A stretch of 64,000 nucleotides of DNA from Asterias amurensis. Lineage: Eukaryota; Echinodermata; Asteroidea; Forcipulatida; Asteriidae. Below the pieces are notes generated by a model, which searched no databases, had not been told where the DNA came from, and worked only from the letters and a program-made list of their open reading frames with translations. The stretch lies in NCBI RefSeq assembly GCF_032118995.1, contig NC_092666.1, positions 1,178,001 through 1,242,000 of the forward strand, given 5' to 3'. This document shows positions 1 to 64,000 of this stretch, piece by piece (the stretch's first letter is position 1; every line of letters starts with the position of its first letter). A program made the position numbers and the translations under genes.

Positions 1-460
1 TGTGTGGACGTAACATCTGGAACTGGTGGGTTGTGGGTCAGTAATGGGGGGGGGGGGGTCAAGGGTGTTGACAGCTGTGATCTGTAGGTTTCCATGGTGA
101 ATTAATCAAGAGCTATCTTGTTGGGAAACGAAGATGCACATTCAGTGCTTGTTGGGAATTGCTACCCTGGAAATTTCAAACTATTAATCTTTGATGACTA
201 TCTTGTACAGCTGTTGAGTTCATCGGAGTCAAGTTTCTAACTGTACTATGCTCATATCAACATTTTGGTGTTTGAACCTGTATGCACAATATATGTTTAG
301 GGTATATTTGTAATAACAGATATTGAATTTTTTACTTGTGCTGTGGTTTAAACTACGACTCCCTCAGTGATTCCCAGAGCATTCTCTTTTCCCTTGACTT
401 CACCGTAAGAAAATAGTATGGGTCGAGGATCACTTCAGAAGTTGTACAATGATCACCCTA

Positions 461-679
461 GGGGCCGAGTTCACAAAGACAGTCCTGACTTATGACTAGT
501 CCTAGCACTCTTTATTAAAGTTATTGAAAACTTGAGGGTAGTACTAATATAGGACGAGGGTAGTACTAATATAGGACGAGGGTAGTACTAATATAGGACG
601 AGGGTAGTACTAATATAGGACAAGTAACTCATCTTATCTCCAGGTAAGACTAGTCTTAACTCCTTGTGAAATCTAGCCC
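461..679. mobile_element. MITE with GGGCC...CTAGCCC ends
   Basis: The left side (gggccgagttcacaaaga, then gactagtcctag) and the right side (aagactagtcttaactcc, then ttgtgaaatctagccc) are roughly inverted versions of one another. A second, shorter copy of the same words lies at about 17696-17815. This is a non-autonomous element with no coding capacity. The boundaries are approximate. Confidence 0.5.
534..621. repeat. 22-bp tandem repeat, four units
   Basis: Four identical head-to-tail copies of a 22-bp unit beginning gagggtagtactaatata lie inside the MITE at 461-679. The lack of divergence suggests a recent expansion of internal MITE sequence. Confidence 0.95.
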
Positions 680-729
680 GGCATGCCAGCAGCCTATTGC
701 ACAAAATGCTAGTATTAATCCTATCTTAA

Positions 730-1700
730 CGAGAGCTCCAACATGCAAAATGTGCTTAATGACCTAAATCAATGGACTGATCTGAATAAAATGAAACTTA
801 ATCCTGCCAAATGCCAGTACATGAATATCACTTTTCAACGTAACCAACCTGATCCACCCACCTTTGACATTTTAGATTCTCAAATTAATCGAACTGATTG
901 TTTGAAATTGTTGGGTATTAATATACAGAGTAATTTGAAGTGGGATTCCCAAGTGAACAACTTGTGTGGTAATTTTAACCGTAGACTGTTCTTTTTACGC
1001 CAGCTTAAACGTTGTTTTATTTCTGTCAAGGATCTGTTAACTGTACATGTTACGTATGTCCGACCCACTATCAAATACGCCTGTCCTGTCTGGTACTCTG
1101 GACTTACTAAAACACAACTCATAACCCTTGAAAGGTTACAAAAAGGGCTTTTCGTATCATTCTGGCTGGTCAGCCAAATACACCAACATCATATGTGGAA
1201 GTATGCCAATTGTTCAGTTTACCTACAATCACTGATAGACTGAATCATTTATTTGTCAACTTTGGTAAGACCTTGTTTGAATCTGAAATTTACAGGCACT
1301 GGCTCCCACCAAACAAAAACAACAACTTGCGGAATGCCAACAAAATGTGCCCCCCGAAATGTAGAACTGGTCGTTACAAAAATAGTTGCATTCCATCCCT
1401 TGTCCAAGCACTCAACAATAGCTATTGATTTTTGTTCACTCAGCTGGCTTGCCTATTGTCCCCAACCCTTCGCCTTGTTCCTTTAAGGTGACTTGCTGTG
1501 CAATTTTTTGTTTTATCTAATTTGTTACTGGCACTAGCCAGTTTGCCCTTTTAATGTATAAAAACAGTTTGTAATTCTTAATGTTTTTTTTTGTAATTTT
1601 TAAACATTTCGATTTTTTTATGAATCTCTGTATTTTAAACTCAATTCAGCTTGTAGCTGCAATGTTTGAATGTGTTTTAATAAACCAATAATAAAAATCT
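730..1700 (+). mobile_element. 5'-truncated LINE, reverse transcriptase C-terminal part
   Basis: A non-LTR retrotransposon fragment. The frame 743-1243 reads the end of the RT domain (NQWTDLNKMKLNPAKCQYM, then DCLKLLGINI and LKWDSQV) and the thumb region (YVRPTIKYACPVWYSGLT). Translation moves to another frame near 1145-1195, where LPTITDRLNHLFVNFGKTLF and the C-terminal CPPKCRTGRYKNSCIPSL segment follow, so there is at least one frameshift. The tail is T/A-rich and ends in aataaaccaataataaaa near 1698, which fits a 3' end. It looks like the Jockey/CR1 group by RT flavour; the clade is not certain. It is dead. Confidence 0.85.
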
Positions 1701-1941
1701 TAGGATGGGTTCAATGCATCCTAACGTCTTTGGGTACGGAACTTAACTCGTCTGAAGACCTAAAGATAAATCCTAAGTTAGGAAGAGCATGGCTAAATTG
1801 ACGACTGGAGTTGTAACTTTAACCCTAGCACTTGAAGCAGTATCTACTTTGTGCAAGATGTTGCTTGTACTGTACTTGGGATTCAGAATATGGCCAGTAT
1901 TACATTATGTGATCATTGTATTTCTGTTTTTCTCTTCACAG

Positions 1942-9170
<7,229 letters not shown>

Positions 9171-10727
9171 TTTAAAACACCGAAAAAGGAAAATAAATCA
9201 CGAAATCGAAAGCCCACTTCTCATGAAAGGTACACAGTATGTGAATTTTAATTGTCGCAAGTCGGCAACCCGTTCCCGAGTATAAAAGTTCTCTAAGATG
9301 GCTAAAAAAATTAATCGGAAAAAACAACTGTGCACCTTTGTTTCCTTGTTCGTCGCTTGATTTAGTCCATACGCCGTTCAGGGACTGATTTTCTGATCTG
9401 TACCTGATTAAGCATCTTCAGTCAGCCTCAAGAAGTTATCCATTATTCTGCATATGGATGGGCTATGTCATATTCGTGTGCCCATTAATAAATGGAAAGG
9501 CGTTCCAGAATGACATCGTGATTGGCCGACAGGAGGCACCAGACTTTCCCAATGGAGGACCGCATCCCGACCTACTGTTGCAATGGTACAGTCCTTGTTC
9601 CTTCATGCCATTGTTGAATCTTTCAAGAGTGATAAACATTCAGGTATGACTGTTCTGAGAGAGCGTCGGCGTCGTTATAAGGAAGTGTTCTGGTTTGGTC
9701 CCTTCCAAATCACTAGAGTGTCAAATGAAAAGGCGATCTCGATATAGATTGAGAAATGGTCAGAAAACACTTCCTGGACTTTTATCTTTTTATGGATCGT
9801 GAGCTTAACACAAACTGGGCAGCTGGTGTAAATTACCCAACCCCTCTTTCCCCGTTTCCCCAAAACAGTGTCAAATGTTTTACGGACTCCAGGAGACGAA
9901 GTTTCGACAGAGGACAGAACCTTCAAGAAGTGAAGAACAATTGTAAATATCGGTGGAAACTCTGCTGGGGGGACCTAGACGTGATAAAAAAAAAATTGTT
10001 GTTTGTAAACATGCTTGGATGGTCGGACTAAAATATTATTATTTCCTTCTCAAATTAACTTAAAGGAAATCGTTATTGCAAGTAGAATGGGCTGAAAGCT
10101 ACAGTATTCAGACAGATTTAACATCAGAGATTATTATTAACCCCCAATTTGGCTAGCTTTAAATGTTGATGCTCTACTCTTAAACAAAATACCCATTCTC
10201 TGAAACTAAGACTGTCTGCTGAAAAAAATTGAAATCATAACTTTGATGTGTTTGGGGAAAATTAGGAAAACGTTTCATGCACTCCACCTAAAAGCCTTGC
10301 GCCTTCCGATTATTGGAAGTACATGTACATACGCAGAGTTGTACTCGGGCATGCGCTAGCAAATCTTGACAATACGTGTAAAGAGCAGGCTGGTACGAAA
10401 ACAAAAAACAAATGTGTAAGCAAATATTGGGGTGGGATTTAAGATGAAACTTGTAAAAAAAATTCTAAAATAAAATAATTTTAAATGCTTTGAAACTGAA
10501 TATAAACATCAAGGGGAAAAACATCATGAGGACCTTGTTTCAATGCAGCATGCTTCGGCCAGTTTTGTAAAATTTGGGTTCAGAATTCCCCAAAGTTTAA
10601 AACAAAAAGCTTGGAGAGAATCATTTTTGACACAGGTTAGCGCTGTTTTTGGAACAATTTTGCTGAAACATTTTGTGCCTGTGTCACTCTGGAGTTCAGG
10701 GTTGGAACAACATGAAATCAATGACCT

Positions 10728-10970
10728 CTGTTGCCCTGGTCTTGGCCCTGGTGCCCCTTCAAAAGTCTCATAGACTTTAAGATTTCCAAAATGGAACTGG
10801 AATTACATGGAAGCCACGGCTTCTGTTGCCCTGGTCTTGGCCCTGGTGCCCCCTTTCAAAGTCTCATAGACTTTAAGATTTCCAAAATGGAACTGGAATT
10901 CCATGGAAGCCACGGCTTCTGTTGCCCTGGTCTTTGCTTGGGTGCCCCCTTCCAAAGTCTCATAGCATCC
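10728..10970. repeat. About 95-bp tandem repeat (ctgttgccctggtcttgg units)
   Basis: Units start at 10728, 10823 and 10919, each with ttgccctggtcttggccc, cttcaaagtctcatag and tccaaaatggaactgg. Related single copies are at 20990-21370, 25100-25265, 36430-36570 and 37345-37510, so this is a local amplification of a dispersed repeat family. Confidence 0.85.
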
Positions 10971-12120
10971 AATAGATGCTCCTTTGCAAAAGGAGAATGG
11001 CCTTGCCCTCTCAAGAATGAAAGCCCAGGCTTAGGAAGAAGTCTTGTTAGCCTTCAAAGCTTTGAAGAGCTACTGAAGGCGTCAAAGTTTTAAACGATTC
11101 AAATCCAGACAGGCTGTTCATCCAATTTACGTGTCAATATTTCCAGTTAACATAACAGCATTGTGCACTTCATTTGTCACAGTACGTCTTGAAATATTAA
11201 GACAATGCCTGTTTCTTATAACCCAATCCAAAACATTTACTACCCATTTGGGGAATTTTTTTTTTCTACTGGATTTTAGGCATTTGCAAATCCAAATTTA
11301 GGCAAAGTTTTCACTTTTTTTAAAATTCAGTTCTAATTTACATTTTATACCAAAAAATAGTAATTTATGCCTCTTTCACTCATACCAAAGTACAGATGAA
11401 TTGGGAAAAACCCTCGTTCATTCCCCTACAGTTCAGAGGACAACAAAATCTTCCATAAATTTTTACCCCAATAGTGTGTCAAATAGAAAATTAGATAAAC
11501 AGATTTGTAAATATAAACAAAATACCAGTTTTTAGTATTGTTAACTGTACTACTGTGTTTCACCAAGGTTCGTTTTTGTTTCTCAGTGTCTTTTTTTACG
11601 TAGTAGCTCTTTGACATTTTCCACCACGTTTCATTTTGTCAATGTCATCAGGTAAGAGTCCCCCTTAACCTAATGTCAGAATGTGCTGGATATGTAAACA
11701 AATATAATGTATAATAATAAACAAAAATGTAACAAAGTGGAAGCAATGAGCAGTGCAATTGTTTATCTTCGAAACAGAAACCACGGGCATTGATGTTTCA
11801 AAACAGACGAACCGGATTTAAAAATAAAACTCATTGTAGATCTTGAAGCCACCTCAAATATTTTATTTTTCATTTTATACAGTTGGGTAATAAAATTTGA
11901 TTCTTTCCTACAACGAGAACACAAATAGCTGAAATTCACCAATATGCTTAGCAAAATACTCCAGGTTACCTGTTAGCAATTTAATTTCACCTGGCAGTTT
12001 GAGTGGTAGTTTCTTTTTTTGGTAAGCAACTTTGCTTACCAGTTTTATGAATATAGGCCCAAACTTGACAAAACAGCTTGCACTGAAATGGGGTTAGTTT
12101 TTAAATGGCACTTTTTATAA

Positions 12121-12300
12121 TCACGGCTTGTGTTTTGGCTTCGGTTCTGGTTCTGGCTTTTGCTCTAGTTTCAGTACCAGCTTCGGTTCCAGTTTTGGTT
12201 CCAGCTTCGGTTTCAGTTTTCCGGCTTTGGTTCTTGTTTCAGTTTCGGCTCTGTCTTCGGTTTCTGTGTCGGTTCCAGTTTCGGTTCCGGCTTTAAACAC
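12121..12300. repeat. Degenerate (TTCGGTTCCAGT)n minisatellite
   Basis: Imperfect iteration of ttcggttccag and ttttggttcc words over about 170 bp. It creates overlapping open frames on both strands rich in repeated dipeptides, which I do not treat as genes. Confidence 0.85.
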
Positions 12301-14989
12301 AAAAAAGACAAAAGACCAACCTTTGCCCAATTACACTGAGCTGCTGAAAGTAACTAAGCATATATTTGCTGACCTGAATAAGGTTACCAGCCAAAATACA
12401 TTGTCACATGTACCATTTGTGGCTGGTTTCCTGCTGATTTATACTTAGCTGAAATGTGTTAAGCAACATTTTCTGCTGAAGCAGCTCTAAGAAATTGGCC
12501 TTGGGAGCCTTTAACATGAATTTAAAAAAGGACCAATGGAACTTAAAAGTGAGGATCTTGTCTGTTATTTGGACTGGTGCTCGGTTGTATGATTTTCTTT
12601 TGTGAGGATTTGTGAGTAGCAGTCGGGATTCCACAATCACGATTTTGTTTTACAAGTAACTGGTGCTTTTGTTTTTGTTTCTGTATTGTTTTAAAAAGTG
12701 TTTAATGTCGGATAAAATTATTAAACCGCCTTTAAAATGTGTGGGAATTCTGTAAGTTCTTTTGGAATATTTCGCTCATAATTCATTTTATTGACGGCTA
12801 ATGTTATTTTGTCTTAATTTAGAGCAAACATTAACGTGAATATCTTGCCCCCCAAAATCCCACTCTAGTTCAACAAATGAAGCAGAGTGTTGGTTTGTTT
12901 CCACCAATGACAAGTCTTGTTTGTGACAGTAGAATCTTTTTAACCAATGATATTCCTCGATAGAAACAAGCACTTACAGGGATTGGATGATAAGTAAAAG
13001 AACACCCACCCAAGTTGTTTACTAGATTTAGGTTACTGTTAGTTCTGTGTGTTATTGTGTTTTTTTAATCAAATTTTATTTACTTTTTTTTATCTTATCT
13101 GAGGAAATTTTTAAACCGCAAGCCAGATTTTGTGATTTATGCTGACCCATTTCAAATCTGGAAAAAGCTTTTGAAATTTTTAAAAAGTTTTGTTTTTTAT
13201 CCTGTCATAATTTTGGAGTCCATGAAGTAAAAGAATACGAATGTAGAGGGACAAAAAACCATATTTTAAACTGATTTTTTTTTCTGTAATTTTTTAATGA
13301 GATTAATAAGTGTACCAGTATCGGTCGGAATTGTAAAAATAAAAGTGGATTTCCTTTTGTTTTAAGATGTTATTACTTTGTTAAAGGACCTCATTACTTC
13401 AGAAAACAATTCTATATCAGCCATTTTGTCTCCATGGTTATGTCATAATAAGCTAGCACAGAAGCATACAAGGTTAAAGTTCATGAACCAAACTGACATA
13501 ATGTTTTTCTTAGTGACATTTCTTACTAAGTGTTCCTGTGCAGGCAACCAGTTTCATTGCGCTGCTAAGCGGTAAGGGTAAGCTCATTCTCGCACGTACT
13601 GTAGCAGAAAAATTTGCCCAAGCTTGAGTGTCTTCTACCGATTATCAAGAAAATTAGGCGACCAGCTTGCGCATTGGATTTGCATTGTTACACCATTCAT
13701 TTGCTAAAAGTAAGCACCGGAAGCATACCTTTCCCATGCTAACAGTTTAGCAGCTATGCTAATTTCATAGCGCTGCTTAATGATAAGCAAATTTTCTTGC
13801 TATCTGCAGCAGAAAAGTTTGTGTAAGCATAAGTGTATAATCACAGGCCAGTTAGAAAATAAGGCAGCCAGCTTGCGCAGCGCATTGTTACATCATTAAT
13901 TTTCATACAGTACGCATCCAAAGGTTAGCATGCCTTTTTGTTGTGAATATGGTTAGCCGCTCTATAGAAACTCGTGCAGTAAGCATAAACTTGGTCGTTT
14001 AGCAGCTCGATGAAATCGTTCCTGGTTACCTGCAATATAAACTATAGTAAATCCAAAAGTAAGAGCATACTAGAAATAAACTAGCTTCAAAGTTCAGGCA
14101 TGCAAATTTTAAGTTGATCTACGTGGTTCCAATTTTCAACTGTGTCATTAAACACTACATTTCACAATAAAAACTTTAAGTTTACTATGCGGTCAGACTT
14201 TACTCTCTTTCAACAAACTTCATTTGCATGCCTGAATGTTGAATGTTATTTTTTGTAAAGTTTTCCTTGCCAATTTCAAAATAGTTCCATTCATTTTAAC
14301 ACCTGGCTCATTCAATTTTGGTTAGAAATAAATGCTCCGTTGAATTAGCTTTCAACAGTTGAAAGGAGTGATCCAAATTCACAAATTTAGCATTCACTGG
14401 TCAAATAAGATCATTCAATTTCATTTAGGCCGCAAGACTCATTCAATTTTGTAAAAGCCAACAGCAAGAGCTTGGCAACCATTCAATTTCATAAAGTGTA
14501 ACTAAGTAGTAGAAATTCAACTTAAGAATGGTCAAAGTGTAGTCTTGAATGCCTATCAATGTAATAGAATGACTGAGACAAAATCTAAATGAGAAAAACT
14601 AAGTCAATAAATGCACAAGAAACTCTTATTTGAGTGGATTTGGGGCAATGCATGAATTTGAGTGCTTCTTATTGAAAATTGAATGAATTTCTGCTGAAAT
14701 TGGCCAGGAAAACCTATGTTATTTTACTCATCTTTGACCATATTACCAGGGAATCTTATTACCACTGTTCCTTCTTTGTTCAGTACCCATATTTATCCGC
14801 TAATTTTTTGCTGTACAGAAATCTGCTATATTAAATGCTACTGTTTGGTTCTCACTTACTCGCTTAGCACAATTTTCTGTTTGGAACGTCCTTCATGAAT
14901 TTGTGACCCAGGTCTGATAAGTAGAGAGCAACAACTTAAAGGAAAATGTGATTTACCAATTAACCCGCCTTTTGGTTTGATTGGTCTGT

Positions 14990-15397
14990 TTAAAGGATTG
15001 GGGTACTTTTTGTAACACAAAACACATTGTCCAAAGATTTACATTAGACTTACACCGTTTGATGATGATGATAGTAGAGAGCTTACCTTAAAATATCACT
15101 TGCTGAGGTGCGGTAGTTTTTGAGAAATTGGTAAAAAAAATGTCACCAAAATAATTGTTGTCTCAGTTTTAGCATGTAAACATATTTGGAGTAATGGTAT
15201 ACATAGTTATGCTTACAAAAATTTGTGAGACAAATTATTTTTGTGACTTGTGATACTCATTTCTCAAAAGTACAGCACATCAGAAAGTAATATTTTAAGG
15301 GAAGCTTTGTACCATCATTATCTTCAAACTGTGTAAGTTTAATATAATTTGTGGACATTGTGTTTTGTGTCCTACTAAACGTACCCAGACCATTTAA
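14990..15397. mobile_element. TTAA-flanked MITE, family 2
   Basis: Begins TTAAaggattggggtacttt and ends aaacgtacccagaccatTTAA, with imperfect inverted ends. The interior is itself palindrome-like: cttaccttaaaatatcactt on the left mirrors aagtaatattttaagggaagc on the right. Related in style to the element at 62636-63010. Confidence 0.75.
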
Positions 15398-16336
15398 AAC
15401 AATTTTATTGTTGAATGACAATTAACTGGATCTCTGTAGCACTGTTATAAAACATTCAGTATTTCATAAATGGTTTGTAAATTTGTACAGTGAATGGGTT
15501 ATTTTTTAGTTGATCTTTAATTATTAGAAAGTGTAAATTATTCTTTTGTTTTTTATAAATCTTAATCCTATGTGAATCGTTTTCATGTATGTGTCACGTT
15601 TACTGCTTTTTTCCCCCTCTTTTTTTTCCAACCCAGATTTTCCTCTTTTTTTTTAAAGAAGAGAGTCTGAGTTGTGTGTCACTTGTTTAATGATAATTAT
15701 TTATCCAGTTTGTAAATCCATAATTGATATAAATATTCAAAGCACACACCCACTCACTCGTTTTGATGTCAACCGAGGACTTCTATTGTTCCCCTATTGT
15801 CATATTTAAACAAAGACTTATTGTCTTTCTTTTGTTAAAAGTCTCGGTTGGATTGTAAAATATACAAAACAAGTACATTGTACACACATGTAGATGGTTC
15901 GTTGGATTTTGTCATTGTCTGAAGCAACTAAGTTGCAATGGAGATTGACCATTTCCATGTAATTTTTAGTTGCCATGGAAATAGATATAAATGAATAAAA
16001 ATAGGCCAACCAACGAGTAACTTAAGTGGCAGCCTTCTGATTGGTCGGTTTCTTTGTGTCTCATTGAGTCTGTTTACATGGTAGCGCATTTTGGGGCAAA
16101 TCAGGTTTTAAACCACATGGGAGACTGACTGGGTATCTTTGAAATAATTTAGGGTTGGAGAAGAAAAGGTTACTGGAGCGGGAGTTGAACCTATGTCTGT
16201 ACCCCTTCCCCTAAAGGTGACGTACATTTATACATGTACCATACCCGATTAGTGCTAGAGTGTATCCCCCCAAAAAATGTTCCCATACTACAATTCTCCA
16301 TTGTCCTCTTGTTAGTGGTCACTAAGTTATGGAAGT

Positions 16337-16748
16337 GTCGTGGCCGAGCGGTTAAGATCACCAAATTCAAACTCTGGTGTTCTGATCAGCAGAGTGTGGG
16401 TTCGAATCCCCAGCCGTGACACTTGTGTCCTTGGGCAAGACACTTAACCATTGCTTCGTCCTTCGGATGGGACGCAAAGCCGTTGCTCCCATGTGTTGTG
16501 TAACGCATGTAAAAGAACCCAGTGTACTTTTCAAAGGGAGAAGGGGATCGCCCCGGTGTTCCTGGCTGTGGCAGCTGTATGCGCCGTAGCACCTTGTAAA
16601 CCATTATAAGTTGCTAAATAATTGGGTCTCAGAATTCATCACTGCAATAACCTATCTTTCTGAAAGTTTGTATATACTCAGGGCCTTGAGTACCTTGTTT
16701 GGTAGATACGTGCGCTATATAAGACTTTGATATTACTCTGAATAAAGA
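16337..16748 (+). mobile_element. tRNA-headed SINE, full copy
   Basis: The head 16337-16422 folds like a tRNA of the Leu/Ser type: A box tggccgagcggttaag, long variable arm, B box gggttcgaatcc. The body continues cttgggcaagacacttaacc and on to ccttgtaaaccattataag, and ends with a 3' tail gtgcgctatataagactttg like those of L2/CR1 LINEs. An inverted copy of the same head and body is at 22830-23092. Confidence 0.85.
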
Positions 16749-17042
16749 TGTCGTGATGACATTAGCAGATGAGCCAACTCTTCCTGTTTCTGCAGAAAAT
16801 TTTGATGCTGTACAGCTGTATGAAACTGTGCCCCAGTTGCCTCGCCCGAACTGCCCCATCTTAGCTTCTCCATCCCCATCCCAAACCAAGTTTCCCCCCA
16901 ACTGCAACCCCACCCCCTCTCTGCAATCCGCTACAAATCAAAAGTTATGTAATAGATTCCTGAATAGATTTATTAGAAATGTCCATTAAGACTTTCGTAA
17001 AGAATTGTTGTAAATCTGATGTTTATGTGTATGTGTATATCA

Positions 17043-17093
17043 CATGAAACTGTATAGTCGTCCACATAATGTGGACGACTATACAGTTTCATG
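17043..17093. repeat. Perfect 51-bp palindrome
   Basis: Two perfectly complementary 25-bp arms (catgaaactgtatagtcgtc onward) flank a single central A. It can form a long cruciform or hairpin. It lies 2 bp from a second, longer perfect palindrome. Confidence 0.95.
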
Positions 17094-17095
17094 GT

Positions 17096-17176
17096 GACGA
17101 TTTGTCACCCCCAAAAGCCACATTTTAAAACACACAGTGTGTTTTAAAATGTGGCTTTTGGGGGTGACAAATCGTC
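17096..17176. repeat. Perfect 81-bp palindrome
   Basis: Two perfectly complementary 40-bp arms (starting gacgatttgtcaccccca) flank one central A. No mismatch is seen, which is unusual for an old insertion. No target-site duplication or related copy was found in the window. Confidence 0.95.
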
Positions 17177-17289
17177 GACGAGTTGTACTTGACTTCTAAT
17201 CACAAAGTAAAAAGAGGACACTTGGCTTGAGGGGGAGGATAATTTCTATCAATTCTTCAAACAACCTGACAAAATAGGGAGACCGTCAA

Positions 17290-17365
17290 CATAGGGCTAG
17301 ATATCTGTTGGTAAAGCACCGGCACATTAGCCGGAGGTGGAGGGTTCAAATCCTGCTTTAGTAAA
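17290..17365 (+). pseudogene. tRNA-like sequence, degenerate
   Basis: Contains a D-arm-like ctgttggtaaagca, an anticodon-stem pair ccggc/gccgg around a six-base loop, and a B-box-like ggagggttcaaatcctgc. The acceptor arms do not pair well and the anticodon loop is one base short, so it is a tRNA pseudogene or SINE head rather than a working gene. Confidence 0.5.
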
Positions 17366-17695
17366 TTTGTCTTCGTTCAACCCTAACTCATTTAAAATTC
17401 ACAGTCAGTTTCCCTAGTGGTTTATTATTTAAAATAAAAAAATTAATTGTACATAGGAATTTGAGTTTAGCTTCATGCCAATTGTCCTTTTTCTTATTTG
17501 TTCAAAATCATAACTTTTGTCGCAATTTCCTTGTTGTAAACATACCTACTGCGAACAGTCTATGCTGTGAACATTCTTTAAATGTGGGCGTTTGGAGCCA
17601 ACCGTCATGAGGCCTGTATACTTTCAAGGGCACCAAGGCAATGATGAGGGGGCATGGAAGCAATCGCCTTTGTTGCCTCTGTGAAGTTTCAGGCC

Positions 17696-17815
17696 TTGGG
17701 TCGATTTCACAGAGTTAAGACTAGTCCTAGGAGATATAAAAAACGCATGGCTAGTCCACTCGTCCTAACTCGAGATAAGACTAGTCCTAACTCTTTGTGT
17801 ACTCCACCCCTGAGC
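17696..17815. mobile_element. Short MITE copy related to 461-679
   Basis: Reads cttgggtcgatttcacagag, then taagactagtcctag, and on the right ataagactagtcctaactct and ttgtgtactccaccc. The words match the element at 461-679. It has no coding capacity. Confidence 0.55.
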
Positions 17816-18172
17816 CATAAGAATTGTGATACTTTCCTGCTTATAAGTGGGGAAAAATACATTGATAACTGTCAGTCATCTCCACTGGAGTTGGGGGGGG
17901 GGGAGGGGTTAATACAAGGTGGGTGGGGTGTTTCCTAATAAAGGGGGGGATGTCTTTGTGTGTGGTGTAAGAAGTTTGGGGGTTGGGTGGGGCCTCATTC
18001 TAAACTCTTGGGGCCCAACTGTCCTAGAGCTTTTCAACACCGAAAGTTACTTAACACTTGGCTAAGCACAGATACGAGTAACCATAAGATGCAATGTGGC
18101 TATTTGTATTGGTTACCGGCTTATTTGTGCTAAGCTGGGATATTGGTGAGCAGTATTTTCTGCTAATACCAC

Positions 18173-18363
18173 TAGACCCAATTTCATAAAGCCTATTAAG
18201 CATAACAACTCGCTTAGCACAGAAAAAATCTTGCCTAATAGAAACTGGTTACCAGCCAAAGAAGTTTGCATTGTTGCAACTGGTGCCGCACTAATTGTTT
18301 GCTTACCAAAGAAATCTGCTATAAGCAGTATTTTCAGCTTAACAGCTTTATGAAATTGGGCCC
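18173..18363. mobile_element. MITE with GGGCCCAATTTCATAAAG-like ends
   Basis: Ends gacccaatttcataaagcc and agctttatgaaattgggccc are inverted repeats. The interior has gcttagcacagaaaaaatct, ggttaccagcc and gcagtatttt. It is the clearest member of the family also seen at 4764-4943, 25448-25640 and 28948-29155. Confidence 0.75.
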
Positions 18364-19016
18364 CGCCCTGCATTGGCCACTCTTTGACAAATCATCTGGT
18401 AAGCATAGATTTTAATGCTAAGCAGATGGGTAAGGGCCCAAAATCGAATATGATTTTCACAATGCTGTAACAGATGCACATTTATTTGTGTTCAGTAACA
18501 ATTTGTTTTGAGTTACTCTTTTAGAACGGGACCCCAACCCAAGCTTCATTTGCATATTGCCTGTTGTAAATTTAAGTTGATGTATTTATACAATTATGAA
18601 TATAGTGTTCTACTTGTAAGAAAAAAAAAGAGATAATAACTCAAAAAAGATATTGTATTAAACTTGTGAATTTGTAGACTTGCCGAAGTCTGTTGGGCAT
18701 TTTAGGTTTCCTCTGGACATAGTGCCCTGGTTGTTATGTGAATAAGTATTGGTGATTATTGGAGATAAACAGAGAAAAGAAACATTTTTTAAGTCTACTC
18801 ATGTGCCGAAAACTCTTTCTATATTCAAATCTATCAGTAGTGTTTTTTACCTGCTGCAAAGTTGAGAGTTGCGTGAAAACCCCAACTTAACATCTTTCTG
18901 CTAAGCAGAAATAAACAGGATACCAGTCACAGGTGGTACATGCTGAATGATATTTTGGGTGGTGACCTTTAGTCTGGTTGATTGTCTGGTCAATGGTTAA
19001 CATACGTTGAGGCACT

Positions 19017-19556
19017 AGACCTTTCACACTGTATCTCTTATCCCCGTGGAATCAGACTATTTCACCCCCATAGTTACCCCAGTGCACTTTCACACTAGGT
19101 GCGTTCGTTTAGCTTCCCTGGGTCGACCCCGGTCCGTTTGAATAGCTTTGACGCCATTCCAGGGGCTCCCCAGGTCAGCCCCCAGTGCCCTGCTTCTGGA
19201 GTGGGTCACTTGTGGGTGAGACAAGATGCATGCCGTCACCACGAGAGGGTGAGTGTGATCGTTCGATTAGTTCTTGTCAGGGGCTCACCTGGGTGAGCAC
19301 CGCGGGGTCGACCCAGGGAAGCTAAACGAACGCACCCTCTATGTCCCTATTCCACAAGGTTCTGGCTGCTCATTTTAAGAGAACCCTGGGGTTTTACCGC
19401 TTACCCCTAATCCAGAGCAGGGATGGTTATTCCCAGTTGCCGGGGCAGACAGAGGGCAGACAGAGGGCAGACCGGGGGTAAAATGATCATAGTGTGAAAA
19501 GGCTGGCCATTATTCCCCAGGGGCAACCCTGGGGAATAAAGTAGTGTGAAAGGCTG
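19017..19556. mobile_element. Older element with CCTTTCACACT ends, carrying a MITE
   Basis: Left cctttcacactgta and right tagtgtgaaagg are short inverted ends. The inside has scattered mirrored words around ttccccaggggcaaccctgg. The MITE at 19098-19336 sits inside it. The end match is short, so the outer boundaries are tentative. Confidence 0.4.
19098..19336. mobile_element. MITE with 33-bp perfect ends GGTGCGTTCG... (copy 1)
   Basis: The left end (ggtgcgttcgtttagcttcc, continuing to gggtcgacccc) is matched perfectly by its reverse complement at the right end. The interior includes ccaggggctcacctgggtga. A second copy (48249-49811) is split by a hAT-like element, and single ends occur at 41605-41665 and 33780-33825. 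Confidence 0.9.
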
Positions 19557-20989
19557 TAGTAGAAATGCCTTGACAAGTTTGAGCGAGGGACTGAAGTCGA
19601 CCATTGGGCGATTTCAGCTGGTACCCAGAATGTATTGTATGCGTAGGTAACCAAGGAATATTGACGAGTGGTTGACAAAATATGGTCGTGACATGAACTT
19701 GACCTAGGTTGATGCTTAGTATGCCAATAACAGTTGCAGCCATTGCTAGAGTGGCTAAAACTTGGACATGGCTTTAAGCCGACTGTCAGTCGATCTACAA
19801 ATTTATTTCATCTACTTTTTTCTTCTGATGTGTGTGGTAATAAGTGCAAACCAAAATGACTTGATGTAAACCCAAGAGAATTGTCTAATAGTGTTAGTGC
19901 ATTCTTTTTAATCATACATGGTTACTTTTTGTTTGCTTAGCGTTTGCTTAAGCGCCCTCTACTGATTGACTCGAGCCAACTTACGGCTGAGGTAAATTTG
20001 ATATTATTGATGTACAGTTATTTGTTGAAAGAAAGATGAAAATGGTTCCAGATTAAAAATATTAATTAATAATAATACAATTGATTGTAGCTATTATAAA
20101 TACATGTATCTCACATTGTGTAACCATGCCATCATTTGTACAGTTTGTTATTAAGATATTAAAACACACACCTCAACACTGCTGGCATCTCACCCCTGAC
20201 AACTAGAATGAAATCTTCCAGTTATCATTGTCAAACTTGGAAGATTCCACCACAGTTTCGTCAAGGCAGGGGTGTCAGGTAGTCAAAGAGGGTGAAAAAT
20301 GTTTTTAAGACAAGGCAAAGTGTCTTGAGTCTGTTTTTAATGAAGTTGTTTGTTGTAGAGGGGGGAATTTGTACGAGTTTTTATTGGGGGAGCAATTGGA
20401 AAGTAGGGTTTTACCACCAATTCCATCTACAGGTATCATCAAAATGATATATTCTGAATTGTTATACCACAACAGGAACCAATCGAGTGATGTGTAACAA
20501 AGACGCATGTTACATGGCTATAAAGATGTGCTCTGCGCATGACGCCCAGCGCAGAAAACCAATACATTTTTTAAGGAACAAAAAACCAATAATAGAAAGT
20601 AGGCACTGTATCCAGCTGATACTTTTACAGGTGACTTTTATTCAAATCCTTCTTAACAATTTTGCCTATAAATCAGCATTACGTAAATAAGCACAAAGGA
20701 TGACCCTATCTTTAAAGGGTAGCTAGTCCAAAATATAGCAATGTTTTGCATCTCTCTAGCCCCCGAGGGTAGAAAATTGTAAAAAACAGTGCAACATTAC
20801 GGAAGCGGATGTACTAAAGCACTATACGTTATAAGTTAAAATGACTCAGTTGGTTAATGTACCAATCCTTGTTTTAAATACTGGCTTCTACATGCAGGCT
20901 TTGAACTTCCCTCCTGAAGGGGCAAAGCTATTTCTGTAAAGGAAAGTACAATTTTTCAATAGAGCTGTCCTTTCAGGATTTGCCCTCAA
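19557..20989. other. Intergenic DNA, no gene seen
   Basis: AT-rich sequence between convergent GSK3 and MRPL37. It holds a weak mirrored pair (cacccctgacaact near 20192 and aggggtgtcagg near 20268). I see no exon, RNA gene or complete element. Confidence 0.5.
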
Positions 20990-21380
20990 CATTTTAGAAA
21001 CTAGCCAGCAGGACGCGTTAGTTGATCATGGCCTTGGTGCCCCTTCAAAAGTTTCCCATGGACTTCACAATTTTCCAATAGAATTGTCCTTTCAGAGTTG
21101 CCCCCGACGTTTTTAGAAACTAGCCAGCAGACCAGGTAGCTGGTCTTAGCCTTGGTGCCCTTTCAAAAGTTCTTAAGTCTGTCCTTGCAGTGTTTGCCCT
21201 CAACGTTTTTAGAAACAAGCCAGCACGACCAGTTAGCTGGTCGTGGCCTCGGCGCCCCTCCAAAAAGTTCCCATAGACTTTACAATGCATTAAACAACCT
21301 TGCCTTGGTGCACTTTCAAAAGTCTCCATAGGCTTAAAGGGTTTCCAACAAAAGTGCCCTTTGCAAAACGAAAAAACGGC
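20990..21380. repeat. Cluster of cttggtgcccttcaaaag repeats
   Basis: Four or so imperfect units each carry tagaaactagccagca, ggccttggtgccc, ttcaaaagttcccatagact and tgtcctttcag. They belong to the same dispersed family as 10728-10970. The cluster lies directly downstream of the MRPL37 stop and may be in its 3' UTR. Confidence 0.7.
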
Positions 21381-21462
21381 CGTTCTCTCTTAAAGATGCA
21401 ATTCCAGGTTTGCTAGCCCTCCTAATAGCATAATAGCATCACCTTGTGGCAGATTCCCACCA

Positions 21463-24400
21463 TCAATGAACAGCTCCGTTCAAATAACATCCTAGGAATT
21501 TCTTGAAGACTCCAATGTCTAACTCCCGGCAGCCGAGCTCTGGATCCCGTTTTACTAACGGTTTCCAGTATCTCTTATCTGTCTTGCGATTCCCCTTTGT
21601 ACGGTAAATCTTAATGTTCTGCGGGTACATGTCAAGGTAGAGTGGGTTCTCTGCATCCAGCCAGACCATGTTCTTTGGGCCGTCGCTTGAGTCGAGTCGG
21701 AGTGTGTTGAGCTGGACATGAATGAAGGAGAACTTGACACCATTTGTGACGATGCATTGGGTGACGATCGGTGTGGGGAGGTCAACTTCCTCAACCTGTA
21801 TGAACAAAAATATCTTTAAAGGCACTGGACACTATTGGTAACTACTCAAATAGTTGTTAGAATAAAAACTTACTTAGAAATGAGCTATGGAGAGCTGTTG
21901 ATAGTAAAAAACATTGTGAGAAACGGCTCCCTCTCAAGTAACGTAGTTTTTGAGAAACGGGTAAATCCTCACTCAAATATTAAAAAAAATTCAGGCCTGA
22001 AGCCTTTTATTTCTTTAAGACATCTGAAATCACACAAACTTGTGCAACAAGGGTGTTTTTTCTTTCATTATTTTCTTGCAACTTCTATGACCAATTGAGT
22101 CAACATTTTCACAGATTTGTGTTTGATACCCCTCCAGCATGTCCAGTACAAATTTTTTCAATATCCAAAACATCCTCTGAAGTCCGTTTCTAATACATGG
22201 GTAAATGTATGGTGTATGTACATTTCTGTGTATGAACTCTTTTAGTTCATTCCTGAATTTGGAGATATTTAATCAAAAAAGGCATTGAATTCGACATTTT
22301 GACTGACACAAAAATGTCCTCTTTGGAGTATACCAATCAGTGTACAGTAAATTTAAAACATTGTGTATGATGCTTGTTATGTGTATGAATCCCTTTGAAC
22401 TACATCAAAAAGGGACAGACAAAAACAAGCATCCACTTTTAATTTTCCAAAGTTTAATTACCATGGCAGTCATGGGCTGTCTGCCACGAACTCAACACTT
22501 TGGATTACAAAGAACTGCTTTTATAAGAAAAGACCTTATCGCAAATACTCAGTACATGCGCGTTAGGCAGGAAATGAGGTGCACGCTGGTCTAGCTAGCC
22601 ATCAAGTTTGATCGCAAGCTAGACCAGCATGCACCTCATTCAAACAGTTAGCGCCTGTGCAATTGGTATTCGTGAAAAGGTCTATGTAGGGAACCCAGGT
22701 GCGCCCTCAGTGTTCAACTGTTTTATCCAACTCAGTGACGCTCATGGTGCTCCAACACAAAGTGCAAGTTTTGAGGAGCTTAGTTTTTGAAGTATGAGAC
22801 TTATTCCTTACATAACACCATGTAATCCTTTACAAGGTGCTGTGGGGCAATTTTGCAGCCCATCAAACCAGGAACATCAAAGCGAACCCCTTCTCTTTCT
22901 TTTACGTTCATTCACAAAACATGGGACCTATGGCTTTACATCCCATCCAAAGGATGCAGCAATAATGGTCAAGTGTCGTGCTTAAGGACACAGACGTCAT
23001 GACCTGGGACTCAATCCCACACTCTGCTATAAATCAGAAACACCAGAGCTTGAGTTCGGTGCTGTTATTAGCCCCAGCCACAACACACATAGGATAGAAC
23101 CAACATACAACTCTTAATAACATATGTGACTGTCACCACAAAATGAGCTAAAAGTTGGAATTTAAAATTTATTTGGTGTTGGTATTTCTGAATTCTGCAG
23201 ATCAAGAGCTTTCCAACGGTATATAACACTTGGGGTAACAATAATCCTCAAAGCCGACAGAGCTTGTGGAAACAAGAGAGTTCCCACTTATTTAATGAGA
23301 AAGATTTGACTTCGACCGGCTGTAATGGGAAATGGCACAGTGCGATCTTTGGCTCATTTCGTTGTGACAGGTCACATATGGCCCTAGCCTGGAATCCAAC
23401 CAAGGCCACAGTGGTGAGGGGCAAGCGCTAGCCAACCTGGCAACCCTAAATTAATGCCATAAAACAAAATCTGAACTTACTCCGTATTGTTGCTTAGCAC
23501 GACACAGCGCATTGGCGAAAGCAAACATGATCCCCTTTGCTTTATACGACTCAGAATTCTTGAAATAAGTTGCGAAGACAAAAAGGGTGTGGGCGTGTGG
23601 GAATGGATAACCATCGAAGAAACCTGCAGACATAGGCAATAAAACAGCAAATTAATACTAAATTATGCATTGTTTCTATTCAATTAAATTCAAATACACA
23701 TTTATTTCCATCCTTCCATGGAAAATATCGCCAATTACATGCTTTACAAAATAAAGCAAGTACACATACAGGTAAGTTTACCTTTCAGTGCTTACTGTGT
23801 GGAAATGCATGACATAACAATGCAAATCCATGCGCTCATATGCACTCATTGGGACAAGGGTACATAAATACATGATGGAACTCTCACTTTCAAGGGATTA
23901 TCGTGTAACCCCAAAACCTTTGTCCATTGTTGTACACTTATGATAAGGTGTTTTATTTAGCAATGCAAAATCAGCACTCAATTTAGCAGAGTAGTAATTG
24001 TTATGATAATTGTTATACTGCCCTCTTGTGTTAGTCACTAGAGGCAGTTGCCAAGTCGGTGGTCATATTTAAGTTAGACTGGGCCCCTGTCTTTATCCAC
24101 AAGGATAAAGACAGGTACCTGCTACTCAGATCCAGTGATTCCGTTGGATACAATGATATCATTGGATAAACTGGCACAGTGACACGAGCTTTCCATGCCC
24201 AAACAGTACACTCCTATCATGTCCGACTGTGTATCTCTATGTGAAATGAATGTAGGTCAAAGGTGTAAGTACACGCCGGCTGGAGGCCGGTCTCTGGCGT
24301 TATTCACGAGCCTCGAAGTGTGACGTCAAATGTTCAGGCTATATTGAGGTGTGCTCCTAAACTGGAAGCTTTGAACGTGACCGATATTTACAAACTACCA

Positions 24401-27400
24401 AAGAAGTGTGTTTTGTATCTCCATTTATTAACTAAAAATAACAGTTATAACTTGAAATTTCTGCCAACAGATACTTTTTGAATAAATTGTTAAATTGAAT
24501 GATTGTTTTTTCCATAGGATATTGCTTTTACATTAAGTAAAATTTAAAGACAAATTTGAGGAGCCTTAAATTTTGCACGAAAATAGAAAGATACAATGTT
24601 TAAATTGGCCATTCATTTGCTGAAAAGATCCAAGAAAAGCTACAATTGAATGTTTGTTTTATTTATTTGCAAAATAAAAGGAAATTGCGGTAAAAGTAAA
24701 AACGTGTCAGAAAATGTACATTTGGCCTTCTGTAAATGAAACTTCACAGAGAGACTTCAAATACAGAATCTGGATTTAATTTTCCAAAGTTTAATTACCA
24801 TGGCAAGCACGGGTAGAATGCCACGAACTCAACACTTTGGGATTTGTTTCTGTTCAAGATATTACACAGTGAGGTATTTTTTATTCGTCGTACATGTGTA
24901 CTCCAGCATGGCAGACCCCCCCCCCCCCCCGCCACATTGCTGGATTTGTTTATACTGATGCAAAGTGGCAAAGTGGTTACGCAGCGCTAAATGGGGCGCT
25001 GATGGTAACAAGTCTAAAGATTTTCAAACAGACAGCAAACCAACAAACAACAGACTGACAGACAACTACTGAAACACATACATGTACATGCAGGCCTGAT
25101 ACTTCACGGAGGCAATGGAGGCGATTGCCTCCGTTGCCCCTTGCCATTGCCTTGGTGCCCTTGAAATGCTCTAGTAGAAATTTACAATTTCCTCATAGGG
25201 TGCTCTTTACCAAGAAGAAAATGCCTTGGTGCCCTTGCCCTTTCAAATACGAAGCATACAGGCCTGTACATGTACATGGTACGAGCCTATATGGATTTGC
25301 ATTGTTACGTCATGCATATTCACACAGTGAGCACAAACGAGGTATGCATGCCTTTTTGTGTACTTACTATAAGCAGCGCTAAGAAATGGAAACTTGCACA
25401 GTAAGCACAAAAACGGCTGTCAAGCAGCTGAGCTCTAGAAAATTGAGCCAAGTGCCCAATTCCATAAAGATGTTTAGCAGAATAAACTGCTTAGCAAATT
25501 TCTTTGCTATGCAAAAAATGTGTGGGGAACCAATTGCAACTATGTTAATATTTAAGAATTTAGCTGGTAACCAGTTTCTTTTGAGCAAGATTTTCCAGTC
25601 TGTAGTGAGTTCTTTTGCTTACACGCTTTATGAAATTGGGCATGTGCCTCTGCTTACTGTAAGCAAAGAATCAGTACATGCGGAAGCAGGGAACTCCACG
25701 CTTAAGTCAAGTGTAATTCACAAGTAAGCAGGGAATTTTGGCTTGTTCGCCTGCGTACTCCACATTACTAGCCATTTTTGCGCTTACACAGTAAGCGCAG
25801 AAATTTGGCCCTTGCACAGTTAACGGACAATTGTGATCGTATAAGCGCAGAATTCGGCGGTAAGCAGAGACATGAAAAAATGGCCCAGGTCATGTCTTAC
25901 CCGGGAAGTTGTAGTTCTCTTTATAAATAATACTGGAGCGTAGATCAATGGTTGGCGCTAGTGGGTAGAAGGATTCCAGGGGTACGTCTACCGTTTGGTT
26001 GATCTCGTCTTGGCTCGCTAGTACAGGCAGAGGGTTCTTAGACGTCAGAATCATACCGGGACGACCTCTGACCTGAACCGCGTCATTGTCTAATATGAAA
26101 ATAAAAACAAAATAAGACATAAACAACAACATGGACCCACAGGCCACTTTATTCAATTGTCCCAATAGATCGATCCATTAAGCCCCGCCCCATTACGTTT
26201 TGACCAATCACAACCCATATCGCAACCAAAAGTCTGACAACTAGGGTCTGACATGCGTGCGCGTATGTTTGGTGCGCGCGGCAGAATTGTGCAGAATGGC
26301 ATTGGAGAGGCGCACGTGTTGCTCACTCGTGCGCCGTGGGCGGAGCCTAATGGTTTGGTCTGTTCATCTGACGTCATCATCAAAAATAATATCTTGGTTG
26401 TACTTTTTTTAGTAGCATGCAGCTCAAAATGTCACAAAACAGAAAACTTTTGTTTTACATGTTTTAAGGCCAATTATACAAGCTGTCATATCAACATGAA
26501 GACATTGTTTACAGCAAAATGAGTAAAAACAAAGGTTTAACTTATTGAATTCCCTTTCATGTAATTCAAAATTTCATTGAAAATGGTCAATAAGTATGGT
26601 TACTTCAGTGTGATCTTTAAACCCAAACACTTTTTGGCATAAACACTTTTTGGCACTGCTCTGTAGGTTTTTGCCATTTTGGATATTTCCACTTTAATAT
26701 GAAGAGATTGTATAAAATAAGTGTGGGTTTTTAAACGTGTCAGAAAATGTACATTTGTCCTTCTGTAAATGAAACTTCAGAGAGACTTTAAATACAGAAT
26801 CTGGATTTAATTTTCCAAAGTTTAATTACCATGGCAAGCACAGGTAGAATGCCACGAACTCAACACTTTGGGATTTTCAAAGTTATGCTCTAACTGAACC
26901 CAAATGAATGTTTTTTGAAAAAGGGAGTTATAGAACACAAGACTGCTATGGTAAGGAAGAGGGGTATTGTGTATGCAAATCGCCAGACACACAAGGCCTG
27001 AAGGACACCAGGGGTGAGAGTCATTACAAACGAAAAACGCTGAAACTTGAATACAAATTCAAAGGTATGTTGAAATGTTGGCATTTGTACTGTTTGGTAA
27101 CCCCTAGGGTTATAGATTCGAAGGAGCCTTTAGAAACAGTATCCAAAGCACCAGAAAAGTAGACAAATGAGCAGGAATTCAGCCAAAATACTGAACACTC
27201 TCATCCCTGGGCCACTTCAAGGTATGGACTATAATAAACTATTTTTCCAGGGGCCATTGCCACCTACTCCTGGGGCTGAAACAGGGTTACCCACTTTACA
27301 GTTCATACCGATGTAGGCTTGGGTATCATCCATCAGAAGCCTGGCTGGTAGAGCAGAAAGGACTACCTCCTGAACTTTTTCGAAGCAATCATGGTTAAGT

Positions 27401-30400
27401 GTCTTGCTTAAGTGTCTTGTTAAGTGTCTTGCTTAAGACACAAGTGTCACGACTGGGACTAGAACCCACACTTTGCTGATAAGAAACACCAGAGCTTGAA
27501 TCCGGTGCTCTTAACCACTAGACCACCATGACACGCCACGACATAAGTCACATAATAATGGTAAGGAAGAGAGGGTAAGAGAGTAGAGTTGGCTAAAGTC
27601 ACCTAGATGGTTCGGAAAGGGTTAGGGTATGAGATCGACCTTACCTCTCGTCCAACTGGCTCCAACGTAATAATTGTTAGCCTGGGCACGGTTGAGTAAC
27701 TCAGGATAATCCTTGCCTAGTAAGCTACCTAGCCTGGTGAGTGCCTTAGTCTGTCTGAAACTGCAGAGAGATATTTAGAAAAGAGATACTCCAGGCTAGA
27801 TTAACATGAAGTGCAAACATACTTCAGGGCTTATTGGTAGGTAGAGGGTTTTCCTGACAATTTCCCCCAAAAGGTAGCTAGGTTTTACTTACATACATTC
27901 TTAAAATTAAAGGCAGTTGACACTATTGGTAATTACTCAATATAATTACCAGCATAAAACTTACTTGGTAATGAGCAATGGAGAGCTGTTGATAGTACAA
28001 AACATTGTGAGAAACGGCTCCCTCTGAAGTAACGTAGTTTTTGAGAAAAAAGTAATTTTCCACTCAAACATTGAAAGGCTTCAGGCCTGACATATTGTGC
28101 AACAAGGGTGTTTTTTCTTTCATTATTCTCTTGTGACTTCAATGATCAGTTGAGTCCAAATGTTCACAGGTTTGTTATTTTATGCATATGTTGGGCTTCA
28201 CCATGTGAGAAAAATGGTCTTTGACAATTACCAAAGGTGAACAGTGCCTTTAAACTTATTTTGCCTCTTTAGTGGACTCTCATGAAGTTTCATTTTCACA
28301 CACGTAGATTTATTATTAAAAACTTATAAGCCATGCAAAACCAGCATAGAATTAAGCAGGGTATGAGAGTAGGAGCAACAACAGATTTCTGCAAATTTTT
28401 TGTGTAGATTTGAATGCTGTTGGAGAAAATTGAATGGTTGTTTTGTTCATCGGATGTTGCAAAACAACAAATTTGAGGAGCTGACAGTTTTTCACAAAAT
28501 AGAATGACACATCATTTAAATTAGCCATAATTTACTGAAAAGGACCAGGAAAATCTACAATTGAATATTTTGTTTGTGGGACAGAAAAAAATACAACAAA
28601 TTGTGTGGTTATAAAATGTCTCAGAAAATGTACATTTGTCCTTCTGTAAATGAAACTTCACAGAGAGACTTCAAAATACAGAATCTGGATTTAATTTTCC
28701 AAAGTTTAATTAGCATGGCAAGCACGGGTAGAATGCCACGAACTCAACACTTTGAAATATTCAAAGTTTGGGACTACCCCAAACAGACTTTAGTACACTA
28801 CAAATAAAAGTGCTTTCAAATGAAGCAGAACTCTTTCGTCAGTAAACTTTTTCTCCTAAAGTGTACTTGGGCATTTTATTCTTGGTAAAGGGCACCCAAT
28901 GAGGAAATTGTATATTTTTCCTGGAGCATTTCCAGGGCACCAAGGCAATGTCTAGGGCCCGATTTTTATAGAGCTGCTTAAGCAGTAAATATTGCTTAAC
29001 AATTTTCTGCATCTAGAAGAAATGAGCAGGATACCTGTACCAAATTGTACACATGGCATGGTAGTTTGGCTGGTGACCTTAATCTGGTAAGCATAATTTT
29101 GTTGTGCTGAGTTATTTTTTGTGCTTTGAAAAGCAGCTCTATAAAATTGGTCCCAGGGGGTTTGGGGGCCTTCGTTGCCTCTGGGAAGAATCAAGGCTGG
29201 ATTAGAGTTGGACGCCTGATTGTCGCGCGATCATGAAAAAAAAGAAGAAGTTTTTAGGCCTCAGCGATGACTATAAACTGTGTTTTTTTAGGATTGCGCG
29301 TCAAGATTTCCATCGAACGACCATCGGGCGATGAACTACATGTATAAACCTCCTTTACCTGAATCTGTCCATAGAGAGCATAGAGCTAGGCGTGTCATAC
29401 AGACGACATTGTTTGATGGACTGTTCTACTTTATTCTCCATGTCTGGTATCTCCAGTGATGACGCTAGCTCCTGCACTTGGCTGGGCATCTATTTAAAAA
29501 TTCAAAAACAGATCTGTAGATTAGAACACCTGATGATGTCATTGTATACGGTTTTGACCAGTCTGTGTTTATATGGGATTTGAGGCATTGCATGGTGAGG
29601 TATTAATATGTAATTGTTTTGCGAAAAACACCATCTGCTTTTCAGGTAGAGTTTGCTCTTTAGAGAACTGTCTTACTTTATATTCTATTACCACTGAGTA
29701 GATTTTCAGAATTCGAGAGACTTCGCAGTTCTGCAGAGAACTGTCCTGCAACTACTATCTTGGCAGAAGGTAGAAAATCGGCCGGGATTACTACTTGCAT
29801 TGTAAGCTTTTAGAGGATCAGTATTAACTTCACTGCTGCTGAGTTCTTATTGGACTGACGTTTCTACTAGCTTGCTTTAGTCATCGTCACAAACAAATAA
29901 TGTGGAATATTCACCTGTCCATCCCCCACGAGTTGGCTCTTGGTCAGCCACAGAGCCTGCTGGATACCTTCCCCTAGTTGTACGTCGTGGTTGAAGATAT
30001 AAGCTGGCTTCTCATGGTAGTGTGGGTTAGTTGGATCCATTGGTACCCTGCAAATTACATAAAAACAAATTGTCTACCAAGGTAACCAAACATTTGGAAA
30101 TCTTCAACTGTATGTTGAGCAATTTTACTCTAGTAAGTGGCACTCCTACATGTATGAGGACAATTTGGAGGTGATATTTCATTTAAGAGTTTTTAAAAAG
30201 TGTTTTTCATGCAAACATAAGCCTAGACGTAAGTTGCCAACTTGGTTTTTTACCGAACTTGTACAACAGAGGGCGCCTTGCTGCAGATCTTTGTTTATGG
30301 ATTAGTACAAGACTAATCATCGCATCTCATCTTGGCACAAGACGTCAGTGATTATAGTGTATATTCCCTTGTTGTAAACTGTTGGAAATTCTCCTTTAGC

Positions 30401-31080
30401 ACATAAACAGTTCTATACCCCTGTTGTTGATTTAAAATGTATATTGGTGGTGTTGACAGTATGTTGACGGTACCATGTGTGTTGATGGTAATAAGTTGGA
30501 CTGGCTCATGGTTCTAGGAGTACAACCAAACCATAGAGTTATATACTAGAGGGCGCACTGCTGATGCTGCTTGCACAAACGCGACGGGACTGCAAGGAGA
30601 CACGCGCGCCATTCTGTACGCACGTTTGTCAAAAGACAAAATGGCCACACAACACAGCCTGAGCAATGCTGTTTTGTCAACTTAGAAAATGGCCGCCTGC
30701 GCGCATGCTGGGTCGCGTATTTAGGCCAGTGCGCCCTTTGGTTCTTATATATAACTCTATGTACCAAACCCATCTCACCTGGTTGTGTACTGGGGATGGC
30801 TATCAGGAATCCTCTCACTTTGAGGTCTCTTAATAACTGGCTCTAAGTCTAGCATCTCTTCAATCACACGATGTAGGGGCTTCTTGTCTTGTCTGATCCG
30901 TTCCTTAGCTCGTTGTAGGACCTCTGGGCGGTACGACCTCTTTGGGAGGAGATAAGATGACGATAGGGCAGGGAGGCATCTCGTGAGGATGGCCGCAGCT
31001 TGATGCGATGAGAAATGAAGGAGAGCCATTCTTACTTTGTGGTCCGATCTGAAATGACTAGAGAAAGAGCTGGGAAACAT
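21463..31080 (-). CDS. MRPL37: Mitochondrial large-subunit ribosomal protein mL37
   Basis: Component of the mitochondrial 39S ribosomal subunit, in the matrix. Seven exons on the minus strand: 31080-30779, 30047-29915, 29489-29359, 27760-27645, 26089-25901, 23623-23481 and 21795-21463. All have GT-AG borders and the phases close exactly to 448 residues. Recognised by comparison with remembered human MRPL37 (423 aa): EGIQQALWLTKSQL (exon 2), LPVLASQDEI and ESFYPLAPTIDL (exon 5), FFDGYPFPHAHTLFVF and the IMFAFANALCRAKQQYG stretch (exon 6), and the C-terminal HVQLNTLRLDSSDGPKNMVW and FKKFLGCYLNGA (exon 7). The N terminus is Arg/Ser-rich without acids, fitting a mitochondrial presequence; a second Met at codon 18 (31029) could also start. 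Introns are filled with SINEs and MITEs. The gene is convergent with GSK3. Confidence 0.93.
21816..22125. mobile_element. TTAA MITE, family 1 (copy 2), 3' end missing
   Basis: Starts TTAAaggcactggacactatt, 20 bp inside the last MRPL37 intron, and continues through gagagctgttgatagta, gagaaacggctccctct and ttttcttgcaacttctatga. The usual right end is absent, so the copy is truncated. Confidence 0.8.
22433..22505. repeat. Repeat ttaattttccaaagtttaat, short copy
   Basis: Carries tttaattttccaaagtttaa, ttaccatggca and gccacgaactcaacactttg. Three longer copies are at 24488-24845, 26733-26880 and 28425-28760, all in MRPL37 introns. The family is not recognised. Confidence 0.75.
22531..22683. mobile_element. 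Palindromic MITE, AGACCTTAT ends (copy 2)
   Basis: Ends agaccttatcgcaaatac and gtattcgtgaaaaggtct are inverted. The centre ggtctagctagccatcaa / tttgatcgcaagctagacc forms a hairpin. Same family as 2163-2302. Confidence 0.85.
22830..23092 (-). mobile_element. tRNA-headed SINE, antisense copy
   Basis: Reverse complement of the SINE at 16337: tttacaaggtgctgtggggc on the left matches its body, and gggactcaatcccacactct followed by ccagagcttgagttcggtgc is the inverted B box and anticodon region. The L2-like tail is missing or short. It lies in the last MRPL37 intron. Confidence 0.75.
24086..24115. repeat. Short perfect hairpin
   Basis: A 13-bp stem cctgtctttatcc / ggataaagacagg around loop acaa. 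No U-run follows, and there is no sign that it is a processed RNA. Confidence 0.7.
24488..24845. repeat. Unclassified interspersed repeat, long copy
   Basis: Begins with ttgaatgattgttttttcca, passes through aaatttgaggagc and ctacaattgaatgttt, and ends with ttccaaagtttaattaccat and ccacgaactcaacactttgg. The same order of blocks recurs at 28425-28760. It has no coding capacity. Confidence 0.75.
25448..25640. mobile_element. MITE with GCCCAATTCCATAAAG-like ends
   Basis: Ends gcccaattccataaag and gctttatgaaattgggc are inverted. The interior has ctgcttagcaaatttct and gctggtaaccagtttct. Flanking DNA from 25320 to 25890 has further related words (taagcgcagaa). Confidence 0.7.
26164..26365. mobile_element. 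MITE copy related to 7831-8040
   Basis: Shares gaccaatcacaa, catgcgtgcgcgtatgtttg, gcgcgcggcagaattg and ggcggagc with the copy in GSK3. The ends aatagatcgatccatt and aatggtttggtctgttc are diverged. It lies in an MRPL37 intron. Confidence 0.7.
26733..26880. repeat. Unclassified interspersed repeat, 3' part
   Basis: Nearly identical to 24706-24842: acgtgtcagaaaatgtacat, ttctgtaaatgaaacttc and tttccaaagtttaattacca. Close similarity to the neighbouring copies suggests recent activity. Confidence 0.75.
27190..27535 (-). mobile_element. tRNA-headed SINE, second body type, antisense
   Basis: On the plus strand the right part is an inverted tRNA head (gggactagaacccacactt, then ccagagcttgaatccggtgc and gaccaccatgacacg). 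The left part (ggccacttcaaggtatggac, ctactcctgg, tttacagttcataccgatgt) matches 58622-58807 and differs from the body of the SINE at 16337. A triplicated ttaagtgtcttgc lies between. The shared head suggests related or composite families. Confidence 0.7.
27907..28253. mobile_element. TTAA MITE, family 1 (copy 3)
   Basis: Begins TTAAaggcagttgacactat and ends gtgaacagtgcctTTAA. The interior is gagcaatggagagctgttga, gagaaacggctccctctg and aggtttgttattttatgc. A complete copy in an MRPL37 intron. Confidence 0.88.
28425..28760. repeat. Unclassified interspersed repeat, long copy
   Basis: Same block order as 24488-24845: ttgaatggttgttttgttc, aaatttgaggagctgac, ctacaattgaatattttg, gtacatttgtccttctgtaa and cacgaactcaacactttg. 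It has no coding capacity. Confidence 0.75.
28948..29155. mobile_element. MITE with GGGCCCGATTTTTATAGAG-like ends
   Basis: Ends gggcccgatttttatagag and ctctataaaattggtccc are imperfect inverted repeats. The interior has taagcagtaaatattgctta and ggtgaccttaatctgg. It is a diverged member of the 18173 family. Confidence 0.65.
30532..30761. mobile_element. MITE with CATAGAGTTATATA ends
   Basis: The ends catagagttatatactaga and cttatatataactctatg are inverted repeats, each followed inward by gggcgcactg or its complement. The interior is GC-rich. It sits 17 bp from the first MRPL37 exon, just past its splice donor (30778). Confidence 0.8.
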
Positions 31081-32833
31081 AAATCATTGTGCATTTCATT
31101 TGTTTTCCAAATTTACACAAAACTGGACCCTATTACATTACTAAATAAAGTAAAAACTCAACAAAACTAGTTAACTACATAACATTATCATGTTGTCATT
31201 GTGTAGCCGCATTAGTTGGTTGGAGGGCCGGGGTCGTGCTGCCGTTCGTGTGCCAGTTTTCAAACGCCGGGAATAAATAACAGGGTTCTCCACATGCGAT
31301 TTTGTCCTGGCACTTCACGACGAACTCAAACCACCGTGCGATGCGCTGTATCACTTACCTTTTTGTATATAATAATAGTTTGCAAAGACTGGTACCCAGG
31401 TCTCAGCTATTTCGTAACGGCATTACGCGTGCATTTTTCTCTGTGTCGCAGGGCATCCTGACTACAACTTGACAACAGCGTTGGTATTTAGACTTGAATC
31501 ATGCGGTTTAGTCGCCCTGATATAATATTAGCTGAAACAGCGCCCTCTCGTGAATTAATATCCGTCATTAGAGCGTATTTAGAGCGTGGTAGCAAATCTA
31601 CGGGGGAATTCTACGTCGCTGAAGAGAAATTACAGCACTCTCACTCTCAGACTTGAATTGAAATCAAGTTTACGTGGCATGACTATATGACTATGAGGAG
31701 ATCGATCAGAGATCGAAAAATACCCGGACGCAAGTCTGAAGCTCGATTTTTTTGGGGGGCTGTCGTGCATAAAGTGGTTTTGTTCGTCCTGAAATGATTT
31801 GCGCAAAATTGTTTCGATCTTTGTGCAACTGCCGATCGTGCAGGAATGGTTTGTGTGGTTTGTGTAATTGGCTTATCTAATAAGTTGCGCAATTTGCCGA
31901 TAGTACAGGAGTAGTGTGCGCAATATGCCGATAGATAAGAAATAATTTGCGCAATTTGAAAACAGTGCAGGAATGGTTTGCGCAATTTGATAATAATGCA
32001 GGATTGGTTTAGCGCCCGGACAAAATTTTACCCTGAGGAGAACCCTGAATAATAGTAATACTATTGATATCCTATAAAATAGTGGAAAATTAATTATATA
32101 CCCAAGAACGTCAACTGATCTGTCGATTAGCCTTACCTTACATAGTTACAATCATTTTAAATGAACAAGTTAACTCATCAGAGAAGGCATGGAGGAGCGA
32201 GCGAAAAGCGTGGAGTCGGCCATGATGTTTTTTTCATTTTGACTAAAGAGGGCGCTGTACAGTTCTATTTCTATGGAGCCGTATCATCGGATCGATAGGG
32301 TGAGATGGGTCTGCTCGCTAAAAGAAGAGGCATGTCTCCCAGCCTCTAATAATTGATATGTGATATCAAAGCATTTTAGTAGCTGGCAACTGAGCGTTTT
32401 TTACGTTACAGTTTTTGGCAGGTTGGCCGAAGACAGTTTGAGCTACCACTCCTCAGAAAATGACCACATTGCTTGTCACGTCACCTGTGGGTGTGGCAGG
32501 AGATCTGTCCTCCCCGGTCATCCACATATTCGGCGGCCCCACGAGTCTCCGGTGCCGACTGATTTCTATGACCATACCGGACGATGCCCGGCGGGATAAG
32601 GAGCCTTTGCAGGCTGGTGCAGGCCCTACTTGGTAGCTCCTCCTGACTGCGTGGGTTTCGTGTAAAACCCTGATATATTCTCTTATTTAGCTTTCCAAAA
32701 AAGGTGGTACCATTTATCAGGGCACAAAATGTCACCATAAATCAGTTCCCAACGATTCCTCCTATATGTAAAAGATTCCTACATTAAATGCCCGACCCTT
32801 TTTTTATATTAAGAATATCAGCGGCTTTCATCG
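31081..32833. other. MRPL37 upstream region and intergenic DNA
   Basis: No exon is seen. The region just upstream of 31080 must hold the MRPL37 promoter; I see no clear TATA box. It contains the imperfect tandem at 31770-32010. Confidence 0.5.
31770..32010. repeat. Imperfect tandem, gcgcaatttgccgata units
   Basis: About six units vary on gcgcaatttgccgatagtac and aggaatggtttgcgcaa with 30-45 bp spacing. They are too irregular for one unit length. Not recognised. Confidence 0.65.
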
Positions 32834-33128
32834 TTGTAGCCTTGCTCAAGGCAGTCGCATTATTCCCTCCGAAAAGACGCCGCTGTAAACCCACCCGTAT
32901 ACCCTGTGCGTGGTGCGTGCGATCACACCGCATGACCCACCCGTCAAGTCATCCGCACTCGTACCACAAACCGCATGCGGAGGCCGTCAGGCCGACACGG
33001 CCGACGCATGCGGATAGTCTACATCGTGTCGTGCGATGTTACGAACAGTGAATACGGGTGGGTTTTCATACAGCGGCGGTCTTTTTGCGGAGTGAATACT
33101 TCGACTGCCTTTTGAGCAAGGCTATCAT
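32834..33128. mobile_element. MITE with roughly 75-bp imperfect terminal inverted repeats
   Basis: Left tagccttgctcaaggcagtc, ctccgaaaagacgccgctgt and aacccacccgtata are mirrored on the right by atacgggtgggtttt, cagcggcggtctttttgcgg and gactgccttttgagcaaggc. The middle is GC-rich, with ccgcatgcgg and cgcatgcgga pairs. Confidence 0.85.
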
Positions 33129-33291
33129 CGTTGGGCCGTGACTATGGGTTAGTAAAGCTTTGGATTAAGCACTGATCTAGAACCACCTACTGTCTGTGGG
33201 CCTAGCGTTTGACCATGGTTCGACCTCCAATAACAAGAGCACGCATCGGTTCCATTGTCTGCTTTATAAACCGGTGAGTCACACCTCTTTT

Positions 33292-33567
33292 TTGTTTGTT
33301 TGTTCCTGCGTTTGATGTTTGTTTGTTTGTTTGTTCGTTCGTTTGATGTTTGTTTGTTTGTTTGTTTGTTTGTTTGTTTGTTTGTTTGTTTGTTTGTTTG
33401 TTTGTTTGTTTGTTTGTTTTGTTTGGTTGTTTGTTTGTTTGTTTGTTTGTTTGTTTTTGTTTGTTTGTTTGTTTGTTTGGTTGGTTGTTTGTTTGTTTGT
33501 TTGTTTGTTTGTTTGTTTGTTTGTTTGTTTGTTTGTTTGTTTGTTTGTTTGCTTGTTTGTTTGTTTC

Positions 33568-33616
<49 letters not shown>

Positions 33617-33690
33617 TTGTTTGTTTGTTTTTTTGTTTGTGTTTTGTTTTTTGTTTGTTTGTTTGTTTATTTGTTTGTTAGATTAAAACT
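33292..33690. repeat. (GTTT)n microsatellite with (GTCT)n block
   Basis: About 390 bp of GTTT units with a GTCT run near 33570-33620. It keeps three overlapping frames open with Cys/Leu/Phe/Val repeats; these are artefacts of the repeat. Confidence 0.97.
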
Positions 33691-33705
33691 TATCAATCCA
33701 GTCGT

Positions 33706-33773
33706 GGCGTTTTTTCCCCAGGACGAACGTGTGCAGATAATTACCCACGTTCGTCCTGGAAAAAAAACCCCGC
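33706..33773. repeat. Hairpin with ccaggacgaacgtg arms
   Basis: The arm ggcgttttttccccaggacg continues to aacgtg and is mirrored by cacgttcgtcctggaaaaaa plus aaccccgcc, around a loop of about 15 bases. It abuts a single MITE end at 33780-33825, so it may be part of that element. Confidence 0.8.
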
Positions 33774-33779
33774 CACACA

Positions 33780-33825
33780 CCGGGGTCGACCCAGGGAAGC
33801 TAATCGAACGCACCCACTATAGTCA
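33780..33825. mobile_element. Single right end of the GGTGCGTTCG MITE
   Basis: Reads ggggtcgacccagggaagct and then aatcgaacgcaccc, matching the right terminal repeat of 19098-19336. No left partner is visible nearby. Confidence 0.75.
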
Positions 33826-34365
33826 TGCATAACGTCACAGATCTTACCCAAAATGAGGTCATCGGCGCACTCCCCGCCACCACCAGCGCAGTGACTGCGC
33901 CAATGGCCTCGTTTGGATTAGAATGGGTGGCTTCGAGAGGCGTTTAAGCCACTTTCATCGTCCCCACAGTGAACTGCAATCGCAGCGTGTGACCTTCCCC
34001 TTGCGTTGTTCGTTTCTTTCACCCAGCCTATCTACATTGTACCTCCTCGCTTTTCGTTTTTTTTTTTAAATGTAAATTCCTGGATCACTCGGCTGAAAAT
34101 CATAGACAACCAAAACAGCTATTGACACTCAATGGCGTTCATTATAAATCCGCCCGGTAGTGTCCCCTTCGGCTTATACACGCCATCTATGCATGCCATT
34201 GTGTTAAAACTATAGTGGGAGTTGATAAATGCAAAAGGTCAGGGGACGACACAATAGGCCGTAGTGTGAACAAAAGCATTTTTGCCTGTCTAGGTGGTAC
34301 AAAGCCATTCGATTTTAACTTGACTTAAGAGTCAATTCACTCATTCAGTAAAGAACACGAGAGAT

Positions 34366-35015
34366 CTACTGGAAGGTGTTAACATTAGATATAGTAGGCC
34401 TATCATTGATACTATCAGTGGTAGTGAATGGTATACCATTGATCAACAGTAATGAATGGTATACCATTTTGAATGGTAATGGTATGCTATTGATGTGATC
34501 AGTGGTAGTGAAAGGTATACCGTTAATGTTATGAGTGGTACTGAATGGTATACCCACTCAATGATATAGATAGTATTCCATTGATGATATCAATGGAATA
34601 CCATTGATGATATCAATGGTATTGAATGGTATATTAATGTCATCAATGGTAATGATTGGTTAACTGAATACTAAGACAATGGTGTTCAATGGTATACCAT
34701 TGAACACCATTTTTTGGCTATACTAATGGTGTTCAATGGTGGCATTGAATGGTTTACTATTATTTTGCTCTGAATGTTGAATGGTAAACCACTGAATGAT
34801 ATACCATTGGTGACCAATGGCTTCGAATGGTAGACCATTGGGACTATTGAATTGTATACCATAGACTCAACCAATGGTTTTTAATGTTATACCATGGAGG
34901 TAGAACTACCTCCATGGTTATACTATTGACCACAAACAAACATTCCAAAACACCATTGGATATAATGGTAAATTTTCAATGGTACTTTTCAATGGTAAAC
35001 CATTTTTTGTATAAG
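34366..35015. repeat. Tract of palindromic ATGGTATACCAT-like words
   Basis: Over 600 bp the words aatggtataccattga, ccattgatgatatcaatgg and gaatggta alternate in both orientations, and a 28-bp hairpin accatggaggtag/ctacctccatggt sits at 34891-34918. There is no fixed unit length. It is not a simple microsatellite and has no coding capacity. Confidence 0.8.
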
Positions 35016-35138
35016 GGTTAGTTCATGAAGTAAAGGAAAGTCAGACAATTTTAAATGTATAATCTAATGTGAGGCTAAATTTATTCTGCTTTTCCGACTG
35101 CAGATTCCTTTTATTACCATCTGCCCCTCTTGCTGCTC

Positions 35139-35815
35139 AAGGCCCCGTCACATCTTGACGTTTTAGCCAGCGTATGGCGACGTATACACATTTTATCTAA
35201 AACGTTGACATAAAACGCTGAACTATTGATGAGTTTTTCAATTTTGAGCGTTTACAAAGCGTACTCATATTAACGAGTTGGACGTATGAATACCGTACTA
35301 CATAGAACGATCAATTGTGGTACCCTATAAGTTGGCTGCCGCTCGACAATTCAAATCATAATTGCACAATAAATCACACACCAACATCCTTCATGCCGGA
35401 GAAAACTCAAGAGAATGAATCATTGATGAGAAGTAATGACGGGTTCCTCCAGCGAATCCTATTTTTCTAAAATACAAATTCCCCTAAACGCGGACATTAC
35501 GCCGCTATACGGTAGCCATTAGTTAGAAACACGTTTAGTAAGTCAATTGGTCGTCTGGAACACGTCAAATACGTTCGACATAGGTTCAACGCACGTTACT
35601 CATAGGTTATAAATAAGTTTTGGGTACGCTAGAAACTATCTCGACGTATGCCGACTTATGATTAATTTACACGCAACGTGTGTGTAGGTGCATCAACGAT
35701 TGTGTGAACTTACCTACAACTGATGCGGAACTTATGAACCGCACGCTGGCATACGTCGAGAACTTTTGTGCATGCCCAAAATTTCTCGACGACCTCGCCT
35801 TCTACGACGATGTAA
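35139..35815. mobile_element. Probable non-autonomous transposon, GCCCCGTCACATC start
   Basis: The left side aaggccccgtcacatcttga, with cagcgtatggcgacgtat, is mirrored near the right side by cacgctggcatacgtcgaga. Internal words (acgta, tacgtcg) recur. The right border is unclear. Confidence 0.45.
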
Positions 35816-36027
35816 ATAATGACATCACAAAGGCCTATTACAAAGAAAATCCAAAATGAATACAAAGCTCAATTGACACTGTTCACTTGACATCATCCCC
35901 AAAATTACCTTACAATTTTATTTTGTACCCATACACCGATGCAAATTAAGCACTGTTATTTTAAAAGCACTCTTCCCAAGTTCTGTTAAAAAAATCCGCA
36001 GGTAAATCACGAGATCAGAGTGTACTT

Positions 36028-36118
36028 CGAACCCACAACCTTAACATTGCTAGAGCAGATGTCTCACATGTACCACCACACCACTGAGCTACCATTCAGT
36101 GGCTACAAGCGTAGTTTT
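36028..36118 (-). mobile_element. tRNA-derived sequence (SINE head), antisense
   Basis: On the minus strand: ggtagctcagtggtgtggtg (A-box-like) followed by aaggttgtgggttcgaagt (B-box-like). The D arm is expanded and the acceptor stem does not close, so it is not a functional tRNA. Confidence 0.5.
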
Positions 36119-36429
36119 AATCTTATGTATTAGAAGCTAGTAGGTGATGCAGCTATTTAATCTATGCTAATTTTGCATCTTGATATGGTCTGTTTTTAAT
36201 CTGTACCATCAGCAGGGTAAGGGTGTTACCTGATGCCCATTTCAGGCGATGCATTGTTTTGTGCGAACCCTAAGCTGGTGAAATTGGACTCTGAATACAG
36301 ACAGTTTTATTACATGTCACATTGCTGTTGATGTAGTGGTCCATACAGGAGAAACTAGTGCATTGTGATATTGCCTGTCAGTAAATGCCTTGGACAAGGC
36401 CTGGAATTTCAACAACGAGCTAAAGAGGC

Positions 36430-36570
36430 AAACACCCCGTTGCCCTGGTCTTGGCCTCGGTGTCCCTTCAAAACGTTCCCATAGACTTTCAGATTTTTAA
36501 AGGGCATGCCCTTAAGCTTAACAATGACATTGCCCTATCAAAGATGAATTTCCATGCCTGCTAGATCCTG
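36430..36570. repeat. Dispersed ttgccctggtcttggcctcg repeat
   Basis: Contains gttgccctggtcttggcctc, cttcaaaacgttcccataga and gggcatgccctt, matching the family at 10728-10970 and 20990-21380. It lies just downstream of the copy A stop codon. Confidence 0.65.
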
Positions 36571-36649
36571 CCCGTCCGCATACGTTTCGATAGGAGTGAG
36601 TGAAGTGCCTGCCTGATTAGACTTCTGAATTGTATCAGTCCTTCTTGTG

Positions 36650-39600
36650 TTACTTCTCACCAAATAGCTCAACTCGCATGGCTGGGATGATGCCTAAACA
36701 GAAGGTAATGTCCAGAAGCTCCTGCGTTGTCCTGATGTTCGGATACTGGTGAAGGGCCCACTTGAGGTAAACCAGAAACCCGCTCCAGTCGACCTGCCCG
36801 TCCGCATCCATGTCGATAGCCTGTAGAGCTTGACGCGTTTCTGAACAGCGGTAGCAGGAGAAGTATGGTGCCATGAAGCCATTGTAGAAGGAATCAAATT
36901 CCAGCATGTCATCTCCCTGCACTTCGTCCTTCATGTCCCAGATGTCCCAAGTCCCGCGGATCTCCTTGATCAGGGTCTCAGCATTATTGTTGTGGAGTTC
37001 CATGCGCACGATGGAGTCCCTCATTCTTTTAGTGATTTTGCCACCAGACCGGTGGAATAACAACGAAAGCCCCACAACACTCATGTAGTCTTCCTTTCTG
37101 TAATGGAGAGGCATAAAGGAAGCTAGGGATTAATGTAAAATATGAATGTCAAGAGTAGTAAAATGCGACTATTGGAAAGACACAGCACACATACTGGACT
37201 CGATGCTTTGGTCATCTGGGTCTGGGTTTGAATCCAGGTCTCGCGTGTGTCCTTGCTGAGCAACTTGACGATTAAGGCTACTCTCGTCTTTTCAGAGCAG
37301 AAATTACTATTATATCTCATCCATGTGCCTTAGAATTAGGTATTTCCAGGCCTGATACTTCACGAAGGCAACAGAAGCGATTGCCTCCATGCCCCTGGTC
37401 ATAGCCTTAGTGCCCTTGAAATTCTCCTGTAGAAATGTACAATTTTGTCATAGGGTGCCCCTTACCAAGGTGAAAATGCCTTAGTGCCCGTGCCCTTTCT
37501 AAAACGGAGCATATAAATTATAGGCCCGTATTTCTAAATTTTAAGCCGATTGGGTCTTTCTAAGTCGTATAAATTCTTTCTGCTCTGGGCTAACTGGCCC
37601 TTCCTATGAATAAGAAATATTTTCTGCTCTCAACTGACGTAAAATGGAACAAGGATCAAGAGCAATGTATATTCAATGGGAGACTTTGGGACGCTAGGTG
37701 GCAGCAGACTTACCAGGTAAATTTCTATTGTTTACGTAGTTCCGAGCATGCACACATGACCGAGAACAATGGATTTTACCTGGTAAGTCTGCTGCCGCCA
37801 AGCGTCCCAAAAGTCTCCCATTGCAACTTGAAACAAGTCTAGCTTTTACCTGCTGGTGTTTAGATCTCCCAGCATGACCTCTTTCATCTTATGCGCTATT
37901 TCAATTGTAAACTGCTCGTGTTCTCCGAAGAGTTTGACCAGTCGCATCTGTATCATCTCAGCTGACGCCAGAGCTGTTATCCTCAGCGGTGCCTCCTCCC
38001 CAAAGAAGTCCGCCAGGTCGAAATTCTCCTTGGCCAGATTGTAGACAAAGTCCAGAGACCTCTCACCGAACACTGGCTGCTTCAGATGGGGTCCTTCTCC
38101 AGTTGCGATCTTGGTCACATTAATGGCAGCCTTCCTCAGGTAGGTGCAGTTGAACTTCTTCAGGACTTTCTTGTTTCCCAGGCGGATTAGGTTCATCATG
38201 GTCACGCAAGTGGATGCGTTGCCCAGGGCGGCGCCCTCGGTGCAGATACTGCCCCACGTGCCGTCACAGCCATTCATTAAACTCTGTCAATGTAACCAGA
38301 GTGTTAAACAAAATCTTAATGACCGGTATGTTTATTTACATTTTGGGGGTATGTTAGCCCGAGCATTTGACATCACCTTTCGAGGCTCGTTATTGGTGCA
38401 AGATTCCAGCCTCTAGAACCTGACGGTTTTCCCGCCAGAATGTGCCTTTGATCTAGAAGTTATGTGTAAAAATTGGTTGTATCAATCCAATGAAACCATT
38501 TAGTTTGTAAGACTAGTGGCAGACACGTCTTAATAATGATTTTGCATAAAGATTGGGGCCCAGTTAACACAAAACCCGTCTTACCTCTAGTTGAGCAGCG
38601 TCAGCGTATCCGTACTTCTCATGCACGTGCACCAGCAGTTTCCCGGGCCACTTATGCATATTCATGATATGCCGGATATACTTTGACCATTCACCACACT
38701 CCTCCGGAAGGCAGGACCCCTTGGCCTCTTCAAATAACACTCCGAACGGTCGGATGTCTTCAGGCAGTTTGGCCAGGTACTCTACCAGCTTGAACACCCT
38801 GATTGGGTGGGTGGGCATGACATCTGTCATGTCCCTCAGGTTGATCAGCACCTTGGCGTCCTTGTTCAGGTTCTTCTTGACCCAGCGGATCCACTTCTTG
38901 ATAAGTGAGCACATGTCATCCATGCTGAACTTGGTGAAGTCGTACACTTCATCACTTAAGTCCACCTCCAGGATGGTGTTCCACAGTCCAAAGCTCTTGA
39001 TCTTCCTCATTCCGACGGGAACTGTCTCTTTGTCTGGTAAGCGGTTCTTTGTATCTAAAACAAAAACAAAACGTAATTTTATTGACATCATTTTCTAATT
39101 AGGTGTGGTGTTGAGTAGCTGGGAGGACCCGCCAAGGGAGCAAGCTCACAATATCAATGTAAGATGTATCAAGTAAGGTTTAATTCTAATAATTATTTTG
39201 AGTAATTACCAATAGTGTCCACTGCCTTCAAATGAACTGAACATTATTTGGTAATTGTTAGCACAGAAACTTACTTGGTCACGAGCAATTGAGAGCTGTT
39301 GATAGTATTTTAAATATTGTGAGAAACGGCTTCCTTTGAAGTAACCTAGTTTTTAGTAAAAAAAATAATCTCTCACTTAAATATTTGAAATGAATTCGAG
39401 ACCTCAGCTGAGGTCTAGAATTCAAGCATCTGGAAGCACACAACTTGGGCGACAAGAGTGTGGACTGTTTTTCGTCCATTAATCTCTCGTAGCTTCGACG
39501 ACCAATTGAGCTCAAATTTTCAAATCTTATTTGATGCCTAGGTTGAGGTACACCAAGTGAGAAGACTGGCCTTTGATGATTATAAAAGTTGTCCAGTGCC

Positions 39601-42407
39601 TCTAAATGAGCTGTTTTCTTGGTATGATTTGAATCTACAGTCCTGTGATTGCAAGTCGTATAGCACTCTTACCACTGGACCACGCTGACGTAATCCCACC
39701 ATTACTACGCCAGCTTTAGTGTTCTCGTTTGCAGCATTGACGCATTAAATGGGGGGGGGGGGGGTCTCGGGATTTTTGTTACTTAGTTGAGAACAAAAAA
39801 CAGACAGGGAAAAAACACAGCAATTCTGGGCTCGAATTCTGCGCTTACGATCACGATTATCTGCTTACGTGCAAGCGCCAAATTCCTGCGCTAGCCTTGT
39901 GAAGCGTAAGTGCCTATAATGTAACGTGGAGTACGAACGCGCAGAAGCCAAACTTCGCCGCTAACCCGTGAAATACGCTTGCCGTAAGCACAGAATTCAC
40001 TGCTTCCGTGAGCGCCGATTCTGTGCTAACGGTAAGCAGAGCCATGAAATTGGGACCTGTTCAGTTATTATTCAAACCAGGTAGAATGTTTTGTTCCCTT
40101 TCTCTGGACAACCCCCCGACTACGTGTCTCATTTTGTGAAGGAGCATTAATTTTTATTCGCAAATTTAACAGTGCGAAACTTTCACAGTTCGTTGAATTT
40201 CTTCAAAGCAAGGTTAAAAAACATGTGGTATGACATGTACCGATGCTTGAATACCAGCTGCCTTTTGTCTGGGTTACGACAGCAGCTTTTGGCCTCCTGT
40301 ACAAGTATTGTATCTGTAACTTTAAAGGCTGTATATTGTATATATGTCAGTTGAACATTTTTTAAGTTGAAGTTGAGCTTTGGCTAATACAGTGTGGTTA
40401 GAAAATTCTGCACTCCTATTTTTATTGTATGTTTGCGTGCAGACTTGTTTTGTATGGTACTAATCTAAAGGCCTCGTTGTTTATTTGACAAGATCGTATT
40501 TTTGTGAATGTACATAGCTAGTTTTAATTCTAATCATTCCAATCAACAATTTGTCAGATTATATTAAGTAAGACAGTGTGTGCCTGCTAGCTTAATCTGA
40601 ATCAACTTGACATGTAAATGGTGCCAGCTAATCGTGAAAATGTGTGTCAGAATACCCTTTCTAATGTATGCTGCTTAGTTTGCAGGAGCAGATCTACTAA
40701 TGAATAATATGTTTGTTTAAGTTTACGGGGCAGATCCACTATTTCTCCCCAAAGGTTGTGAACTCTTGCTATTATGCTACTGTTGTAACTTTGTTTGAGA
40801 ATAGAAGTGCAGTGGTCAATGCCTTCACTTTCCTTTGTACTTGTGGTCACACAGGAGGGTGTGAATATATTGTTGTGCATTGACGGATGAAGCTACTTTG
40901 TATGGAGGTTATTGAATGCAAGATATTTGGGAGTGGCAGTAGTCTCACATACACCGCGTTTACACTAGACCCTCCTATATACAAGGATCCAAGGATGACC
41001 AGATCCCGAAAGCGAGATCAACCATTTTTTGTGCCGCGTTCACACTTGAGTACGATCTCACATTGATCTCGCATAGTTAAACGGAAGTTCAGTTCAGCTG
41101 ACGGCTAAAGGTTCCCTGTGCGAGGTCATTGATTGTGCGCGCGGATGTTCCCTGAAATAACCGGACTCGACACAAAACTGACCAAACTTACAATAACTTC
41201 CCTATGTTATACTGTATAAAATATCTTGAAAAATAATTTGGAATGCTAAAACATATGCTTACATTAGATGATGATCCAAAAAAGATCGGTACTGAACATT
41301 CTGGAGGACGCAAAGCGTGTGAGTTATGAACCCACAATCGCTGTGATGTTGGTTACCAGTATCTTACGAATTATGGGGTCGGGGACAGTTCACGATAACA
41401 CATGCACAATGTATACAATCCTCATGTACATGACACCATGGAGGAAGATATACACAGCGTTGACGGGATGTGATCAGTTTAAGTTGCAGGATCTGACCTC
41501 GATCTGCGTCACTTGATTTTTGATCGCCTTTGCGGGATCTCATCTCCCTCTGATCTCGCAATGAAGGGAGGACGAAAAGGAGGATCTGATCCTGATCCTG
41601 TATTCGAACGCACCGGGGACAGACCGGGGTCGACCCAGGGATGCTAATCTAACACACCCATAGGTTATTGATGAAAAAGGAACATGGAATTTTGAGAGAC
41701 GGAAATAGAGAGAATTTGAGTGGGTATCTGACCAGTGTCGCGCTTGAATGACAACCATAGGCCTACTATCGGTGAAGTACCCCTTTCCATTGTGTGAGCT
41801 TCAAGGTTACCTTTTGTGTATTTTTAATGCTGAAACCTGTTGTCAATTGTATTTGATTAGGTTGCCTAATATGATTTTGTTGTATCTATTACTGCCATTT
41901 CAAATGTTGTGAATGTTTGATTAGATCAAATTTATGTACAATTTTGGTTTATGAGGTTATTTACCAACTCTTGTTAAAATTTTCTGTTTTACAATGGAGA
42001 TGATTTTTGAAAGTAATGCATAATGTTGCACGGTCGTTATCTGCAGTAGGCTATGAAGTGGTATACACAAGGTACTTACGTTCTGTTATCTCTGAACACG
42101 CAAATAGTCCGTTGCGGTCTTCTCCTTTCTCCACAAGTTGCTGAACAAAGACCTCATCTCCACTGGTCTTGTGGGCGAAGACTGCTACAATGATGTTAGT
42201 GAAACCACATCGCTTCACTTCATCATAAATCTGCCACTTGTTCTCCAGAGTGTGGCCCCTGAGTTGACAAACGGTGCTCTCACGGATTGAGTTGTCCAGA
42301 ACGAAGAGATCAAGATCGCGGAGAACCTGGAGCTTCGCCAGGTCTTTCTTGACGTCCTTATCGTACTTCTCGGCCAGATCCTGCATGCTGGTGAAAAGTT
42401 GCCCCAT
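36650..42407 (-). CDS. DRE-TIM metallolyase-like protein with C-terminal EF-hands, copy A
   Basis: Putative metal-dependent C-C lyase/aldolase; substrate unknown. Four exons on the minus strand, 42407-42080, 39054-38585, 38283-37850 and 37097-36650, with consistent phases, give 559 residues. N-terminal barrel: D38-N-S-I-R-E43 fits the DRE motif of the HMG-CoA lyase/LeuA superfamily; H252-V-H254 followed by E-K-Y-G fits the H-x-H metal site; G-N at 287-288 in GAALGNAS fits the conserved loop. The C-terminal part from about 412 carries an EF-hand pair. Compared with copies B and C this copy has C instead of G at 47, V instead of S at 76 and HKTSGDE for HMTRVDD, and its calcium loop (506-517) ends in Gly instead of Glu. 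The C terminus (ITFCLGIIP, VELFGEK) also differs. It may be diverging or decaying. Start: ATGG in good context, shared with B. Confidence 0.85.
37345..37510. repeat. Dispersed ttgcctcc...gtgccc repeat in copy A intron 3
   Basis: Reads cctgatacttcacgaaggca, cattgcctcc-like words, tgcccttgaaattctcctgt and gaaaatgcctta. The same order is at 25095-25265. Confidence 0.7.
37674..37823. mobile_element. 150-bp inverted-repeat element in copy A intron 3
   Basis: About 50-bp arms: caatgggagactttgggacg on the left, with gcagcagacttaccaggtaa, are mirrored on the right with a few mismatches, around a loop of about 50 bp. It ends 27 bp from the donor of exon 3 (37849). Copies B and C lack it. Confidence 0.85.
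39231..39605. mobile_element. TTAA MITE, family 1 (copy 4), with extra inverted end
   Basis: The interior ggtcacgagcaattgagagc, gagaaacggcttcctttg and caattgagctcaaattttca is typical. Just upstream, 39196-39230 (gagtaattaccaatagtgtc) is an inverted copy of the left end, so two copies or a rearranged copy meet here. It is in intron 1 of copy A. Confidence 0.75.
39633..39705 (-). mobile_element. tRNA-like sequence, antisense
   Basis: On the minus strand ggtccagtggtaagagtgct resembles an A-box arm and actgtagattcaaatc a B-box arm, with an anticodon-like stem cgact/acagg between them that pairs poorly. A tRNA-derived repeat rather than a functional tRNA. Confidence 0.45.
40960..41665. mobile_element. 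Probable element with gatctca words and a MITE end
   Basis: The left side (ccgcgtttacactagaccct, ggatccaaggatgaccagat) and right side (gggaggacgaaaaggaggat, ctgatcctgat) share mirrored words, and agatctcgca-type words recur. It ends at 41605-41665 with aacgcaccggggac and ggggtcgacccaggga, a GGTGCGTTCG MITE end. Boundaries are uncertain. Confidence 0.4.
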
Positions 42408-42707
42408 GATTTCGGGAACCTACACGGCTTGCTGGTATAGGCGTTACTGCTTATGCATACTTTGTCGCCTGACTTCAACCTTTTATTGCAATGTAGAATA
42501 TCTGACCTACTTTTGGCACGTAGACGCGCTTACCCAGTATTGTTGATAAATTGCTTGGCTGCAGTGGCAGAACGTATTTTTCATTCTGGTGTTGCTGATG
42601 GTGACAACATGAATACAATGTCGTTTTTGTAAAGAGGTTCGGCAATAGACACAATTGGAGACTTGGTTTCAAGTCTGAGGCTGCGGTTATTTCCTCTAGA
42701 GTTATAA

Positions 42708-42941
42708 ACTAGAAAGCACAGGAGCTGTATTTGAGCAAATACGGGTATCTCTGCCCAACTAACCGGAAGGGAAATGTTTGTTAAAAACGCCTTGAACACA
42801 GACTCCGTACGTAAAGCCCTTTCATATGATGTATAGATTGTCAAAATAGCTTTTGTGGTTGAGGACCTAGGAACTGATGAATAATGACGACTTGAGAAGA
42901 GACTAACTACCCGGAAGGGAAATATTTGTTAAAAATGCCTT
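42708..42941. repeat. 234-bp direct repeat, first copy
   Basis: Nearly identical to 44009-44242 (aactagaaagcacaggagct ... ggaagggaaatatttgttaa). Offset is 1301 bp. The interval between the copies holds the 5S-derived element. Inside each copy ccggaagggaaat.tttgtta occurs twice. Confidence 0.9.
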
Positions 42942-43169
42942 ACACGTACTATAAACGAAGCTGTTTATAAAAAAGGAAGTAAAAAACAAAATAATAACTA
43001 CACAAATGCATAGCTGTTTCGTAAAAAAAAAATGAAATTTCTCAACTGAGTTTGAAATTGTTGTGTGTGCAAAGCAATTTGCCCAATGTGGCAGAAACAA
43101 AATTTAAAAACGGAATATACCATGTTAAAGGTGAAAAGGTGCAAAACTGAAAAAATCATAAACAACATA

Positions 43170-43980
43170 TGATGACGCCATCATACCGTCATTTCACAAT
43201 TCACGACAACTTGCCAATATCTAACAATATACAAAGTTTCAACAAAATCGCAGCATTACTTCGACAATTATACGACTTCAAAAAGTGCACCTTTAATACC
43301 GCGTCATGTGACCCCCGATGACGTCATTGATCTAAAACTTCACACATATGATGCCTGCCTGACAGTAAACGTATGTCTAAAATATAAAGTGATTACAAAA
43401 AACTTCACCACAGACTTCAAAAAGTCCATTTTGAAGAGTTTTCAACCTGCCGCTAGAGGGCGCTGTTGTATTTTGTGACGTCATTGATATTTTTGTTTAA
43501 CTGCCGACCCTTCCCAGGCATTAACATCGTTGAAAGCAACTTCATAACTTGTGCCATTTTTTAATTAAAGGGCACTTCCCGTTTCGACCGGAAGTAGAGG
43601 TCATGTGAGGTCACGCACACACAACAAAATGAAGACCTAATTTATCCCTCCTCAATCCCGCAAACAGATCCCTACGGTCTCTTATGACTGATTTGTTTAT
43701 AGATTTTCAAACATTTAACACACAACACCTTTAAGATGACGTCACGTGACTTGTGATGATGTCATAATGACATACTTGTTTTGTAATGATCATTGCACCA
43801 ATACCTTTCATCACTGAAGGTTTCATTGCAATACACCGATCCTAAGTAAGGAACATTGCAAATCAGCACTAAAATATATTACTGGCCAAGCGGGTCTCCC
43901 ATCCAAGTACTGACCGGGCCCGATGATGCTTAACTTCAGTGATCAGTAAACGGCCTAACGTTCAAAACGGGCTGACTGAC
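43170..43980 (-). mobile_element. Interspersed element with 5S rRNA-like head
   Basis: Read on the minus strand it starts with a 5S-like block near 43975 and runs into AT-rich repeat sequence with many gtgacgtca-type words (for example 43738-43770 and 43310-43335). It is bounded on the plus side by a (GAA)n run at 43981-44005. A 5S-headed SINE (SINE3-like) is possible; the body is not recognised. Confidence 0.5.
43878..43972 (-). pseudogene. 5S rRNA-derived sequence
   Basis: The minus strand reads gaagttaagcatcatcgggc and ggtcagtacttggatgggag then acc, closely matching the 5S rRNA region around AAGCTAAGCAGGGTCGGGCC and TAGTACTTGGATGGGAGACC. This part includes the internal promoter. The 5' portion is diverged and the 3' end (gcttggccagtaat) does not close the helix, so it is not a working 5S gene. 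Confidence 0.8.
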
Positions 43981-44008
43981 GAAGAAGAAGAAGAAGAAGA
44001 AGAAGATG

Positions 44009-44242
44009 AACTAGAAAGCACAGGAGCTGTATTTGAGCAAATACGGGTATCTCTACCCAACTAACGGAAGGGAAATGTTTGTTAAAAACACCTTGAACAC
44101 AGACTCCGTACGTAAAGCCCTTTCATATGATGTATAGATTGTCAAAATAGCTTTTGTGGTTGAGGACCTAGGAACTGATGAATAATGACGACTTGAGAAG
44201 AAACTAACTAACCGGAAGGGAAATATTTGTTAAAAACGCCTT
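44009..44242. repeat. 234-bp direct repeat, second copy
   Basis: Second copy of 42708-42941, with few differences (ctctacccaactaacggaag for ctctgcccaactaaccggaag-type sequence). It follows the (GAA)n run directly. Confidence 0.9.
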
Positions 44243-44758
44243 GAAAGCTCTCCTTGGCATGGGGATTTTTTATATTTAATTTAGTAATAATGAAAAACTT
44301 TTTTTTTAAATCGACAGACAAGGAATTTGATGGCTGCCAACGAAAAATAAAACCACAGACAAGTTAAGAAGGCATGCCCTACTTTCACGAATATTATCCT
44401 GTCAAATAATTCCCGAATGTAGCTTATCATCATCAGTAATAAAACCAAAAGACAGTTTTCACGAATTAGATGCAGCACTACGTTTATCGGCCACACGTAC
44501 TTGTATCCGTATTTTTGAGCACGAAGTAAATTATCATTAAAAAACATTTTATATCAAAACTTACCCTAATATCATTGATGCAAAATGTTCGCCTTCTCAG
44601 TGGGTGATATATCAGGTGAAGACTGTTATTAATAATAAAATGCCCTCAGAGCCAAATTTGTCAATTTTATCTTACGGTAACCGAGGATTTTAATGGCTGC
44701 CGCAAGAAAAAGTTTTGTCATCACGAATCTTACGTCATGAAGCCGCCGCAGAACTTTA

Positions 44759-44912
44759 CTAAAGAGCCGACAACAGACGACAACTGTCAACTACCGAAGG
44801 TCTACTCTATATTGAAGGGCAAAAGAGTTTTGTGTGAGCTGCGACTTGCATTATGCATGTTACACAAGTTGTCGGTTGTTGTCGCCAGTTGTCGGTTTTT
44901 TAAAAGTATAAC
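44759..44912. mobile_element. Small MITE, gccgacaac...gttgtcggtt ends
   Basis: The left aaagagccgacaacagacga with caactgtcaact is mirrored by agttgtcggttgttgtcgcc and agttgtcggttttttaaa on the right. The interior is short. Copy number elsewhere is unknown. Confidence 0.55.
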
Positions 44913-45110
44913 CGACATTTGGGTATCATTTTTTGAGCCCGTTTACAAAACTACGACTTGAGCTTGCGCTCCCTCTTGGGCTCCGGCTTGGGCTCTATCT
45001 GCCTGTGTGAAGGCCTGCACGGCGGAAAGGGCGCGCTTTCTAAATAACTGACGGAGCCAAAGCCAACGCCCAAGCCCCCAGGCCGTGGTTTCACAAACGG
45101 CCTGACTGAC

Positions 45111-45214
45111 GAAGGAGGAGAAGGAGAAGGAGAAGGAGAAGGAGAAGGAGAAGGAGAAGGAGAAGGAGAAGGAGAAGGAGAAGGAGAAGGAGAAGGAGAA
45201 GGAGAAGGAGAAGG
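45111..45214. repeat. (GGAGAA)n microsatellite
   Basis: About 17 hexamer units of aaggag. It is preceded by acggcctgactgacgaagg, which also precedes the (GAA)n run at 43981 (acgggctgactgacgaag), so both microsatellites may be tails of the same element family. Confidence 0.95.
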
Positions 45215-45280
45215 ACAATATCTCTGCCGTTTCACGGGCAGAGACAACTTTAATTGTTCAGTATAAACCTTTTACACGTT

Positions 45281-45664
45281 TTAAAGGCAGTAGACACTAT
45301 TGGTAATTACTCAAAATAATTATAAGCATAAAACCTTACTTGGTAACGAGTAATGGGGAGAGGCTGATGGTATAAAACATTTTGAGAAACGGCTGTCTCT
45401 CAAGTGACATAGTTTTCGTGAAAGAAGTAATTTTCCACGAATTTGATTTCGAGACCTCTGGTTAGAACTTGAGGTCTCAAAATCAAGCATCTGAAAGCAC
45501 ACAATTTCGTGTGACACGGGTGCTTTTTTTCATTATTGTCTCGCAACTTCGACGACCGATTGAGCTCAAATTTTCACAGGTTTGTTATTTTATGCAATAT
45601 GTTGAGATACACCAAGGGAGAAGACCGGTCTTTGACAATAACCAATAGTGTCCAGGGTCTTTAA
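45281..45664. mobile_element. TTAA MITE, family 1 (copy 5)
   Basis: Begins TTAAaggcagtagacactat and ends gtgtccagggtctTTAA, both TTAA sites present. The interior includes a hairpin ttgatttcgagacctc / gaggtctcaaaatcaa. The best complete copy of the long form. Confidence 0.9.
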
Positions 45665-46908
45665 ATAAAACAGAAATGGTGTAAGATTTACCCCCGTTCC
45701 TTGAGGCATTCTCATTGCAGTTCCTTTTTGTTAATGACCGGTAAAAAGTGTTAATTCATAAGCGTGACACGCGACCTTGCACCTGTTCTAATAAGACAGT
45801 TTCTTCATTCCTTTTGGTCGAGAGCAAATAGCCGACTTCGTTATTTGTGACCAAAATAAAAATATTTATTTCAGGCGGAACAGTAAAACGGTTATGGAAG
45901 TTTTGCTGTTGGGATTGTTTTTCAATTAACATGATGAATAGAAGCTTAACAATAAAAAGTTTAAATTTGTTAATGGAGTCAACTCTCAATTATCACATTG
46001 TATTTTGTTTTCATCTTTCTTGTTCTTTTCCCTCGATTTTAGCGAGTATGTAGTTCTCACTCTAGTGCCTACTCGAATTGTTTATTGTAGGAGCGACTCT
46101 TGTTTTGTCTTCATATGGTTTATTGCCATTTTCTCAATGAACTGAAAGAATAAAAAAAAAAACATGTACCTGAATCCCAATACAGTTTCTCGGCCGAGTG
46201 TTTGTTTAGAAATTGTAATATCATTATCATAATACTAATAGGGCATTTGATAGAAACAAATGTAAAGTTAGTTTGCTTTATTGCATTTCAATCAGAAACT
46301 TTTTCATACTTCAAACTATCGATCGTCATGTTTTCCCCCCATTTCTATTCTCAACTTACAACTTCAACTGACAGACTCAAACCCGACCAAGTGCACATTA
46401 ATTTACCCGTTTGAAGGAATTGCGCCGCCATTGTTGGGCCGCGTGTTTATGCACGCAGCATAGCGCAATGTCCTATCCAGTCAGTATAATGGAGATCAAT
46501 GGTTGTGCCACATCACGCGATGCGCGCGACGCCCACAGCATCCCCCATAAGGAGTTGTTTACGCGAGGGCAGCGGAGGGCTCAACCATTTCATAGCTGGA
46601 GTGGTGTTGTGTGTTTAAAGAAATCACTTAACAATTATAATGTTTGCATTTATTTTACTTTTTGACCAAAAAGTGATGATGTTTATGACCATAAAGGTAT
46701 TTATGAATGGGAATCAAAGTGTGTTGAATCGGTTTTCAACTAGTGGTTTAAACCCGCTGAGGCCTGGTTCTTTATAATTTACCTCGACTTCGTCACGGTA
46801 AATGATCAAGAACCGTGCCTCGTTGAGTTTAATACACTGGTTCAAAACCTCTTCATCACACATTGATTCCCTTATCCACGATAGCAAGACGTGTAGGTTT
46901 CCGAAACC

Positions 46909-49900
46909 ATGGGGCAACTTTTCACCACCATGCAGGATCTGGCCGAGAAGTACGATAAGGACATCAAGAAAGACCTGGCGAAGCTCCAGGTTCTCCGCGA
47001 TCTTGATCTCTTCGTTCTGGACAACTCAATCCGTGAGAGCACCGTTGGCCAGCTCAGGGGCCACACCCTGGAGAACAAGTGGCAGATTTATGATGAAGTT
47101 AAGCGATGTGGTTTCACTAACATCATTGTAGCATCATTCGCACATATGACCCGGGTAGATGACGTCTTCATCCAGCAACTCATAGCGAAAGGAGAAGACC
47201 GCAACGGTCTGTTTGCGTTTTCAGAGATAACAGAACGTAAGTTCTTCTCGACCATTCATTAATAAATTGCTTCAATATTCAGGGGGAAACGTTGTGGGTA
47301 ACAATAAATACCTTATTGAGAACTGCTTTACGCTTAAAATAACGTGGTAATCTAATAAGCAATATACTGCGCATCTGAGCACTTTGCCTCGTCAGATTGA
47401 CGACTTTGTTTCCTTCATAATGGACCGAGTGGACCAGAATAGTTTTGAATTTGTTCAAGACGCAATTCAAGTTGCTGTTTCTTTAACCGTGTATACGGTT
47501 TCAAACATCAACCAGAATTGCCTGTTGCAAATTGTTTTCCACCTGAACGATTTGGTATGCAAAGTGTGCGAGTTGCCCGACATTATGTCTAAACAGCGCG
47601 CTAAAGAGATGACTACAATGCATTTTATAAAACACCTATTCGGGGTCACCGCACAAACTCCACGATGTCCGCCCAGGTGGCGGCCATTTATGAGTGTCAA
47701 CAATGCATTGACGACTGACATATTTTGTATACTTTAAAGGAACACGTTGCCTTTGATCGGTCGAGTTGGTCTTTGAAAAGCATTTAATTGTAACCGTTTG
47801 ATAAAATGCACATGGGTAGAGAGATGTTGTAAAAGTAGAATACAATGATCCACACAAACATGCCTCGAAATTGCACGGGTTTCCTTCGACCTTGTCGGCT
47901 AACACGGTCGGCCATTTATGGGAGTCATATTTTTGACTCCCATAAATGGCCGACCGTATTAGTTCGCACAGTAAAGAGCAAACCACGCAATTTCAAGGCA
48001 AATTTGTGTGGATCATTGTATTCTACTTTTAAAACATCGTTCCAACCTTTTGCATTTTAAAACAAACGGTAACAAACCCTTTTTATATGACCCACTCGTC
48101 CGATCCAAGGCAACGTGTTCCTTTAAAGTTGTTGCGTATGTATGTACACGATACGAGCATACTATTTTGTTACTGACGTGGCGGCATAAAGTTGCAACAG
48201 GGTGCAACCTAGTCACCAACGAGATTGGAGGTCGCAACAATAATTATAGGGTGCGGTCGATTAGATTTCTTGGGTCGACCCCGGTCTGCCCCGGTGCGTT
48301 CGAATAGCTTTGACGTCATTCCAGGGGCTCACCCGGGTCAGCCCCCCGTGCCCTGCTTATGGAGTGGGTCACTTGGGGGCAGTGGCGTAACTAGACATTT
48401 TCATTTGGTGGGGCAAGTGGGGGCAAAGATTAAATTTGGGGGGGGGGCCAAAGAAGTGCAAGATTATTATTAAATGTGTTAACTAATATATAGTTGATAC
48501 ACACCAATGCAGTTCTAAAACAGTCTACATAGTCAGCAGGTAACAAAAGATTGCGAAAACAACATCTTAGAGAACTTGTCATTTTGTATAAGATATATTT
48601 TTGACTGTATAAAAGGATTAAATTACCAACTGTGGTCACCAAGTACCAACTTAGAGTTGTACACGGCATTCTCAAATAGGCTTTGTGGGTGTGTAAATAC
48701 CCAAAACATAATAATATTAGGCCAAGTAAAAATAGAAAAATAGAAATTGTTTAGCGTCCCCGCCCGCTTCCTTTTTACAGGACACCTCTTTTTTTTCTAA
48801 AAATTTTTTTATGCAATTTTTTTTTGTTTTTGTTTTGAAAAAGGGTTATTTTAAATGATCTCAGCAAAAAAAAAAAATCTGAATGTCTTGTCTGAATGCC
48901 TTGACCAAACTGTTTCATTAATGTTTTGTGTATTTCAGCAGCAGAAAAAACAGTTGATATTTGACATTCATGGCGGCCATCTTGAAATAAAAAATAAAAA
49001 GCCCCTCCTCCTTCCTTTTTTTTTGAGAAACCCAGACACTAAACATGTTTCTTTTTTTTACTCGGCCTTATTGTAACAAGTGTAAGCCATCAAAAAAAAA
49101 AATACAGGATCGAAATTGTGGGTGTTTAATAATCACATTTTAGTTATGAAACGGATATTTAAAATAGGCCTACCTCTCAATTGCACCGCTTGCTTCAAAG
49201 GAGAAGAAATGGTCTAAGCAACCTTTTTCGCTGGCCATTGTTTGCTGTTGTAAATTTCTCTGTAGTGCATCTGACCATGGAGGTAGAAATTTTTTCCTCC
49301 ATGATCTGACTTTGTGTTTACGGAGCTATTGGTCTGCATTCAGACCACCACGTATTTAACAGAACTTTGTCACATCCTGCACTCTCTGTAACCGCAAAAC
49401 CACAACAAACATTTACCGCCAATACGATCGCGCGCGCGTTTCCACGCATTTTTCATGTTATAGTCCACGGAGGGCCTACTGATATGAATACAAGTTTTCC
49501 TTTTTACGACAGCATTTTATGCAGCCTTAAACGATTTATATATAAGCCCTATGTATAAGATCTCTGATTTCATATGGGGGGGGGGGGCAAGAGTGGGGGG
49601 GGGGGCAAGGGTTCTGAGCGGGGGGGGGGGGGGGGGGGGCGCCGGCCCCCCTGCCCCCCCCCCCCCCTCTGGTTACGCCACTGCTTGGGGGTGACCCAAG
49701 GTGCATGACGTGTACCACGAGAGGGCGAGTGTGATCGTTCGATTAACTCTTGTCAGGGGCTCATCCGAGTGAGCACCGCGGGGTCGACCCAGGGAAGCTT
49801 ATCGCACGCACCGATTATAGGCCTACATATCACACAATATCTTTTTGTTCCTCGAACGGCCTAAGTGTAAACTTTTGTATTTACAGATACAAAGAACCGC

Positions 49901-52493
49901 TTACCAGACAAAGAGACAGTTCCCGTCGGAATGACAAAGCTCAAGAGCCTAGGACTGTGGAACACCATCCTGGAGGTGGACCTCAGTGATGGAGTGTATG
50001 ACTTCACCAAGTTCACTATGGATGACATGTGCTCACTTATCAAGAAGTGGATCCGCTGGGTCAAGAAGAACCTGAACAAGGACGCCAAGGTGCTGATCAA
50101 CCTGAGGGACATAACAGATGTCATGCCCACCCACCCAATCAGGGTGTTCAAGCTGGTAGAGTACCTGGCCAAACTGCCTGAAGACATCCGACCGTTCGGA
50201 GTGATATTTGAAGAGGCCAAGGGGTCCTGTCTTCCGGAGGAGTGTGGTGAATGGGCGAAGTATATCCGGCATATCATGAATATGCATAAGTGGCCCGGGA
50301 AACTGCTGGTGCACGTGCATGAGAAGTACGGATATGCTGACGCAGCTCAACTAGAGGTGAGACTAGGAGCAAGTTCGAGTGCGCACATTTAGTCCACCAG
50401 TGGTCGACCACAGACTAGCAACGCACATGCGCAGTGACGTACTCACCCGAACGAGTCTAGTCAACCTTCCACCTTTTCGCTTTAGTAACACTGGTTCCCC
50501 TCTGCGCTTAACATAGGTTAGAATGGAATATGCTGTTGGGACCAGTGAAGAAACCATGGGCTCGAGGCTGGTTCCAAATGGTCGACCACATAGTCAACCA
50601 ATGGTCGACCAGCCTGGGTTCGAGTCAAAATGGTCAACCTTTAGTTAACCATTGTGCACACTCGAACTTGCTCATGTTTTGTGTAAACCGGGCCCAAATT
50701 GTTATGCCAAGCATTAAGACTGACAAAGGTCTTACAAACCCAACTTTTCTTTCATTGCTTGTTTATACAAAATTGACTCACCAGCACGAGAAGGTCGACA
50801 GCTAGTGTACAATACACACACAAAGCTAGGAGTGCGGCATACTGAACATGCACATTATGGCAGGGAAACTGACAGGTTCTAAAGGATGGAATCTGGCATT
50901 CATACATAACAGGCCTCGAAATGCGACTTCAGATGCACAGGCTAGGTTTTGTGTTGACCTTGTTAATTTGACTGTTTAAGTTAGTTTGTTCACACAAAAT
51001 ACTTAGCCCCAAAATGCAATAAACTCACTGGGGAATAATTTGGTTTGATTATTGGCCACTGATAGTGATATCTCTGAATTATCATTATGACATAGTTTAC
51101 TTGCGGGTGAAACAACCACAACCTTTTATTACGTTGGCAGAGCTTAATGAATGGCTGTGATGGCACGTGGGGTAGTATATGTATCGAGGGCGCCGCCCTG
51201 GGCAACGCATCCACTTGCGTGACCATGATGAACCTAATCCGCCTGGGAAATAAGAAAGTCCTGAAGAAGTTCAACTGCACCTACCTGAGGAAGGCTGCCA
51301 TAAATGTGACCAAGATCACAACTGGAGAAGGACCCCATCTGAAGCAGCCAGTGTACGGCGATAGGTCTCTGGACGTTGTCTTCAATCTGGCCAAGGAGGA
51401 TTTCGACCTGGCGGACTTCTTTGGTGTGGAGGCACCGCAGAGGATAACACCTCTGGCATCGGATGAGATGATACAGATGCGACTGGTCACACTCTTCGGA
51501 GAAGACGAGCAGTTTACAATTGAGAGAGCGAATAAGATGAAAGAGGTCATGCTCGAAGATCTTAAGAGCAACCGGTAAGCTAGGCTTGGTTCAAGCTGAC
51601 ATTAAATATACAATACTCGTTTCATTTCAGGTCGGAGCATAACAGAATCCTAAGACCTGAAATTAGATAGACAGCTCATGGCAGAAGGCACTTATGACAC
51701 CTAGAAAGAAAGAAAAAAAAAGTCGGCTTATCACGCACAGTGAGGTACAAGTCCTTTCTGCTCTGTGCTAAGCAAATCATTTTGGTCAAGTGTCTTGCTA
51801 GATGTCACGGTCTGGATTCAGTCCAGACACTGGTGACCAGGACTGTTCAGTGTGCTTGAGCTGACAGGATAAAACATTTTGGTGAATATCTTGCTCAGGG
51901 ACACAGGTCAAGGCCTGGATTCGGCCAAGACACTGGTGACCGGGACTTTGGTGGCATCCAAAGGTGGCATTCTACTTAAAAACTCTTCTGCATATACATG
52001 CATTTGTTTAGTCTTAGCTTCCTATCACCTGTTTTTTTATGACAGAAAGGAAGAATACATGAGTGTTGTGGGGGTTTCGGTGTTATTTGACCGGTCTGGC
52101 GGAAAAATCACCGAGACAATGAGGGACGCTATCGAGCAGATGGAGCTCAACAGTAATCATGCCGAGACCCTGATCAAGGACATCCGCGGGACTTGGGACA
52201 TCTGGGACATGAAGGACGAAGTGCAGGGAGATGACATGCTGGAATTTGATTCCTTCTACAATGGCTTCATGGCACCATACTTCTCCTGCTACCGCTGTTC
52301 AGAAACGCGTCAAGCTCTACAGGCTATCGACATGGATGCGGACGGGCAGGTCGACTGGAGTGAGTTTCTGGTTTACCTCAAGTGGGCCCTTCACCAGTAT
52401 CCGAACATCGGGACCACACAGGAGCTTCTGGACACCACGTTCCGTAAAGGTATCATCCCAGCCATGCGAGATGAGATACTTCGTAAAAGGTAA
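46909..52493 (+). CDS. DRE-TIM metallolyase-like protein with C-terminal EF-hands, copy B
   Basis: Four exons, 46909-47236, 49887-50356, 51141-51574 and 52046-52493, same lengths and phases as copy A, 559 residues, all open. Barrel motifs: L-D38-N-S-I-R-E43-S-T-V-G-Q (DRE), N-I-I-V-A-S-F (71-77, like the S-F strand of HMG-CoA lyase), H252-V-H254-E-K-Y-G, then the loop C-I-E-G-A-A-L-G-N288-A-S. The order and spacing fit HMG-CoA lyase/LeuA-type metallolyases, in which the H-x-H pair, the first Asp and the loop Asn bind a divalent metal. C-terminal: a degenerate EF-hand (about 468-480, DDMLEFDSF) and a canonical loop DMDADGQVDWSE at 506-517, so calcium binding is likely. No signal peptide or membrane segment is seen; probably cytosolic. 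Substrate and pathway unknown. Introns 1 and 2 hold nested MITEs. This copy has the most intact motif set. Confidence 0.88.
47734..48126. mobile_element. Palindromic TTAA MITE (GGAACACGTTGCC ends)
   Basis: TTAA is present at both ends (47734, 48123), followed by aggaacacgttgcctttgat and its complement (ccgatccaaggcaacgtgtt). Almost the whole element folds back: gtagaatacaatgatccaca and tcggccatttatgggagtca are mirrored across a centre near 47932. It lies in intron 1 of copy B. It has no coding capacity. Confidence 0.92.
48249..49811. mobile_element. GGTGCGTTCG MITE (copy 2), split by a hAT-like element
   Basis: The left part 48249-48371 (gggtgcggtcgattag, tgggtcgaccccggtc) and right part 49692-49811 (gagggcgagtgtgatcgttc, ggggtcgacccagggaagct) together match the whole element at 19098-19336. 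The insertion lies between them, after gtgggtcacttgggg. Confidence 0.92.
48380..49683. mobile_element. hAT-like non-autonomous DNA transposon
   Basis: Ends cagtggcgtaactaga and tctggttacgccactg are inverted repeats of hAT type. An exact 8-bp target duplication, cttggggg, flanks it (48372-48379 and 49684-49691). The 1304-bp interior is AT-rich with long G/C homopolymers near the right end (49576-49667) and no transposase frame. The exact duplication implies a fairly young insertion. Confidence 0.93.
50367..50673. mobile_element. MITE with GAGCAAGTTCGAGTG ends in copy B intron 2
   Basis: Ends gagcaagttcgagtgcgcac and gtgcacactcgaacttgctc are inverted with one mismatch in 20. The interior repeats ggtcgacca several times. 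It starts ten bases after the splice donor of exon 2. Copies A and C lack it at the equivalent place, where the donor runs straight into gggttttgtgt. Confidence 0.88.
51790..51960. repeat. Duplicated intron-3 segment shared with copy C
   Basis: Twice within itself it carries tcacggtctggattcagtcc and tcaaggcctggattcggcc-type words followed by agacactggtgaccaggact. The same pair, inverted, is in intron 3 of copy C (about 57685-57860). Copy A intron 3 lacks it. Confidence 0.75.
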
Positions 52494-54186
52494 GCATAAA
52501 AGGATTGATACAAATTATAAGTCTTATCCAGACCAATCGGTTTGTATATTATTATTTATACATGTTATATCTTGATAGTAAGAGGTTGTATTGGGTCTGC
52601 AACACTTAATAGGACTTATGGTTGTAAAAGTTCTCATACCACCTTTTCTTTAAAATGTTACTGTCGACGTTTAAAATATATTTAGCGGATTTGTCAGCCA
52701 CAATTGACGGCAACAGAATGGCCAGCGCTCTTGGTATCACTATAGTGGAGAGGGGTTAATAATATGAACTGCCAACCGTCGGTTCTTGAACCGAAAACGG
52801 AGCCTTGCCAGTGTGTGCTGCAGTTCAATCCTCACCGACTTTTCTGGTCGGCAAATCCAATCTATCAAGTTGCCATTCATTTAAAAAGTCACCCTTTTAT
52901 CAAATATATACCTTCACTTCCTGAGTGTAATGACTGGGGAGTCAAATTCCTTAATATTGTAGCTTGACCGAGGGTTTCAATGCACACAGTTTAATGACAC
53001 AAGAAGGTACAATTAACTGGCTTTCTGTTCTCGTTTCGGAGCTAATATTTACACTTAACAAGTCACTGAAATTACACGAAAGAGAAGGCCTAAGCCAGGG
53101 ATCGCCCTCTCAGGCGAGCAGATTTACCGACGGCCTGCTTGCGATTTTTTCTAGGATGGTAAAGACCAATAGATTTGCATACACGCCTATTATGGTACAC
53201 ACACACACACACACTTCGTGGTTATGTATAAAGGCAATAGCTGAATTCCCACTGATGAATAACTCAGCGTCAAGTGCGTGGCAGCTAATGGGAGCGTGTA
53301 TGCTAGTCTAATAACCTTTACAGTCCTGGGAAAAATAAATTCGCGGCCAGCTTGGGCCGCCAGCAGTGCTCCGAAGGGGAGTCGTGCTTGCGCCCCCTAC
53401 CGGTTGATCCGAAGGGGAGTCGTGCTTGCGCCCCCTACCGGTTGATCGGCACCGCCGCTACAATATCCTAGAATCCTTGAATGGACCGTTCCATATACAT
53501 AGGGGGTGGTCATGCCCAGGATTTGTTTTATTTGTCTGTTTTGTTTTCGTATATCACTTTTCCCAAAAAATATTTGCTAGTCAATATTAAGGGCATGGCC
53601 ATGCCATTAAGAACTTAGATAATTACAGAAATATACCAATTACTGGGTATCGCTATTGGAGGCCAATTATCTTATAAATAACTGGGCATTTGAATAAGTC
53701 CCTTAGAATGATTTAAAGTGAATATAAATGGATTGTATGATAGTGACTATTGGCACTTTAGCTCCTCTATATACAGTCAGAGGTGTTTCCACAGTCTAAG
53801 AAGCCAATTAGGGAAAAAGAAAGAAAGGAAAGAAAAAGTAACCAAATCGGTGGAGGCGTCAATCATTTATTCATCTGATAATATTCAAGGTTATAAAAAT
53901 ATGATTACAGTTAAACTTGATTACAAGTTAATTCATAAGCAAAAAGAAAATCTGAGTATGTTATGAGCTAACCCAGTTTTAAAATACATCTGTCAAAATT
54001 ATGATAATATTATTGTTAAAGTTGCGAGGGTGCATTATACACAACCCTTAAACTCAACCCCTACGTAATCTAAGTCACCAGTAGCCGAGAAAAAAAAAAA
54101 AACATGCAAACTATTGCGCTCCAATTGATTACCATAACTTGTAGACTTGTCAACAAATTAATGATAGGGTGCCGAGATGGAAGGGA
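52494..54186. other. Intergenic DNA after copy B
   Basis: Copies B and C are tail to tail across 4.6 kb. Here I see only a 38-bp direct repeat pair at 53371-53446 (ccgaaggggagtcgtgcttg start) and a short CA run at 53196-53214. Open frames at 52764-53311 show no recognisable domain. Confidence 0.6.
53371..53446. repeat. 38-bp tandem duplication
   Basis: Two identical units, 53371-53408 and 53409-53446, starting ccgaaggggagtcgtgctt and ending accggttgat. GC-rich in AT-rich surroundings. Confidence 0.92.
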
Positions 54187-54469
54187 GTTGGACACTGTTG
54201 GTAATTACTCAAACTAATTGTTTAGCATAAAGATTGACTTTTATAATGATCAAAGTAGAGCTGTTGTAGTATAGAACAATAAGGAGAAAGTAATGTAGTT
54301 TTTGAGCAAGAGGTAATTTCTCACTCAAATAATAAATTACTTCAGGCCTGGAGCCATCTGAAAACACACGAATCTGGCAACAAGGGTATTTTTTCTTTCA
54401 TTATTCACTTAAACTTCGATGACCAGTTGAGCCCAAACTGTCACAGATTTGTTATTTTCTGCATAAATG

Positions 54470-56063
54470 CACAGTAAAAAACAAAACAATTTCCAACATT
54501 TTCCTGTAAAATACTTTTACATAATTGGTATGTCATTCTGTTTACAAAATTTCAGTCAAAACCTAATAACGAAACTTTAGTATTTACGTGTTCTTCCATT
54601 CTTTCCAAATGCAGTCATGTTGTATCATTTATTTTTTATTCCTTTGTACTGAGTGTTTGAGAAAATTCAAAAAGTTTAGATATTTTACAATTGTTGTAAT
54701 TGAAATGTACTGTTTTCCTGTAATTATGACTACACATTCGTTTTTAGGTAAGCAGCAAATGTAAAAAAAATATTTTACAGTTTTTTTTGTAATCGAAATG
54801 TAATGTTTTTCTGTAATTATAACTACAATTTTAACATGATAAATGACGGTCCAATACCGGCCCAACGTGTAAACAATAATGCATAAGATTGTTTAGTGTG
54901 TCTAACTAATACATTGTTAATTACTTAAATCTACTATTAAGTACACAAAATTACACACATACAACACATGTGGTTTCATGTACTACTAACAGATACAAAA
55001 ACAGCCCACAGCCTTATACCCCCGTTCACACATAGGCGCCGCTTCTACTAAGATGGAAAAGTGACCGAGAGCGTGACCAATCGCGGGCCAAACGTGTGAA
55101 GATCTCAATGGGCGTGGTTTTGTCGGGGTGGGATCTCCCCGGTCTGGAAGCTGCACTCTCTCCCCACGCTTATTTTGCGTACGCGGGTCGTAGTCAACGT
55201 ACAATAAGCGGGCAACATCGTGGGAACGTCATTATCGTACCAGCAGCGTGTAGCATCGTGGTGTGTAATAGTCAGTATTGGTAGTGACAGCGAGTCAGAG
55301 ACACTTTTTACGTACAAGCAGTAAAGTTGGGCAGAGTCAAACACTTACCAAATTGCTAGATTTTGACGGCGATTTTGATACCCCGACTCTGAGATTGGGG
55401 TGATTGGTGTGACCTTCGTAAGGTCGCTGTGTGAACGGGGTATAAAGCACAACCAATATACTGTGTAACATTCACAGAGTGATATTATGCAGTTCAACTT
55501 TGGATGAAGTTTAACCCATGGTTGTGATATTAATGATAAATTTGTCGATATTATTGCATAATTGCAATCAAAATATATAAACAAATATTATTGCACTTCA
55601 AATATTATTATAATCAGCAATTTTCTTCTATAATTTATACACAGAAAATCCCAACAAATTACATTTCTTTGGCAGATTTCATAAATTATACAATACTATA
55701 GCCCATATGTGGAACAGCTTTGACACCCTCCCTTCAAACTTGCATATCTGTTTTTCACCAAGCTGTTATACAAGATTCTGTTAATATACAAAACATCAAG
55801 TAAAGTTACCTAAAACTTACTGAGAAACAATTCTCGTGTATTTTTGCAAACAAATTTACAATGATTTCTGTAAATCTACGGAAATCGTCCATTTTTACGT
55901 GTATAAACACTTTTTAAATGTAAATTTATGAAATGGAAAAAACAGTAGTGATTTTTTACTATTTTTGTTTGTCATTTTGCAGAAAATATTATGCCAGTAA
56001 AAATAAAACACAATGGTCTTTGTGTTTTTTCTGCCGTCATTTTATTTTTATTTTTTTACAGTG
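54470..56063. mobile_element. CACTA/EnSpm-like non-autonomous element, 1.6 kb
   Basis: Ends cacagtaaaaaaca and tttttttacagtg are inverted (CACWGTAAAAAA type). Subterminal words recur: tgtaattgaaatgtactgtt near 54695 and tgtaatcgaaatgtaatgtt near 54790, each followed by ctgtaattat. No transposase frame and no clear target duplication, so the family name is tentative. It carries a further element at 55015-55444. Confidence 0.6.
55015..55444. mobile_element. MITE with TATACCCCCGTTCACAC ends
   Basis: The left tatacccccgttcacacata and right gctgtgtgaacggggtata are inverted. The interior is GC-richer than its host element. It is the innermost of three nested elements. Confidence 0.85.
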
Positions 56064-56379
56064 TACACCAAGAAGAGAGAATACCGGACCTCGAAAATTA
56101 CCAATTGTGTCCAACGTCTTTAAGTTTGGGGACAAACTTGCTGAACTTCTTATTCCGTCTTATGCTTCCTTAATTATTATTTTCATGAGTTAATAAAATG
56201 TATCAATACAAACTTTTATCAGCAAAACATTGACGTATAAGCAGATTTTAAAAGTCACCTGGAAATAATTGTTTTATTTGTTCAAACATAAAAGTATAGG
56301 TTTAGTAACAGTAAAGCAATTTTTTTTAGTAATTGTTTGTCACGATTTATATGTCTAAAAAATAGTTCAAGTTGTTTGG

Positions 56380-56720
56380 GGGTTGACTCCGCCTACCCTT
56401 TTTGTGACATCAATCGAGGCAGACTTTGCCTTGATGCATAGAGTAAACACACGTACAAGTACATGCAAGTCCAAGTGATTGAGTTTGTACTTTTCGAAAA
56501 AGTTGTTTTCTTTCATTTGTATTGCTGCTGGATGCAGCAAAACAACTAAAGATGGGGTTAGACTGCATGGCTGGTCAGACTCACAAAAGCAATAGTGGCT
56601 AGTGGTCCGGTCCGACGTCTTTGTTCAGCACCGTGCAGCATTTTCTCTTCAAATATCGCGCCTCGATTGACGTCACGAACAACACCCTCTCGGGTCGGGG
56701 CCTCTCTCTTAAATTTGTAA
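56380..56720. repeat. Unclassified repeat-like block after the nest
   Basis: Contains actccgcctaccctttttgt, aggcagactttgccttgatg (a small hairpin), gttgttttctttcatttgta and caccctctcgggtcgggg. It looks like an interspersed repeat by style but no second copy is in the window. Confidence 0.3.
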
Positions 56721-57127
56721 AAAAGATAAGAACTAATTTTTTAGAACCTTAGTTAACTGTTTATTCACATTCCACTTATCAAAACAAATATATTTGTAAC
56801 AAAGGGTTTATTTTGACCAAATACCACTTCCAGGTGACTTTAAGTAACTTCGTATGATGTTTGTTTTGTAATACTGTTTGCCTCTTGAGTTCTTATACGG
56901 GTTTATCTCAAGGTATTCACAAAATTAGACCTATTTATTAACCTAGCTCAATGTGACGGTATTAGCTCTGCAGCCAACAACACCCTAACACTCCTTCTCT
57001 AACAATAAAGTATCGTGGGTGAAAAAACTTCAGATTTGTATCAGTCTCTACATGGGAAGACACGGAGACAAGTTTGTGAATCCATTGGGCGGGGTTAGAC
57101 TTCTGATTTGTACCAGTCCTTTTATTG

Positions 57128-60100
57128 TTACTTCTCACGAAGTATCTCATCTCGCATGGCAGGGATGATACCTTTACGGAACGCGGTGTCCAGAAGCTCC
57201 TGCGTTGTCTTCAAGTTCGGATACTCATTCAGGGCCCACTTGAGGTAAACCAGAAACTCGCTCCAGTCGACCTGCCCGTCCGCATCCATGTCGATAGCCT
57301 GTAGAGCTTGACGCGTTTCTGAACAGCGGTAGCAGGAGAAGTATGGTGCCATGAAGCCATTGTAGAAGGAATCAAATTCCAGCATGTCATCTCCCTGCAC
57401 TTCGTCCTTCATGTCCCAGATGTCCCAAGTCCCGCGGATCTCCTTGATCAGGGTCTCGGCATGATTACTGTTGAGCTCCATCTGCTCGATAGCGTCCCTC
57501 ATTGTCTCGGTGATTTTTCCACCAGACCGGTCGAATAACACCGAAAGCCCCACAACACTCATGTATTCTTCCTTTCTGTAATAGAAAACCACATGAAGTT
57601 AAGAATTGAAACAAAATAAACAAAAATGCAGAAGATTTAAGTAGAATGTGACCATTGGATGGACGTTCGAGCACACTGATCTCAAAGTCCTGGTCACCAT
57701 GCAGGGTCTGGGCCAAATCCAGGCCTTGACCTGTGTCCCTGAGCAAGACATTCGCCAACATTGCTTCTCCTGTCAGCTCAAGCACACTGAATTCTACGTG
57801 CTGGTCATCAGATGCTGGGCTGAATCCAGACCGTGACCTGTGTCCTATAGCAAGAAACTTGACCACAATGAATTGCTTCCCTGTCAGCTAAGAGCAGAAA
57901 AAACTTGAACCTCAATATGCGTGATTGCCATAAGGCCTTTCTGGTCTGAGCCGACTTTTTTGTTTTCTAGGAGTTATGAGTGCCTTCTGCCCTGAGCAGT
58001 CTAGCTCATTCGAGGTCTTATGATTCGTTTATACTCTCAACCGAACTGAACTGGAACGAGTATAGTATACTTAATGGCAGCTTGAACCAAGCCTAGCTTA
58101 CCGGTTGCTCTTAAGATCTTCCAGCATGACCTCTTTCATCTTATGCGCTATTTCGGTTGTAAACTGCTCGTCTTCTCCGAAGAGTTTGACCAGTCGCATC
58201 TGTATCATCTCATCCGATGCCAGGGGTGTTATCCTCAGCGGTGCCTCCTCCCCAAAGAAGTCCGCCAGGTCGAAATCCTCCTTGGCCAGATTGAAGACAA
58301 CGTCCAGAGACCTCTCGCCGTACACTGGCTGCTTCAGATGGGGTCCTTCTCCAGTTGTGATCTTGGTCACATTAATGGCAGCCTTCCTCAGGTAGGTGCA
58401 GTTGTACTTCTTCAGGACTTTCTTGTTTCCCTGACGGATTAGGTTCATCATGGTCACGCAAGTGGAGGCGTTGCCCAGGGCGGCGCCCTCGATACAGATA
58501 CTACCCCACGTGCCGTCACAGCCATTCATTAAGCTCTGCCAACGTAATCACAGATTATGAATTTTTATAAACTCATCTAACATCCCCCTTATTTAAAAAA
58601 AAAAAAATGTTTGTATGCAATGTGCCAGACACACAAGTCCTGATGGCCACTTCAAGGTATGGACTACAATCAACTATTTCTTTTCCAGGGGTCGTTGCTA
58701 TCTACTCCTGATCTGAACAAGGGTAACCACTTTACAGTCTATACGGATGTTGGCTTGGGCTGGCAAAGCAGAAAGCACTACCTCCCTAACTTTTCGAAGC
58801 AATCACGATTATTAATAATATACAGCACTTATAGAGCGCACAGTATCAGAAAAAGAAAAATGCCATTCAAGGGCGCTGGTTCCCAAAATAAATTTGTTTG
58901 AAGAGGTGTGTTTTGAGATTAAGTGTTTTGCTGAAAGACACAAGTGTCACGGCCGAGACTCGAACCCACACTCTGCTGATTAAACACCAAAGTAAGAAAC
59001 CGCTAGGGCATGACATATGTTATGATAATTTAAGACATGATCAGTGGTCCTTAGGTAAAAGTTAAAAAAAGGGTAAACACAAAACCCGTCTCACCTCTAG
59101 TTGAGCAGCGTCAGCGTATCCGTACTTCTCATGAACGTGCACCAGCAGTTTCCCGGGCCACTTATGCATATTCATGATATGCCGGATATACTTTGCCCAT
59201 TCACCACACTCCTCCGGAAGGCAGGACCCCTTGGCCTCTTCAAATATCACTCCGAACGGTCGGATGTCTTCAGGCAGTTTGGCCAGGTACTCTACCAGCT
59301 TGAACACCCTGATTGGGTTGGTGGGCATGACATCTGTCATGTCCCTCAGGTTGATCAATACCTTGGCGTCCTTGTTCAGGTTCTTCTGGACCCATTCGAT
59401 CCACTTCTTGATGAGTGAGCACATGTCATCCATAGTGAACTTGGTGAAGTCATACACTCCATCACTGAGGTCCACCTCCAGGATGGTGTTCCACAGTCGT
59501 AGGCTCTTGAGCTTCCTCATTGCAATGGGAACCGTCTCTGTGTCTGGAATGCGGTTCTTCTTATCTAAAAATACAAAAGTTTACATGTGTCAAATATTTT
59601 TTAAGTGATTGACTTGAGAAGCCTGAAGATACCCCGCAAATCAAAGGATTATTTGTTGGTGTACTATTAAGTTTGATTGACGCTCATCTTTAAAGTGACA
59701 CAGAAGACACACATGTAGTTTCTAAGATGGCGGTCACCTTGTGACTGTCAAGGGCGGCATACAATATAAGTGATAATCAAATTGTCTATCATTACAGTGG
59801 GGTCCTTGTTGATTTACTTGGACGTAACTCCACAGCGTCTGTTGAACGTAGTTCGGTTGCAACATTGACGCACTATCGGTAACCAATACAAATATCCCGA
59901 CCGGGAACCTTAACTAACCGTTGACCTACCCAACCAGGGACCTTTACCCAACCGGAAACCTTAACTAGATGTGGACCTACCCAATCGGGGACCTTTACCC
60001 AACCGGGAACCTTAACTAACTGTGGACCTACCCAACCGGGGACCTTAACCCAACAGGGAACATTTACCAAACCGACCTACCCGACCGGGGAGCTTCACCC

Positions 60101-61955
60101 AACCGGGAACCTTAACTAACCGTGGACCTACCCGATCGGGGATCTTTTATCCAACCGGGAACCTTAACTAACCGTGAACCTACCCGATCGGGGATCTTTA
60201 CCCAACCGGGAACCTTAATAACTGTGGACCTACCCACCGGGGACCTTTACCCAACCGGGAACCTTAACTGTGGATCTGTCCGAACGGCGAGCTTTACCGA
60301 AGCAGGAACCTTAACTAACCGTGGACCTACCCAAACGGTGACCTTTACCCAACCGGGAACCTTAACTAACTGTGGACCAGACTGGGGATCTTTTAATCAA
60401 CCGGGAACCTTAACTAACCGTGGACCAGACTGGGGATCTTTTAACCAACCGGGAACCTTAACTAACCGTGGACCTACCCGATCGGGGATCTTTACCCAAC
60501 CGGGAACCTAAATAACTGTGGACCTACCCACCGGGGACCTTTACCCAACCGGGAACCTTAACTGTGGACCTGTCCGAACGGCGAGCTTTACCGAAGCAGG
60601 AACCTTAACTAACCGTGGACCTACCCAAACGGTGACCTTTACCCAACCGGGAACCAACCGTGGACCAGACTGGGGATCTTTTAACCAACCGGGAACCTTA
60701 ACTAACCGTGGACCTACCCTACCTGGGACCTTTACCCAACCGGAAACCTTAATTAACCCTGTACCTACCCAATTGGGGACCTTTACCCAAACGGAACTAT
60801 GGACCTACCCGAACGGTAACATTTACCCAACAAGGAACCTTAACTAACCGGGAACCTTAACTAACTAGGAGCGGCGCACCCGGGGGGGGGGGGGGCTCGG
60901 GGGCTTGAGCACCCCCTCCCCCACCCTAAGAAGGTCCCCCAAAAAGAACAAAGAAAAAAAGGAAAAAAGAGAAAGAGGGAAGGAAAGAAGAAGAAAGGAA
61001 AAAATAATAATGGGGGAGGGGAGAACTGGGGAAAGGAAAAAAGAGCCGAGGGAGAAAAGTCCCAAATGCGTGTGCAGTTTTTGGTTTTTATTTCCGGTGG
61101 AAGTATTTTCTTTGCTTCCTTTGCCATTCGCATTTTCCCCCTGCCAAAATACCTCTTTTATCTGGGATATTCGATAACGCGAGGTGCGAGGTGAAAGATT
61201 TTGGACACATCTAATGCAATGATCATACGACAACTCCCTTGTAAATGTGTAAACTTGCAACAATAATATTTCAAGCATTTGAAACCCGTTGTCCAGGATA
61301 GAATATATGTCACGTTGCTCTTGGTCGCTCCGGCATTCAATGGTTTTCTAGTCTACACTTAAATTTGAGAAACGCCGGATAGTAATGTCTTTTTACCCGC
61401 GATGTTTATACTGAATATGCAAACGAAACCAAATACCAACCGACCCGATCGAATGCTGATCACCACGCGTTGCGTCTTGTCCACATTCATTTTACCCCAA
61501 AACGCCAGAAAGCTCAGAGCTATACAGGGGGCAAAGCCCCCTGGACCCCCACACCGGGGCTTCGCCCCTGGACCGTCCGCGACATAAGGTGATGTCTCAT
61601 TAAAAAAACGTGGAAGGTACTTACGTTCTGTTATCTCGGAAAACGCGAAGAGATTGTTGCGGTCCTCTCCTTTCTCTACGAGTTGCTGGATGAAGACGTC
61701 ATCTACCCTGGTCATATGGGAGAATGATGCTACGATGATGTTAGTGAAGCCACATCGCCTTACTTCATCATAAATCTGCCACTTGCTCTCCAGGGTGTGG
61801 CCCCTGAGCTGCCCAACGGTGCTCTCACGGATTGAGTTGTCCAGAACGAACAGATCAAGATCTCGGAGAACCTGGAGCTTCGACAGGTCTTTCTTGATGT
61901 CCTTTTCATACTCCTCGGCCAGATCCTGCATGGTTGTGATGCAAACTTGCTCCAT
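57128..61955 (-). CDS. DRE-TIM metallolyase-like protein with C-terminal EF-hands, copy C
   Basis: Four minus-strand exons, 61955-61625, 59564-59095, 58535-58102 and 57575-57128, 560 residues, all open. Exon 1 is one codon longer than in A and B and begins MEQVCITTMQD instead of MGQLFTTMQD; the following LDNSIREST, NIIVASF, LLVHVHEKYG and GAALGNAS motifs are the same as in copy B. The C-terminal EF-hand loop DMDADGQVDWSE is canonical. Exons 3 and 4 are closest to copy B, whereas exon 1 is the outlier of the three. Intron 1 contains a 51-bp minisatellite and intron 2 a SINE. Likely a cytosolic metal-dependent lyase or aldolase with calcium sensing; the substrate cannot be told. The ATGG start (caggaccatgg-like context) is at the same alignment position as in the others. 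Confidence 0.88.
57685..57860. repeat. Duplicated intron-3 segment shared with copy B
   Basis: Inverted version of 51790-51960: gggtctgggccaaatccagg, ccttgacctgtgtccctgag and gggctgaatccagaccgtga. It marks the intron as part of the B-C duplication. Confidence 0.75.
58622..59025 (-). mobile_element. tRNA-headed SINE, second body type, antisense
   Basis: The left part (ggccacttcaaggtatggac, tctactcctgatctgaacaa) matches 27220-27300. The right part (gtgtcacggccgagactcga then acccacactctgctgatt) is the inverted tRNA head. Between them 58808-58910 is an insertion-like stretch including tatacagcacttatagagcg. It lies in intron 2 of copy C. Confidence 0.7.
59897..60862. repeat. Minisatellite, about 51-bp unit, roughly 19 units
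   Basis: Imperfect units of aaccttaactaaccgtggac, ctacccaaccgggga and cctttacccaaccggg. The unit is a multiple of three, so one plus-strand frame stays open for over 100 codons with a 17-residue repeat. It is in intron 1 of copy C, antisense to that gene. Confidence 0.93.
60866..61060. repeat. G-run and polypurine tract
   Basis: A run of about 13 G near 60883-60895 is followed, after cccctcccccacc, by a 100-bp purine-only-like stretch of gaaagaggaaag words. Frames here are compositional artefacts. Confidence 0.8.
61525..61575. repeat. Pair of GC-rich hairpins
   Basis: Two adjacent hairpins: agggggcaaagccccct and ccggggcttcgccccctgg-like gggcttcgcccc. They lie 50 bp past the donor of copy C exon 1 and are compact GC stem-loops of unknown origin. 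Confidence 0.7.
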
Positions 61956-62189
61956 GGTCCTAGGAAGTTACTTGGCTAGAGATGTTGACACCTGTGTTCA
62001 ACGGTGATATTGCAATCATAGACACATTTGACATACTGCGTAGCTTTTATACTGAATAAACCGGATGTCCTACATCATCACTTCCCGGGCAACGAAAAAG
62101 AAACCGGTGTGTATTTCACAGTCACTACTTCCTGCTCATCAAAAGTGATGGAGGGGCGGTTTGGTTGGTTGTCACTTTCCAGAAATCGA

Positions 62190-62534
62190 CCAGTTGGGCA
62201 CTGGCTCAAAATAATTGATTTTGTTTGCACAAAAATTTACTTGAGCTGTTGCTAGTATAAAACTTTGTGACAAAAGGCTCCCTCTGAAGTAACTGAGAAA
62301 GAGGTAATTTCTCACTAATGATAAAAGAAAAACTCAGCTGAAGCCTTTTATTTATATGCATCTGAAAGCACACAAAGTTGTGCAACAAGGTTTTTTTCTG
62401 TCATTATTCTCTTGCAATTTTGATGACCAATTGAGTCAAAACTTTGACAGGTTTGTTATTTCATGCATTATGTTGGATACCCCAAGTGAGAATACTGGTA
62501 TTTGACAACTACCAAAGGTGTCCAGTGTCTTTAA
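62190..62534. mobile_element. TTAA MITE, family 1 (copy 7)
   Basis: The left end is diverged (gttgggcactggctcaaaat). The interior has aggctccctctgaagtaact, gaaagaggtaatttctcact and gacaggtttgttatttcatg, and the right end is aggtgtccagtgtctttaa. Confidence 0.8.
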
Positions 62535-62635
62535 AGAAACATTACATAAATGATTTTTGCAAACAAAGCAGTTGCTGGCAGTCTAAGCACTTTATGTAAC
62601 CATTCATGTAATTAAACTGACAACCTGTAGAAATT

Positions 62636-63010
62636 TTAAAGCCATTGGACACTTTCGATAAACAGTATTGTCCAAAGGCCCACACTTCATGTATCACAAC
62701 TAATATATAAAATAACAAACCTGTGAAAATTTAGGCTCAATCAGTCATCGGTGTCGGGAGAAAATAACGGGAAAACCCACCCTTGTTTCCGCACGTTTCG
62801 CCGTGTCATGACATGTGTTTACTATAAATCCGTAATTCTCGATATCGAGAATCGATAATTGTTTTAATGTTTTCTCAAAAAGTAAAGCATCTCATGGAAT
62901 AATATTTCAAGAGAAGTCATTTACCATTACCTTCTGTAAACCCTGTAACTTATTTGTAAATTTGTGAACTTATATTTTTTGTTCTTTTCCGAAAGTGTAT
63001 ATGGCTTTAA
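62636..63010. mobile_element. TTAA MITE, family 3 (GCCATTGGACACTTTCG ends)
   Basis: TTAAagccattggacactttc and gaaagtgtatatggctTTAA are inverted ends with TTAA at both sides. It has a perfect palindrome attctcgatatcgagaat in the middle. Part of the interior (caaacctgtgaaaatttagg, then gctcaat) is the inverse of a family 1 block (gagctcaaattttcacaggt). Confidence 0.85.
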
Positions 63011-63498
63011 AAGTGAAAAACTGATAACACATTTTGCATGACATCGGTTAAGAAAATGGAATAAAACGCTCACTGACCAAAATAAATCCAAGCGGGAAAT
63101 GAGTTATAATTATTTCCCATCAAAAAATGACATTTCAGACGAAAATACTTCAAGGGATTTTTTTTTATACTATCATCACCATCATTGGACCGTGTAAATT
63201 TTATGTATAATATTATCTGTGATCTTAGACGATTTTTTTATACTATTGTGTAATGTTCCTTTAGCTTGAAATATAAGACCACGTCCTGTATGTAACTTCC
63301 GTGTGAATTTAGGACATACATGCAGTGTTTACAGATTGTTGTCGTGTGGATTTTGTTACGTGTTTTTGGTGAATGTTCTTTTAGTTTAGAGGGCTGGCGT
63401 GTCAGGCGATATTGTGCCCTCCCCCCCCCCCCACACCCCACGGTGAACTGTGTTCAAAACTCCTTTGGTGATAGCACCCTATTTGAACATGCCTTCTT

Positions 63499-63855
63499 TT
63501 AAAGGCACTAGACACTATTGGTAATTACTCAAAATAACTGTTAGGATAAAAGTTTACTTGGTAAAACGAGCAAAAACAAAATTGTGAGAAACGGCTCCCT
63601 CTGAAGTAACGTATATTTTTTTGAGAAAGAGGTAATTTCTCACTGAAATATTAAACAATTTCAGGCGTGAACACTGTTATTACGCATCTGAGAGCAAACA
63701 AACTTGTGCAACTCCGATTGAGTCCAAATTTGCACAGGTTTGTTATTCTATGAATGCTGATCTTTGACAAACAAAAATACAAATCAAAAAAATTTAAATA
63801 CAAAAATACAAATACAAAAATACAGTTACGAAACGTGTACATACAGTGCCTTTAA
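63499..63855. mobile_element. TTAA MITE, family 1 (copy 8)
   Basis: Begins TTAAaggcactagacactat and ends cagtgcctTTAA. The right half holds an added run of acaaaaatac repeats (63771-63822) in place of the usual sequence. Both TTAA sites are present. Confidence 0.85.
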
Positions 63856-64000
63856 ACTAATCTACAACAAAAATGGTTAGTTTTTCACGGCAAATTTCAA
63901 CAAAAATCAATTCATATTTAATACCCGGCTTATTCATCATCGTTTCCAAATTAATGTTCCGTTATAATCAGAATTCATCAGTCAAAAGGAGTTATTAAAT

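Follow-up and report, generated by a model that had tools for sequence, protein, structure and literature searches.

The window analysed here, a stretch of 64,000 nucleotides of Asterias amurensis DNA, contains three clustered genes (copies A, B and C) that are copies of ilborin, a marine-invertebrate protein. As proposed in the first-pass annotation, which had called three open genes of about 559 residues, each has four exons: GT-AG splice sites are found at all nine introns (9/9), and the spliced products, with all frames open, measure 559 residues for copies A and B and 560 for copy C. At the protein level the copies are 89% (A-B), 86% (A-C) and 93% (B-C) identical; the proteins of copies A and B correspond letter for letter to P0002 and P0001, respectively. 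Position 36650 is the stop of copy A and position 61955 the ATG of copy C. Residue numbers are those of copies A and B, copy C being one higher. The exons listed below were assigned by splicing, the three motif entries by sequence and conservation.

42080..42407, minus strand: copy A exon 1, start of the barrel with the DNSIRE motif
38585..39054, minus strand: copy A exon 2, HVH included
37850..38283, minus strand: copy A exon 3, strand 8 plus the subdomain after the barrel
36650..37097, minus strand: copy A exon 4, EF-hand pair (with Gly in place of Glu at loop position 12)
46909..47236, plus strand: copy B exon 1
49887..50356, plus strand: copy B exon 2
51141..51574, plus strand: copy B exon 3
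52046..52493, plus strand: copy B exon 4, EF-hand module
61625..61955, minus strand: copy C exon 1
59095..59564, minus strand: copy C exon 2
58102..58535, minus strand: copy C exon 3
57128..57575, minus strand: copy C exon 4
47020..47037, plus strand: copy B codons D38-E43 (DNSIRE), with the putative substrate arginine R42 and putative first metal ligand E43
50312..50320, plus strand: copy B codons H252-V-H254, predicted metal-binding HxH (169/169)
52329..52364, plus strand: copy B codons D506-E517, canonical EF-hand calcium loop DMDADGQVDWSE

We infer the roles of R42 and E43 from relatives (PMC11532901) and from the ilborin paper (PMC8864356). In all three proteins the motifs follow each other in the order originally given, i.e. 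D38-NSI-R42-E43, H252-V-H254 and then EKYG, G283-AAL-G287-N288 and the EF-hand loop 506-517. Some details of that description hold for part of the family only: the A-S-F strand occurs in copies B and C and reads A-V-F in copy A; the EF-hand loop ends with DWSE in B and C and with DWSG in A; and the G-x-x-x-G-N loop, present in the copies, is not a conserved feature, N288 being a minority residue in the 169-row ilborin alignment (Asn in 32/169 rows, His in 129/169), from which 4 of 173 ilborin matches outside 480-640 aa had been left out. R183, D184, E218, E282, H252 and H254 are invariant in this alignment (169/169), Cys280 is kept in 148/169 and His332 in 144/169 rows, and the R-E pair is missing in eight (four gaps, four Cys-Gly). 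We found 693 homologous proteins at E ≤ 0.001, and the named ones among the matches listed include species that we take to be molluscs, annelids and nemerteans. When the three window copies are aligned with the best 120 of the 693, D38, R42, E43, E218, H252, H254 and E282 are kept in 123/123 proteins, position 288 is occupied by His (77), Asn (36), Gln (5), Ala (4) or Ser (1), and the columns of the EF-hand loop show D506 in 120, D508 in 114, D510 in 117 and E517 in 117 rows. Profile matches to both PF00682 and an EF-hand had been predicted. The HMGL-like model PF00682 reaches its cut-off of 29 bits in two of the three copies (C, E 5.2e-07, 29.8 bits; A, E 5.8e-07, 29.6 bits; B, E 3.5e-06, 27.1 bits), and every EF-hand profile model scores under its cut-off against the three copies. 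Among 56 aligned members, 44 match HMGL-like and 41 EF-hand_8 (E ≤ 0.01).

In the structure model, the DRE-TIM-type barrel spans residues ~30-330 and retains the metal-site residues; it is followed by a helical subdomain (~330-430) that superposes on the isopropylmalate/homocitrate synthase subdomain and, by sequence and model, by a lobe of two EF-hands (~447-531) in which the second loop alone is canonical. D38, H252/H254 and N288 are placed at strand ends (strands 1, 7 and 8), which is consistent with the clustering expected of them in the first-pass annotation. The defining features of the DRE-TIM superfamily are thus found, i.e. a (beta/alpha)8 barrel with R42 and E43 after strand 1 and H252/H254 on strand 7, and so is the helix-loop-helix with at least one canonical loop that defines the EF-hand superfamily; copy B exon 4, when folded alone, gives an EF-hand module (pLDDT 88). 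Structure comparison returned the anticipated match to a DRE-TIM barrel, with citramalate and homocitrate synthases as the closest folds, subdomain included, and HMGCL ranked lower. Profile matches, model and fold comparison together uphold the earlier proposal of such a barrel, with divalent-metal residues kept, joined to an EF-hand. The ligands at loop positions 1, 3, 5 and 12 are present in copies B and C, and copy A has Gly at position 12; judging from its sequence, copy A has probably lost the calcium site at loop 506-517.

We are practically certain of the ilborin identity and fold of the three copies. Their membership in the family is judged from architecture, the overlap in species and relatives in sponges, among them Halichondria P0100 (58%). 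Ilborin was described in Open Biology in 2022 (PMC8864356); the paper reports an aldolase-type TIM barrel and a C-terminal calcium-binding EF-hand with a conserved DxDxDG loop, orthologues of 560-610 aa, several paralogues per species, Halisarca dujardini as the source and starfish (Asterias rubens, Acanthaster planci) among further species. According to the same paper, ilborin keeps Arg-Glu and two His (residues 35, 36, 205 and 207, in a numbering that differs from that of the window copies), the sponge protein is cytoplasmic and counts among the major proteins of the flagellated cells of the larva, and a role in 'energy turnover' is proposed. The previous statement that no known member of these enzymes carries an EF-hand therefore falls. 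The window copies likewise have the barrel before the EF-hand, the conserved Arg-Glu and the two His; they differ in coming from another species and in their length of 559-560 aa, copies A and B thus lying one residue below the stated range. Copy A also differs in lacking the last EF-hand loop ligand, and the published text speaks of one EF-hand, whereas our model contains a pair. The window extends a known family with further members, the barrel plus EF-hand design being already published. Orpin, another echinoderm EF-hand protein, was considered and rejected: it is a different protein of 164 aa, and the accessible text of PMC9501386 does not mention a 'TIM barrel'.

New here are the absence of acetyl-CoA residues at the aligned places, the invariance of R183, D184, E218 and E282, and a bacterial sister family without EF-hand. 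With A1 as query, a profile search of the sequences of solved structures gave no match at 1e-6, and residues were therefore mapped by profile-profile alignment to 18 synthase rows of loci L009-L030, picked by motif (4 of 22 without a DTTLRDG-type motif were dropped). The Gln, strand-5 Glu and subdomain His of the Claisen subgroup, whose acetyl-CoA roles we take from PMC11532901, are absent at the aligned places in ilborins. The Gln of RDGxQ is Val in 160/169 ilborins (four gaps); the strand-5 Glu (18/18 synthase rows) aligns with Arg183, or with Ile185 when routed via the EF-less family, and no ilborin of the 169 has a Glu at positions 176-185; the two His of HKGGIH (18/18) align with a gap and Val346, in a subdomain whose profile alignment is weak. 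His332 and the invariant D184 are situated near the places of the missing synthase His and Glu. The NCBIfam synthase models reach 10.7-26.2 bits, whereas their cut-offs lie in the hundreds. Ilborins share fold, metal-site residues and helical subdomain with citramalate, homocitrate and isopropylmalate synthases, but their C-terminus is an EF-hand lobe, without a leucine-binding domain. With HMG-CoA lyase they share the barrel fold, the Arg and the HxH; they differ by a lower structural score, Glu instead of Asp as first metal ligand, and the extra subdomain and EF-hand. The catalytic Cys of HMG-CoA lyase is held in a GGCPYA-type loop (GGCPFA in L003), which is absent from ilborins; their loop from strand 8 to G287 is short, with Cys280 just before it, near but outside the equivalent loop. 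The acyl-CoA substrate suggested at first is therefore disfavoured, even with Cys280 close by. The residues listed are mutation targets, and they argue against the acetyl-CoA chemistry suggested by annotations.

The EF-less sister family (~430 aa; P0174-P0293, L006, L007, L040) has the barrel without EF-hand, and all named members in the list are bacterial, some called 'homocitrate synthase' and others 'beta/alpha barrel domain-containing protein'. It shares with ilborins the barrel and post-barrel subdomain (residues 6-431), Arg-Glu, HxH, Gly-His and 27% identity, and differs in its strand 5 (N-I-V-D-G-C-D vs N-x-R-D in ilborins) as well as in the missing EF-hand. A PAS-GGDEF protein adjoins three of four EF-less loci (GGDEF domain-scanned in all three), two of them from one bacterial family. 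At the fourth (L040, genome G694) the ORFs read within ~5.6 kb to the left and 6 kb to the right include no cyclase, which goes against the cyclase idea; the two neighbours domain-scanned there are a histidine kinase and a LysR regulator. The neighbour of a bacterial ilborin (P0121, locus L001) combines an AAA ATPase domain with two nucleotide-cyclase stretches and presumably resembles soluble adenylyl cyclase; P0122 and P0123, labelled bacterial in the tree, are presumed so from short contigs and nearness to P0121. L001 was the one locus out of 22 pattern matches in the genome-contig scan, and plasmid records and viral contigs yielded no relatives. In overlapping genome samples, bacterial relatives were found in 3/194 genomes of the order to which genome G001 belongs (G001 included; query P0121), in 23/398 of its phylum (G001 the sole strong match, the rest at E 7e-8 or weaker) and in 2/46, 1/2, 4/390 (G001 included) and 1/369 (G001 itself) of further samples.

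Our preferred reading, to which we assign a probability of about 0.5 as a whole, is that these ilborins combine metal-dependent catalysis with a calcium switch. Catalysis by the barrel is likely, and calcium control of copies B and C we consider reasonably probable. E43, H252 and H254, with N/H288 nearby, would hold a divalent metal, and metal and R42 would serve to bind a 2-oxo acid, or a substrate like it, and to stabilise an enolate. Given that the alignment shows no acetyl-CoA residues where the Claisen synthases have them and that R183, D184, E218 and E282 never vary among the 169 relatives, we place ilborins in a separate subgroup, in which a C-C bond beside a carbonyl would probably be made or broken, or a decarboxylation take place, without the usual CoA condensation. 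Isopropylmalate synthases carry a leucine-sensing domain, and the EF-hand lobe occupies its place; calcium at loop 506-517 would move the lobe relative to the subdomain, thereby switching the enzyme. A calcium-gated metallolyase, if true, would be unusual, and one genome with copy A (no last calcium ligand) and copy B (ligand present) makes the switch directly testable.

It is conceivable, though rather unlikely, that the barrel binds metal and perhaps a 2-oxo acid and does no chemistry, serving as a sensor or scaffold that integrates metabolite and calcium signals and perhaps touches a cyclic-nucleotide cyclase. The usual general-base residues are absent from the aligned places, bacterial relatives adjoin signalling cyclases (the L001 ilborin and three of four EF-less loci), and the abundance of the sponge protein in larval flagellated cells (PMC8864356) suits a structural or sensing role too; however, six residues at 169/169 (H252, H254, R183, D184, E218, E282) exceed the expectation for a dead barrel, and the neighbour count is small, with two GGDEF loci of one family and a fourth without cyclase. 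Quite unlikely, in our view, is a genuine Claisen-type synthase, resembling homocitrate, citramalate or isopropylmalate synthase, that would condense a 2-oxo acid with acetyl-CoA and be controlled by calcium. Nearest folds, the naming of some EF-less relatives and Glu as first metal ligand, as in homocitrate synthase (PMC8864356), point that way, and His332 and D184 might replace the missing His and Glu, but the Val at the Gln position, the lack of Glu at 176-185, the gap and Val346 at the His pair (in the weak subdomain alignment) and the low NCBIfam scores speak against it. An HMG-CoA lyase-like enzyme, in line with the wording of the first-pass annotation and near the published 'energy turnover' proposal (PMC8864356), is very improbable given the lower rank of HMGCL in the fold comparison and the short loop without the GGCPYA motif; the nearby Cys280 makes it marginally more probable. 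That the motifs arose by chance, or that the copies are decaying forms of some ordinary gene, can hardly explain the locus: copy A departs from 9 of 117 near-invariant columns (B from none, C from one), but the open frames, dN/dS of 0.25-0.37 and the 693 homologues refute this for copies B and C.

Beyond the proposed calcium-switched metal enzyme, we put forward as a speculative and rather unlikely idea that ilborins and the EF-less sister family form a DRE-TIM subgroup not yet described, having an active site of its own and non-Claisen 2-oxo acid chemistry. Signalling cyclases, either GGDEF or class III, would have been the partners of a bacterial ancestor. An EF-hand lobe replacing an amino-acid-sensing domain would have been gained in the animal form, giving a calcium-gated metabolite enzyme or sensor. 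The proposed active site in ilborins comprises R42, E43, R183, D184, E218, H252, H254, E282 and H/N288.

The three genes of the window are further ilborins, i.e. members of a family that has already been described. The novelty is small and open to test: it consists of an active-site fingerprint of its own, a bacterial sister family without EF-hand (EF-less), a broader spread among animals, and the loss of a calcium ligand in one of the three paralogues. Each gene is split into four exons by GT-AG introns, whose positions match between the copies, and encodes 559 (copy A, reverse strand), 559 (copy B, forward) or 560 residues (copy C, reverse). The first-pass annotation had placed this three-copy finding exactly, and its observation of three genes was confirmed; its motif details fail twice in copy A, where the strand reads A-V-F instead of A-S-F and the EF loop closes with Gly instead of Glu. 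The copy A and copy B proteins are identical to P0002 and P0001 respectively, both of which NCBI names 'uncharacterized protein [Asterias amurensis]'. The ilborin paper (PMC8864356) describes a sponge protein with four paralogues (569–586 aa, table 1) that joins an aldolase-type TIM barrel to an EF-hand, is remotely similar to homocitrate synthase and HMG-CoA lyase, conserves Arg, Glu and two His, and is proposed to take part in calcium-mediated control of energy metabolism. The range given there covers Porifera, Cnidaria, Ctenophora, one flatworm and Echinodermata (among Lophotrochozoa, Macrostomum only), plus one labyrinthulomycete match and two cyanobacterial relatives, placed as sister to animals. 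Nothing else in the literature searched mentions ilborin by name.

We aligned 169 ilborins (4 of 173 matches were left out by length). H252, H254, E218, E282, R183, D184 and G287 (A/B numbering) occur in 169/169 rows, and R42 and E43 in 161, the other eight being gapped (4) or Cys-Gly (4); position 288 is His in 129 rows, Asn in 32, Gln in 4, Ala in 3 and Ser in 1. The EF-less family (121 rows) keeps Arg in 120, Glu and both His in 121, and Gly then His in 121/121. For methylthioalkylmalate synthase, a Claisen-type relative, PMC11532901 gives Arg89, the metal ligands Asp90, His288 and His290, and His388 as base, with Glu227, Tyr399 and Gln93 also at work. Residues were mapped by profile alignment with 18 synthase rows; the direct ilborin–synthase alignment is of moderate strength (E 3.1e-11, positions 53-342), and remaining residues were placed in two steps via the EF-less family (the first at E 1.1e-48, the second at 2.6e-18). 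By the latter route the synthase Gln becomes Val46 in ilborins (160/169 rows, 4 gaps). In the direct alignment the strand-5 Glu, present in 18/18 synthase rows, lands on Arg183, and via the EF-less family it lands on Ile185; no Glu occurs at 176-185 in the 169 ilborin rows, where D184 is the sole invariant acid. The two His of synthase HKGGIH (18/18) correspond to a gap and Val346, and His332, near the mapped place and kept in 144/169 rows, could be a stand-in. Judging by this mapping, ilborins retain the half of the site that serves the metal and the oxo acid; the half for CoA cannot be made out. The first-pass reading, a calcium-tuned metallolyase acting on an acyl-CoA or keto acid, is supported only in part.

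Copy A is the diverging paralogue. Of 117 columns with conservation of 95% or more across 118 other relatives, copy A deviates at 9, copy B at none and copy C at one; dN/dS (Nei-Gojobori, 551 codons) is 0.33 for A-B, 0.37 for A-C and 0.25 for B-C. With Gly at the last EF-loop position, copy A has lost a calcium ligand. The longest stretch identical across the three copies, 179 bases of exon 4 (residues 457-516), suggests gene conversion among them; it stops right before the codon at which copy A differs. A long tandem array (window 59896-60794, 51-base unit, ~18 copies) lies within the first intron of copy C and can also be read as 147- and 294-base periods. Searching the whole assembly (491.5 Mb, 23 contigs) with the copy B protein gave 25 exon-level matches, 12 of them in the genes of the window, which spans G000:C19:1178001-1242000, the others being:
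C7, 17.64 Mb and 21.62 Mb: ilborin exon matches, 9 in all
C11, 16.94 Mb: ilborin exon matches, 4 at one place

A tree of 48 rows groups the three window copies in a single clade (support 100/100), next to a Patiria protein (90/98). Among the matches listed, further named ilborins come from Mya, Mytilus, Lineus, Tubulanus and Owenia, which are molluscs, nemerteans and annelids; the range therefore takes in these phyla. A contig filed as gammaproteobacterial (L001) encodes an ilborin (P0121; 54% identity, EF-hand match at E 0.00097), cut at residue 117 by the contig end. In the tree, P0121 and the probably bacterial P0122 and P0123 adjoin the sponge Halichondria (98/86), which suggests sponge–bacterium transfer of the gene. 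The rooting is unsure, since the outgroup sits on very long branches (3.8 and 3.1). Just downstream of the L001 ilborin lies a gene whose architecture resembles that of soluble adenylyl cyclase:
L001:1458-5531: 1357 aa, two nucleotide-cyclase stretches and an AAA_16 domain

Neighbourhoods of EF-less genes were read in four genomes (G110, G601, G030 and G694; the first two from one bacterial family). By domain scan, a PAS-GGDEF gene lies directly downstream in three of them (G110, G601, G030):
L006:2868-3809: PAS-GGDEF gene
L007:414-1352, reverse strand: PAS-GGDEF gene
L035:7590-8630: PAS-GGDEF gene
None was seen beside the barrel gene of the fourth (L040, G694). We regard the cyclase association as a lead, not proof. 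In L006 and L035 a gene for a MerR-type regulator lies ahead of the barrel gene.

Other features of the window are:
719-1243, forward strand: 174 aa open stretch that, on reading, resembles part of a retrotransposon reverse transcriptase
22361-22505, reverse strand: SNORA36 snoRNA match (48 bits; gathering score 43)
27445-27532, reverse strand: borderline tRNA match (29.8 bits against 29)
33291-33679 and 45116-45215: TTTG and AGGAGA microsatellites, the source of the long low-complexity frames listed among the ORFs
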